Shown piece by piece: positions 1 through 64,000 of a stretch of 64,000 nucleotides of DNA. The notes beneath the pieces were generated by a model. It ran no database searches. It was not told the DNA's origin and worked only from the letters and a program-made list of their open reading frames with translations. The DNA is taken from contig NW_025064890.1 in NCBI RefSeq assembly GCF_019112545.1, positions 1,019,818 to 1,083,817 on the forward strand. Direction: 5' to 3'. The first letter of the stretch is position 1. Every line of letters starts with the position of its first letter. The stretch is from Guyanagaster necrorhizus (lineage: Eukaryota; Basidiomycota; Agaricomycetes; Agaricales; Physalacriaceae). Both the position numbers and the translations under genes were made by a program.

Positions 1-1
1 G

Positions 2-127
2 GAGTACCGGGAGACGCGTTTTGATGCGTATTACGTGTGGCCCTTCTTGAATACCGCGTCCATTGACTATTGGTGCGAAAGTATGGTCCAGGCTCGGACT
101 TTTGCTGGCGCTCTTTCCCAGTGTTAG
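2..127 (+). CDS. C-terminal end of a gene cut by the window edge
   Basis: An open frame enters from the left edge and ends at TAG (125-127), giving a 41-residue C-terminus rich in aromatic residues (two adjacent Tyr, a WPF and a DYW motif). Codon use is GC-balanced like the intact host genes and there is no internal stop. The rest of the gene lies outside the window, so the family cannot be named. It could also be a chance frame, but the aromatic-rich, low-bias composition looks like a real last exon. Confidence 0.45.
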   Translation, partial: EYRETRFDAYYVWPFLNTASIDYWCESMVQARTFAGALSQC

Positions 128-2370
128 GGTAGTGGAGCATTACGAAAAAACTGGTTTTCAAGGGGGAAACACGCCATCTGACAGCTAGGTCCTCACAGTT
201 GTCAATCCGTGAGGTCTGTGCACACATACGCGCGAATCCAGTTTCCTAAAATAAATGCATTCACCATAAATACCGGGCTCATCTTAAATTCTTAGTCCTT
301 GTGATCTTTGATTGGTTGAAGCAATTTACCTTGTGTCCTCCTTGCGGCCGTTCTCTGAGTATACAAAGACTTCGGGTAATCAAGTCCGATTTCAATAGGA
401 TTTGAATTCTTTCCGTCCGTGTCAAACTTGGGCCAAACTTTCGCACGCTGAAGGTAAAAACGAACACCAAGCACACTTAAACTTTCCTAAGCCCGGTAAC
501 TATTTGTCTCTTTGCTTCCGAGTCTGTCGTAAAGGCTCCTTCCAGTCGCCTTCAGTCCATTTCCGTCCATGGGAACTTGAATGCCATCTTGCATTTAATA
601 CCAGTAAGTAAATGGTATTCTCGACTCCGCCCGACAGAAGTACTGGCTGTTCAAACAAAGGCGGATCATTGATGGAAAACTTGAATTTATACCCAAAGAA
701 AAATAAAACTTCTTTAGAAATTCCGTGACAATATTCTGCGGTTCACAGAGCTATTTATCTCTGTATTACCGCCAGATTCTGAAGACGTACGAGTGACCCA
801 CGATCAAAAATCTTGAGCCATTTTCGGATGGTCGGAAGTCGGACCGGACCTTGTCTTACCACCACCACCGTTCTTTTGCCAAAATCGGTACATTGCAACA
901 AGGCCGTCTCGAGTTCCTTCGTTCAATCGTGGAAGCACAGCACCAGGTACCCTCGCCAGAACATAGTAAGTTTTCAGTTGCTTCTTTTTTTTTGAAACGA
1001 AAGCGCTTGACGTGTCTCCGGCCCACCCTTAAGCCAATGTGTCGATGGGATCCAAGCGTCAAACTGAGTCGTTTGCGTACAGTTCAATTCTACATTACCA
1101 GCCAACAGACCCCGAGTTTCGCAGAAGCGTCCCCAGGTATGACTAGAACTTCCCAGCCTGACTCGGAGCGACCCTCTCGCGCTGTCGGTAGATGAATACA
1201 AAGCAAGGTACGCTATTTAGAGTTCAAACCGATTTCCCCGTGCTTGCTTCCACGTTGCGTTTCAACTTCCTACATCTCAAGTTCCCTGATCTTCTTTAGA
1301 TGCCCCTGACTTTCTCCACGGAGCATTTGGATTCACTCCGACAAGGCGACCTCGAGGCGACCCACTCGATATAGGCCATTCCACACCACGACCTTCAAGT
1401 TGAATAAGAACGGGGTAAATAATAGGGACGCTGTTCTCTGAGACAGGTTTTATTCTAAAGTTATTACAGTTTGAATATTGCAGAGATCTCATCAGAAATG
1501 TGTCCGATGCAGACTGAATTATCACCGGGAGAACCCTGATCTGCCCTGAGGCCTGATGGTTCATGGCCCGGGCGAGACACGCACAGGACTCGAGGAATTG
1601 GATGCGTGAGCCAGTTGATGCCCTTGTCATAGACTGGCAGTGTCGTTATTTTGAAGAAACCATACTATTGAGTTCGCAAATCAGTTGGTAGCGACTTGAA
1701 CTGATTGATTGACATTGCGTGGATAGCGGATACCTTTCACTACTCTCGCTGGGCCAGTCCTTCCATTATAGCCAGACGTCCATTATAACACGTCTGGCTT
1801 ATCTCCCTTCGACTCTTCCTCAGGACTGTCATAGGCGGAGGTCCATTTCCTTCCGTTATAGCGTTTGGGGGGGGCAAATCAGCTTTTCGGTACGGTGAGG
1901 CCGGTGGCCTCTCTTTCACTCTCCACCAACACCGGTGCTGCATTTTATCGACAAGCCAATCATCCCATCCTGATTGAATTTTTGTTGGATTCTGATTCCT
2001 TGCATCTTCAGTAGAGGTTTTTCTGATACCAACGAAGAGTAACGATCCTTCTTTCAAGCTTTGCACTACTTCGAAAGAATCGCCGGTGTTACCTGAGGAG
2101 GCCACTTCCATTGATTCATTTTAATTAGTATCTGATCGGGATGCCCATGTTGTCCTTTGCAGATACTCTCGTTTACTTCAGTCATTTTCCTTGTAGTTCA
2201 GCACGTGGTTATTACTGGACACAAAGGTACATCCAGTGGTGCTAGCTATGTACGCGTCGCTATCTTTTACCTCCAGCTACAGCACAAATTTTATCGGAAA
2301 TTTGGCACAAAGGTTGTCAAAAAGTACTCACCTATCCATGGAATGATATCGGCGACAGACTATCATCACC
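128..2370. other. No confident gene; exon-like islands only
   Basis: No recognisable gene. On the plus strand at about 815-965 and 1034-1149 two open stretches are joined in phase by a plausible 68-bp intron (966-1033). The only way to continue beyond them needs a 20-bp intron, which is too short, so they may be a relic. A 123-codon ATG frame on the minus strand (1740-2111) has no recognisable motif and could be chance. Confidence 0.3.
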
Positions 2371-2375
2371 ACCAA

Positions 2376-2729
2376 CTATTGTCTATAAGATTCGTCAGCG
2401 GACCATCAAACCTCCCACAAACTCGAAAGCACTCACAAAAGCGACAGCGTGATGTCGCCATTGACCTTGGCCTTGATAGCGATCTCCACCTCAAGGTTAA
2501 GATCCAACCTGAGCTTCAGAGCCTCCTTCTGCTTGCCCACTCCCTGCTTGCCCGGCGCCACGACAGGTGGAGGTGGGTGATCGAATAATTGGAATTTTTT
2601 TTCTTTCGGGACGAAAACGGGGGTATCCCCATCAAAGGAGGACGAGGATGAGGAGGACGACGAGGAAGAGGACGAGGAAGAAGAGCGCGAACGCGTCTTG
2701 GTCTTGTTTGAACGGGCGGGGGCGGCCAT
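2376..2729 (-). CDS. Beta-alternating mini-protein, copy 1 (99 aa, poly-Ser)
   Basis: Two exons: 2437-2729 and 2376-2382, split by a 54-bp intron (2383-2436). The ATG at 2729 follows a TATA-like box by about 35 bases. The N-terminus is the longest of the family: a basic start, a run of about 16 serines, then a Pro/Lys-rich segment. The C-terminus is the family core, with alternating residues (ALKLRLDLNLEVEIAIKA), a VNGD turn and ITLSLL. The intron interrupts the last Leu codon after two bases, and the last exon adds only Gln and TAG, whereas the other three copies add Glu. The donor GTGAGT supplies an in-frame TGA if unspliced. No signal peptide or membrane helix is seen. Function is unknown; an amphipathic beta-hairpin is inferred from the pattern alone. 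Confidence 0.8.
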
Positions 2730-2762
2730 ATTTCTTGTTTCCAATGTAGGAAAGCGGTCATG

Positions 2763-2770
2763 CTTTTAAA
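2763..2770 (-). promoter_or_regulatory. TATA-like box of mini-protein copy 1
   Basis: TTTAAAAG on the minus strand, 34-41 bases before the ATG of copy 1. Boxes of the same type precede the other three intact copies at 40-60 bases. A short ATG-initiated frame (ATGACC) begins just downstream of the box and overlaps the main start out of frame, so if transcription starts between the two it could act as an upstream reading frame. Confidence 0.5.
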
Positions 2771-2799
2771 CGGGCGGTGGGGTAATGCTGGAATAGTTC

Positions 2800-3252
2800 T
2801 CGACTAATTCTGGCGGCCAGCATGGGACGGACGTACAGTCCGACCGCAGGTTACGGTCGGGTCGGGATCGACGATTACCTGTACATTCCTTGAAATTGTG
2901 CCAGCGCTTTCGTGAAGTTTGATCCGAGGGAGCACAACGACAGCGCGCGCACTAGTTTCGAGATTCGTGTTGTTGGAAATAGGCTCGTAAGGGCTGAGCA
3001 ATCTCGATACATTATCATAGTCGCAAAATCCTGTGACGTCTAATTAAATCCAGAGTTGAAGCAAGCAAGCAAGTACTCTGCGGTCTCCCAGGAACTACGC
3101 ACCTATGCTTAACGGCCACAGTGAGAGAGGTACCTTGACGCATCACGAGTGTAGGCCACTCGGAATTCCGGAGACTACTAGCGCCGCAGTCTAGATCACT
3201 GTAAAATGACTTTTTCGCTCTTGGTTAGAAAGAATAGTTGACTATATTCCAA
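2800..3252. other. Intergenic, no gene seen
   Basis: Spacer between divergently transcribed mini-protein copy 1 and the 292-aa protein gene. Short frames here have no motif. It presumably holds the promoter of the gene starting at 3253. Confidence 0.4.
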
Positions 3253-4187
3253 ATGGGACAATGTCATCGAAGCGAAGATGGAGTTTACGAAATAGGGTCT
3301 GGCCCTCGAATGACGAAAGCGGATCTAATTTACAGCTTGACAACGGGGGCTACGCGTCCTGAATGTTTCTTCATTTCCCCTCGAAATGGTAACTTCTTCG
3401 GGTCCGGCATCCGGCGGGCAAAAAAGTCGTCTACTGCAAACCGAATCAAAACAGTCATGGTTGTCGGCGTCATCGGTGTTGCAGCAGGCGCCGTGGCCAT
3501 TCCGCTAGCTGCAGTGGGAGCAGCGACGTCTGTAGCAAGTATAGCCCAGGGCGCAGGGAATCAACAAAGAGCTGCGGAGAACAACAACAACAACAACAGT
3601 GCACCAAAGGAGGCGGATAAGGATGATCCACGCTTAGCCAAGTTTACACTGTATGCACACTGCAGCGAAGATGCGCCGTTGAAAGAGTTTGTAGAGGACA
3701 AACAGGTAGTATTGAGGGATCACAAGGTGAGCAAATTAATTGTTCATGACGATCTGTGAGTTACTGATCCTCGCCAATGCAGCTATACCTTGCTGACCCT
3801 GATCAGGAGAAGCGAGAGGAGGGGGGACACGGGTTCGCCGGGTTCTTTATCCAGTACCCATGGAATAGCAAACCGATGGGACTCGTGAGCACAATCCAGC
3901 CAGACCCACCCGAGCTCAACTGGATATACGTTGATAAAGATACGCTTATCGTCACGTATGGTGGCAAGACACAGAGTCTGCCGCACATCGTTGGGCCGTG
4001 GGATTGGACAGACGACCAGGAGAGGATGACGTTCGAGGGCTGGGAAGGATTTGTAGCACTGGAGGAAAGCGAGGGAATATGGGTGCTGTGTTATGACCAG
4101 GACGAAGATTTGCTGGCTGGTGTGAAGAGTGGCAGGCGGATCCAAGAATGCACGTTGACAAGGAAGGTTTTGAATCCTGTAAAATAA
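3253..4187 (+). CDS. Uncharacterised 292-aa protein with Gly/Ala-rich hydrophobic segment
   Basis: Two exons, 3253-3726 and 3783-4187, separated by a phase-0 56-bp intron (3727-3782) with GTGAGC donor and CAG acceptor. The ATG at 3253 is chosen because the frame further upstream has no ATG. Residues about 66-97 form a Gly/Ala/Val-rich hydrophobic stretch that could span a membrane. An Asn run follows at about 110-115, then a charged linker and a folded-looking C-terminal domain rich in Trp, Asp and Gly. A small cluster of basic residues precedes the hydrophobic stretch. No catalytic motif was recognised. Tandem imperfect repeats follow directly downstream. Confidence 0.75.
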
Positions 4188-4221
4188 AGCATTGTACGCA
4201 ATTAACCATAGCTCGTATCTG

Positions 4222-4612
4222 CAGTCTGTCAAACATGCGCCGAAATGTATAAGTCATGTCGGTGGTTGCTCACGTTTCTCCTGTGGCCATGAGCGCGCTC
4301 GTCCTTTAGCTTCGTTAAAATTTTTGCAGAGGCATCGAGTTGAAGCGGGATGCAAAGACGAATTCAAATTCAAGAAGCGTCGGGCCGCGGTCACGGTAGT
4401 GCAACTTCATCCATGAACGCATATGTTCAGCAACCTGTGGTCTGTCAAGGATTCATCAGAAAGTCATCTAACAATGAGCCAAAATGTATGAATCACGTCG
4501 ATGGGTGCGCACCTCTCCCTAGACTGCTCTTCCTTTACGATTTTGCAGAAGCATCGAGTTGCAACTTGCAAATCGAGACGCATTCAAATTCAGGAAGTGT
4601 CGGGCTGCTGGT
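4222..4612 (+). repeat. Imperfect direct repeat, two units of about 175 bp
   Basis: Unit 1 (about 4222-4395) and unit 2 (about 4438-4612) share a series of blocks in the same order: CTGTCAA, a CAAAATGTAT-like block, a TCATGTCG/TCACGTCG block, GCATCGAGTTG, and ATTCAAATTCA followed by a G(A/T)GTCGGGC block. They lie between the stop of the 292-aa gene and the stop of the convergent DUF1295 gene, so they are a duplicated stretch of 3'-flanking sequence. Function is unknown. Confidence 0.6.
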
Positions 4613-4728
4613 GGTGAGTCTAAAGAGGCAATTGGTCGAACAAAGATAATTGCGTTTTTCAATATGTTACAACGAGCCGGCACAAGGATACACTTCGACT
4701 ACCTTGGAACTTACGCCAAAGTCTACTT

Positions 4729-5719
4729 TCAGTATATACCAGGAATCATACGGTACGGGACGCGACGTTGGTAATCCGTCCATTGGTCTCCATACTTCTT
4801 ACTCATATATGTCGCCAGTTCCGGGATGGAGAACGTGAACTGGGTAAACTGGAAGATCCCATAGCTGATGGTGGCAGAGATAGAGCCGGTAGCAAGAGTC
4901 ATCCCGCAATGCCATAAAAGGTAGCCCAGATAGTTGGGATGTCTCCTGTTGGAGGTGTCAGATAATGGGCACGTTTAAAATAAAAACAAGACGCCTACAC
5001 GAAGCCAAAAAGACCTGTATCATCAACTTTGCCTTTATTCTCCAGGTTTGCCTTGAAAGCCTTTCGTGATTCTTCAGCAACGATTTCCATGGTGATTCCT
5101 GCTGCAAACATTCCGAGTCCGACCCATCTGCATTAGAGGATCAATCGAAAGCCGGTCAAGACGGTCAAGAAACGTACTGATGCCACCCCAATGCCGATGC
5201 CCATCCTTCAAAGCTATCAGCGGGGATGCTCAGCAGAGGGGACGCCTTGGACAGCGTATAAGCCGCGACAAATGTGTTGAAAGTTGACGCAACAGCATTG
5301 TAGGCGCCGACGAACAGACTTGCAGAAGGCGGGAAATACGTTGAGTCGTTGGTGAACGTCACCCAGTAGCACTGTAATGCCAGTCAGAAATTGCAACCAC
5401 TTTCGAGTTGTAAACTCACATGACGAAAAGCGGCGACCGAGTACATCCCCATAAGCAAAGTTGGTACTGGACCAATACCGTTCCCTGATACCAGTGTTCT
5501 AGCTGGGTTAAGAATCCCGACGCGTACAAGCGCGTTGGCAGCGTATCCTTTTTCGAAGAGCGTGTACTGGAGTACGGGGCTGCGGTCATATATGAGTACC
5601 AGCGCGTCTCATTCAAGTGCTAGGACTCACTCGGCGGCGCGTAACGCAATAAATGTAAGCATTCCCGAGAGGGAGCGCTGATTGCTCCCTCGAACCATTG
5701 GAAGAGAAGAGTCGGACAT
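4729..5719 (-). CDS. DUF1295 / steroid 5-alpha-reductase C-terminal-type membrane protein
   Basis: Five exons on the minus strand (5631-5719, 5420-5579, 5178-5371, 4999-5127, 4729-4945) join in frame to give 262 aa; introns are 46-53 bp. The protein is hydrophobic with several likely membrane segments. Near residue 186 it carries GLFGFVRHPNYLGY, the signature of the DUF1295/steroid-5-alpha-reductase C-terminal family, followed by a GDQW...YQRRVP..MIPG ending also typical of it. These proteins are integral membrane enzymes, usually in the ER, that reduce double bonds or methylate lipophilic substrates; the substrate here cannot be told. The ATG at 5719 is the first in frame with a sensible N-terminus. 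The gene converges on the 292-aa gene upstream of it. Splicing between exons 4 and 5 uses a GTAGGC donor. Confidence 0.85.
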
Positions 5720-6332
5720 GGTGGTAGTGATAGGAATGGATGTCTGACCTGATCAGTGCTTATAAACGCCCTCGTAGCTTCGATGACGTCGCCTCCGATC
5801 GATCCACAAATATAGAACATCTCCAGCTCCTGAAAGGCTAAAATTAAGCAGCGCAGAGGAACCTCCCAAAATATTAGCAGAGGACTCAACAGACTCTGAC
5901 ACGAAGTCGGAGAACATGGGCATAAACCTGTTCAACCTCTAGATTTCGTCTGGATGACAACTCAGCTCCTCAGGGAAGGATGAGTAGGATGTTTCTTCTG
6001 GTGGATGTTCCTGAGCAGAAGATTATAACCATTTCCGTCGCGCAATTGCAAGCGTGTGCCACATAACCCAAGAATCAACAAGAAAACATCGGAATGGAAC
6101 GCAAGAGCGATGTCTAGTGACAGCTCTTGTATATTTCTGTATTTAAGAGAGTTAACACGTGCAGTGTAAGTCGCGTAGTAAGAACCTGAATTGCCTCCTG
6201 ACTGGAGCTGGGATAGTTGGTGACACGGAATTTGCCGGCAGTAGATTGCCGAATCCGTCAACGCTTGGCAAGAGCATCTCAGAAGTTCCTGCCAAATAAT
6301 AGTGCATATAGGACTTTACATCCAGTATCACC
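5720..6332. other. Intergenic, no gene seen
   Basis: Upstream flank of the DUF1295-like gene. Overlapping short minus-strand frames here have no shared phase or motif, and no RNA gene was recognised. Confidence 0.4.
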
Positions 6333-7270
6333 ATGCGTGCTGTTGAGCTCTTCGTAGTCCTCTTCTTTGTCGTTGTGGCTCCCGACGTCCTTTCAGAAAG
6401 TCCAATGACTTGAAAACGTGCTCCCAGTCCAGATTCTGCCGCCGACGACGCTCCGTACCGTCTTGGGGATGCCTTTACTCCGTCGACACATCGACAGTCT
6501 CTACCGGTGCAATGACGACAGCTGCGGTTAGATCATCATCTGTACCTTGATATCAAGGTGCATGAAGATGGCAATTGTCCGAGTGCGGATGGACGAGAAA
6601 GATGGTCTACGGAAGAGATACAACGAGGCCGCTTCATGGGCGTTGGTCACAGAGCCTCCGGTACTAGGCAGTTCAATGGAGAAGGATTTCCACCTGCACA
6701 CGAGGATCCGTCCATCGTCGTCGCGTACGAGCCATTGCGAGTGATTTTGAACAGACTTGCACATAGCATTTTCGTACTAAAAGGCCGGTGCGGGCAGATG
6801 TTGGGTCATAGGTACAGATGCAGACAGAGAACTCCTGCGCCTAGTTAGAGGGTGGAACTTGAAGAACAGGACGTATACTGGGACGAGACATTCAATTCTG
6901 GGACAGATTCTAAGTCGAAAGGTGCGTTTGTACTTTCTTCGAGACTGGTTCTGACTATACTTTCAGGTCCTGAATTCCTTTCGCTGTACATCGTGTTCCC
7001 TAACCATGGAACTGTTTATAGTATCTTATAACATACTACCCTACCAGTACTATCCAGTACTACAGAGGATAGCGCTACTTTCAGCGGATCCCTTTGTAGT
7101 ACATCGACGTATTCGAATACCCCGCCTCGTGTCACAGCGGTTCCATCTCCGTTATACACGCATGCACGGGCACTTTATGGGTTCTACCACCTTCAATGCC
7201 GTAGCTTCCAAGACACTGGATTGCCATACATCATCCCACTCCCAAGTCTTCACATTCCCACGGGATGTCT
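6333..7270 (+). other. Probable gene relic beginning with a signal peptide
   Basis: An ATG in good context (6333) opens a 26-codon frame encoding a classic hydrophobic signal peptide, ending in an Ala/Pro/Ser cleavage-like region and a TGA. The same frame continues directly after the TGA with a Lys-Arg pair and a Pro/Asp-rich stretch for about 37 codons. Further exon-like stretches follow at 6541-6846 and near 7050-7230 in other frames. The pattern suggests a decayed secreted-protein gene broken by a nonsense change and frameshifts. The family could not be identified, and this may be two unrelated fragments. Confidence 0.35.
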
Positions 7271-8699
7271 GAGTCTGTTATCATGGATATTTTCATCCGG
7301 GTTTCAAAATCGTTGATATGCTCTTCTTTGACTCCTCCGGTTCACTCGTTAAGCCCATCATGCAAAAGGACACCGTTACTGCACGAAGAGATGTGCTTGA
7401 CTAGGGAGCAAGGCGAGGCAGAGAACTCTGATGACTCAGATCGGCAAAATGGGGGCGCCGGCTGGTTACGAGCTAGATGCAAGAATGGCCTTGCTGCAAT
7501 CCGATTCACAGGCAAAATTGGATGGGTTCGGCTGGATTGGACAAGATATCTAGCAGGCCGAGCATCTGTGTGATAATAGGCAGACAAACGAGATTCCCAC
7601 TCTCTCTCGTACACAAGGTCCGTCCTATTTAATGAAAGTTATTAACAGACGTAACTTATCGAAGCCGTAAGTTCGAACGTAAGACGATCTCTTGAAACTA
7701 GGGGGAAAGGATTAAAAATATGCTCAATTGAGAAGCCTTGCAAATCTTGAGTGGTGACAGTATGTGTTGCTGTCTTTACATGATCCTCAGCTTCTCATTC
7801 TCACCAGCCCCACTTTCCGACCTTACCCAGACCCACGATGTGCGTTTTAGAGAAAAGAAAGCGGTGACGCCTAACACATTTCTATGAAGTGCATTCAATT
7901 ACGAGACTCGATATATCCAAAACCGGGGTTTGTCGACTGATTCCAAGCACGTATTCTGAAGTGTTATATTCTCTCGGTGATGACTAAATAGCACTTCATA
8001 TTGTAGGACGCACCCGTTCAAATCTTTCTATTAATTTCCTCGCAGCGTTTTCACCGGGACTCTGACTACACATGATCGGGGGGCATCAAACTCCATCGCT
8101 GTTTTCTATGCTCGCGGTTATGTAATTTCACATCTCTGCTTTGATGAACGCGTGTACGGAAAAAAGTCCATTCGCCATTCTAGCTACAGTGAGATAGCGG
8201 CGATGAGCAAATGACTGTTGACCCCCAAACTCCACGCATTTGCTTGATCAGCCTTCTTGAGCGCCTTTCGAAAAAAGGTATGTAGTTGTTTCACCTCCTT
8301 CCTGGCCACACTCTCGTAGAATGACGAAAGACTGAAGGGTGTGATGCGTCGGTCTGTAAAGACGGATTCAAACAATGTTCTCCACCTGTCCCAGGATGCT
8401 CTCAACTCCTCCCACACCGTCCACGACCGAAAACCAAGCTCATAATGGTATCGTGTGCATGATTGTCAATTCATAGGGACGCTGCAAGCTGCCTATTCGG
8501 ATTCTGTGCTCACTTGAAACCACTCATTTTCAACGTCTTTCCCAACGTTGCTTCTCCTGAGCATACACACTCGAGTAATGTCCAGTGGCATCTCCTTCCC
8601 GAGCAGCCCCGCCGAGACGATGATCTCCCTCGCGTTGCCCATACTCGCTGACGAGAAACAGACGAACCCTTGGGACGGCTGCGAGAATGAGGATGTACC
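7271..8699. other. No confident gene; one 77-codon minus frame
   Basis: Mostly featureless. On the minus strand at 8184-8417 a 77-codon frame rich in Trp, Arg and Phe could be the last exon of a gene, since the frame stays open upstream. No start, splice partner or motif could be fixed. Confidence 0.25.
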
Positions 8700-10177
8700 T
8701 GAAAAAAATTCAGGCTCGTCTGGTCCGCACCTTACGATTGCAATATGCCGGCGTCTGTTCTTGGTGTGCTCATTATCAATACGGGTATCTGTCTTCATAT
8801 CCTATGCGTTTCGGGGCAGCTCTCCAAAAATCGCGTTCCTGGCCATTTCGAATCTGCTCCAGGAGCTATGCGTTGTTCAGTGTTGTGCGGGACCTCAGTC
8901 GTGAGTTCCTTATTATTTAGGTATCGGGCTGGCGTTGACGCCTTCGGCAGATGGCCTTTTTGAGCTTGTAATCTCGTTGCAAGGGTACATCATCATAGCG
9001 GAATTTACTGTGGTGCGGCCGTTTCTGGCACGGTCTGGCTGATTCTCCTCGATGTGCGAGCCAAAAGGGAGCTCATCAATGACAAGGGAGTGAGCCCCAT
9101 TTCGCTGACTGCCTGATTCGTTCGCTGACATTCTTTCGTTCAGACCTCAGTAGCAGCCATTGTCCTTACCTGCATCATTCTGGCGTTCTTGACATGCATC
9201 ATTATCTGTTCATACCAGAAACTTCGTGTGAAGCGTCACGACACGTTTTGAGCACGTGCATCTATTCATGGGATGGACTGCAACTGCATTAGTTTGGGAA
9301 CGGGTAAGTAAGGCGTGATTATCCTTCCAATTCAATCCCACAGGTCGTCCCCACGAATGATCACAGGGTACAGATATATCTGGGAAATACCCTTGTTCAT
9401 CCGGCTTCCTTCTGGTTGATGATCGTCCTCAGTTGCTCGCGCCCTGGGTTAAACTCCATCCGTAGCGTCATTCTCTCAACCACACCGTTCAGATGTTCGT
9501 TGACTACGGTATATAACGTCGTTCTATTCTTTTCCTCAATCTTATTTCATCATGCCCTCACCCGGTTCCCGGATCATCCCGGCGGTTCTCTACTGACCTA
9601 CTGTGTGAGTGGCACAGCTTCGTTACCATCACCATTCCCGAAAAGATTAACTTCTCCATCATCTCCCAAGCTAGCGACTGGTCAACGGAAATGATCAATA
9701 ACCTCCAAAAGATATATGGGTTCGCGGGATCTCGACGTGTGGCTTGTTGCGAATTGTGTCACTCGTTTGTCGAGTATTGTTTGATGCTACAGGGAGAAGG
9801 ATTGCACCATTTACACCTCACATCACTAGTAGGAAATTTGACAAGGTGTTCTCGATAGCGCCGAATACGAGGAAGACCTTTGTGACCCTTTGGTTGATAT
9901 GGGGCTTCCATATAGCCCTGGTGCGGTTGTTAATGGTGTGGAACATCTATTCCTTCCTGTATCGCTACTGGCTTATCCTGTTCTAGATACTCGCAAGCCC
10001 GGTAAGCCGGATATCATCAAGCTCACACATCATCTGGTGGATGAGTTCAAGCCTGAGCGTGTTTGTCATTTCACACCAGAAGCTGACATAGAAGGTTATT
10101 ATGGCTTAAGGAACGAGGAGATGTTAGCTATTGGGGCTGATTCGACTTTTAGAGGTAATTCGCAAACATATTTTTAA
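8700..10177 (+). pseudogene. Decayed TmpA/ferric-reductase-like membrane oxidoreductase
   Basis: Order of recognisable pieces, all on the plus strand but in changing frames: a membrane segment with GTVWLILLDV (about 9026); a hydrophobic segment ending RHDTF, then HVHLFMGWTATALVW after a one-base shift (about 9235-9300); a 40-bp intron (9304-9343); APWVKLHP followed by an in-frame TAG (about 9450); EWHSFVTI (about 9610), the FAD-domain signature; WVRGIS.CGLLRI in another frame (about 9718); and DTRKPGKPDIIKLTHHLV (about 9990), the C-terminal signature. From memory this order matches the TmpA group of fungal integral-membrane oxidoreductase-like proteins. At least three frameshifts and one stop make it a pseudogene. 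The N-terminal boundary is vague. Confidence 0.65.
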
Positions 10178-11232
10178 GATTGATTGGATGCCTGTATATT
10201 TTAAGCAGTACCGTATTGAATCCAAAGTAGCTGCCTACATTCCGTGCTGCTGTATTTGTTGAAGATCTTTGCATTGCCCGGCCTTTCGCTGGAATTTATC
10301 AGGTACCTGTCCAATAGTGTTTTGGTTGTCCGGCGAAGCTCGGGAACTTTTCAATTTGCGAGCGCCACAAGCATGCGTTTCTAAATGGGTCCGAGAACCC
10401 ACTGCCAGTGGTGATTGTAGCCGCAAAAAGGTACCAAATAGTCCCTTGACCCGTGTAATGGCAATGAATGCGCAGGAAAAGAACACGACGTAGGGCCGCC
10501 GCATCGTGCACTGCTGAGTGTGCAGAAGTGTCCCAATCTGGTCTGAAATTTGAAGGAGAGAAGCTTGATAATCCGATGATGAGACTTCCCTAGCAACAGC
10601 GAGGCGAGGCCTGCTTGGTTCCTATAATTCACTCGCTCATTAATGGTGTCTCGAACATTTATTCAATATCATCTTCATTTTGCTAATATGTCTATTGCTC
10701 CTACGGTACCGAATGAGTCCAGGTAGTTCATAGATGGGGGATGTAGTTAAACGCGACGAAGAGCTGAAATCAAAGATGACAGTGTCATGGGCTTCCCACA
10801 AGAAGAAGGATACTTTGGCAAAGCTTGAGTCCCGGGAGACACGGACGCAGTATATTCCATAACTTGGCATATGGCAAGTTGGTAGAAAGAAGTTCAGGTG
10901 TGCTGCTGACCACAAGCGACGCGACAAAGACCGACACACCGCAAAAGCAAAGCTTCGTAAATTGCGTCCGCGGAAGATCAGAACACTTCAAAGTTCAGCT
11001 CAAGTGAGTAGTGGAGGTAGTAATCCGCAGGTCGCTGCAATTTGAAAGCATCAGGTCCGCTAGGTACCCAACTTGTGCGTCCGCAATTAGTTAAGTTGTC
11101 AGTGACCAGGCGGCCGGCTCACTTCTGAGCCAGGATTATGTCGCGAAAATCACCACGACCCTCCTGCTTCCTGGCGGTCGGCTCTCCTTCATGAATCCCA
11201 GAGTTGGTCCGTTTGAGATCCATCTAACAAAC
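10178..11232. other. Intergenic, no gene seen
   Basis: Only short overlapping frames without motif or consistent splice sites. No RNA gene recognised. Confidence 0.4.
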
Positions 11233-11379
11233 ATGTCTCAGCGATCCTCCAGCCGTTCTTCTTCTCCTGTTCCTGCCGTTGCACCTACAGCGCTTGACCC
11301 CACCATCATCGCCTCCGCACCTCCCGAGGAGACCTTGAAGCTCAAGTTGGACAGCCTTAATCTTTTATTAGCCCTGTAG
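11233..11379 (+). pseudogene. Truncated fifth copy of the beta-alternating mini-protein
   Basis: A 48-codon frame from ATG 11233 begins with a Ser/Arg-rich stretch reminiscent of copy 1, then a Pro/Ala/Thr-rich linker as in copies 2-4. It reaches the family core at EETLKLKLDSLNLLLAL and stops at TAG. LKLxLD and LNL are kept, but one codon is inserted and the second half of the core (VEIAIKAKVNGDITLSLL in the others) is lost. A weak GTTTGAGA sequence stands about 25 bases upstream where the intact copies have TTTAAAAG, so promoter and coding region seem to have decayed together. It could instead be a short divergent member. Confidence 0.55.
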
Positions 11380-12773
11380 CTCGCGATCGCATACCCTTCG
11401 CTTATTTCACGGTTCAACGAGTAAAGCAATTTCTGGATGGCATAGCATTGCATGGGCCTGTTGTGATAGTGCCGTCAATTTCAACGGTTTCTCGTTGCTG
11501 TAGCTATTTGTGTTTTTAGGACTGGAAAAACCTTATTAGTAAATGCTGATAAAAGATACGAATGATATGTACATGACGGTTGCCGCTGGGATTAATAGGA
11601 CCGTTGTTTTCGGGTGCATTGGAAGCCATAGGGAAGAAGAAAATGAAAGTATCGGGAAAACGCCGTGTTCCACAGCTGAAGTCAAGCCACATAGATAGAG
11701 AACACATTGAATTTAGAAACCAATGCAATGGCGCAAACTTACAGAAGAAAGAGAATGCGTCCTGGAGTGTTAGTCTATAATATCGAAGCAGAAGTCCAAA
11801 TTTTAAATGTGGAACGCACGAAAACAAAGGATGCGTTTGTTTGAGGAACGAGCAACAGAGAAGAATGCTAGGATGTGGCAAGGATGTGTTTTGACATCAT
11901 AGATGAACGATCTATTGGGTTAAGTTTTCTGATGTCGACGGCTTTAACGAAAGCGTTGCCCATCCGTCTTGGCTCTTCGGCGGCTGCATATTCTTGGGTA
12001 TGAAGGAAGACTCCGAGTAAGACTCCGAGTTTGGTCTGAGGTCGAAACCGGCTCAGCTGAAACCCTCATGATCAGGATAGATTTGAGTTTCTGAAATCTC
12101 TGATCTGTCAAGCAATCCCTCCCTCCCCCCCAATTTCCTGGACGGAAAGCGGGCCAGGAGGTCTCGCAGCCATGTCTTTTCACAAATTATATGGAAGGCC
12201 AGAACAACCAATTTATTTTGAGACGAGACCTTCATCTTTTTTTAAAAAAAATGAGTGCTGGTAGCCAATATTTGCTCGATATCACTGCGGCACGAAGAAC
12301 GGCAATTAAAATCAAGGGTTGATTCAGATACCAAAGCATTTCTTGCAGCTCGTTACACATACTTCTGCTAGTCCCGACTCTGGACAAGGGGTATGGTCCG
12401 AGCCTCCGAGTCTCGTGTCTGTGTGAAGTGCTCTTGGGCTCTGATTTCCGGATTTACTGAAGTCCGTCGCAGGCTGTTGTAGATCTTGGACGTCTGATCG
12501 CATCCAAAGCAACTTGGACAAATGCCATTCGGTTCTGTAACATTTGTATTTAATCCGTAACCGCATGTACAGTGCAAGCGCGGCATGACTTGCTCTGGTT
12601 CGCGGGGCGAGATGCATCTGGTGACTATCTTAGGAGTAAGTATCTCGCCCCTCCATAATTGGTTAAGTTACTGTAGAGAAAGCGTCAGGGATTCGGTTTC
12701 AACTGCACCAGGATAATGTCACACACCTTCTCATGAGAGTTCTCTTCAGATACCTCGCGTAATTCGATGGTCA
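11380..12773. other. Intergenic, no gene seen
   Basis: Overlapping frames of 60-120 codons on both strands, none with a motif, splice support or a conserved start. The 121-codon minus frame at 11516-11881 is Phe/Leu/His-rich and could be chance. Confidence 0.4.
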
Positions 12774-12782
12774 TTTAAAAGG
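12774..12782 (+). promoter_or_regulatory. TATA-like box of mini-protein copy 2
   Basis: TTTAAAAGG, 48-56 bases before the ATG at 12830. It matches the position and sequence of the boxes before the other mini-protein copies. Confidence 0.5.
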
Positions 12783-12829
12783 CACTTGCTTTCACTAGTC
12801 GCTACATCGAACCGCCCAGTTCAAGCATC

Positions 12830-13110
12830 ATGTCTTACGTTGCTGCTGCCCCTTCTGTCTTCGGCTCTGCCCCCGCTCCTCGTAGTGAAAGTGACAGCAC
12901 CAACCCCACCGCCGGTGCTGTCATCCAACCGACCCTCGGAAGGCTCGGTGGAAAGCAAAGGGAGGCGCTGAAGCTTCGTTTGGACCTTAACCTTGAGGTT
13001 GAGATCGCCATTAAGGCCAAGGTCAATGGCGATATAACCCTCTCCCTCTTGTAAGTAGATCCGGGCTCGTTTGGAAATACCGTGTTCTTAGCTTCACTTC
13101 CAGGGAATAA
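12830..13110 (+). CDS. Beta-alternating mini-protein, copy 2 (75 aa)
   Basis: Exons 12830-13050 and 13104-13110, intron 13051-13103 (53 bp, GTAAGT donor, CCAG acceptor). The N-terminus (MSYVAAAPSVFGSAPAPRS...) is an Ala/Ser/Pro/Thr-rich tail unlike the other copies. The last 33 residues are the conserved core, differing from copy 4 by a single Lys/Gln change. The intron enters the last Leu codon after two bases, and the 7-base last exon adds Glu and TAA. A later acceptor (TTTTAG at 13116-13119) would give a longer tail but breaks the match to copies 3 and 4, so it was not preferred. No signal peptide is seen. Function is unknown. Confidence 0.85.
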
Positions 13111-13281
13111 TCGTTTTAGGCTCATGGCAGTCGGGAAGGCAAATGTTGGTACATCAGGTTAGTCTCGATTCTGCGTCCTCGCATCCTCGAGTCCTCGAGT
13201 TTGTTCTAATTTATTTGGATCATTAATCATCGACACATCAATAGATACCTAGGCACCGATATTACCTTCTTTCGGTTTCCT

Positions 13282-13423
13282 CCCCCCCCCCCCCGCCCTC
13301 CTCGCATACGTAGCGACCACCCAATCCGTCCTCGAAGAAGGCCGCGACAAACGACGCGTGTAAGCTCCCCCCCTACCCCCCCCCCCCCCCCCCCTTCCCC
13401 CCCCCCCCCCCCCCCCCCCCCCC
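13282..13423 (+). repeat. Poly-C tracts of 13, 19 and 27 bases
   Basis: Three long cytosine homopolymers (13282-13294, 13376-13394, 13397-13423) downstream of mini-protein copy 2. A short exon-like open stretch between the first two (about 13309-13361) reads like protein and ends in a GTAAGC donor, so the C runs may sit in introns of a lost gene. Run lengths may be uncertain in the assembly. Confidence 0.8.
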
Positions 13424-15090
13424 ATTCGTCGTGTTTCCGGAAGTTACCATTTACCAGCGGAGTCGTATGTAGTTATGCACCTAGTAAACGCCAAATATCA
13501 ATGTTATTCAGGAATTCGAAGCGCCCATTTGAAGTCTCACAGTTGTTCCCGGTCAGAAGACCTGTCCAGAAAGCTTCAGAAAATGCACAGTAGCAGACTT
13601 TCGTATTGCGCAACAGCATCGAGTGTATGAATGATAGACATCAAACAAGCCTTACCCATGCAAACGTATCACCAAAGGTCTGAGAGCTTGTTCGCCTGGT
13701 GATATTCTACCGCAAGTACGATGTTCCACAGAACTAATAGACTCGAGAAATGATTTGAATGTTAAACGAATATGTTGCGCCGAGGCAGTCGGAGTTTGAA
13801 ACTATCTCTTCCTTGTGACGACGACTAATATTTTGTTGCATGGCGCTTTGCCTGGGTTGATAACTGCTGTACGATGCGATGGAGGATGGAATGTTGTATG
13901 ATGATGAATGGTGTGTTCGTTTATCTCCTTCGACGATGCACTAGCACTGACATATATTTTCAGGCCTGCCGCTCTAATGGATTATACTATCACCGCTGTA
14001 CCAGTCTATGCAATTACGAACTCGATACTACCAACGATACCTCTCAATGTACTGCATGGTATCATCGGTACACGTCGATTGTCACGTAATTTCAGTGATA
14101 TCTTAGTCTTCAGAAGTTGTCTGACAGTCTGCTGTATGAGGCCTTACTCCGGGTGAGGAAGTTGTTGAGCTTCCTCTCTGTCGTCGTTGGTATCTTTGGC
14201 TGCCCGGTATGCATCTGGTGGATCAAGTCTTGGTACGAGAATATGGACAGTTGCGCAGGTTGATCGTTAGGGTCCCATCATTTTTTGAGCGATACTGTCC
14301 CAGAAGATGGTGCTTGATGGCCACGTTCACTTCAATACCCAGATTAGCGAGGCTGGACAGTGGACAATTGCAATGTTCGGTCATCACCAACTCCTAGCCG
14401 CTGGCCTGTCTCTCCTCCAGGTACTTTATCGGTAGGATTAACGCGTTAACTCAATTTTTGTCAGTTGTACTGGACAAATGTAACACGACTTCATAGAGTC
14501 CTTCGGCATCGGTATCTTGTGTGAGTCTGAGTATTTCCTGACTCTTTGGGTTGGTGGGTGGTCTTTTTTGCTACGTGTCCTCTGGTCCGGGGAGTGCGCG
14601 TCCTTATTATTAAATACTATTCGGCGCGTCCGTGGCGCCTGTCACGTTCGAACTTGCTTTTCCAGCTTTCTCAAGTCTTCTTCCCCTTCTCCGCACATCG
14701 CTGCCCTCTTCTTGACTACAAGTATCGGTTCATTTTCACTGCCCACCTTAGTTTTGCTCTTTACGAAAGACATTCTGGCATGGAGAGGCTTAAAAGTAAG
14801 GTATTACTCGTTTCTGTTTTATCGCTGTACTCATCGAAAGATCACGTAAATAGAGAGAAGCGGAGGTGGGATATTTGGATGCTCTTTACAGATTGTCTGA
14901 TCCAAGCACGAGGAGGCTATTGCGTGAAAATGAAGTACGACTAGGGTATGCAGAATCGGCTTGTTGGTTGCAAAAAAGGAAGGCAGGCACCATACACCTT
15001 CTAGCCGTCAGAGATATCACCATCGAAGATCAGATGATGCTTAAGCAGGAGGAAAGGACATATATTCCGAGATGTAGATGGGTGTAGCGC
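13424..15090 (+). other. Series of exon-like stretches, unknown gene or relic
   Basis: Plus-strand stretches that read like protein: about 13936-14156 (hydrophobic, PVYAITNSILPTIPLN), 14296-14420 ending in Gln before a GTACTT donor, 14465-14517 after a TTGTCAG acceptor (LYWTNVTRLHRVLRHRYLV), and 14866-15087 ending at TAG. The middle two join in phase across a 44-bp intron (14421-14464); the others do not connect cleanly. The composition suggests a membrane protein. The family is not recognised and decay is likely. Confidence 0.3.
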
Positions 15091-15199
15091 AGGAGCGGTG
15101 ACAGGAAACGAAATCAAGAACAAGAGAAATTGAACAGGCAAGCAGTCGCTGCGGTAAAAGCTTAGGGATGGCCTGTATTCCCTGTGCAATGAGTCCCAG

Positions 15200-16155
15200 A
15201 GTCCACACCCAGTGACCGACAGCCTTGAAGAGTCGGAAAATGGTGAAATCGGTGTTATAGACAGCCGAGGTATCAAAGTCAACGAGCTACGGCCTTTCTC
15301 GATGAGTGCAAACTTCTTGACAGCTTCGTCGATTTGGATACGCTTCGCAGGATCTGGCTCAGTCATCGCAGCTATCAGAGGCTCCATGAATCCAAATCCT
15401 TTCATCTCACGGAGCTCTTTCGCGCTGAGTTTATAATCCGCTTCGACCCCTTAGAGGACGTCAGACTTGTGCCGGGGAAATACGGGGCAGAACTTACTCT
15501 GCAGAGGAAGGCTCTGAATGCATTACCAACATAATAGATGTCGAAGCGAATGGATGGTGCTTCGGCGTTCGCTTTCTCCAGTCTGGATCGGTAAGAAATT
15601 CAGAAACTGATTTGTCTCCTCCTTCATGTGCGCGCACGGTGGCCGGCAGTTCTTCGGGTTTATAGAGGATCGAAAGGCCATAGTCAATGAAGTAGTATCT
15701 CGGAGGTCGTTCAGTGCGTGAACGATATCGCACACGACTGGAGAAGTCGTATTTCAGATCCCTCTCTAAGGGGTGGAAACTGTCTGGTCCGTACATCGAT
15801 GTAGCATGCATCACGATATTCGTGAATCCTCCGTTACTAAAATGGATTCGTGATGAGATGGACAGCAAGTAGAAAGAGGAACTCACAGATGAGCAATATG
15901 ATTGTGGTGAATAAACTGGATCCCTGGGAACTACGTTAAGAAGAACCTGCGAAAAACGACAGTGAGATAACCCCACCTCAAGCATTTCTCTGAAGAACTG
16001 AACCCCCTCGCTGATGGTTTTGAACTTGGGATCATACCACGGTCGTAGGTATGGCGTCACAATAATGACGTGTCCTTCTTCGTCTGGCATGTGAAGTATT
16101 CGAAGAATGGGTACGCAATGGTTACGACGATCTAAAGACCTCTCATTGCTGGTGA
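15200..16155 (-). pseudogene. Truncated, frameshifted FunK1-like protein kinase
   Basis: Minus-strand exons read, in order: HCVPILRIL...GHVIIVTPYLRPW (hinge and alpha-D region), FFREMLE, then HHNHIAHL (HxD-like catalytic loop) and GGFTNIVMHAT (metal-binding Asn), an RTERPPRYYFIDYGLS stretch (DYG where most kinases have DFG), GGDKSV.EFL, RFDIYYVGNAFRAF in a shifted frame, and FMEPLIAAMTEPDPAKR near the C-terminus. This matches the basidiomycete FunK1-like kinase pattern known to me. The N-lobe (glycine loop and VAIK lysine) is absent, one splice junction leaves the frame out by one base, and a second frameshift lies before RFDIYY. It is probably non-functional. A short minus-strand tail after the last conserved block runs to about 15001. 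Confidence 0.65.
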
Positions 16156-16689
16156 GATACGTCCCAGTGGTCCGCTGATGTGGATTTATATTGGTGTCTG
16201 ATGCATTTCATTCCGATAATTTGTTCAGTTGATGTGTCTTTAGCATCCATGAATAGGGCACGCTAATGAAAAATGAGTATATGCATGGCCAGAAATTCCG
16301 ACGAGCGCACCAATGTGCGGTGGCTATCTTCACAGCTATATGGGTCCTTCTTTGTGCCAGTCCATGATGGAATCCACCCAGGTCGAAGGCGCAATCGTAG
16401 CTCGCAGCCACACTCTTTTCAGCCACGCAGCATGATCGTGCCAGAAAATCTCGGCACTGAGCAGCTTTGCAAGACCGTGTAGTTCAGCGACATCGCTACC
16501 CATTACGTTGATAGCGTTTTGGGAAGAAAACAAGACGCTCAAGTTCCGGACACGGTCCAGCCCTGAATCACTCTGTGGTGGGCAATGATTGTCATCTCAA
16601 AGGGAAGGTCCGAATACACTTGACCACCCATTCCGACGGCGCTGTACTGCCAGGACCACCACTTCGCTATGGACTGGCCCAAAAGTGAT
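16156..16689. other. Intergenic, no gene seen
   Basis: The region where the kinase N-lobe would be expected. Frames on both strands lack a glycine loop or any other recognisable motif. Confidence 0.35.
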
Positions 16690-16925
16690 GCCAGCTAAAG
16701 GAAGTACAGAGCGTTGGGCTGGCGAAGGTCCCTACCGACCCTTCTGAGCTAATAGTAAGGATACCGCAAAACGATTGGCGAAGTCGCGTACAATTATGAT
16801 AGATCTGACCTGCCCTTCGTCCTATTCTATCCTTCCGGTGTCGAATAAAACATTGCCAAGCTGATTGACAGGCCCCCGGAAGGGTCGTTCTGACGTTCGG
16901 CATCCCAAGAATAAATGATACACTG
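16690..16925 (-). pseudogene. Partial duplicate of the AFG1-like gene 5' end
   Basis: About 230 bp align in the same orientation with the 5' part of the AFG1-like gene (about 23745-24030). Shared blocks include CTTCTGAGCTA, GTACCGCAAAA/ATACCGCAAAA, AGTCGCGTAC, ACCTGCCCTTCGTC, and an AATAAATGATAC block beyond the coding part. The copy covers part of exon 1, the intron and the start of exon 2, and has substitutions and small indels that stop the frame. It marks an old local duplication about 7 kb from the parent copy. Confidence 0.7.
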
Positions 16926-17264
16926 AACTATCAGAACCTCAAAAAATGAAAGGGATGCGAGCGTATTCTGTAGTGAGGGTAAAAGGGAGAACTGACGAGT
17001 CCAAAAACAGAAGCTTAGATTTGCCTTCAAACTGAGCATAAATCTCAAACAAACTCAAATTGGTATCTACAATATTTGAACGCTGCTGAATACACCTAAG
17101 AGATTGAATGTGAAGGGAAGAGATGATGGGAAGACATTCATGTAGGTAAGGATGATTCTAAGTGTAATAATTTCAATACTTCAACCGAGGCGTTATAATA
17201 AGAAAATCTTACCTGGAACGTCATCATAGAATGTCAATGCCATCCCTTCATGATCCCAGTACAA
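16926..17264. other. Intergenic, no gene seen
   Basis: A/T-richer spacer between the AFG1 fragment and mini-protein copy 3. No feature recognised. Confidence 0.4.
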
Positions 17265-17516
17265 TTACTCGCTAATAAAAAAAGGACAATTAGCCAGAGG
17301 ATACCACAGCATGAAAGCCACTCACAGGAGCGACAAGGTGATGTCGCCGTTGACCTTGGCCTGGATGGCAATTTCCACCTCAAGGTTCAGGTCCAAGCGA
17401 AGCTTCAAGGCTTCCTTGGGAGCGACGGCGCCTTGGTTGGAGCGGCCGACCAGTTGTCCGCCAGCGACGGAAGAGGTCTCAGCAGTGGTGTATTGAGTAG
17501 CAGTTGGGGCAGACAT
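17265..17516 (-). CDS. Beta-alternating mini-protein, copy 3 (65 aa)
   Basis: Exons 17326-17516 and 17265-17271, intron 17272-17325 (54 bp, GTGAGT donor, TTATTAG acceptor). This is the shortest member: a Ser/Thr/Gly/Gln-rich N-terminal tail of about 30 residues (MSAPTATQYTT...) and then the conserved core with Gln where copies 1 and 2 have Lys. The last exon completes Leu and adds Glu and TAA. The start MSAP is shared with copy 4. A TATAAAAGG box lies 34-42 bases upstream. Function is unknown. Confidence 0.85.
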
Positions 17517-17549
17517 TGTGATGCTGAAGAGTAGTCCTGACGAGCTCGG

Positions 17550-17558
17550 CCTTTTATA
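17550..17558 (-). promoter_or_regulatory. TATA box of mini-protein copy 3
   Basis: TATAAAAGG on the minus strand, about 34-42 bases before the ATG. This is the best match to a canonical TATA box among the four copies. Confidence 0.6.
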
Positions 17559-17579
17559 CTACGAGTCTTAGGATCAGGG

Positions 17580-18593
17580 TACGGACAACGTTATTATCGC
17601 GCCATCGTGAATCGGGTGTCCTGCCCTAACAATTTGAGTTTGTAGAAGACCGCAAGAGAGGGTCCACATTTCGTATTGAACATGCTGCAGATACGAGTGA
17701 CACCTGTCGCTTAAACGCGATTCGAGGCCTTCTGAGAAGCAATTGGGTAAGTTCGGATGTGTTCGACACGATGGCCTTGCCGTGTCGTTGAAAAAAGGAC
17801 GAAGTAACAGATGGACACTTGTAAGTCCAGGCTAAGTGGCCGTGGGAATGGAAACTGGCCCCGACTTGTCTCTTGCCACCATAAGGATCCACCAAACCTT
17901 CTCAGTTCGCTATTCCTGCATGGATACCATGCAATTTTGTGCGCCACAGCCCTATTCTTCCCTTGAAATTTCTTGCAGCGATGCCACGGAGCTCATCTCG
18001 TTATACGGAACGGCATGCGGTAGTAGGAATCAGCAAACTATGAGCGAAGAACCTTCTCGCGAAGTGAGAAGTCTTGCCCGAAGCTTGTCGTCCCTGGTTA
18101 CTTACCACACTCCTAGGAGCACGACACCCAGCCTCAGTTGCGCCACCGTATTTTTCCCTCTCTATCTCAGCAATGGAAAAGAGCAAGTCTACCTGATACC
18201 AAAGAGTGACATTTTCGCGGCCCTGATAACCTAAGCGTTCAAGATTCATTTTTGTTATTACGAATAAGGATGCTCTTGTAGGTTCATAAAGTCGGTGTTG
18301 CTAAGGGTCAGAAGTTCATGCCCTGTTTGAGCGACTATGCCGTACTACGGGCTTCGAAAATTTGCCACTTAGCAACATGTCTTCCATCGGTCTCCTTCGC
18401 TCATCGTACCTATCAGTCACGCCGCCGCGTTTCCTTCAGGCTTCTTTATCACCATCTTGCCAATTGAATGCTCTTCGACATCATTTGTTCGCGATGTGAA
18501 GCGGTCCTGAAGAGATCTCTCTCCTGCGATCAGTTGACGCATCGGAAAGACAGGCAGGAAGGGTTTCATGTTCGCACTTCGGTTGAATGGACG
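17580..18593. other. No confident gene
   Basis: A 132-codon plus frame (17836-18234) and overlapping minus frames show no motif or splice support. Nothing else recognised. Confidence 0.35.
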
Positions 18594-18830
18594 ACGGGAA
18601 CGGCCTCTACTAAAAATCTTCGAGAAATGCTCCATTTTGTAAGAAGTATAGCATAGTTCGCGTATACTATGCTAAATCGGACAATTAGCGCTTCTACGGC
18701 CTTGAATGGTCCATGGGAACAACCTCTTCTGGACACAATCGAGAATCACCAGCGCTTCATAGCAACACTCCGTTTTGTAAGTGATATAGAGTGTTGTTCA
18801 CGTATACTATGCTGAATCGGACGACAGGCT
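18594..18830 (+). repeat. Two direct repeats carrying a palindrome
   Basis: Two diverged units (about 18594-18685 and 18712-18828) share CGGGAAC/TGGGAAC, TCGAGAA, CCATTTTGTAAG/CCGTTTTGTAAG and a CACGTATACTATGCT-like block followed by AATCGGAC. In unit 1 the block forms a perfect inverted repeat, TAGCATAG (18649-18656) facing CTATGCTA (18667-18674). In unit 2 the left arm has decayed. Confidence 0.5.
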
Positions 18831-20144
18831 CCCTTTCGTTTGGCACTTTTCGATGCTCAGGGAGTGAAGGGTCCAATGATTATTAACATTGGCCTCCAGT
18901 AGTCAAGACTTCCAAAGCGCTTCTCACCACCATGTCCCTGTGTCATTACAGAATCGTTACTGACAACTGCCAGGAGACGTCAAGGTAACTTGGATCCAGA
19001 GGTCTCGTCATCAGGCGGAGAACCAAGAGTTTGCGAGAAAAGCTTGTTCACGTCTAGGCTCTGAGAACGACTTTCGTGAGCAGTCTTTTTTTGAGGCATG
19101 TTTTCAGCCTAGCTATTTATGACGGTCCTCTACAGGGTTGACCCATCTCGTAACATTCAAAAGTCTCTCCACCGTTCTTGGAACCATGGAAGGAGATACG
19201 GGAGAGGACATCTACCTGCAGACAAGACCAACCTGTCACTTTTTAGTGGAGATACAGTCGAACAGAACCTGACCCGGGCACTTGATCTTTCTTCTTGTTT
19301 TACCGACACCAAGTCAGCAAGCTAATTCCTCATCGTATTGATATGTATCAGTCGGCGCGCCTCCTGATGTTCATCATGCTCTTTCATCAGGCGTCGTGCC
19401 AGAAGTTTGGGGTTATCGGGCACCCTTGTCCAGGCAGCGCCTGCCGTTCCAGCCGCAGACTCTCGACGGAACTCTGCCACCTTTCAGCAACACTTTGTTT
19501 TGTTTGACGGATCTGGACCAGCCCTCGCGGACATAAGGGTCCGATGCTCATCATGACGAGCATGGAGTTCGACTCTTCCGAGATGCAATCCTGCCCCATG
19601 AGATTCCGGAGCTGAACTGAGTACCGTGTCTTCATGGTGATCTTTCTCGCATGCCTTGCTTCTATCTGGGTGGCCATAAGGGTTCGCACTTGTTCAAGTC
19701 ATCATCGTGGATGGTCGTTCATGGATATTGCAAAAAAAAATACCGCCAACATCTCGTGGTCTTAGCATTTGCTTGATGCTTTCTAGCTCTTCAGCCTTGA
19801 CCGCGTTCTGAATCTCATCTTTCCTATTTCCTTAACAAGGCAGAGCTTGCCCGCTGAGAATCCAAAATGTAACTCCAGCATTCATGGATAACAGCGTCCG
19901 GCGCCTATGGTGAGGAATTATCATCTCTCGATAACACGCTTTGCACGTTTACTCCGCATGTCCCCCAAACGGTAGCATCTACCAGACCTGTCGTTCAGGG
20001 AAGTTAGGACAAGTCCTCCTGCTTTCATGTCGGGGTCTATTTGGACCGCAAGCGTTTCGATTCCACGTCTGTGTTCCCAGTTGAACGAGCAACGCTAATA
20101 TCCAGATCTAATAACGCTGGCAACTACTGATATATGATCTGTAG
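18831..20144. other. No confident gene
   Basis: Scattered exon-like stretches on both strands, for example a minus-strand stretch near 19750-19840 reading EIQNAVKAEELESIKQM. None can be tied into a gene, and the region looks like eroded genic DNA. Confidence 0.3.
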
Positions 20145-20413
20145 ATGGAGAGAAACCACATTGATTATGGGTTGGCTGTGAATGAGAATACTTTGGAGCA
20201 GGTGTTCGATTTCCTACTTCCATGGACGTTCATACTTCTGCCCTTCTCAAGCAAACCGAGCCACAGGATGATGTTCAGGCGGTTCAAGTCAAGACTCTAG
20301 CTAGATATAATCCTCCAATTCCTTGGGACGAGGAAAATTTGGATTCGTCTCACAATGTAGCATCAAATACCTATTACCTATTTTGGGGAGGTAGATCTAT
20401 CAATGCTGTCTAG
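20145..20413 (+). CDS. Small two-exon gene or last exons of a larger one
   Basis: Exons 20145-20201 and 20252-20413 join in phase 0 across a 50-bp intron to give 72 aa, starting MERNHIDYGLAVNE and ending in an aromatic stretch NTYYLFWGG before TAG. The ATG is directly preceded by CTGTAG, so it may instead be an internal codon of a longer gene whose upstream exons are lost. No family recognised. Confidence 0.35.
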
Positions 20414-20458
20414 TCGCTCAAACAGTAAAGCTTTTCGTTTGGGGAAATGCCGAGTCTC

Positions 20459-22000
20459 TCAATCATGTTCTCGCGAGTAAAATAACCTCAAGTGGTCCAA
20501 ATACAATGGGACCCGCTGCTCGACCCGCATCTTTAAATTGTCGCCAGTGAGTACTCGGATATCCGCTTCCATACCATGAACATTGTCCTGATGCAGGTCA
20601 TCATAGAACTGCACTTCAATTGTTTTCAGCAGTCCTGTATCACGGCGAGATCTGATCATATCGAGTAGGGCAAACTGTTCTCTCCTTGAGAAATTCGGAT
20701 CCATGAAGCAGAGGACGAGATGGTGCAGATTGGGCAGGACGGAGGGAGGGGCGAGGGCATTGCTAATGGTTATCGTTCGCGAGTCAAGTTCAATTTTGAA
20801 GTGAGAGATCGTAAAACATGCTTCAGATAAGAAGATGTTCCTAATTGATGCCGACGACAACGCCGTCAAGCACATACCCAGGCTCTTGAGATGACATCCC
20901 GATCGACAGAAGAAAGGGATGAGGTCGGACAATGGTTGCGATGGACCTGCAGAAATGCTCAGACGTTGGAGCCTCGGTGCCGTTAGGAGCTTGAGGGCAT
21001 GTATATCGTCCACATAGAGCTGGCAGAGCTCCGTCATAATTACCGGCACCGCAATTAAGGCTAGCAACAGCTGAGTGGGCCAGAAGTGACACACTCTGAG
21101 CTTGGGTAGCTGGGAAAGGAGTTGTAAATCTTCCGCACAAGTGATACGTCCGGAATAATGAGTTATCCCGAGCGGTAACTGCACTTGATGGATCCCCATG
21201 AGTGAAAGGGATGCTTTCCATAGCTGCGGGGCATTCAAGCACATGTCCAAGCGATAAACATCGTCGCTGTCATCCCAGATATTTATTTGAAACGTCTGCA
21301 GGACGGGAAGGTGCGATATAGATTTCGGGTGGTGCGTATGAGACATGAGGGAGGTAATGTACAGGTTCTTCCAGCGTTGGCAGGATTGAACAAGTAGGGA
21401 CATTATTTCGTTGGCGTTTGCCAGCTTGGTTCTGGTTAAGGAGATCCGCATACTGAGAGGATGTTGGCCGGTTTGTTTGAGATATGTCTTCCAAATCTCG
21501 CAGGCATGCTTAGAAAAAGGGGCCCTCACTAGGATATTCCGAGCCCAAGATACGGGCGAGATGTATACTGTATCCCTCCAAAGCCCACAGACACGACCTA
21601 AGACCCAGATGGGCCCAGCCATGTCTAGACTATTATCACAGTGTTTTTCTTCTCCGTTTTCATCCTGCCACCAAGAGTCGCAAACAGAATGGATGATTTC
21701 AATGACAATATCTCGGGGGAGGCGACGAATGGGGGCATAAATGGACTTGCGATTTTCCAGGGCTTTCAAGATCGTATGGTGACGCAACTGGATCTCTTGA
21801 AGTTGAGCATTATACGAGGATTCCAGCCTCTCCAACTCTTCGATTTGCGCGTTGATCAAGGCATGGTCAGAGTCGAACAATGGTCGTAAGCCACGCAGAA
21901 TTTCCGAAATGATGCCATCAGAGTTCTGGATAGCTTTTAGCTGTGGTTCGGGAGGAGGGAAATTGAGGAATCCGCAGTTGCTGCAGGTAAGGCACGACAT
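20459..22000 (-). CDS. F-box / leucine-rich-type protein, 513 aa
   Basis: A single-exon frame. ATG 22000 is preferred although the frame stays open to 22150, because MSCLTCSNCGFLNFPPPEPQ is the usual N-terminus of this basidiomycete F-box group, with Cys-x2-Cys pairs. A coiled-coil heptad pattern covers about residues 48-88. The F-box follows at about 89-125 (IRRLPRDIVIEIIHSV and a downstream VCGLWRD). The remaining about 370 residues are irregular Leu-rich repeats. F-box proteins recruit substrates to SCF ubiquitin ligases; the substrate is unknown. The large paralogue numbers usual in these fungi fit three F-box genes in one window. The frame is intact and codon use is host-like. Confidence 0.8.
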   Translation of the reverse strand: MSCLTCSNCGFLNFPPPEPQLKAIQNSDGIISEILRGLRPLFDSDHALINAQIEELERLESSYNAQLQEIQLRHHTILKALENRKSIYAPIRRLPRDIVIEIIHSVCDSWWQDENGEEKHCDNSLDMAGPIWVLGRVCGLWRDTVYISPVSWARNILVRAPFSKHACEIWKTYLKQTGQHPLSMRISLTRTKLANANEIMSLLVQSCQRWKNLYITSLMSHTHHPKSISHLPVLQTFQINIWDDSDDVYRLDMCLNAPQLWKASLSLMGIHQVQLPLGITHYSGRITCAEDLQLLSQLPKLRVCHFWPTQLLLALIAVPVIMTELCQLYVDDIHALKLLTAPRLQRLSISAGPSQPLSDLIPFFCRSGCHLKSLGMCLTALSSASIRNIFLSEACFTISHFKIELDSRTITISNALAPPSVLPNLHHLVLCFMDPNFSRREQFALLDMIRSRRDTGLLKTIEVQFYDDLHQDNVHGMEADIRVLTGDNLKMRVEQRVPLYLDHLRLFYSREHD

Positions 22001-22286
22001 CGAATTGAAAATCCTGGAATATGGCTTGAGAAATCGTTGGAAGAAGATGAAAGCACATAAAGGATGTCCAAAGTTATCAGAAATCCCCCTTCCGAGCCGC
22101 ATAGAATTGTGCAAAGATGAGAAGGGAGCAATGTCTTCACGCCAAGGCATGCAGGAGGCAGAAACTGCACCCCCAACGTAGACTTAGGAAGTCTAGGCTC
22201 TCAACGCAAAAATGAAGCAGATTTACAAGTCGGACGTCGAGCACCGCCGTAGTTGCGGAAAACGCATCCTTGTCAAATGGATAGGT

Positions 22287-24010
22287 CTACTTCTTCCTCT
22301 CATCGTAAGCACTCACGCCTTTGCCCCATCTACCACCCCCTCCCCAGTCCTCGAGAACACCCCACATATTGTTTTCGCTCAACCGGAGAGCAGAAGCAGC
22401 CTGAGGTCCGCTAGAACGATATGCCCCTCCATAACCAGCTACCACACTGCTTCCTTCCCACGTCTTTACCCTAGGTTTCCAGTGGCGCTCGGGTTTCTTC
22501 TCGCTCACTGCCATCTGAGTGGCGGTATGAGATCACATTTGGACGATACTTCTCCAGGCTGACAGACTCTGCCAACATCACGTCCGTATTGTCTGTCCCG
22601 CGATCAACGTCGATTTGGAAGAGATCGTCCAGTTGTACGTCTTCCATGTACACCACTCTGCAGCGAGCTTCATACAGAGCATCGACGAGACTGATAAACC
22701 TCCTAGCCTGATTCTTCCCGGAAGGCAGGCGGATGATGGGTATGTCGGTGATGATAATGGTGCGAAACGTGGAAGACAGTGTAAGGTAGTTGGCTGGGCC
22801 AAGGGACTACATATATCTGAGTCACTGCGGTCGTGAAAAAGAGGCTGGATGGCCGTACCTCTTCGCAAAGTTGCTGAAACGAGAACATGCACGTAACTCC
22901 TTGGGCTGATACGCGAGGAACATGAAATTGACGGCCAAAGACGGTAAGGTTACGAGATGACGAAAAGCCGATCTGCGCATCGACAACATTTTCAAACTCG
23001 TCCTTCTCTGTACTGAGAAACCACATTTTCAGCCCTGATGCTGTTTGAGCACCCAGGATTCGCCAATCTTTGTTCTCGTCTTCCCCGACGTTGACGACCT
23101 CGCATCGGGCCCTTAACGCTCCGCCAAATGTATCAAGCCTCTCTCGCTGAACACCATTAACGTAGAGATCCTCTGGAACCTTGTTCGAGGTTCCAACGAC
23201 GACACCGCCCATGCGCCAGTAACCATATCAGGACATATGAAAGAAGAAGCGTGCTGGAGACGTCTTGGAGTTGGACTTCGTCAATGAGGAGAACGTACGA
23301 TGAGCGTAAGATCTTGGAGGCGAGGACGTATGGGATAGGTACTGAGTACTGGAGTGAAGGGGGTGGTCGTCGCAAACGATGCCAGAACGAATCGAACTTG
23401 TCGATGTCGACAGTAAGCATCTGGCGCACCTGATCACGGATGGATCTGGTCCACGTCGTCGGTTCGACGCTACTATGAGAAGGTTCAACATCGCGCATTC
23501 GCTTGGCTGTCTCCTCCCATACGGCACGGTAGAGATCGAGTACGAACTCGTTGTAATGTTTACGAGACTTGTAGGGTGTCGACAAAGATGCGAACCAGGT
23601 ATCGGCTAGAAACGTCTTTCCTGAGCCCGGAGGGCCGGTGAGAAATAAGCCTTTGGGGGACGTCAGCTGTTCCATCTCGAGGGCGAGATCTTTGGACTTG
23701 ATGAGTGCTTTCATGTCTACAGTGGAATGCCCAGGAGACATGTCGGCCAAAGGAAGGGACGAGCTTTGGGCTGGAGCATAGTTGCGGAGGTCCCTACTGA
23801 GCCTTCTGAGCTACTAGTGGGAAAATGAGGGTACCGCAAAAAGATTGGCAAGTCGCGTACCTTCATGATAGCTCTAACCTGCCCTTCGTCATATTCTATG
23901 CTGCCAGAGTCAACTAGGGCATTGTGTCTGTCCAGCAAGTCTGTTTGCACAAGCTGAGTTGAGAAATAACGGACTCTCGGAACTGTGGTTGTGAAGTTCA
24001 GCGTCACAAC
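22287..24010 (-). pseudogene. AFG1/LACE1-type mitochondrial ATPase, frameshifted
   Basis: Exon 1 (23861 to about 24007) encodes RVRYFSTQ, a presequence-like stretch, and YDEGQVRAIMK. Exon 2 (22859-23810) has Walker A GLFLTGPPGSGKT, Walker B LLIDEVQLQDV, and then, after a one-base shift near 23219-23226 (TGGTTACTGG), WRMGGVVVGTSNKVPEDLY. Exon 3 (from 22806) has SLGPANYLTL...ITDIPIIRL..NQARRFISLVDALYEA and ends at TAG 22471. A tail conserved in style continues in another frame to TAG 22287. No in-frame ATG starts exon 1. Family members act in mitochondrial protein quality control. Two frameshifts and a missing start argue for a recent pseudogene. An assembly error is possible but less likely, since neighbouring genes read cleanly. 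Confidence 0.7.
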
Positions 24011-26059
24011 AACAGCTCAAAATAAATGATACGATATAAGCGCAAACAGCTGGCCATAACGATAGAGTCTCAAGGCCTCAAAGCTTGAAGTGTGATGGTC
24101 GAGAAAAAGGAGCGTCGGAAATCCGGTCCGATGTAGGTCTGAAAGATCATACACAGCCACCAAGGTGCTGAAATTTGAAATTCGGGTCTCCCCCGTACGT
24201 TCACAACGTGAAACGACATCAACATCCTTAGGGAACGCATGTATCTTGGGCTTCAAGCAGGTGAATTCCAGAAAATGAACGCTCGATATCGTGGCGAAGA
24301 ACGGAGCAGCTCTTTTGTGTCTCTTGTCAACCACTAACGGAATTGTAGTCATTTCTGACTTTCCATCATTATGCCTCCACTGTTTCTGACGTCTCTAATA
24401 CTTTGACAATTTGCTTGTCTCGTATCAACTCATCGTGGAGATCAAGAGATAGTTGCTGTTTTCGTTACTGGGCCTGACTAGTGTACCCGGCTTCCTTCCC
24501 AGTGCTCAAGCATTTTTTCATAATCTCCGTTTACCCACTGTTATCAGTCCCAACCAGGACAGCTCCAGAACCTTTTTTCATTTCATCACGTGTTTCTCGG
24601 AGAGGTATGTACGTCGAATTTGGGGCCTCGAATTCCAGAGCCCAAAAGCAAAGTAAAGCCGGGGTATATGTGGTACCTGGGCATGCTTTAGTTAGAAAAA
24701 TTTCATGATGCTCTACCTCCTGTTTTATCTGTCGTTGAGCCAGTGATTCTTAAACTAACTTTCGGTTCGTCCAGACGGACAATCTTTAACCGTAAAAAGA
24801 AGTAGAGCTACCCGATATAGATGAGCAGAACCTGCGGTACTGTGCTAATTAATTCACATAGGAAATGAAAGCCCATGAGAGGTCCCAAGGGCAATATGCT
24901 CCGAGATATTCTTCAGAGCCTCAACTGAATTTCGCCGGAATATTTCTTACTTCAAGCTCGATAATTTACTATTTCCCTGAGTTGGGCTAACTGCTCCATG
25001 CTTCAGTTTTGCGCTGGAAGTTCTAAAGCGACCGCCATGGTAATGAGTACGAGAGGGGCTCCAAGAAGCCAAGTTATTCCAGGCCTCGAACGTTCAAAAA
25101 GTCAACCCGAACTTCGAATGGATCCAAGCCAACTGCGCCTGGGTCTGTTCCTGCCGCTCTCCACGGTGTTCCCCGGCTCCTTCTTCTTGCAATGGAAGAA
25201 TGACCGTAGTTGCAACAGTCCAACCAATCGCATTAGAAATCACTTGCGACCGATCGCAGAATGCAGAATAATAGTGAACAACGATGACCTCACAAGAGTT
25301 CTGGTCACCTTTTGGTTTACGGTACGACCCTGTCATCGGGCACAGCTGCCCTCGGGAAGACTCTGGTCTCCACCAGTAATACAGAAAAGGTCAAAAGTAC
25401 ATCTTGGTCTGCGAATATTGCCGTCACCGTTGGTACCTAATTAGTTTGCGAGCAAAACGCGAGTTTTCAAACGACACAGCAAGTCGGAGAACGGTGAGTT
25501 GTGATCTCATACAAGAACCAGATGCGCCGCAGTAGTAGTGTCAATTTTGCTTTGATCAGAAGATTCGCCACCGAGAGAGGCGGCCCAAATCCAGAACAGA
25601 AGGTAATTGGCGAATGTCGGCAGCGAGGCTTCGCGGGTTGATATCGCACCCTTGTCGTGGACTTACAAACGAATTCGCTTTCGGTCCGCTCACTTACGGC
25701 ACCCAAATTTCCGAACTTCTCTCCGAGTACGCCCGCCGCCACCTCAAGCCAATCCGGTGCGTCGCTGGACGGTCTCGAATTGCTGCTCCCAACTCCACTG
25801 GACAGATGTCATTTCAGAAGGTTACCGTATTTCATTTGTAACTCGTGAACAGCTCGTGTACGCAGCATACTGAATTCTATGAAATGGAATTCTGTCCGAT
25901 GCACGACGCACCAGTCCCGAGCTGTACTTGGAAATCTCTATCACCAGAACAGGTTAAGTTGCTAGGAACGAAGGAGACGGTTACCCGATAGTAATTCTGG
26001 GGTGCAAACGACCGCTATGTTTATGTTACTCCAAAACTGTAAGTAGAGTTAGATGACCG
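24011..26059. other. No confident gene; several exon-like stretches
   Basis: A 111-codon ATG frame on the minus strand (24017-24352) lies just upstream of the AFG1-like gene. Another minus-strand stretch near 25700-25790 reads SSDAPDWLEVAAGVLGEKF and ends in a GTAAGT donor. Neither could be extended into a gene. The rest is featureless. Confidence 0.3.
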
Positions 26060-26068
26060 TTTAAAGGG
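26060..26068 (+). promoter_or_regulatory. TATA-like box of mini-protein copy 4
   Basis: TTTAAAGGG, 42-50 bases before the ATG at 26110, in the same place as the boxes of the other copies. Confidence 0.45.
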
Positions 26069-26109
26069 AGAGGAAATCCAACGTTCACTTCAGTATCCAC
26101 TGCTACATC

Positions 26110-26379
26110 ATGTCTGCCCCACAAACCACTACTCAATTCGCCCCCACCGACGCAGCCTTCGCCGGTGATAACCAAGTTGCCCCCGCCACCAACAAAGGGT
26201 TGGGCCGCGGCGGTGTTGGAAAGCAAAAGGAGGCTCTGAAGCTTCGCTTGGACCTTAACCTCGAGGTCGAGATTGCCATTCAGGCCAAGGTCAACGGCGA
26301 CATCACTCTTTCACTCCTGTAAGCACTCTCCTCCCTTCGCAAGATTAGCCTTCAACTGGAACTGGGTTGCAGTGAGTAA
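26110..26379 (+). CDS. Beta-alternating mini-protein, copy 4 (71 aa)
   Basis: Exons 26110-26318 and 26373-26379, intron 26319-26372 (54 bp, GTAAGC donor, TTGCAG acceptor). The N-terminal tail is Thr/Ala/Pro/Asn-rich (MSAPQTTTQFAPTDAAF...), then GVGKQKEALKLRLDLNL and the rest of the core, ending SLLE. Against copy 2, the 30 core codons from GAG to the intron show 12 silent differences and one Lys/Gln change, which is strong evidence for selection on the protein. Without splicing the frame would end at TAA inside the donor, losing only the last Glu. Function is unknown. Confidence 0.85.
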
Positions 26380-27361
26380 ACGGTTCTTGGACTCAAATCG
26401 AGGGAATCCCGCTCGTTGCTGGTTCATCAGGTTCGTACTGCTTCATCTCCGCTTCGTGTTGGTTGCTGAAGCTTTGGTTCTAGATATACATGACTTGAGG
26501 TTTTTTTCGATATCGTTAATGATTGATGAAAGATATGATGTGATGAGTACACACATGGACAGGGAATGAGCCCTTTTATACCAATGTTACCCCGTATATA
26601 GTTGCAATTCCCAATACCTTTCTCGATCGCCATTGAAATGTGAATGAATTCATTAAGATAACTCCGACAGTGATAATCCTGTGTAGTCGCTTGTTCGCAA
26701 GCGAAACGAGATTTGTCCGCTTACATAGTTTTAGTTTCGTATGCAGCATTTGGACTTGCTCTATTAACCTTATCCAGAATCTTCGCAACAAATGCTGAAG
26801 ATGAGTAAAGTCGCGTTTGAATGATGCAGACAATCGACTTCTTAATAAACGTACAAAATACAGCAGGAAAAGTCGAAGGTTGGTGCCAAAGCAATGTTTA
26901 ATATGGGATGCTTAGCAATTTGTGCCACTGAGACGGTGCACAGCGAGCCGATTCCATTTGAACAAAAACCAGTCAACATCGTTGCCACGAAAGAAAGCAC
27001 AAAGAACATATTATCAAATTTTCTGTGAACTGACCGTCATACATTCCGGTGGGTGGCGTTCTTGGCTCCAGAGAAGAGGGCTACGTCGATTCCTTATGAC
27101 CAGGACACCAGCGTTACAGCGTCGAGATCAACATTAGCAGATATCAACCGGAGATTGAAGGGACAAAACACTACGATGCGCCCGCCAGAAAGGCATAATG
27201 GGATGTTCTAATGGCTTTTTCGATCTCCTTGAAGAGGACCTATAGCGCCCTTTTAAGCTTGACTTGCTTTGGTACAATCGGTTGGGGGACTTACTGCACT
27301 AGGGAGAAAAAGTGGCACACACAACCTTCGAATCGAGCGGAACAAAACAATCTTGTTCCCC
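26380..27361. other. Intergenic, no gene seen
   Basis: Overlapping short frames without motifs. No RNA gene recognised. Confidence 0.4.
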
Positions 27362-27800
27362 TTAGGTAGTCGATATCTCTGGTAGGGATGTCGCTAGGTC
27401 GTTCGAGTACGGATGGAACTCAATCGTGACTGAAGGGTCCTGCATGAGAGTTAACGATACAAGAGCTTCTTCGAGCTCCACATGGCATTGATCTACCTGA
27501 GGGCCACTGTGTCAGCAAACACCAGGAGTCTGTACGAGTCCAATTTACTTACTCCTGCTTCCTTTCCGAGGACTTTCCGTAGGATATTATAAGCCTGGCA
27601 GCGTGTATCTCATCGTTAGTTCCCTGTCGCGTTACCAAAAGTACATTTTTCTGATGCCCAGTCGGCAGTGCCGGCCTCACAATCCTACTATTTGGAGCTT
27701 GAGAAAGTCGAAAGAGAACGAGATGGTGGTGGTTGCATTTCAAAATTGATCCGATACACAGCCACAATACGGTGAGCACGCGAGCGAAGCGATTTGGCAC
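27362..27800 (-). CDS. C-terminal exons of an uncharacterised gene
   Basis: Three minus-strand segments join in phase: an upstream stretch (27636 to about 27800) ending GHQKNVLL, an exon 27553-27594 (AYNILRKVLGKEAG) and a last exon 27362-27496 (VDQCHVELEEALVSLT... to TAA). The introns are 41 bp (27595-27635, with a CTAAC branch site) and 56 bp (27497-27552). The last 66 residues look like an ordinary folded protein with an amphipathic helix. The N-terminus and family could not be identified. Confidence 0.45.
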
Positions 27801-28349
27801 TTGTTCTGAACCACCACCACGGCCACTGGTTCCCTACATTGTGATCAATTCAAAGCACGTATCGCGCCATTCTGATTGAAGCATATGGTCTACGTTCACT
27901 CAGATGGTATGTTGTACTTGCAATTGGCATATGGATTCTAGTCACGCTTCATGGTTCTAGGAATATTGAAACATGTATATCACTGGTTACCTTATGCGAT
28001 GGGACCACGGTCGTACTTTATTTCTAAATAAAGTCTCTTCCAAGTGCTTCCAAGTTTTATCATGATCGTTCAATATGTCAGCTTCAATACCTCGAGGACT
28101 TCTTTCTCATATTCGTGGGACTATGACAGTTTTCCCCCACGCTTATCAGTCACAAAAAAAATGAGTCTGCTGAGCCAGGCACCCTTACCTTCATTAAGAC
28201 TGCCTTTCCCTCGTCATGAACAACCGGGTCAGTTCTTGATCGACGCGTTCAAACTATTCCTGGCTATCTCTAGTCATCCTTGTGCCCAAGCATCAGGAAA
28301 GCAACCACTTGCTACACGTTTGGACTATGCTCCGGCTGGATCCCAGGAA
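27801..28349. other. Upstream region of the sedolisin gene
   Basis: No gene seen. A 105-codon plus frame (28044-28361) is probably chance. Confidence 0.4.
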
Positions 28350-28356
28350 TATAAAT
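28350..28356 (+). promoter_or_regulatory. TATA box of the sedolisin gene
   Basis: TATAAAT, 54-60 bases before the ATG at 28410. Confidence 0.45.
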
Positions 28357-28409
28357 GTTAGGCTTTGGCTTCCCGGTTACCTGTGCCAATCTCCGTACTG
28401 TCCTGAATC

Positions 28410-30739
28410 ATGGTTAGAGTCATCCCTCTGAGCGTTGCTCTCTTCGCAGTCTCTTCTGTGGTGACTGGGAGTCCCACTCCCCGAGCCATGACCGTTCTCG
28501 ATCAGCGTGATGCTGTCCCTAGCCGATTCGTCAAGGCGGATACGACAGATCCTCAGGCTAATCTGAATTTCCGGATTGGTCTCATGCCAACTGATATCGC
28601 TGGCCTCGAGAAAGCCTTGTACGCTGTCAGTGAACCGGATAGCGATCTATACGGGCAACATCTTAGCTTCGATGAGGTCTTTCCATTTCCCCCTTACGTT
28701 TATATACCTATTTTGTTCATCGTTGCCTAGGTCAAAGCATTCAGCGCGCCAACTTCAGGAGCAGTAACTGCCGTTACTGAGTGGCTTTCCGATAACGGGA
28801 TCACCGATGTCAAAACCAGCGGCGCGTTCGATGACTGGCTGACATTCACAATTCCTGTCGAAAAAGCCAACACGCTCCTCAGCGCCCAGTACGAAACTTT
28901 TGTCCATATCGAAACAGGGCAACAGTTTATCCGTACCATGAGCGCTTCGATACCTTCAGACCTGACCGACTTTATCGAGGTTGTGCATCCTACGACATCT
29001 TTTGCGAAACCGACCTTTGGCCCGAAACCCATGATGTCCATTCCTGTGACGGCTAACCTTACGGAGCGAGCAAATCCAGCTCCTTCGTCATGCAACAGTA
29101 TCGTCACACCCGCATGTCTGCAAGCTCTCTATGGCATTCCCGCGACTCCCGCTACGCAATCGACTAATCGATTGGGGGTTTCTGGCTTCATCGATCAGTT
29201 CGCTCAGGTGGATTTCCTGGGTTTTTTTTGTTGTACCGAGCTGACGAGTGCTATAGGAGGCAGATCTTCAAACGTTCTTGCGCGCCTTGAGGCCTGACAT
29301 ACCGTCAACGACGACTTTTACTCTACAGACTCTCGATGGTGGTCGGAACCCTCAGGGCCGGAATGAGGCCGGAATTGAGGCCGTAAGAATTAAATTTGAA
29401 GGCTTCTTGATAGTTGTGCTGACACTGGCTCAGGATCTCGACATTCAATACACTATTGGTGTTGCCACTCATGTTCCAACCTTTTTCATCTCTGTCGGCG
29501 ACGCTTCAACAGACGGCATCGATGGTTTCCTCGATATCATCAACTTCCTTCTTGCCGAAACTAGCCCGCCTCAAGTATGCTGTTACCTGTGCCGAATCAC
29601 ACTGCTCAATAGCATGCTTATAGGTCTTGACAACGAGCTACGGTTTCGACGAGACGGACCTTCCGGCCAGTGCTGAAATGTGAGCTTTTTTTTTGGGGCT
29701 GTTCACACGGGAAATAATTTATGGTGCACAGACGCTTGTGCAATGCCTACATGGCCCTCGGTGCTCGGGGCGTGTCGATTCTCTTTGCATCAGGTGATAT
29801 CTTGAATTATCTCAGTCGATTCTCCTCTGAATAGGAGAATGTAAATCTAGGCGACGGTGGTGTAGGGGGCGGCCAGCAAGGTTTGTTTAATGTCGCTTTC
29901 GTTCCCGTCAACGTCTGAATATTCACAGGGGAAAATTGCACGACCTTTATTCCTGCATTCCCTGGAGGTTGCCCGTGTGAGTATCCATCTATCCAGACTG
30001 AAACAGTTTACTAAAAACTGACACTCGTTAATAGTCCACACTGCTGTAGGCGCAACAGAGGGTATAACCGAGACTTCCGCGAGTTTCAGCAGCGGTGGTT
30101 TTTCCAACGTTTTTGCCCGTCCGTCCTACCAAGATTCGGCTGTCACCGCCTACCTCGCCGCACTGGGTAACACCAATGCCGGAAGGTTCAACACCTCTGG
30201 CCGAGCATTCCCCGATGTATCGGCGCAAGGCAATGACGTTGAGATCGTGGTTGGAGGAGAAGCAGGCCTGGTTGGTGGAACCTCATGCTCGAGCCCTATC
30301 TTTGCCAGTGTCGTGTCCCTTATCAACGATCGACTAATTGCAGCAGGGAAACCGGTACTCGGCTTTTTGAACCCCTTGTGAGTGCACGTCGAGGTCGTGA
30401 GACCAGGAACTGAAACAAATTAGCTTGTACGCGAACCCCAAGGCGCTCTTCGATATCACTACCGGTGATAACCCGGGATGTAAGCTTCATTTCCCCCGCT
30501 TCGATACAGGCTGTTGATAGACATGGAATAGGCGGTACTAATGGTTTTCCGGCAGGAGTTGGTTGTAAGTGGATTGCCATCTGTGGTCCCAATTAAGGCT
30601 AACACAAATTTCCACCTTTTCAAGGGGATCCCGTACGCCGCGTTCACTCCCAGGCTGATGTTCCCTACTCATCTTACTCTAGGTCACGGGTCTCGGTACA
30701 CCTAACTTTGCTGCGTTGTTGGCAGCGGTAGGCTTATAA
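28410..30739 (+). CDS. Sedolisin (S53) tripeptidyl-peptidase-type secreted protease, 567 aa
   Basis: Thirteen exons join without a break: 28410-28676, 28731-29207, 29257-29382, 29434-29574, 29624-29679, 29732-29793, 29851-29880, 29929-29976, 30035-30377, 30424-30479, 30532-30564, 30625-30632 and 30683-30739. There is a signal peptide at residues 1-20, an inhibitory propeptide to about 190, then the S53 catalytic domain. Visible catalytic features are Glu289 and Asp293 (EADLDIQY), Asp378 in the SGDGG oxyanion motif and Ser486 in GGTSCSSP. A C-terminal calcium site is suggested by FDITTGDN...GFPAGVGWDPVTGLG. These enzymes cleave tripeptides from proteins at acid pH outside the cell, serving nutrient uptake. 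The 8-base exon 12 is needed for frame. The gene is intact. Confidence 0.92.
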
Positions 30740-30824
30740 GAGATTAGATCACAACTTTTCTGTCGTTGTAGTGAGAATTTTGAGCAAAGAAGTTTTCAAT
30801 CCACTTACAATACCTCGACTGGGC

Positions 30825-32124
30825 TCATCCATCTAAATTCATATGTGACATCTGAACCTTGATCCCTTTCTTCAAAAGCAACGGAAAGCCAGTCTTCAAA
30901 ATTACATCCACTTGATCATTCTGAGGTAGACTGAACGTCGTCAATGTCAAGCGGACTTTTTTGAGATTGTGCATTGAGGGTCTCGAAAGCACCGAATCAA
31001 GAGCAGTCCAGTCGAACTCGTTAATGATTGAAGTAGAAGGGATAGTATTGTCAAGCCAATCTACGTATGCATCGATCTCGACTGTTTCGAGGATATCTGT
31101 GGTGATCGTGGCCAACGTTCTGGCAAGGTACGACCAGCAATTTGTTTTGGTGATATTCACCCTGGGAATGAAATGAATGAAGCGAAGCTTGCCGCAAGAG
31201 CCGAGATCAAAGATCTCTGGTGTGCGTTCTGTATGAAAGTAATGTCAAGGCCACAGACAGAACATGAAGAGACGATAACGTACCAGTATAAAAATCTTCG
31301 ATAACCAGATCTACGACGTGCGTGAGCAGGGAGCTTGCCCTTGACCTAACACCAAGACGAGCGTGCTTCAAATGCAATGCCAGACCCCATACCGATTGGA
31401 TATCCACCGCAGAATGACGACTCAAAAGATAGTCGACGATGCATTCAGATATATGAATGCTACATGTCCGGAGTTGGAGGCGAGAACCTGTCGATACGGG
31501 CAGACTTAAGCCACCCGCACACTGACCAACGTCACCCTCTTCGTTATGCCAGAGGGAAAGAACTTCGAGGGACTTTATAGAGGGTCCGCAATCAGCAAGG
31601 AAGTTGAAGAGGTTGTGGCATGAATCAACAATGACCCCCTCCAGTCTTATACATTCTAGATGGGGGGAGCGCAAGGCACCGATAAGTGACTTGTGCAAGG
31701 CGTCTGAAGCGTGTTGGATTGCAAAAGGACGGACATGTCTTCCCCAATCATCATACCCGGGCTCGCTGACGATGGAGATGCTCCGAAGACGGATGAGTGA
31801 AGATAGTATGACTGGCAAAACAGGGTCCTGAGCTATCCATGTCATTGCTACCTCGTCATCTTCCAAGAAAGCGGGATCAAGGATATCCAGGCCCCGTGGG
31901 AAGAAGGCGACTTCAGGAGAGGATACCAAGATTTCTTGGAAATGCCGACACGACGCTGCGTCGTATAGCATGATTATCTTAAACAGAAGAGGTCGGCTAC
32001 GGGCTCTGAAAGAACGGCAAACAGAATTGCAGCTGACAAGTGGCTCGGGAGATATATTCCATTCGTCTTCAAGAAAATTGATGATTTCATCGATTAGTTC
32101 TTGTGGTAGCAACTGAATCGACAT
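30825..32124 (-). CDS. F-box protein, 414 aa
   Basis: Exons 31284-32124 and 30825-31228, intron 31229-31283 (55 bp). ATG 32124 is preferred; the open frame continues 49 codons upstream, but the F-box starts at residue 4 from this Met (QLLPQELIDEIINFL, then CRSFRARSRPLLF), as in related fungal proteins. The rest is a Leu-rich helical/repeat domain without a named motif. It is a probable substrate adaptor of an SCF ubiquitin ligase. It is transcribed divergently from the SHMT gene, with 404 bp between the two starts, and its 3' end lies 85 bp from the stop of the convergent sedolisin gene. Confidence 0.8.
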
Positions 32125-32287
32125 GATGGTGGCAGTCACGGAGAGAGGAAGTCGGCGTAAAGATCTGACTCGGGACCCTGCAGTAAACTTCCCACAAACA
32201 AAATTTCCAAGTATAGGGTGACGTTGTAATATTTTTTCAAGCGTACGCACCGCACCCCCCACTCTCCTCACCTTTCCTTGGGGGTAT

Positions 32288-32313
32288 TGTTACTGCTATA
32301 GTATATAGTAACA
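32288..32313. promoter_or_regulatory. Inverted repeat in the divergent F-box/SHMT promoter
   Basis: TGTTACT (32288-32294) faces AGTAACA (32307-32313) across a 12-base spacer (GCTATAGTATAT). It lies 164 bp from the F-box start and 215 bp from the SHMT start. It could be a binding site for a dimeric regulator or chance. Confidence 0.3.
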
Positions 32314-32528
32314 CTGGCCGGAAAAGTCATGGAAGGTCGGAGTTCCGCGCGGACAAATGGTGACCACTGCTTATCGCTTCCTTCCCACTCAAAGGTTGCT
32401 CGTCCTCCCAAACGATAGGTCGACCGACCTCAACATTCGATTTTGTGCAGCTGCTTGAATCGAGAGAGTCGTGACCGAACGGCAATTCCCGGCCGCCCTA
32501 CAATTTTCGCGCTCGCAATAATTTTGCC

Positions 32529-34471
32529 ATGATTCGTCTGCTCTTTTCCCGACCACCGCCATCTCGGATACCTTCCCTCTCTCCTTCTTCACGCTTAGCC
32601 CGCTCCAGTGTCAGAAAAATGGCCACGGCGTCGACACCTGAATTCGTATGTGCTATGTATCACCATTTTGGAAAAAGTTCTTCATAACTCATCCTTGTTA
32701 GAATAAAATGCTGTATGCCCCTTTGGCAGAGATTGACCCAGAAGTTCAAAATATCATTGACAAGGAGTCATGGAGACAACTTTCTGGTCTTGAGCTGATT
32801 GCTTCAGAGGTGTGTTATTCCGACAATTTGGAGCGTGCATATCGGCTGAAAGAAAGTGTAGAACCTTACCAGCCAGGCCGTCATGGAAGCGAATGGCTCT
32901 ATTCTGACAAACAAGTATTCGGAAGGTCTCCCAGGTGCTCGTTACTACGGTGGTAACGAATACATCGACGAACTCGAGAACCTTTGTCGCAAACGGGCGC
33001 TCAAAGCGTTCAACCTCGATCCTGCAAAATGGGGTGTTAACGTGCAGCCTTACTCTGGAAGCGTGCGTTTATTCTCTCCTCGTCCAAATCCGCACTCAGA
33101 TATATTTTTTCCTTTTAGACGGCCAAGTAGGTTGGCTATGAACTCGAACAATAGTTTCTTACGTTTCATTTAGCTTTGCCGCCTTCACTGCGCTCATTCA
33201 ACCGAATGATCGTCTCATGGGTCTTGGCCTTCCCGACGGTGGCCATCTCACTCACGGTTATTACGTGCGTATTGCTCGCTAATAAGAATAACTGCTATTT
33301 GACTCGATATCACTAGACTGCGAAAAAGAAAATGACGGCCTCCTCCATCTACTTCCAATCATTACCATATTCCATTACTTCTGACACGAACCTCATCGAT
33401 TATCCCTCTCTTGCTGCCCAAGCCAAGATATTCAAACCAAGAATGATTGTCTGTGGCGCCTCTGCGTACCCTCGTGACTGGGACTATGCTGAACTCAAAA
33501 AGACGGCCGAGAAGGAAGGCGCGTGGCTCCTGTGCGACATGGCCCACACGAGCGGTCTCGTCGCTGCCCAAGAACTTAACAGCCCATTTGACTACTGCGA
33601 TGTAGTCACGACCACGACGTGAGTTCTCAGCTTTTGGGTTGCCTCACGCGTTGACGCGTATCTATAGACACAAGACGCTCCGTGGACCTCGTGCCGGTCT
33701 CATCTTCTTCCGGAAAGACCTCGAGAACGCCAAGGACCTCGAGAAACGCGTCAACGAGGCCGTCTTCCCCGCGTGCCAGGGTGGTCCCCACAATAACGTA
33801 TGTCCTATCGCTTCATTTGGCTCCGCCTGCGCTCACCATCTTATAGACGATCGCCGCTGTCGCCACCGCTCTCCTTCAAGTTGCCCAGCCTGCATTCAAG
33901 GATTACGCGAAACAGGTTATCCTGAATGCTCGCACTCTGGCTGCTTCTCTCTCTGAGCATGGCTACAAGCTCCAAACGGGCGGAACGGACAATCATCTCG
34001 TTCTCTGGGATCTTCGTCCTCTCGGTCTGACTGGTAGCAAAATCGAAAAGGTCTGTGATCTTATGGGCATCACCATCAACAGTGCGTTCATTATTCTCTG
34101 AGAATGCTCATGCTAATCACTCTATCAACATAGAAAACGCTGTCTCTGGTGACGCTTCCGCGCAGGTCCCCGGTGGTATTCGTCTAGGCACCTCCGCTTT
34201 GACTTCACGAAACATGGTCGAGTCCGATATCAAAGTCGTCGCAGACCTCTTGCACCGCGCCGTCCAGCTGTCTCTGATCCTGCAGAAGGAAGCCGGAACA
34301 AAGATGCTGAAGGACTTTGTGCGCGTTGCGACTACGCAGGAGGAGGGCAAGGAGGGCTACGCCAAGGTGAAGCAGCTAAGAGACGAAGTACGGGCCTTCG
34401 CTAAGCAATGGCCGCTCCCGGGTGTGGATGCGGCAACATTCAAGAAGCCTGAGGGTATCCATGACGATTGA
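32529..34471 (+). CDS. SHMT: Serine hydroxymethyltransferase, 509 aa
   Basis: Nine exons in frame: 32529-32645, 32702-32809, 32862-33062, 33119-33126, 33174-33264, 33317-33618, 33668-33797, 33847-34081 and 34134-34471. The enzyme interconverts serine and glycine with tetrahydrofolate, using PLP. Visible marks are [25 protein letters not shown], the PLP lysine Lys278 in [24 protein letters not shown] and a full C-terminus. The first 30 residues are Arg/Ser-rich without acidic residues, a mitochondrial presequence. A second in-frame ATG at 32619 (residue 31, VRKMATAS) would give a cytosolic form, so one gene may serve both compartments. Exon 4 has only 8 bases. The assignment is secure; the dual localisation is inference. 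Confidence 0.95.
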
Positions 34472-34580
34472 GAGCTGCTTGCTTTATGTGATAATGTTGG
34501 CTTTGACACGACTTAGAAGATTCAACAATCATTGTATTTTGTAGCCCTACGTCCTGCGGACATTCAACATCGTCCGAATA

Positions 34581-35762
34581 TTATCTGTGCGATATATGTA
34601 AACGTGAAATTGGTTGTCGGCATCTCTCAATCAACAGGTTGCCTCGCTGGCTACATGTCGCCAGTCTGTCCTTCAATCCTTCGCATATCTGCTCAAAAAC
34701 GGCGTAGCCGTATACCAGAAACCTCAGACGTGCTCCTGACAGCCGCCCTGAGAAAAGTTGATCCAGGTCCACCCAGTCGATGGAATCATCCTCGGTGTCC
34801 AACTCATCTCCCGACCAAGGCGATATCCCCAGATCGACGTTCTCTAGCGCTGCGGGGTTTAGTCGGTGCAGCATCTTTACGATCCATGGCCCAGCACTCG
34901 TCACCTGCGACACCTCCATGTTACTAATAAAATAATCGACCCTCAGACGGCGCAAGCTGGCATTCAAACCTAAGTCTGCTGAGAGGTAAAAGTCTTCTGA
35001 AGGCCGGGAGTCAGCGAGAAAAAATCTCAAAACACAATCATGGACCGCACCTGCGTCGCCTCCAGCGTCGAATGACCAGAATCCAAAGGTGAGCGTCTGT
35101 AGTGCCTCCCCGAGATGGGAGAGGTACGTGCCGATGGACCGGGTGTCTGCAGGTCGCACGGAATAGCCGAGGTCGATGTGCGGTATCAATGGGATAGGTT
35201 CGAGGGAACACAGCCGGTCGAAGATGTCCCGCTGACAGCAGTCAGACAATGTCAAATAGGTTAGGCTGATAGGTGGAGGGCGTATATCCTCGTGAGGATC
35301 TGGCCAAGACGTATCGTGAATCGAAAGTGATTGGAGAAGGGGGAAAGATGTGATGAAGTCGAGTGCGTGGGAGAGGGAGTCGAAGATAATTTTGTCCAGG
35401 CGGAGATTCGTGATACCGGGAAACTTGGCCGATAAGGTGGATAGGCTGGGCTCCCATTTGGCAAACTTGACGTATAGGGAAGTTGTATTCTGTAGGACGG
35501 GGAGGGTTCGCGAGAATGCCTCTGTCTCTAGCTGGGGTTCCAGTACGAGGTAGACGTCATGTAAAGTCTGTGGAATGAAGGCATTGGTATTGGCGCAAAG
35601 TTCGACAAATTTGTATTGGTTTAATGCCGTCACAACAGCACGGAAATAATGACGACGGCTCGACTGGAGCCAGTATTTGGAGACGAGACTACAAGTCTTC
35701 AAAGTCGAAGGATCGTCACGCAAATAGTCCAAGATCACATCCATGAGCTCAGCTGGAACCAT
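34581..35762 (-). CDS. F-box protein, 393 aa
   Basis: Single exon. The frame is open from 35831, but the first ATG is at 35762, and the F-box starts right after it (VPAELMDVILDYLRDDPSTLKTCSLVSKYW). The remaining residues form irregular Leu-rich repeats (TNLRLDKIIFDSL, LTYLTLSDC, LRRLRVDYF) and an acidic stretch near the C-terminus. It is a probable SCF substrate adaptor. The gene converges on SHMT with 109 bp between the stops, and it is the last host gene before the transposon block. Confidence 0.8.
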   Translation of the reverse strand: MVPAELMDVILDYLRDDPSTLKTCSLVSKYWLQSSRRHYFRAVVTALNQYKFVELCANTNAFIPQTLHDVYLVLEPQLETEAFSRTLPVLQNTTSLYVKFAKWEPSLSTLSAKFPGITNLRLDKIIFDSLSHALDFITSFPLLQSLSIHDTSWPDPHEDIRPPPISLTYLTLSDCCQRDIFDRLCSLEPIPLIPHIDLGYSVRPADTRSIGTYLSHLGEALQTLTFGFWSFDAGGDAGAVHDCVLRFFLADSRPSEDFYLSADLGLNASLRRLRVDYFISNMEVSQVTSAGPWIVKMLHRLNPAALENVDLGISPWSGDELDTEDDSIDWVDLDQLFSGRLSGARLRFLVYGYAVFEQICEGLKDRLATCSQRGNLLIERCRQPISRLHISHR

Positions 35763-36102
35763 TGTAGAGGTATTTCTTCGTATCGCATCAGATAATTGAG
35801 TACAAGTCTGAAAGGATGTAACTTTCACCACTATCTAGAAATCCATCATAGCCCGTAAGCGTAGTGTTGCTAGCGAAAGCGAAGTCGAAATAAATCTACG
35901 ACGGAACAATATCTCCCGTACAATTTTCGACTCCGGAGGAGCGTGTATGGAAGGGATAAGTCGTCGAAGAGTTTTGAAAAGAAGAATGGAATCGGAGGTG
36001 AAATTTTATGGAGTGGCGACAGCCTCTGATCCAAATATAACACGTAATGCATGGTCTGTGCGCACTCCCTGAGACATAAGGCGTATCCGGACATCCGACA
36101 AC
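35763..36102. other. Host/transposon transition, no gene seen
   Basis: The last stretch with ordinary CpG content, upstream of the F-box gene. No feature recognised. Confidence 0.4.
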
Positions 36103-36190
36103 CTTACCACTCTGGCCTTTTGGCTTAGATCAAGTGCAGTATCTGTTCTTAATAGTTTAATCACTATTACAGAGGCACCACTCTGTATTG
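36103..36190 (+). ncRNA. U2 snRNA-like sequence, probable pseudogene
   Basis: GGCCTTTTGGCTTAGATCAA, then GTATCTGTTCTTA and GTTTAAT, follow U2 snRNA 5' sequence base for base apart from a few changes. Downstream, AATAGT (36151-36156) pairs with ACTATT (36163-36168), as in stem IIa, and ACAGAG (36169-36174) with CTCTGT (36181-36186), as in stem IIb. The branch-point-recognition hexamer GTAGTA is GCAGTA here (36136-36141), and no AUUUUUGG-type Sm site follows, so a working U2 is unlikely. ACCACTCTG occurs at both ends (36106-36114 and 36177-36185). The piece sits exactly at the host/transposon boundary. Confidence 0.6.
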
Positions 36191-36594
36191 GTTATATATC
36201 TGCTGTCCTTGTCCTTTGTGCTCTGCTTGCAACATCAAGACATGATGACCTTGCCACTGCAGTACCAGCTTGTGTCATCGGGGGATCCCTTTCTTTTCAC
36301 TGTGCATGTGCAAAAACTTCCAGTTGACAGTTTTTGGTAGCAGCAAACATACACTTGGGATAGTTGACTATTTCTTACATATCATGTTATTCAACAAGTG
36401 TACATAAGTGTGGAAGGCTTGACCAATGCTACATGGTGGTGATAGTGACCACACATGCACATTGTGGTATCACAAATGCACAAAAATTTGCCAGCTTTCT
36501 TACAGATAGGCAGAAAAATGCATCCTGTCTTAAGTAGTGTGATTAGTTGCAGAATGGTGTTCATTTCAGGCATGTCATCCACCAGCAAAAAGTT
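36191..36594. repeat. CpG-poor repeat-derived DNA of unknown type
   Basis: Composition is like the transposon block on its right, with no recognisable protein. It may be the 3' part of the element that carried the U2-like sequence. Confidence 0.35.
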
Positions 36595-36802
36595 TGTTGT
36601 AAGTAGAGAGCAGAGTAATGTACAGAGGATTAGAATTAGCCTCTCAAGAGAGAGACATTCTACTTAAATACATTTTGTATTACTTTGAGATCTTTCTATG
36701 AAATACTAAATAAGTCTGGATTATGATCCAAGTCAGCTGCTGCTGATTGGCATTGTATCTTCAAGTACATTCTCATACTCACTTGAGATTGCTATCCCAA
36801 CA
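36595..36802 (-). repeat. Probable copia-type LTR (208 bp)
   Basis: Bounded by TGTTGTAAG (plus-strand left end) and CTATCCCAACA (right end), that is TGTTGGGATAG...CTTACAACA in element orientation. A purine-rich tract (GGGAGAG) lies immediately outside its 5' end, as expected for a 3' LTR of a minus-strand element, and a TATTTAA box is inside. Confidence 0.5.
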
Positions 36803-38481
36803 CTCTCCCTCAATTCTGAGTTCCCAGAATATCTGCAGATAGATACTCATATAATGGTCTTGGTAGGCCTTTAGTGAATATATCTGCTAAGTTCTCCTCT
36901 GATGTGCAGTGCTGAACTTTGACTTTGTTTGAAGCCATATGCTCATGAACAAAGTGGTGCCATATGTTTATATGCTTTGATCATACATAAAATATGAGGT
37001 TCTCAGTGAATTTGATTGCTGATTGATTGTTGACAAAAATAGTTGTCACTTTATAAGATGGCAATTCTAATTTGGTTAAGAGTGCTTGTAGCCAAATTAC
37101 TTCTCAGATTGTGTGTGCAAGGACCATATATTCTGCTTCTATAGTGAATAAGGCTATAGTGAGCTGTTTCTTTGAGCTCCAAGTAACAGCTCCCCTGCAT
37201 AGATACAGACATAACCAGATGTTAATCTTCTATCTACTCTATCTTCTCTCCAGTCTGAGTCTGAATAAAGTATCAGCTTATTCATAGTCTCTCCATATGT
37301 GATTCCAAAGTCTAGAGTCTCCTTCAGATAGTGGAAAACTCACTTCAAGGCTGTGACATACTCAGCAGCCAGATTCTGCACATACTTGCTTGATTTGGTG
37401 ATAGCATATGTGATGTCAGGCCAGAATCTATTGGCTGCATACATTAGTGATCCAACACCAGTATGGTAATATTGCCTGGTGGCTGTGTCAATGTCTTGTA
37501 GGTCTTCTGTTGGAATTTTCTCTAGCTGTACATTTGGGTCTATAGACATTTTGACTGGTTTGCAGTCATTCATGCCCATTTGCTCAAGTACTTTGAGAAT
37601 ATATGCCTTCTGGGATAGAGTGATAGTGCTCTTATTCCAATTCCTGTTTATCTTCATGCCTAATATATATTGAATCTCTCTCATGTCTGTGACATTTAGC
37701 TTCTTCTTAAGCTCTTCTTTCATTTTAGACATGGTTTCATCATCTGAGGCAAGCAATATCATGTCATCAACATGTACAGCTATGATTATAGGACTAGAAC
37801 TCATTTGTCTGATGTACACACATTGATCACTGATCAATCTGGTGTATTCAAGTCCCAAAAATGTAGCATTTAATTTATTGTTCTAAACTCAGCCAGATTG
37901 CTTGAGTCCATACAATGTTAATTTGAGGTGTGCTGCTTTTCCACTCCTATCTGAATATTCAGAGGGCTATATCATATAGATGGATTCATTGAGTTTATTA
38001 TTTAAGTAAGCTCCAACAATATTTATTTCATGAATGATTAGATTTCTTTAAGCAGCAATTGCCATAAGTAGGCAGAATATGTCCAGCCTGACAACAGGTG
38101 CATATGTCTCAAAGAAATCAATGCCAGATACCTGTGAAAATCCTTTTGCAACAAGTCTGGCCTTATACCTGGTGATTTTCCCATCACCATTCCTTTTCAA
38201 TCTGTAAGTCCACTTGCAATCTACAAGTGATCTGTCTTTGGGTAATTCTTCCAGCTGTCATGTGCCTAGAAAAGTCAATAGATTGTATTCTTCATCTATT
38301 GCTTTCTTCCAATGATGCCAGTCTGGCCTTGTCTTAGCTTCTTCAAGGCTTAATAGCTTATCACTGAGGTTGTCTGCAGTTTCTCCAATGCATGCATAGT
38401 CTATTGCAACATTTACAACTTTCAAAAATGATTCTTCTGAGGTATGCTGTTGTTCCAATATTTTCACAGCTCATGCACTTG
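36803..38481 (-). mobile_element. Ty1/copia pol relic: RT and RNase H
   Basis: Minus strand. The N-terminal RT entry reads EEAKTRPDWHHWKKAIDEEY (38258-38467). The longest open part (37340-37858) has the catalytic VHVDDMILLAS, then LGMKI and YHTGVGSLMYAANRFWPDI. RNase H with KHINIWHHFVHE and ADIFTKGLPRPL follows down to about 36840. Stops interrupt the frame in several places. Integrase and protease are missing. The element is cut on its 5' side by gypsy element A; the perfect GATTA duplication implies that the DNA at 48056 was originally adjacent. Confidence 0.75.
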
Positions 38482-38486
38482 GATTA

Positions 38487-38955
38487 TATTATGATTTTTC
38501 CATCTTTTTACTTTTTTTGTGACTTAACCCCTATTTATGCTTAGTCAGAGCACTTAGACCAGTGCTTAAGACTGTGAGACTGGCTTAGTCATCACAACAA
38601 AGCCTAGTCAGTCATTGTCTTCTGATGCAACAGTGTTGCCCAACAATGCACAATGAACCTTTTGTGTACAGTAATGATGTCTAAGAACAATGGGCATAAA
38701 GGACTTGACAATGTACAATAGGCAGTAGTATATTTAGACCTGATCTGTATAGTATTTAAGGTGGCTTGCTCTCACTGGAAATCCTCAGCTTTGAGCTAAA
38801 GTTTATTCCATCTTATTCTACTCTCAAGCTACTCTCAAAGGCCTTAAAGCATATTGGTCAATAAAGCACAATAAGTGAATTCTAGTGGAAGTCTCAAATG
38901 TGAAGACACACTAGTCTATCACATGTTTCTGATCATGTGCAGCTTGAGTCTAACA
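38487..38955 (+). repeat. 5' LTR of gypsy A
   Basis: 469 bp, starting TATTATGATT (ancestral TG changed to TA) and ending GTCTAACA. It contains TATTTAAG followed by AGCTTTGAGCTAA (38787-38799), the probable RNA start. Confidence 0.85.
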
Positions 38956-41389
38956 ATTAGCTTGAGGCTTTTACTTCTCTTTCCTTATGCATTATAGTGT
39001 GGAGAAAACCAAATGCCTCCAATCAACTTATCAGACCTGAACTTTGATCATGAGTTCTTTGAACTCCTTGCTTCCATTATCAGAACATTGTTAGGATTAT
39101 TGATGATCATCTAGCTATGCCAGAGATGCTAATCAATCACTGCCTGGGCTGTCAGATATTATCAAGAGTTCTAAAACATCCATTATATTCTATGCAATAT
39201 AACCCTCAACCTTCCTCTTCATGATATTCCCAAATTCTGATGAATATCCCATCAGCTTATGGCAAGCCCCATATCTGAAGCTAAGCCTAGCAGCTCACAT
39301 ACAAGGGATGTTCAAGAAGAAGAACACTGATACCTCCCCAGATCAATCAGCAGAAACAGAGACAATTGTCTCACAGGATTTTGAAATCTATAGATCCTGC
39401 CCTCTATTCTAAACCATAAGGATGAAGACCTTTCAGAGGACTTTTTCTGCCAGTCTCTCTCCTCTGACTCTTCCACTGCTCCTAGAACCCATGAGATTGC
39501 TGATCACACTCAGGATTTCCTTGATGCTACTAGGATGGCTCAGAGATCTCAGCATACTCCTCTTGACAACTACCAAACTCTGAACTCAAGCCTTGCCTCA
39601 ACTCCAAGGTCCTTTAGGACCAGTGCTGGGATGAAAAGGTCTTCCTCTCAGCAAATCTATGACTGATGAGAAGAGGAGACAGCAAGAGATGAAATTATAC
39701 ACTGACTCTTTCTAGCCTGAGACTTTAACATTTCTTTTAACTAGAATGAAGCAGTTCAACAGGAGAAGCAGTGGCAGAACCAAGGACAAACTGAGTTTTC
39801 AGAAGCTCACAGCAAGCTTGCAGCACACATCCATGCAGAAGGACAGCAAGCCTATGAGAGGGCCAAGTGAGACTGGCAAGCTCATACCTGACAGCATGAG
39901 ATCAAGGCCAAGCATCTCAGCAGTGCATCTCCAGATTGATATGAACTCCAGTTTGAACTCTCTCAGTCAACTTCCATCTTCAGAGAGTCTAGCACAACTA
40001 AGATAGACTCATGGGGTTCAGAACTCCAAGAAGTACTCACAGCAGATAAAGCAAGAAGAAAAGAAGATAGAAGAATTCCTCCTCTACTTTGAGATGATGT
40101 CTCTTGAATCACCATGCACTCTCCATCCCTCTAATATCCCCCTTCCAGCTGAACTCCCAGTCCTGACACCACTCTCAGAGATGACAAGTCCATCCTTGAA
40201 CACTACAGGCTATAAGTTTCTGTCAATACCTATATCTCTGCTTGTGTTCTTCAAAGCTTTCTTGAAAGTAGAGTCACTTGCCAGTTTCTCAATAAAAGAT
40301 TCTATAGAAACTTCAGAATCTATAGTGAGTGCCCAGAGGCAGCAAGAATGGCTGACAGCAACAGGCACAATACACAAATTGGAGTCAGTCCCTAAGTAAA
40401 GCTCTCTATGATTTCAGTCCCTCTCAATCTGAGCCTCACCACTGAACCTAGTATCCAGCTAGAGCAGCAGATCAACAACAATGACAATATGACTGTCCAG
40501 AGATGAGAAGAATATCTTTGACCAGCCTGTCACTTCTCTTCTTGAGGAAAAAGAGAACAAGGACAACCAGGTTGAAGACAATGAGAAAACTGAAAGCAGT
40601 AGAGTGCTCTATGGTGATGGAGATATTTAATACTTTTACTCAGAAGATACAGATGAAGAAGCATCAGAGAAGGAGATTCAAAGAATATGAATGGAGGAGT
40701 ATCAGAAACTGTATATAAAGAGGGTAACATTTTTATGGTATGAAGCCAACTGGTTGGTGTTGCAAATGGGAAAATTATATATTCATACTGAACCAGAAGA
40801 ATAAACAGAGATCCTGCAGCATGCTGCCACTAGCTATGCCACTAAACAGTATAACTAAAACCATCCCAAGAATCTAATTGGTCAGCTGCCAGAGTATCAG
40901 CCAATGCTGTGGACACCATCTGTCACTCTGCAAAGGGCTGTGTATATGGCTTCCTCTCTTTAGAGTCAATATTTGTACTCCACCTCTTCAGTCTGATCAG
41001 TGGCAACTTGATTCTCTCAGTTCTGACTATAGCTGGCAACTTGATCTGCTGGCTTTTGTAATCCTTGGACTGGCAAAGGGAGCCAAATACTTGGTGGATA
41101 ACCACCATCAGATAAAGCCACCAGAAGTGAAACCAGAAAAGATCTGATCCACAATAACTCCAAGATGGTTAAACTAGGCTTCATAATATGTGATGGGATA
41201 ATTGTGCAAAAAGAGGCTGCCCCTCAGGAGAGCCCCATGGCTGACAACAATTCACTCCATTCATTTCTCAGGCTGCCTACTGAATGGTGCCACCCACCCT
41301 TTGACTAGTGGCCTAATCCCATAGGATCACTGCCTGAAAATGCTGTAGTCTTGCAATGCTGACCAGATCTGGTCAGAAAACCTTGTTCC

Positions 41390-42260
41390 TTTAAAGGGGT
41401 TTCTGATGATATTGACTGATTCCTAATTGACTGCAAGCAATATTTTGAGGCATACATTGTTTATCTCAGAACTGACATGAATAAGATTGCATTTACAGCC
41501 TTATATCTGGAGGACAAAGCCAAAATCTGATGGATCCTTATCTCACCTAACTTCTGATTGACTATAAGAGCATACTATTAGTATTTCTTGTGGCTGGTAT
41601 TCAAGCAAATGCTCAATGACAAATTTATTGATCTAGCAGTGCAGGAAGTGCATAAGCAGAAGATCAAGGAGTATAAGATAGGCAATAAAGCAGTCACAGA
41701 CTATTTAAATGAGCTAGAATAGCTCATAAAGCTTGCCAGAATACGGAAGGATATAGCAAATGATGGGAGGATGGTCGAGGCTCTCAAGAGAGGAGTTCCT
41801 AACTCTTATATCACAATGATCTCAGCAATCAGGTTTAACATTCTAGTCAGATACAATGACTGAAAGATCTGAATCATCAAAATGTACAAAGAGTGACAGA
41901 GACAGAAAGCAGAGCAAACCATGCTGTAAGATAACTGGAAGCCCAATAACCTGGCTATATTGACCTCAAAGCCCAACAACACATCCACTCAGAAATCAGG
42001 ACTCTTGACAGCCAACTATGGTACCCAAAAAATAGGTACCAGCACAACATACACAGAGACAAGGAAGCTCATGGACATAGATTGGATGAAGAAAGAAGGC
42101 AAGTGCTTCAACTGCAGGCAGAAGAGCCATATGGCCAAGAATTGCTCCAAGAAGAAATGCATCTGAGAAGATATCTAAATGCAGATTGCTGAATTGCAAA
42201 AGAAAGAAGAAGAGCTTGGCACAGAAACAAAAGTAGAGAAGGTAAAAGATGGGGTCAACC
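41390..42260 (+). pseudogene. Gag of gypsy A, decayed
   Basis: A capsid-like helical stretch with YLEDKAK.WILI and YKIGNKAVTDYLNELE, then a linker and the CCHC knuckle CFNCRQKSHMAKNC at 42104-42145. It is interrupted by at least five stops. It corresponds block for block to gag of gypsy B (58230-59000). An upstream Ser/Pro-rich part may extend to about 39000. Confidence 0.7.
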
Positions 42261-43489
42261 AGTGAGTGATTCCACTGGATCAGCCAATAAGGATAGTATC
42301 ATGGTAGCCACTGGACAGACTAATAGTACTTCTGTAGATACTCATATGTCTAAATCATCTATACATTTGAATATATTCTGTGCTCTGACTACTGATACTG
42401 CCAATAAATCACCAAAACAAACTCAAACACCCACAGGCCAAACAGAGGAAGAGGCTTCCTCCAGATGGCTCAGACTATTCAATACTGAATGGATCTGGAG
42501 AGCCATCAGGAATGCACCAATGGAAGAAGCAGCAAAGGTCATACTCAAGAATTAGATACACAAGACCTGAGTCAAGAAGATCATCAATGAGATGATCAAA
42601 GGGATGAGGAAAGCAGAATGATGCCAAGCCTTGGAGTGGCTCAACAAATTGCATGGACTGTGAAGATATGTCCACTGAACCAAGACTGCAGGATGAGATC
42701 TGATAGTCAAAGCCCAAATTGAAATGCTCACAAACTGAACCAATCATGCAGTTATTATACTAGTCAATAGTGGCTGCACTAGCAGCTTCATCAACCAGTC
42801 TTTTGTTGACAAGCACCAGTTGCCAATATGAGCCACTGCTGTCTCTATTTCCATATACAATGCCAATGGCACTAAGAACTAAGCCAGCTCTATCACTGAG
42901 TTTGTAGAACTGTGACTTAAGATCAGGAATCATTCTAAACAAATTGATCTAGCAGTCATAGATCTTAGGACCAAAGAAGTCTTTCTGAGATACAACTAGT
43001 TGATACAGCACAATTCTCTCATCAACTGAAAAATCAAAAGAATCATGTTCACCCAGTGCAAGTGTTAAAAACTTCCTTTTGAGTTACCAGATGAAGATCC
43101 CAAGGATCAGTGAGATGAGGAGATGGAAGACAGTGAAACTATCCTTGCAGTAGATCTGAAACCCACAATCTATATATGCACCATTCATCATGCCAACAAT
43201 TTGGTGGCCAAAGCTCATGAGCAGAGAAAGAAGAAGACATTTGAGGAGATAGTGTCAGAATAGGCATAGGACTTCAGTGATCTGTTTGAGAAGAAAAGTT
43301 TTAACAAACTCTCTGAACCAAAACTGTGAGACCATGCCATCAAACTGATCCTGAATGCCAATGCCAATCTTGATTGCAAGACATATCCACTTGGCAACAA
43401 TGAGCAACAGGAACTTGATAAGTTTCTCAATGAGAATTTCTCCAGCAAGAGAATTCAACCATCCAAGTCCCCAATAGTGTCCCTCTTCT

Positions 43490-45460
43490 TCTTTGTTAAA
43501 AAGAAGAATGGTAAATTATAGCCAGTCCAAGATTATAGGAAGCTAAATAAAATGATGATCAGGAACTATTATCTGCTTCTCTTGATCTCAGAATTAATGG
43601 ACAAACTCAGAAGTACCAAGTACTATATTAAGCTTGATGTTTGGTGGGGGTACAATAATGTGTGCATCAAGGAGAGGGACAAATGGAAGGCTGCCTTCAG
43701 GACTAATCAAGAGCTCTTTGAGTCTATAGTTATATTTTTTGGACTCACTAATTCACCTGCCACATTTCAGTGGATGATGAATGATATATTCAAAGATCTC
43801 ATTGCTACTGGAAAAGTTATAATTTATCTGGACAACATTCTCATAATGTCAAAAACCAAAGAGGAGCACAGGAGACTAGTATGACAGATACTAGTGCTCA
43901 TGAGGAAGCATAAACTTTTTCTCAAAGCAGAAAAGTGTGAATTCAAGATGCTACAGACCAAATACCTCAGAGTTATCATCAGCAAGGAAAGCATTCACAT
44001 AGACCCAATCAAAGTAGCCAGAGTGGTAGAATAGCCTGAGCTGACAAAGAAGAAGGAGCTACAATCATTCTTAGGGTTCACCAACTTCTACTGACAGTTT
44101 ATCAGGGATTATAGCAAGGTCATCCAATCAATGATGCAACTAACTAGCAATGCCCCTTGGACATAGGGACTCAGCCAACAGAACATATTTGATGATCTTA
44201 AATGGCATCTCACAGAAGATGTGGTACTAGTGATACCAACACAGGATGAGAGATTCCAGATAGAGGCAGATTTGAGTGAAGAGGCCATTAGTGCTGTCCT
44301 TTCTCAGAAACAAGATGGGAAGTGGTGACCAATGGCATTTCTCTCCAAGGCTCTCTCTGTAATTGAGAGGAATTATAAAATCTATAATAAAGAGCTGCTT
44401 GTCATTATGCTAGCTCTTAAAGAATGGTGATATTATCTGATCAGAGCAGTCTGAACATTTGAAATATAGATAGATCACCAGAATCTTTGATATTTCTGAC
44501 AACCATAAAAGCTAAATTGATGACAGGCTTGCTGGATCACAGAACTGAGCCAATACCTGTACATCCTGCATCACAAGGTAGGAATGGCAAACAAGAAGGC
44601 AGATTTGTTAAGCCAAAGGGCCAATCATGATCAAAGGAACCATGACAACAAAGGAGTGGTTTTGCTCAGACCAGAACACTTCTGAGCAATGATCATGCTC
44701 ACAGAGGAGAAAATTCATGAGCACATCAAGAGTATGACCAGAGACTCCAGCAAGTGGGATTAATGAGTCACACCATTGCTAAACCATGAGCAGAGAATGA
44801 TGAAGAAGAAAGAGATGATCCATTATGATGGATAGATCTATATACCTTAGGATCAGATGCTAAGAGGAGAGATCATCATCACATGCTATGATCACACAAC
44901 TACTAGCCATCCAGAAATCACTAAAACCAAGGAATTGGTGCTATGTGACTACTGGTGGCCCAAGATAAGAACAGACATAGAACAATATATCAAAGCCTGT
45001 GAAACTTGTTAAAGAGGAAAAGCTTCAACTCAAGCCTGAGCCACTCTACTTCATTCAAATGAAGTGCCACATATGCCTTGGATCCACATCTCAGCAGACA
45101 TGGTAACCAGATTGCCAGAAAGCAATAGTTATGATACAATCCTTATCATAGTTGATTGCTTCTTAAAAGCCATTATACTGATCACATGCTCAACAGAATT
45201 AACCTCTGAGGGCTGGACCAAGATACTATGCAATGAAGTATACATGAAGTATGGAATGCTGCAAGTTGTCATCTCAGACCAGAGACCACAATTTGTCTTC
45301 AAATTCCTGGATGACTTGTACCACTTGCTGAATATTAAGTGGAATGCCTCTACAGCATATTATCCTCAGACAGATGGACAAATAGAGTGGGTGAACTAAG
45401 AAGTTGAAAAATACCTTCAGCTTTTCATCAATTACTGATAAGATGATTAGACAGAGTGGT
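43490..45460 (+). pseudogene. Pol of gypsy A: RT, RNase H, integrase, decayed
   Basis: RT has KLDVWWGYNNVCI and FGLTNSPATFQWMMNDIF (43552-43884), with YLDN in place of YLDD. RNase H reads ADLSEEAISAVLSQ and IYNKELLVIMLALKEW. The integrase H2C2 region is near 44885-45010, and its catalytic core at 45064-45399 has SADMVTRLPES, DCFLKAIILI and PQTDGQIEWVN. Stops occur between blocks, typically where Trp, Arg or Gln is expected, fitting TGG, CGA or CAG turned to stops by transitions. Confidence 0.75.
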
Positions 45461-45710
45461 TAGCACTAGCCACCTTCTAACATAACAACCATGTTTACTT
45501 GGCAACAGGAAAATCACTATTCTGTGTCAACTTTGGCTGCTATGCAAATGTGGCTCAAACAAGTCACACATATACATCTGTGCTGGCCTCTTCCAATTTT
45601 GCCACTACAATAGCAAAAATACATGATAAAACTCAAATAGTACTGGAACACACTGCAAACACTATGAAGAAACACTACAACATCTATTGACAATCTGCAC
45701 ACTCCTATGA

Positions 45711-47098
45711 TGATGTGCTTGATAATGGCTAAGTGTCTAAGAGAGGTGAATGAGAAATGAACTCTCAAACACCAACACCTAACCACTCAATATACAATCA
45801 CCAAATACAGTTGAGGTTGGTTGTTTTGAGTACAATAGAAGCACTCTTGCAGTCTTTAAGTAAAATCAAAGAAACAGTCAATAAAGACAGTTATTCAACT
45901 CTATCTTGCTTTCAAAGATGCAATACTCATGAGAGTAGTTTATAGCAATATTTAAGTATAATTAGGACTCAGAATCAATGCTAAATTATGCTCCAAATCA
46001 ACTTAGAATATTCTGAAACCCAAATACTAAGTCTATCAAGCACTTAGGCTTGACTAGCTGCACTCTTGGCTGGCTGGTGGACCTCAAAACTGAAGAACTT
46101 GTATTCTGATGCCAAAACCCTTATAGTTTGGAACCCAAATTAATCTAAAACCCAAAATACAGTTATTATTCCAATCTAATCCTCTCTAAGTGACAAAGCA
46201 ACTTAAATAAATCACTAAGTCAAAGCAGAACTCAAAATCCATTGTTCTGAGAACTAGCTACAGTGGGCTAGAAGGTCTGAATGTGGGGGTGGGTTGCTTG
46301 CTTGCTATTTCCCCCTCATTCCCTTCTTTTATACACTAACAACAGATATAGAATCTATAAATAAAGCATTCAAAATAATATTTCTCCTGTTTAAAGTGGA
46401 ATCACACTATTATTCTGGAATGGCAGCACTCCTGGACTCCCCTAGGCTTGCCCAGACCCACTTGGCCACCACACAGCTTTATTTTAAGCCTACAGTGCCT
46501 GTGGGTACCTAACTCCTTTCTGTCTACTCAGAGTTTTAATTCTCAGAGTTATTTTTAGTAGCTTAATTGATCAGGCCCAGTCAACTGGTTCTATCCACTC
46601 TATTCCTCCCAATTCTAAGTCCTTTAGGTCATCTGATATCTAGAAAATTCAGACTTAGGCATTTGAGTCAAAACTCAGAGTGCTAGTTACAGGTCATTGG
46701 ATCTCTCTTCTTACTGCTTCTGGATGATGCTATCTTTACTCAATACTCCACAACTGGCTATAGTATTATGCCTCTAGCTATCTTAGAATATACTTGTCTT
46801 AGTAGCATATAGAATTGGCTCCATTTGAGGTACCATTTCTAAGTCCAACTTGGACTTAGTATTTTCCAAGATGTGGTGCAAAACTTTTTTAAGTTCAAAT
46901 CTGACTTAGAATTTTTATCCTTAGGCCATGTTATTTTACAAAGTCTCTTTTGGACTTAGTATTGGTGACTAGCATGACTATTAGCTCAGAGCCTCAGCCA
47001 TAGTCTTCTACTGGCTAATGATCTTCAGTTACTAGCATATTCTAGTGTGTTATACAGAATTTGCAAATTATAGGGCTGAACATGTACCCTGCATATCA
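45711..47098 (+). mobile_element. 1,388-bp insertion R1, copy 1 (inside gypsy A)
   Basis: Begins TGATGTGCTTGATAATGG and ends TACCCTGCATATCA. The ends form an 8-base inverted repeat with one mismatch (TGATGTGC against TGATATGC), flanked by a 4-bp duplication ATGA (45707-45710 and 47099-47102). Removing it restores the gypsy reading YDDVNDKVWLDITNLHLP-like across the site. It has no coding capacity. A second copy sits at 56542-57925. It may be a solo LTR, since it also has TG...CA ends, or a non-autonomous element. Confidence 0.75.
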
Positions 47099-47129
47099 AT
47101 GATGTCAATGACAAAGTATAGTTGGATAT

Positions 47130-47580
47130 CACCAACCTTCACTTGCCTTAGCCAAAGCAAAAACTTGATGACAAATGAACTGGCCTCTTCCTTATCATAG
47201 TAAAAGTAGGCACATCAGTCTACAGACTTTGCCTGCCACCACATTAGAAGATACATAATATTTTCAATGAAACACTCTTGACACTATACATCACCTCTGC
47301 CTTTCTAAATCAGCAAGAACTCTCTCCTCTGCCACCAGACTTGATCAATGACAAGAAACATTACAAAATCAATCAGATACTAAACTATAAATTACACAAA
47401 GTAAAGACAAAAGGGAGAGAGATGATAACAACAGTTGATTATCTGATCAGCTGGAAGGGCTATGGCCTTGAGTCCAATCAATAGGTTAATGAAAAATGAA
47501 TGAATGCAGCCAATGCCATACAGGAATATGAATTATCCCTTAATTAAGCCATTGAGATGATGGTCTTAAGGAGAGGGTAA
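47130..47580 (+). pseudogene. Integrase C-terminus and chromodomain of gypsy A
   Basis: After the R1 insertion the frame resumes with the integrase C-terminal region, then INQILNYKLHKVK and TTVDYLISWKGYGLESNQ, a chromodomain core with its usual WKGY motif. A stop replaces the Trp expected after NQ. Chromodomains steer integration to heterochromatin in chromoviruses. The purine tract AAGGAGAGGG precedes the 3' LTR. Confidence 0.75.
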
Positions 47581-48050
47581 TATTATGATTTTTCCATCTT
47601 TTTACTTTTTTTTACAACTTAACCTCTATTTATGCTTAGTCAGAGTGCTTAGACCAGTGCTTAAGATCATAAGACTGGCTTAGTCATCACAACAAAGTCT
47701 AGTCAGTCATTGTCTTCTGATACAACAGCATTGCTTGACAACACACAATGAATCTTTTGTATATAATAATAATGCTCAAGGATAATAGGCACAAAGGACT
47801 CAACAACATACAATAGGCAGTAGTATATTTAGATCCAACCTGTATAGTATTTAAGACAGCTCACTCTCACTAGAAATCTCTAGCTTTGAGCTAAAGTTTA
47901 TTCTATCTCATTCTACTCTCAAGCTACTCCCAAAGGCCTTGAAGTATATTGGTCAATAAAGCACAATAAGTGAATTCTAGTGGAAGTCTTGAATGTGAAG
48001 GCATACTAGTCTATCATGTGTTTCTGATCACATGCAGCTTGAGTCTAACA
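47581..48050 (+). repeat. 3' LTR of gypsy A
   Basis: 470 bp, same ends as the 5' LTR, followed by the GATTA duplication. Differences from the 5' LTR are mostly transitions. Confidence 0.85.
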
Positions 48051-48055
48051 GATTA

Positions 48056-48637
48056 TAAAGTGTCTGGTAACTCAGTTGAGTCTTTAATGCAATCTGGACT
48101 GATTTATCATATAGCTTGATCACTTTTCCATACTATATTGAGAACTTTGATTTGATCAATGACATATTAGAGGCTGTTTTTCCTTTTGGTTTAGCATTTC
48201 TGGTATTTATAGAATCATCCAAAATGCCATCATTTCTATTCAGAGTCTGCTCAACTTTGCTCTTTGACTCATACATATCTTTCAGAGCTTTTCAGGCTTC
48301 TGCCAAAGTCTTTGAATCAGCAATATATACTAGCAAGCCATCTGAAACCCACAATCTTATTGTTGAAAGAGCCTTCCTATCACTCTTCTAATCTGCCATC
48401 AGTGTCATGTTTGCTGGGGCTGAAGTGCTTCTGTCTGCATAATCAATTAGTTCTAAATCAGTTAAGATATTGATTATCTTGATTTTCTATATCAGGTAAT
48501 TTTCTGGGCCCTTAAAGGGGTCAATTCTATATACAGACTGGCTATCCATGCAGTTCTACATATGTATATAAAGTACAAAAGAGTGTGAAGTGAGTAGCAA
48601 TGTAAGTTCAGTTATAGTTAGGGCCTATAATCTGTTG
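48056..48637 (-). mobile_element. Copia-type gag relic
   Basis: Minus strand, from MDSQSVYRIDPFKGPENYL (start about 48559) through ALSTIRLWVSDGLLVYIADS and LKDMYESKSK, the pattern of copia gag (UBN2-type). Three Trp/Arg positions are stops. It ends at the insertion point of gypsy A. It probably belongs to the same copia element as 36803-38481, with an internal deletion of protease and integrase. Confidence 0.6.
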
Positions 48638-48979
48638 GAAATTCTTGGTGTTATGCAGAGTAGACTCTAGACTGATAAGACCAGATGATATAAACTTTTA
48701 TTCCACAGCTCCTAAAGAGCTTGTATTTATACTCTTCAGACTTGTATCTAGAATTTACTACAACTTTCTCTTTCTCTTGAGCTTACTTATTAGCTTTCAG
48801 CATGATGCTGAATTGCCTTTCTAAAACTTTTCAGCAAAATCCCAATATATCCTAAAATATTCCAAGTATCTAGATATACCTCAAGTCTCCCCTTGAAACT
48901 TGAAATGATCTGAAAATTCTCAATTATATCCTAAGACTTGTGATCATTCTCTATTCTCATCCATGCTGCAAAAGCTCCA
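48638..48979 (-). repeat. Probable 5' LTR of the copia relic, truncated
   Basis: In element orientation it ends ATTTCCAACA and contains GAGTATAAATACAAG (TATA) and AATAAAAG, standing directly upstream of the copia gag. Its other end is cut by gypsy C at 48980. Its sequence does not match the LTR at 36595-36802, so the two may belong to different copia elements. Confidence 0.45.
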
Positions 48980-49447
48980 TGTTAGATCCAAACATCATGT
49001 GAACAGAAACATATGATAAACAGAAGTCTCCTCACACTTCAGGAGATCGACTGAGTTCACTAATGCATATTCTGATCAGTGTGTCACAAGGCCAATGGAT
49101 TGGCTTAAGAATAAAATGGTGTAGAAGTAAACTTTAGCTTGAAGCTAGAGATTACCAGCAAGAGTGAGCATCTTATATACTGTACAAGAGATACTCAATT
49201 ATACTACCTACTTATTATATGTTTCTGTATTTATTATGCTCATTATTCTTGAGCATCACTACTGTACATAAAAGAGATGTTGTGCATCATTGGGCAATGC
49301 TGTTGCATCAAAAGATAATGATGGACTTGGCTATTTGTAATGACTAAGCTTTATCTCATGGTCTTAAGCATCTGTCCTAGTGTCCTGAATAAGTATAGAT
49401 AGAGGTTAATCTATAGAAATGATAAAGAAAATGAAAAAATCATAATA
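48980..49447 (-). repeat. 3' LTR of gypsy C
   Basis: 468 bp. In element orientation it starts TATTATGATT and ends GGATCTAACA. Same family and length as the gypsy A LTRs. A purine-rich tract (GGAGGGGGTAA) lies next to it on the internal side. Confidence 0.75.
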
Positions 49448-52400
49448 TTACCCCCTCCTTAAGACCATCATTCTGATGGCTTAATTTAGAGATAGTTTAT
49501 AATCTCATATAGCATCTATGGCATTCATTCTCTTCTCATTTACCCATTGGTTAGATTTCAGACTGTATCCCTTCCAACTGACCAGATAATCAATAGTCAT
49601 TGTTATGCTGCCTGCCATCTTTCACCTTGACTTTTTAAAGTTTATAGTTTAATATTTGATTGATTTCATAATGTTCCTTATCATCAATCAAGTCAGGAGG
49701 GAGCAGTGGTAGTCTTTTCTGGTTTGGAAATACCAGTGTGATATACAGTATCAAGAGTGTTTTGTTGAAGATGTTGTAAACCTTCCAACTGAGAGGCAGG
49801 CATAGCTTGTATGCTGAGCTTCTGACTTTTGTGAGAATAGAGAAGGGGCCAGTCTATTTGTTGGACAGTTTTTGTTTTGGCTGGGGAAGATGGAGGTTTG
49901 TGGTGTCCAACCAGATTTTATTGTGAATTAAATATTTGTGAGCTGTCCTGCAGTGTTTGTCATACTGTTTTTTCATTGAAATAGTGGCCTTCTCAAGAGC
50001 TGTCTTGGTTTCTTGGTGAATTTTCACTATTGCTATAGCAAAATCAGCAGATGTGGGGGTTATTGTGTGGGTGTGCTCTATCTGAGCAACATGTGGATGT
50101 CATTCATAGTTAATGAAGAAGAGTGTTTTTCCAGTGGTAGAGTGAATTCAATTATTGTGCTAGAAGGCTGCAAATGCAAGCCACTCTGTCCAGTCATCTT
50201 AGCAATAATTGATGAATAAGGAGAGGTATTTCTCCACTTCTTGATTGACATGCTCTGTCTAACCATCAGTTTGAGGATGATAGACCATGGAAGTGTTTCA
50301 CTTGATATTGAGAATTCAATATAGATCATCTAGGAATTTAGAGATGAATTAGAGTCCCTTATCAGAGATGATAACTTGTGGTATACTGTACTTAGCATAG
50401 ACTTTGTCATGAAGAATTTTTGCCCATCCTTCAGATGTTAATTCAGAGGAACAAGCAATCAGGATGATTGTCTTTGAAAAGCAGTCAACTATAATGAGGA
50501 TGGTATCATAGCCATTACAGTCTGGTAGTCCAGTTGCCATGTCCACTGAGATATGGGTTCAAGATGATGATGAGACCTTGTTCAGATGAAGTGGTGCTGC
50601 TTTTGGCTGAGTAGAGGATTTGCTATGCTGACAGACCTCACATGCTTTGATGTATTGAATAACATTGTTGCCTATCTTGGACCACCAATACTTCCACAGG
50701 ATTAGCTTCTTTGTTTTGGTGATGCCTGGATGACCAGCCATTGCATGGTCATGATGAGTGGTGATAATTTTGCCATATAGGTTCTGGTCTTAGAGAATAT
50801 AGATCCACCCATTATATTGAATAATTTTCTCCTTCTTCATCATCCCTTGCTTGTGATTTAGAGATAGAGCTACTCATTGGTCCCATTTGCTCACATCTCT
50901 CATGACACTCTTGATCCTTTCATGGATTTCTTCTTCTGTGGGCATGATCATTGCCCTGAAGTGTTCAGGATAGATCAAAACCACTCCTTCATTATTATGC
51001 TTCCCTTGATCATAATCAGCTCATTGACTCAGGAGATCAGCCTTTTTATTTGCAGTCCCAGCTTTGTGATATAGCATGTACAGGTACTGGCTCAGTTCTA
51101 TGACCCAGCATGCCTGTCATCAGTTGAGCTTCTGTGGCTGTCAAAAATACCAGAGGTTTTGGTGATCTGTCTATATCTTAAAGGTCTGGACCACTTTAAT
51201 CAGATAATGTTGCCACTTTTTGTCATAGATTTTGTAGTTCCATTCTATAACCATCAGAGCTTTGGACAGGAACACTACTAGACACTATTTCCCTTCCTGC
51301 TCCTGAGATAATATGGCACCAATGGCTCTTTCACTCAAGTCAGCCTCTACTTTGAACCTTCCATCCTGCATTGGTATGGCCAAAATCATGTCTTCTGCCA
51401 GATGCTGTTTAAGATTGTCAAAAGCAACCTGTTGGGAAGGTCTCTACATCCATGGAGCATTTTTGGTTAACTGCATCATTGGGCAAACAACTTTGCTGTA
51501 GTTGCATATAAATCATCAGTAGAAGTTTGTGAACTCTAAAAACAATTAAAGCTCCTTTTTCTTCATTGGTTCCAGCCATTCCACTACCTCTGCCACCTTG
51601 ATTGAGTTCATGTAAATGCTTTCTTCACTGATGATGACCCTAAGGTACTCAGTTTGTAGTATCTCAAACTCACACTTTTCTGCTTTGAGGAATAGTTTAT
51701 GCTTTCTCATTAATGCTAGTACTTGTCACACTAGTCATCAATGTTCCTCTCATGTTTTGGACATGATAAGGATGTCATCCAGATAGATGGTAATCTTTCT
51801 GATAGCAATAAGATCCTTGAATATGTCATTCATCATCCACTGGAAAGTAGCAGGTGAATTAGTGAGTCCAAAGAATATCACTGTCAGTTTGAAGAGTCTG
51901 TGGTTGGTCCTAAAGGCTGCCTTCCATTCATTGCCTTCTTTAATGCAGACATTGTTATATCTCTATCTGACATCAAGTTTGGTGTAATATTTGGCACTCT
52001 GCAGTTTGTTTATCAATTCTGAGATTAATGGGAGTGGGTAATGATTCTTGATCATCATTTCATTGAGCTTTCAGTAATTCTGGACTGATCAGAGTTTCTC
52101 ATCTTTCTTCTTAATGAAAAAGAATAGTGACACCATTGGTGATTTTGATGGCCATATCCTTCTGCTGGAGAGGTTTTTATCAAGAAACTTGTCAAGTTTC
52201 TATTGCTCATTATTGCTTAGCAGATAGATCTTGCAGTCTAAATTTGCATTAGCATTTGGTATAAGTTTGATGGCATAGTCTCAAGGTTTGAGATTGAAGA
52301 GTTCATCAAAACTCTCTTTCTTGAAGAGATCTTTGTAGTCCTATGCCCACTCAGGAACTATTTTCTCAAACATTTTTTTCTCCTGCTGTTCATGAGCCTT

Positions 52401-54576
52401 GGCTGCCAGATTGCTGGTATGGTGTATTACTTGAATGTGTATTTTCTTCTGGATGTTGATTGTCAGGATGGTTTCTCCATCCTCTATCTTTTCATCCCAC
52501 TGATCCTCCAGATCCTCATCTAGTAATTTAAATGGCAGTTTTCAGCATTTACACCAGGCAAAAGTTATTCTGCCAGTTTTTCAGTTGATCAGCAGATTAT
52601 GCCTGATCAGCCAGTCATGTCTAAGGAAAACTTTCTTGGTGCTGAGGTCCATTACAGTCAGATCAATCCTTTCAGAATGATCTCTAATTGTGAGCCAAAG
52701 CTTGACAAACTTGATTATTGACCCAGCCTGGTTTTTTGTGCTATCAGCATTATAGACCAGAATAGAGGTAGTTATGGCTCACATCAGGAGATGGTGCTTA
52801 TTGACAAAAGCACAGTTAATAGAACTTCTGATACAACTGCTGTCTATGAGGATTGTAACCAAGTGATTAGCTTAGTTGATTAATGTTTCAATTTGGGCTT
52901 TGACCATGAGGTCTCACCTTGAGGTCTTGATGCAGTAGACATATCTCCTTGGCTCTTGCAATTTGTCAAGCTACTTCAAAGCTTGGCATCTCTCAGCCTT
53001 CCTTATTCCTCCTATTATTTTGTTGATGACTTCTTTTGTTCAGATCTTATGTATCCAATTCTTGAGTACTGCCTTTGCAGCTTCTTCCGTTGATGCATTG
53101 CAAATGGTCTGTCAGATCTATTCAGTCTCAAATGGCTTGAGCCACTTACTGGAGGTCTCTTCCCCTGTTTGGCCTGAAAGCATTTGAGTTTTAGTCTTTG
53201 GTGATTCTTTAGAGTGTGAAATAGTCACTGAATTTGATATATCTGAATGCACATGTAAATTAGGCATAGGAGTAGCTACAGAAAGCAGCTATTGTTTGCA
53301 CACTATAAAGTCCTTTAGCCAACCCAGTAGAATTGCTCACTGGCTGGCCTCATCTTTTATCTTCTTCACTTTGGTTTCTATGCTGAGTTCTTCTTCCTTC
53401 TTCTGCAGCTCAGTGATCTGTGCCCATATATCTTCTCAGATTCACTTTTTTCTTCAGGCAGTCCCTCATTATATGGCCCTTTTGGCCACAGTTGAAGCAC
53501 TTACTCTCCTTCTTCATCTGGTTTATATCTATAGGCTTTCCTGCCCTGATATATATCATCTCTGTTCCTGTTGTCTGTGTGCCATAAATTGGTGCCATTG
53601 AGGATCCTGATGATTTCCCAGCAGTTGTCTCTGACAATTTAGAGCTGCTCAGGATTGGCAGGGTCAATTTCTTGGAGAAGTCTTACAAGGTTGATTGTTT
53701 CACTATCTGCTTTTGTTGTTCCTGTTAAGCTCAAACTCTATGTGACTGATAACACATAATAAACTAACAGAATCTTGCACTTTAGGTTATACTGTTAGAG
53801 TTCACTGATGTGCTATCAGCATTGTGTGATCAAGGCATTTGCAAGTTGCTCAAGATAGGATAGTAGAGAATAAACTTTAGCTCGAAGCTGAGTTACTACA
53901 GTGAGAGCTATGCTACTTAAATACTGTTCTGCTATCTGATTATTAATAGATGTTCACAAAAGATATTGTCTGTTGTAGAGCTGTTACCCCTGCTGTTGCC
54001 AGGCTCTCCACAAAAGCTGTTGTCTTACTGTTGTGCTGTTACTGCTGCACTGCTGTTTAGTGACAAAAGGAGTATTGTCTCTCCTTTCACAGTATGCAGC
54101 AGTGCACTAAGACAATGACTGATTGGATTGCTGACTAAGCCTTTCCACAGTCCTGAACGCTGGTCTAGGCACCCTGGTTAGGCAGAGATAGGGGTTATTC
54201 AAGAAAAAAGAAAAGAAAAATAGGAAAAATCATAACAGTTCCTTGTATATCTTAATGATTTGTTCTTTCCATTCATCATATCCCACTGATATCAAGGCTT
54301 TGATGCTGATGGTAGAGATCATTGTAATGTACAAGAAAGGGACTCCTCTTTTGAGGGCCTTGACCATTCTGCTGTTGTTTGCTGTATTATTCCAAATGCC
54401 AGCAAACTTTACAAGCTATTCTAGCTTGTTGAAGTAGTCTATGGTCACCTTATCTCCTATCTTATACTCCTTGATCTTTTGTTTGTATACTTCTTATATT
54501 GCTGGGTCAATGAATTTGTTATGAAGCATTTGTTTAAAGACCAGCCACAAGAGATATCAGTAGTGTTTACAAGTAG
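49448..54576 (-). mobile_element. Gypsy chromovirus C, minus strand, partial
   Basis: Reading from right to left: gag part (54240-54576), CCHC knuckle CFNCGQKGHIMRDC (53458-53499), protease region about 52750-52900, RT about 51780-52140, RNase H about 51090-51430, integrase H2C2 HPGITKTKKLILWKYWW (about 50690) and core (50349-50546 and on to about 50100), and chromodomain IDYLVSWKGY-like (about 49560-49640), then the 3' LTR. Many stops. It is interrupted by a solo LTR (53723-54237) and by gypsy B at 54582. Its 5' LTR lies beyond the right edge. Confidence 0.8.
53723..54237 (-). repeat. Solo LTR of the gypsy B family
   Basis: 515 bp, TGTTAAGCTC...AATCATAACA on the plus strand, the reverse complement of a gypsy B LTR. 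It is flanked by a perfect 5-bp duplication GTTCC (53718-53722 and 54238-54242). It was left by recombination between the two LTRs of an element inserted into gypsy C gag. Confidence 0.88.
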
Positions 54577-54581
54577 AAGAT

Positions 54582-55099
54582 TGTTATGATTTTTCCTATT
54601 TTCTTTTCTTTTTCCTTCAGGATTGACCTCTATCTTTGCTTAGTCAGAGCACTTAGACCAGCACTTATGACCATGGAAAGGCTTGGTCAGCAATCCAGTC
54701 AGTCATTGTCTTGACATGCTGCTGTGTGCTGTGAAGGGAGAGACAATACTCCTTTTGTCTCCAGACTGTGGCACAGCAGTAACAGCACAACAGCAAGACA
54801 ACAGCTTTTGTGGAGAGCCTAGCAACAGCAGGAGTAACAGCTCCATGACAGACAATATCTTTTGTGAACAACTATTAATAGCCAGATAACAGAATAGTAT
54901 TTAAATAGTGTAGCTCTCGCTGTAATACTCTAGCTTTGAGCTAAAGTTTATTCTCTACCATCCTATCTTGAGCGACTTGTGAACACCTTGACTACACACT
55001 CTATTCAACACATCAGTGAACTCAGTCAGTCTAATCTAAAGTGTGAGGTTCTGAACTGTTTATCACGTGTTGATAGTCACATAGAGTTTGGGCTTAACA
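54582..55099 (+). repeat. 5' LTR of gypsy B
   Basis: 518 bp, TGTTATGATT...GGCTTAACA. A TATTTAAAT box (54898-54906) stands about 30 bases before AGCTTTGAGCTAA (54932-54944), the likely RNA 5' end. Confidence 0.88.
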
Positions 55100-55100
55100 A

Positions 55101-55113
55101 TTAGCTCAAAGCT
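55101..55113 (+). other. Self-priming-type primer-binding site of gypsy B
   Basis: TTAGCTCAAAGCT, directly after the 5' LTR, is the exact reverse complement of AGCTTTGAGCTAA in the LTR (54932-54944). This resembles the self-priming of Tf1/sushi chromoviruses, in which the RNA 5' end folds back as primer. Confidence 0.6.
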
Positions 55114-55471
55114 TCTAGCTTCCCTTCTTCAAGCCTAAAGGCTAAGAGAACTGAATGCTTTCCATCAACCTCTTCTTGATCCTCAGGACAAGAAAACTAT
55201 ATGTCTTCTATCAACAGCTCTATCAACTCCAAAGCACCCCCTTCCTCCATTGAATTGCTGACCCTTCTTCTAGGAACCCAAACAACCAAGATAGTCAGAG
55301 ACTATCAGATTTCTGATGACATCCTCAGTCAACTTCTTGGCAGCCTCACTACTAATCTCTGAATCATCAAACCCAGACCCAGACAAGAGTCTGAAGGCTT
55401 AGGCCAATCAGGTCCTCTCCAAAAGGAGGAGGGAACTGGTCTGAGTATCCCACACCTCCTGACCCCTGACT

Positions 55472-56299
55472 TTGACTCCACCAACTCATTGGTGGAAGAA
55501 GAGGAGACCAAACTTGGTCAGCAGTGGGAAGATGAGCTTGATAAGCAGCACAGACAGCTTGCTGGGCTTGGCTGACCAACAGAATAGGGCCCAGCCTCAA
55601 AGCCTCAGGAGCACTGAGAATGGCCCCTGGGCACTGAGTAGGATGAAAATCCTGAAGATGACCCATATGCCTCAGACCAATGGAATGAAGATAATCAGAA
55701 TTGAAGTACCAATGCCAGATCAATGGGAATCAGCCAAAAAAGTACAGGGGGACAGAAGCCTCTGCCAGCTCAGAGAAGAAAGTGGGCCCCAGGCACCAAG
55801 TGGAATGAGGATCCCAAGGACAACCCTTATAGGGTTGACTGGTGAGATGACACCACTGATGAAGGAGAAAGCAGTCCAGATGAACTATTATCCACTAGCA
55901 GATCAAGAAGTAGCAACTTCTAGTCTGACGATAGCTCTCCCCCTGACTGGATCATCAAGGTCTAGTTATCTGCCATCCCCTCAATCAGCAATTGAGCCCT
56001 TTGTGGATTCTTGCACAAGAAGCTCACCACTCTATTCCTCAATCAGGACTTCTATAATGAATTCTGATAATATACTAAGCAAATGGAAAGAGAGAGGCAA
56101 TAGTGACAGCATGCTGAGACCAAGAGAGTCTGAGACCAGCCCTGTTGGAGGTTTTTCCACTGGGAGAGTGATCCTGAAAACTGATACTGTTCTCAGAGAG
56201 GATGGAGAAATTGAAGAAGAGAAAAGTACCCCCCTCACAAATGATCAGTGGTCAGGATTCATAGACGAAGAGGCACTGGAGAGAGAGGGCCAAGAGTGA
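55472..56299 (+). pseudogene. N-terminal Gag part of gypsy B
   Basis: An open frame of 275 codons, rich in Ser, Glu, Arg and Pro, with several Met-Lys/Arg and Asp/Glu clusters and no named domain. It corresponds in position to the Ser/Pro-rich part of gypsy A (39746-40399). It contains no zinc knuckle, and the capsid-like part follows only after the R1 insertion. Confidence 0.5.
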
Positions 56300-56541
56300 C
56301 AGATAGAGATCGAACAATATTTAAAAACCCAACTAAGACTCAGACTGATCTTGAGGGGGGCAAGGCTATTAGCACTAAGCACACCTCTGATGCCACCAGG
56401 AGATGACTACTCACTATCTTCAGCAAGCACTATACCACTATAGAGAATTGATTCTCCATCTGGTAGCACCACAATGTGGCTTTCAGAGGAAAGGCCAAAG
56501 TACCCAAACCTATAGAGGTATCTGGTCTGACAGCCATTCAC

Positions 56542-57925
56542 TGATGTGCTTGGTAATGGCTAAGTGACTAAGAGAGGCGAATGAGGGATGAACTCTCAAT
56601 CACCAACCTAACCACTCAATACACAATCACCAAATACAGTTGAGGTCGGTTGTTTTGAGTACAATAGAAGCACTCTTGTAGTCTTAAATAAAATCAAAGG
56701 GACAGTCAATAAAGACAGTTATTCAACTCTATCTTGCTTTCAAAGATGCAATACTCATGAGAGTAGTTTATAGCAATGTTTAAGTATAATTAGGACTTAG
56801 GATCAACACCAAATTGCGCTCTAAATCAACTTAGAATATTCCGAAACCCAATGAACTCCGAAACCCAAATACTAAGTCTATCAAGCACTTAGGCTTGACT
56901 AGCTGCACTCTTGGCTGGCTAGCAGTCCTCAAAACTGAAGAACTTGTATTCTGATGCCAAAACCCTTATAGTTTGGAACCCAAATTAATCCAAAACCCAA
57001 AATACAGTTATTATTCCAATCCAATCCTCTCTAAGTGACAAAGCAACTTAAATAAATCACCAAGTCGAAGCAGAACTCAAAATCCATTGTCCCAGGGACT
57101 AGCTACAGTGGGCTAGAAGGCCTGAACGCGGGGGTGGGTCGCTTGCTTCCTATTTCCCCCCCCATTCCCTTCTTTTATACACCAACAACANNNNNNNNNN
57201 NNNNNNNNNNNNNNNNNNNNNNNNNNNNNNNNNNNNNNNNNNNNNNNNNNNNNNNNNNNNNNNNNNNNNNNNNNNNNNNNNNNNNNNNNNNNNNNNNNNN
57301 NNNNNNNNNNNNNNNNNNNNNNNNNNNNNNNNNNNNNNNNNNNNNNNNNNNNNNNNNNNNNNNNNNNNNNNNNNNNNNNNNNNNNNNNNNNNNNNNNNNN
57401 NNNNNNNNNNNNNNNNNNNNNNNNNNNNNNNNNNNNNNNNNNNNNNNNNNNNNNNNNNNNNNNNNNNNNNNNNNNNNNNNNNNNNNNNNNNNNNNNNNNN
57501 NNNNNNNNNNNNNNNNNNNNNNNNNNNNNNNNNNNNNNNNNNNNNNNNNNNNNNNNNNNNNNNNNNNNNNNNNNNNNNNNNNNNNNNNNNNNNNNNNNNN
57601 NNNNNNNNNNNNNNNNNNNNNNNNNNNNNNNNNNNNNNNNNNNNNNNNNNNNNNNNNNNNNNNNNNNNNNNNNNNNNNNNNNNNNNNNNNNNNNNNNNNN
57701 NNNNNNNNNNNNNNNNNNNNNNNNNNNNNNNNNNNNNNNNNNNNNNNNNNNNNNNNNNNNNNNNNNNNNNNNNNNNNNNNNNNNNNNNNNNNNNNNNNNN
57801 NNNNNNNNNNNNNNNGAGCCTCAGCCATAGTCCTCTACTGGCTAATGATTCTCAGTTACTAGCATATTCTAGTGTGTTATGCAGAATTTGCATATTATAG
57901 GGCTGGACATGTAGCCTGCATATCA
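56542..57925 (+). mobile_element. Insertion R1, copy 2 (inside gypsy B gag, contains the gap)
   Basis: Same ends as copy 1 (TGATGTGCTTGG and GCCTGCATATCA) and nearly the same length (1,384 including the gap). Flanks are TCAC on the left and TCGC on the right, which fit a 4-bp duplication with one transition. Sequence on both sides of the gap matches copy 1 closely. It has no coding capacity. Confidence 0.75.
57191..57815. other. Assembly gap, 625 N
   Basis: A run of N. Frames that run through it are artefacts. By comparison with copy 1 of R1 the gap should hold sequence like 46345-46988 (644 bp). Confidence 0.99.
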
Positions 57926-58161
57926 TCGCTGGACAACCACCACCTGATGAAGCTGAAGGAAGCAGAGCTGCTGCCTCTGCTGACCCTGACAAGAATGACT
58001 CTGAAGCCACTGCCTAGGGGTGGACCATTTAGGATGAAAGAATCATACAAAAGAAGCCTCTCCCATCAGAAAGTCCTATCGCCAATGATGGGTCCTTACA
58101 CTCGTTCTCTGGCCCCTCAGCCAGATGGGCAGGCCTACCAGAAGGAGAACCCCTGAATCTG

Positions 58162-59120
58162 ATGTCTCTGCTTGATCCCAAAGCACAAATCCTGAATGTC
58201 AAGCCCATTCTTGTTCAGGAGATAGTTCCCTTCAGAGGGGCATCTGATGATATCGATCATTTCCTTATAGATTGTGACCAATACTTTCAAGTATTTGTCT
58301 CATACTTTCTACTTGACATGTACAAAATAATGCATATGATGACCTATTTAGAAGACAAGGCAAAAACATGGTGGATCCTTATAGCCCCCATGTTCTGGTC
58401 AACCATGAGATCATACCATTGATACTTCTCATAGCTGGTATTCAAACAAATGATCTGTGACAAGTTCACAGATCTAGCCATCCAAGAAGTCCATAAACAA
58501 AAGATAAAGGACTACAAGATAGGCAACAAAGCAGCCACCGACTACTTTGATAAGTTGGAATGACTTGGAAAACTTGCAGGAGTACAGGAAGATGTGGCAG
58601 ACTTGGAATGAATAGTCGAATATATGAAGAGGGAACTACCACCCTCTTACCTGAAGATCATCTTGGATCTTGGGCATAGCATTCCCATCGGATATGAGGA
58701 ATGGAAGGCTCAAATCATTATCATGTGACAAGAATGACAACGACAGAAGACGGAATCATCCACCCTATTGTGGGATAGACATAAGAATCAAGAGCAAGAT
58801 GGAAGGCCCTTTAGTTCCCATGCAACTATATCCTCGAAGCCTGGTGGCTCAGCCCCAACTTTTCAATACAGCAAGAAGTGAACCAGTATAGGTATAACAT
58901 TTACTGGAATGGGTAAGCCAATAGACATGGATCACCTCAAGAAGGAGGGGAAATGTTTCAATTGTGACCAGAAAGGCCACATGGCATGAAACTGTTCCCA
59001 GAAGAAGAACAAGCACATCTGGAAGAATATTAGGGCTCAAATCGCTGAACTAATGGAGGAAGACTAGGATCTTGGACCAGAAGGCAAACTTGAGGAGGTA
59101 AAAGATGAGGCCAAGCAGTA
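58162..59120 (+). pseudogene. Gag capsid and zinc knuckle of gypsy B
   Basis: The capsid-like stretch has DDIDHFLIDCDQYFQVF, MTYLEDKAKTWWILIAP and YKIGNKAATDYFDKLE. The knuckle at 58954-58995 reads CFNCDQKGHMA, then TGA, then NC, so one codon of the CCHC motif is a stop. It is less decayed than gypsy A in the same region. Confidence 0.75.
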
Positions 59121-59699
59121 AGCGATTCTACTGACTTGGCCAAAGTATTAACAAGTAGACTGTTGCCTCCAGCTGTTGAACAGACTGACAATATCTCTGT
59201 AGATACTCCACCTATGTCTAAATTATGCATGCATTCGAATATACCTGACAGTACCACTACTACAGAATCGCCTAAGAAAATGAAACAAACCACTCAACCA
59301 CCAATGTATGACCGAACAAGGGCAGAGAGCCTCAAGAAAGATACATTCTCACTGAAAGTTCATCATACTAATACCCCAAAAGATCCTCAATCACCAGAGA
59401 GCTAAACAGGGGTAGAGAGCCCTATTGGATGGCTAAAGCCATTCAATACTGAATGGACTTGACAAGCCATCAAAGACATGAAAAGTGAAGAAGCAGCAAA
59501 GACTGTACTCAAGAATTGGGTATATAAGACCCAAGCTGAAAAGGTGATTGATGAGATGATCACCAGAATATGAACCACAGAATGGAATCGAGCCTTAGAA
59601 TGGCTTGACAAACTCCATGGACCTCGAAAATTCATTTGACAGACTAAAGACAAAGGACAAAATTTGGTAATGAAGGCCTGAATTGAAAATCTGACCAAC

Positions 59700-62600
59700 T
59701 GATCTGCTCATATTGTAACCACCTTAATTGACAGTGGCTGCATAGGGAGTTTGATTAATCATGCTTTTGTTGCCAAATATGATTTACCCACTCAAGCCAC
59801 TGTCACCCCAATCTCAGTCTATAATGCCAATGGAACAAAGAACCAAGCTGGATCAATCACCAAATATGTTGAGCTTAGGCTCACAATTGGTGATCACTCA
59901 GAATGAATCGACTTAGCCATAACTGATCTAGGAACCAAGGAAATCTTCCTTGGTCATGATTGGTTAATTCAGCACAATCCACTAATCAACTGGAAAACCA
60001 GCTGCATCACTTTCATCAGGTGCCGCTGTCAGAAAATTCCATTTGAATTATCAGATCAAGATCTAGAGAACCAGTGAGATGAAGAGATGGAAGAAGACGA
60101 GATGATTCTTGCCATTGACTTGCAAAGGGCCATCAGCATTAAAGCTCATCATGCTAATGACCTAGCAGCAAAAGCCAATGCCAGCAAAGAGGAAAGAACA
60201 TTCAAAGAAATGGTACCCAAATAGGCACAGGATTATAGGGACCTATTTGAAAAGGAGCACTTCAATGAATTACCTAACCCAAAACTATAGGACCATGCTA
60301 TCAAGTTAATTCCAAACATGAATGCCAACCTGGATTGCAAATGCTATCCACTAGGCAATAATAAACAGCAAGAACTGGATAAGTTTCTTGAGGAGAACTT
60401 ATCCAGTAGAAGGATTTGGCCATCAAAATCCCCAATGGCATCTCCATTCTTCTTCATTAAAAAGAAGGATAGAAAGCTCTGACTGATACAAGATTATCAG
60501 AGACTTAATGAGATGACGATCAAGAATCACTATTCACTCCCATTAATCTCTGAACTAATAGACAAACACCAAGGTGTGAAGTACTACATCAAACTAGATG
60601 TCTGGTGGGGGTATAACAATGTATGCATCAGAAAAGGTGATGAATAGAAGGCCACCTTCTGGATCAACCATAGACTATTTGAACCAACAGTTATGTTCTT
60701 TGGGCTCACCAATTCACCTGTGACATTCCAATGGATGATGAATGATATCTTCAAAGATCTCATCGCCACTGGGAAAGTAATGATCTATTTGAATGATATT
60801 CTTATCATGTCCAAAACCAAAGAGGAGCACTGAAAACTAGTATGACAGATACTCACATTAATGAAAAAACATTGACTCTTCCTCAAGGCTGAAAAATGCA
60901 AGTTCGAGGTACTCAAGACTGAATACCTCAGGGTTATTATCAGTGAAGGGGCCATTAGAATAGATCCCATCAAGATAGCTGGAGTAACAGAATGGCTGGA
61001 GCTGACTAAAAAGAAGGAGTTGCAATCATTCCTAAGATTTACCAACTTCTACCACTGGTTCATTCAGGATTACAGCAAAATAGTCTGACCCATGACACAA
61101 TTAACCAGAAATTCCCCATGGAACTGGGGAATTTCTCAGCAAGCAGCATTTAATGACCTCAAACACTGACTGACTGAGGATGTCATACTTGCTATACCAA
61201 GCCAAGAAGGTAAGTTCCAAGTAGAAGCTAACTCCAGTGAGGGAGCTATTGGGGTGGTACTCTCTCAGGAACAGGATGGCAAGTGGTGACCTGATGCCTT
61301 TATGTCAAAAGTGCTCACAATCACTGAGTGCAACTATGAGATTTATGATAAAAAACTTCTCACTATAATGCTCACCCTTGCTGAATAGCAGCATTATCTC
61401 ATTGGAGCAGCCCAAACCTTCAAAATCTGGACTGATCATCAGAATCTCTAATATTTCTGACACCCACAAAAGCTTAATTGCTGACAAGCCTGATGGGTTA
61501 CAGAATTATCATAATATGAATATACACTACACTACAAAGCTGATGTAGCAAACAAGAAGGCCAACTTCCTCAGCAGGAGAGCTGACCATGACCAGGGAGG
61601 AGATGACAACAAAAAAGTTGTACTCCTAAAGCCAGAACATTTCCAGACAATGATTATGCCCACAGAGGAGGAAATACATGAGCACATCAAAAGTGCTATC
61701 CAAGATCCCCCATAAGTGGGATCAAAGAATCACTCCATCACTCTATCATGAAAGGAGGCTAAAGAAAGAAGGAGAATTGATCTGCTACAACAAACAGATC
61801 TATATCTCAAGGGATCAGGGACTCCATAGTAATATCATTGCCACCTGTCATGATCATGCAACAGCTAGACACCCAGAGATAGCCAAAACCAAAGAATTGG
61901 TTCTGAGGGAATACTAGTGGCCCAAAATGGACTATGATATCACCTGATATATCAAGGCTTATGAAGTTTGTCAATGGGGCAAGACTTCAACACAACCCAG
62001 AGCAGCTCCACTCCATCCAAATGAGATCTCTTCATCACCATAGACCCATATTTTGGTGGACATGATAACCAGGCTTCCTGAGAGTGACAGCTATGATGCG
62101 ATCATTGTCATAGTTGATTGCTTCTCAAAGGCAATCATTTCAATCACCTGTTTGACAAAATTAACATTCAAGGGATGGGCCAAAATACTATGAGACAAGG
62201 TTTATGCAAAGTATGGCATGCTTCAGGTGGTCATTTTGGACAGGGGACCACAATTCATCTCCAAATTCATAAACGACTTATACTGGTTGCTCAACATCAA
62301 GCAGAATGCCTTAACAGCATATCACTCTCAAACAGATGGACAGACAGAATGAGTAAATCAAAAAATTGAAAAGTACCTGCCACTTTTCATAAATTATCAA
62401 CAAGATGATTGGACAAAGTGGCTAGCACTAGCCACCTTTCAACACAACAACAGGGTCTATTCAGCAACTGAAAAAACACTGTTCTTTATTAATTATAGAT
62501 GAAACCCACCACTTGCACAAAAGGAGAGAGTACACACAACAACACTGGCATCTGCAGAATTCACAACAGTAATGGCAAAAATCTATGAAGAAACAAAGGC

Positions 62601-63140
62601 AACACTTGAGAGGGCCACATTCACAATAAAGAAGCAGTACAACAAACATTGGAGGCAAGCACATGAATATTCAGTCAATGATCAAGTTTGGCTGGATACA
62701 ACAAACCTCCACCTTCCTCACCCCAAACAAAAACTGGCAGACAAACAAACAGGATCTTTCAAAATTATTGCAAAGATCGGCCAATCTGCATACAAACTGA
62801 AGCTACCACAGACCTGAAAGGTTCATAATATTTTCAATAAAACATTACTGACACCATACATCACCCCAGCCTTTCCAAATCAAGAACAACCACCTCCACT
62901 ATCACCCAAACTCATCAACGATGAAGAACACTATAAAATTGATGAAGTGCTAAACTATAAACTATGAAAGGTTAAAGCATGAGGTGGTGGAATGACAACA
63001 ACAGTCAACTATTTTGTCAGCTGGAAAGGCTACAGACTGGAATCAAACCAATGGGTCAATGAAAAATACATGAATGCAGAGGAGACCATCAAGGACTATG
63101 AACACAAAATCAATAAAGTAGACATAAAGAGGGTCATGTC
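59700..63140 (+). pseudogene. Pol of gypsy B: protease to chromodomain
   Basis: Protease LIDSGCIGSLINHAF (59725-59770). RT with KLDVWWGYNNVCI and FGLTNSPVTFQWMMNDIF (60590-60760), YLND active-site variant. RNase H has NSSEGAIGVVLSQEQDG. The integrase zinc region CHDHATARHPEIAKTKEL (61849-61902) precedes the core (62041-62480). The C-terminal part has QVWLDTTNLHLPHPKQKL, and the chromodomain is at 62940-63115. Stops occur mostly as TGA or TAG at Trp, Arg and Gln positions. Confidence 0.8.
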
Positions 63141-63425
63141 AAATATTATCCCTGAACAAATACATTCACCTGTGACCAGGATGGGTCCAGCAGATCAGCC
63201 ACCTGCAAACCTACAAGTGGTCAATGTCTTCATGAATCTGCAGCATATCACAGCAGACATAGAGGATGGAGATACTGACACTGCAATAGACATAATAGGA
63301 GGCACAGGGCCAGGCTATCCACTATCTGGGGGACTGGAAAGGACTGTAGATGCCAAACTCACAACTGGAACAGGACACTTATCCCTAAATTAATCATTGG
63401 GATGATGGTCTTAAGAAGAGAGTAA

Positions 63426-63944
63426 TGTTATGATTTTTCCTATTTTCTTTTTTTTTTCCTTCAGGATTGACCCTCTATCTTTGCTTAGTCAGGGTGCTTA
63501 GGCCAGTGCTTATGACCATGGAAAGGCTTGGTCAGCAATCCAATCAGTTATTGTCTTGACATGCTGCTGTGTGCTGTGAAGGGAGAGACAATACTTCTTT
63601 TGTCTTCAGACTGCAGTGCAGCAGTAACAGCACAACAGCAAGACAACAGCTTTTGTGGAGAGCCTAGCAACAGCAGGAGTAACAGCTCCATGACAGACAA
63701 TATCTTTTGTGAACAACTATTAATAGCCAGATAACAGAATAGTATTTAAGTAGCATAGCTCTCACTGTAATACTCCAGCTTCAAGCTAAAGTTTATTCTC
63801 TACCATCCTATCTTGAGTGACTTGTGAATGCCTTGACCACACACTCTATTCAACACATCAGTGAACTCAGTCAGTCTAACCCAAAGTGCAAGGTTCTGAA
63901 CTGTTTATCATATGTTGATAGTCATGTGGAGTTTGAGCTTAACA
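63426..63944 (+). repeat. 3' LTR of gypsy B
   Basis: 519 bp, TGTTATGATT...GAGCTTAACA, followed by the AAGAT duplication. Differences from the 5' LTR are almost all transitions, for example AGAGCACTTAGACC against AGGGTGCTTAGGCC. Confidence 0.88.
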
Positions 63945-64000
63945 AAGATCAGAAGTTCAGAGAAATGAGAATCCACCAGATCTTCACCTTCTCCTCAAGG
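63945..64000 (-). mobile_element. Continuation of gypsy C
   Basis: Sequence right of the second AAGAT duplication; by the duplication it continues element C, which is cut by the window edge. Confidence 0.5.

Follow-up and report, generated by a model that had tools for sequence, protein, structure and literature searches.

Gene copies in the window

The window, a stretch of 64,000 nt from Guyanagaster necrorhizus (C11:1019818-1083817), contains four intact copies and one decayed copy of a small gene within 24 kb and on both strands; all five were located as the first-pass annotation had claimed. Copy 1, on the minus strand, has a TATA-like box (TTTAAAAG) at 2763..2770, an exon 1 of 98 codons to Leu-Leu (LL) that includes a long Ser-rich tail (2437..2729; core codons 2436-2525), a predicted terminal intron (GTGAGT...ATAG; 2383..2436), and an exon 2 that completes the last Leu and adds Gln and a stop (2376..2382). 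The remaining three copies have an exon 2 that completes Leu and adds Glu and a stop. In copy 2, on the plus strand, this exon lies at 13104..13110, downstream of a TATA-like box (TTTAAAAG) at 12774..12781, an exon 1 of 74 codons to LL (12830..13050; core codons 12962-13051), and a predicted terminal intron (GTAAGT...CCAG; 13051..13103). Copy 3, on the minus strand, has a TATA box (TATAAAAG) at 17551..17558, 64 codons to LL in exon 1 (17326..17516; core codons 17325-17414), a predicted terminal intron (GTGAGT...TTAG) at 17272..17325, and exon 2 at 17265..17271. Copy 4, on the plus strand, comprises a TATA-like box (TTTAAAGG) at 26060..26067, an exon 1 of 70 codons to LL (26110..26318; core codons 26230-26319), a predicted terminal intron (GTAAGC...GCAG) at 26319..26372, and exon 2 at 26373..26379. 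The range given in the first-pass annotation, 2376-26379, starts exactly at the stop codon of spliced copy 1 and finishes exactly at that of spliced copy 4; the intron is not mentioned there.

The decayed copy (11233..11379, plus strand) retains a tail and the start of the core (ETLKLKLD) and then departs from the core; an exon-2-like stretch (CGAGTAA) lies downstream of it. This copy is additional to the genome-wide counts of 43, 44, and 42 given below.

Family size and genomic distribution

We searched the 53.3-Mb genome (109 contigs), and all copy counts are lower bounds. A protein search of the genome contigs found the core, EALKLRLDLNLEVEIAI[QK]AKVNGDITLSLL, in 43 places, and a repeat search with the most distant copy as the query likewise returned 43. 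Scanning the fetched stretches for the pattern GD[I/G]TLSLL identified the same 43 and a 44th place, C11:1001382, where the tail is intact and the core is broken. The core is open in 42 of the 44 places, the other exception being C3:1883995, which has a stop within the core. The genome thus holds 42 copies that are intact and three or more that have decayed, with one core per gene. A region of ~195 kb (C11:853-1047 kb) contains 30 of the 42 intact copies; the other 12 are on C13, C14, C20 (two), C27, C33, C45 (three), C54 (two), and C92. Protein search found no core in C11:870001-935000.

An all-against-all comparison of frames ≥40 aa from 21 sources (the 40 largest groups), which covered the window up to 36 kb and the stretches on contigs other than C3 and C14, revealed no second family amplified alongside each copy. 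There were a few recurrences of F-box-like frames, and a large duplicated block is common to C27, C33, and C92. Among the neighbors are an AFG1-like ATPase, the pro-domain of a kumamolisin-type protease, a DDE transposase, and frames of NRPS-like and Cyt-like type. A link between the family and the Cyt-like frames in the cluster was considered but not adopted, as it would concern a single neighborhood.

A predicted intron at the end of the coding sequence

Almost all copies continue past the last Leu with GTGAGT, GTAAGT, or a near form, a predicted splice donor that contains the visible stop (TGA or TAA). A predicted intron of 49-59 nt follows, and then a two-codon exon that encodes one residue and a stop. 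The predicted spliced protein therefore usually ends in LL-Glu. The first-pass annotation had ended the core at LL; the predicted spliced product runs one residue beyond this in-frame stop.

A rule requiring Leu, then Glu, Gln, or Asp, then a stop, which was devised after the letters had been inspected, fits 39 of the 44 places, compared to 86 of 4400 shuffled downstream stretches; in 31 of those 39, the acceptor is preceded by a CTRAY branch-like word. When any residue is allowed, 41 of the 44 places fit, with introns of 49-59 nt, compared to 619 of the 4400 shuffles. The three places that do not fit are the decayed copy on C3, C11:964730, which has lost the donor, and C45:66012, where both donor and acceptor deviate from consensus; the frame of the latter two nonetheless stops right after LL. 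Among the 41 copies with intron signals, 37 have an in-frame stop inside the donor. The other four donors (GTATGT twice, GTTAGT, and GTACGT) contain no in-frame stop, and yet in these copies the donor is still usable and the two-codon exon is retained; at the level of gene sequence, this speaks strongly for the predicted splice being real.

Where the donor supplies the stop, the spliced and unspliced predicted proteins differ only at their very end. A two-codon terminal exon behind a donor that provides its own stop if left unspliced is an unusual gene anatomy, and gene finders could miss or truncate such exons. As the intron signals are kept across copies, we rejected retroposition; the copies appear to have spread at the DNA level.

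Core conservation and selection

The 42 cores comprise 40 distinct DNA versions and 11 distinct protein sequences. Across all pairs (Nei-Gojobori, 30 codons), pS was 0.55, pN was 0.059, and dN/dS was 0.062; on 40 copies, with the C13 and C14 copies left out, dN/dS was 0.049. Comparison of copy 2 with copy 4 gave 12 silent changes and one replacement, exactly as the first-pass annotation had stated, and its proposal of protein-level purifying selection is strongly supported by a dN/dS of ~0.06 over the 42 cores, far from the value near 1 that would speak against it. For a peptide without a named domain, 42 paralogs with nearly the same 30 residues at this pS represent very strong constraint. 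We rejected RNA-level constraint on the core, since the silent sites have diverged, and also gene conversion as the source of the identical cores, because conversion would have erased the silent differences that distinguish the 40 DNA versions.

Of the 252 cells at the six charged sites, 245 hold the exact residue, three a conservative one, and four some other residue. At the eight core Leu sites, 330 of 336 cells are exact, five are conservative, and one is another residue, although the last eight core residues, including three of these Leu sites, belonged to the defining scan pattern. Gly23 and Asp24, at the predicted turn, occur in all 42 cores; both were part of the scan pattern, yet they are present in all 43 matches from the independent protein search. 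Asn22, also at the predicted turn, occurs in 37 of the 42.

Tails and copy descent

Tails range from 20 to 103 residues (39 of 42 have 20-44) and are rich in Ser, Ala, Gly, Pro, and Thr, a disorder-like composition; any Cys is found in only two of the 42 proteins. The statement in the first-pass annotation that the tails differ completely was too strong: within the window, GVGKQKEALKL is present in both copy 1 and copy 4, an MSAP start is common to copies 3 and 4, and genome-wide, the tails group into subfamilies. A query with one tail identified 21 places, of which 20 are core genes that are intact and one is the broken C11:1001382.

Tail difference tracks the silent-site distance of the attached core (Mantel/Spearman rho 0.60; 0 of 2000 permutations), and only two pairs combine unlike tails with near cores. 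Conversely, like tails (distance < 0.2) are joined to silent-distant cores (pS > 0.45) in 14 pairs, a pattern that may reflect tail constraint or some exchange. Tails therefore form subfamilies that have mostly been inherited with their cores and not freely swapped, and the idea of interchangeable display tails is mostly unsupported, although the 14 pairs may include some exchange. For the 145 pairs with tail identity ≥60%, dN/dS was 0.27 in the tails, a value biased downward because like pairs were selected, versus 0.034 in the cores. In a midpoint-rooted FastTree phylogeny of the 42 coding sequences, copies from other contigs, C13 excepted, nest among C11 lineages, a placement that fits a spread out of the C11 cluster.

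Promoter and codon usage

A TATA-like box lies 30-65 nt upstream of the ATG in 39 of the 42 copies, with TATAAAA strictly in 28; the background frequency is 0.6% at random places and 0.7% at random ATGs (0.4% and 0.6% for the strict form). The strict figure is the safer one, as the loose pattern list was drawn up after these upstream regions had been viewed. The ATGs are putative, and two were chosen by hand (C11:971520 and C11:964730). Two further words recur: GTTACGT in 11 of the 42 upstream regions (0.4 expected), mostly at -210 to -156, and GCACCCG in 10 (1.0 expected), with a longer form, GGCACCCG, at -131 to -99. Common descent may account for part of this recurrence.

Measured against histone H3 and best-actin exons from the same genome (593 codons), the codon adaptation index (CAI) of the copies had a median of 0.67 (range 0.38-0.77), compared to 0.50 expected under the codon usage of neighboring genes, and 38 of the 42 exceeded the mean plus 2 sd. 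Twelve other frames (neighbors and actin relatives) had CAI values of 0.46-0.59. Codon usage in the family is thus closer to that of the histone and actin genes than to that of neighboring genes. Together with the TATA-like boxes and the conserved predicted intron, the biased codons argue for expression, and codon bias and TATA-like boxes would fit abundant products.

Structure of the core

The alternation of hydrophobic and charged residues described in the first-pass annotation is strict and far beyond chance. For the 20-residue arm ALKLRLDLNLEVEIAIQAKV, the hydrophobic moment was 0.96 at 180 degrees versus 0.01 at 100 degrees, and none of 20000 permutations reached the former value. An N-G-D turn ahead of ITLSLL would fit a hairpin. 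Structure prediction, which the first-pass annotation had suggested, gave a helix instead of a strand: AlphaFold2 modeled the core alone as one helix (mean pLDDT 82) and also predicted a helix for the core, at low confidence (pLDDT 56.5), in the whole protein. Both models used an alignment of four sequences with near-identical cores, and short, shallow AlphaFold inputs are said to drift to helix; even so, the predicted helix stands against the strand reading. An antiparallel self-pairing register exists (K4-E14, R6-E12, and D8-N10), but it is no better than chance, as 17127 of 20000 permuted polar faces equal it; we therefore rejected a charge-complementary antiparallel dimer as a statistically supported model. 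The assembly of strands or hairpins proposed in the first-pass annotation is accordingly suggested by the alternation pattern and opposed by the AlphaFold2 helix and the charge-pairing null.

Interpretation

The sequence evidence indicates a genuine fungal protein family, whose members are probably abundant and possibly self-assemble. We consider a beta-sheet assembly core to be the best-supported mechanism, though with no more than moderate support. The fuller proposal, which we hold tentatively and with a little less than even confidence, is of a clustered family of small proteins that combine a beta-forming assembly core with flexible tails, the cores pairing into sheet-like oligomers. Small, apparently abundant proteins would be made from the clustered genes and, being leaderless, would probably be located inside the cell. 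In each, a flexible tail of 20-103 residues, rich in Ala/Ser/Gly/Pro/Thr, would precede a near-identical core at the C-terminus, and this core would form an alternating strand of ~20 residues, a tight N-G-D turn, and a short second strand, ITLSLL(E). The core would pair with its own kind and with cores of sister proteins to give a sheet-like homo- or hetero-oligomer, in which Leu, Val, and Ile would pack along one face and the exact polar set would occupy the opposite one; the tails would project outward and drift by subfamily. Under this proposal, the core stays fixed while silent sites diverge because every copy must fit every other. A more specific version, which we regard as rather unlikely, is that these are undescribed natural intracellular self-assembling beta-peptides, in which a nearly invariant 31-residue module with many tails and a shared TATA promoter type builds a mixed-subunit polymer or gel; if so, the surface would be set by which paralogs are expressed.

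Exact residue identity is what would be expected for tight packing on both faces. It speaks against a loose contact with lipid and favors either mutual assembly or enclosure by one partner, and a common binding partner would equally explain the invariance of the core. The C-terminal core could thus be a docking tag, a short ligand of one shared cellular partner bound by beta-augmentation or as a helix, with the family supplying many tail versions. We consider this possible but doubtful: near-exact conservation of both faces also suits a peptide enclosed by a conserved groove, the AlphaFold2 helix suits a bound helix, and in 41 of the 44 places the core extends up to the predicted donor, only two codons short of the end, whereas the frame comparison described above found no co-amplified partner family, and such probable abundance and 42 paralogs would be unusual for a docking ligand. 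The strong strand amphipathicity of the core would also suit a lipid- or surface-active peptide on membranes or at the air/water interface, a leaderless counterpart of the fungal repellents, which are peptides of 35-53 aa that form surface-active amyloid-like fibrils according to PMC4617103. This is improbable, as a lipid face should tolerate swaps among Lys/Arg, Asp/Glu, and Leu/Ile/Val, which are rare here (3/252 and 5/336 cells), and the N-termini, mostly MSAPE... or similar, show no signal peptide by eye.

Two further readings have very little in their favor. The core has hydrophobic alternation and a G-D pair, and Agaricomycete NOD-like receptor (NLR) motifs with a G[DN] bigram are described in PMC9815663, so the core might be the effector-side copy of an amyloid signaling motif shared with NLRs. 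However, all 43 core matches are in short open frames (63-156 aa) and none is at an NLR N-terminus; the seven NACHT matches are on C36, C39, C46, and C52, contigs without any core match, with the proviso that both searches were exon-wise and give lower bounds, so that an intron-interrupted motif or an NLR may have been overlooked. Furthermore, no HeLo-like, MLKL-like, or PNP_UDP effector domain precedes the core above the Pfam cut-off in the 13 of 42 proteins scanned. NLR signaling is thus very improbable, and we rejected it. Least credible is that the copies are passengers of a mobile or selfish element with an incidental reading frame. They are dispersed on both strands, some are in larger duplicated blocks (C27/C33/C92 and C11/C54), and a DDE transposase frame occurs among them, but a dN/dS of 0.06 with strongly diverged silent sites excludes incidental coding of the core, and splice signals, TATA-like boxes, and biased codons are kept. 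A selected gene may have spread as a passenger.

Comparison with known families and systems

No Pfam-A family exceeded its curated cut-off in the 13 of 42 proteins scanned, which included the four longest and represented the four window copies by three; the remaining tails have ≤42 residues. Against the PDB, a single core query gave one chance-level match (E 3.7) and a profile query gave none. The earlier view that the core belongs to no named family, without a confident match to a known domain, is thus upheld for Pfam-A (13/42 proteins) and the PDB. Pattern scans yielded 59 stretches in viruses and 76 in prokaryote genomes, none confirmed, as expected for a fungal family and silent on other fungi. 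In the literature searched, the family peptide strings had no match, and word searches found no description of such a family. Similar C-termini may occur in predicted proteins of other Agaricomycetes.

Hydrophobins are also small, multi-copy fungal proteins that assemble; they have eight cysteines and a signal peptide. The eight-cysteine pattern is absent from this family. NLR amyloid signaling motifs (HRAM, PP, sigma, PUASM, and Agaricomycete variants) are described in PMC9815663 as short C-terminal motifs of effector proteins, reported in Agaricomycetes, and the core is likewise short and C-terminal with a G-D pair; unlike them, it occurs in no NLR-like frame and behind no effector domain in the proteins scanned. 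Rep1 of Ustilago maydis gives rise to short amphipathic peptides that form amyloid-like fibrils and that are secreted after Kex2 cuts them from one repeat precursor, according to PMC4617103. The core resembles these as a short, predicted amphipathic fungal peptide. Unlike Rep1, every peptide here is encoded by a separate gene, and most of these genes show a TATA-like box and a predicted intron; there is one core per gene and, by eye, no N-terminal hydrophobic stretch, in place of a secreted repeat precursor.

We take the core to resemble the sequence of KLD-12, one of the ionic-complementary peptides. PMC6928719 describes these peptides (EAK16 from yeast zuotin, RADA16, and KLD-12), of which EAK16 forms beta-sheet nanofibers; as in the core, hydrophobic and charged residues alternate, and positive and then negative charge blocks lie on one face. 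In the tests we applied, only the alternation of ionic-complementary peptides, and none of the repellent features, was found in the core; charge pairing between strands was not above permutation. Ionic-complementary peptides are designed or isolated and consist of simple repeats, whereas the core is a non-repetitive sequence of 30 residues with a turn, near-fixed in 42 natural genes. By analogy, its mode of action may be akin to that of ionic-complementary peptides and repellents. If the core does assemble, designed beta-sheet hydrogel peptides would have in it a natural relative that is encoded in genes and comes with tail variation built in.

Terminal intron and surroundings of the mini-genes

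In 37 of the 41 mini-gene copies with signals for the predicted terminal intron, which follows the last Leu of the core, the splice donor itself supplies an in-frame stop; therefore, the predicted splicing alters only the very end of the protein.

Within the window, GC content drops from 0.50 to 0.40 and below, and a U2 spliceosomal RNA gene (36104-36287, forward strand; 92.5 bits) sits on that border. Positions 36000-64000 form an AT-rich block (GC 0.36-0.41). In it, a frame for a copia-type reverse transcriptase spans 37343-37882 and, at 57.0-57.9 kb, several reading frames carry overlapping long open frames; tandem repeats were looked for and not found.

Two Cyt-type (Bac_thur_toxin) frames lie within the mini-gene cluster on contig C11, at C11:949272-949991 (L012:4272-4991) and C11:977292-977894 (L015:2292-2894, under Pfam's cut-off); this proximity to the mini-genes counts as a single neighbourhood only. 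The genome-wide search for the Cyt-type family listed only the L012 place and missed the one in L015; therefore, further Cyt-type frames elsewhere in the genome are possible.

Duplicated blocks carrying mini-genes

A divergent mini-gene pair is duplicated between contigs, at C54:120-121 kb (stretch L022) and C11:1000-1001 kb (stretch L017). One of the four cores in these pairs is broken, and its tail is intact. A multi-kilobase block that includes one mini-gene and other frames, one of them SH3-like as judged by eye, is common to contigs C27, C33, and C92 (stretches L025, L026, and L027, respectively); this common block is a segmental duplication.
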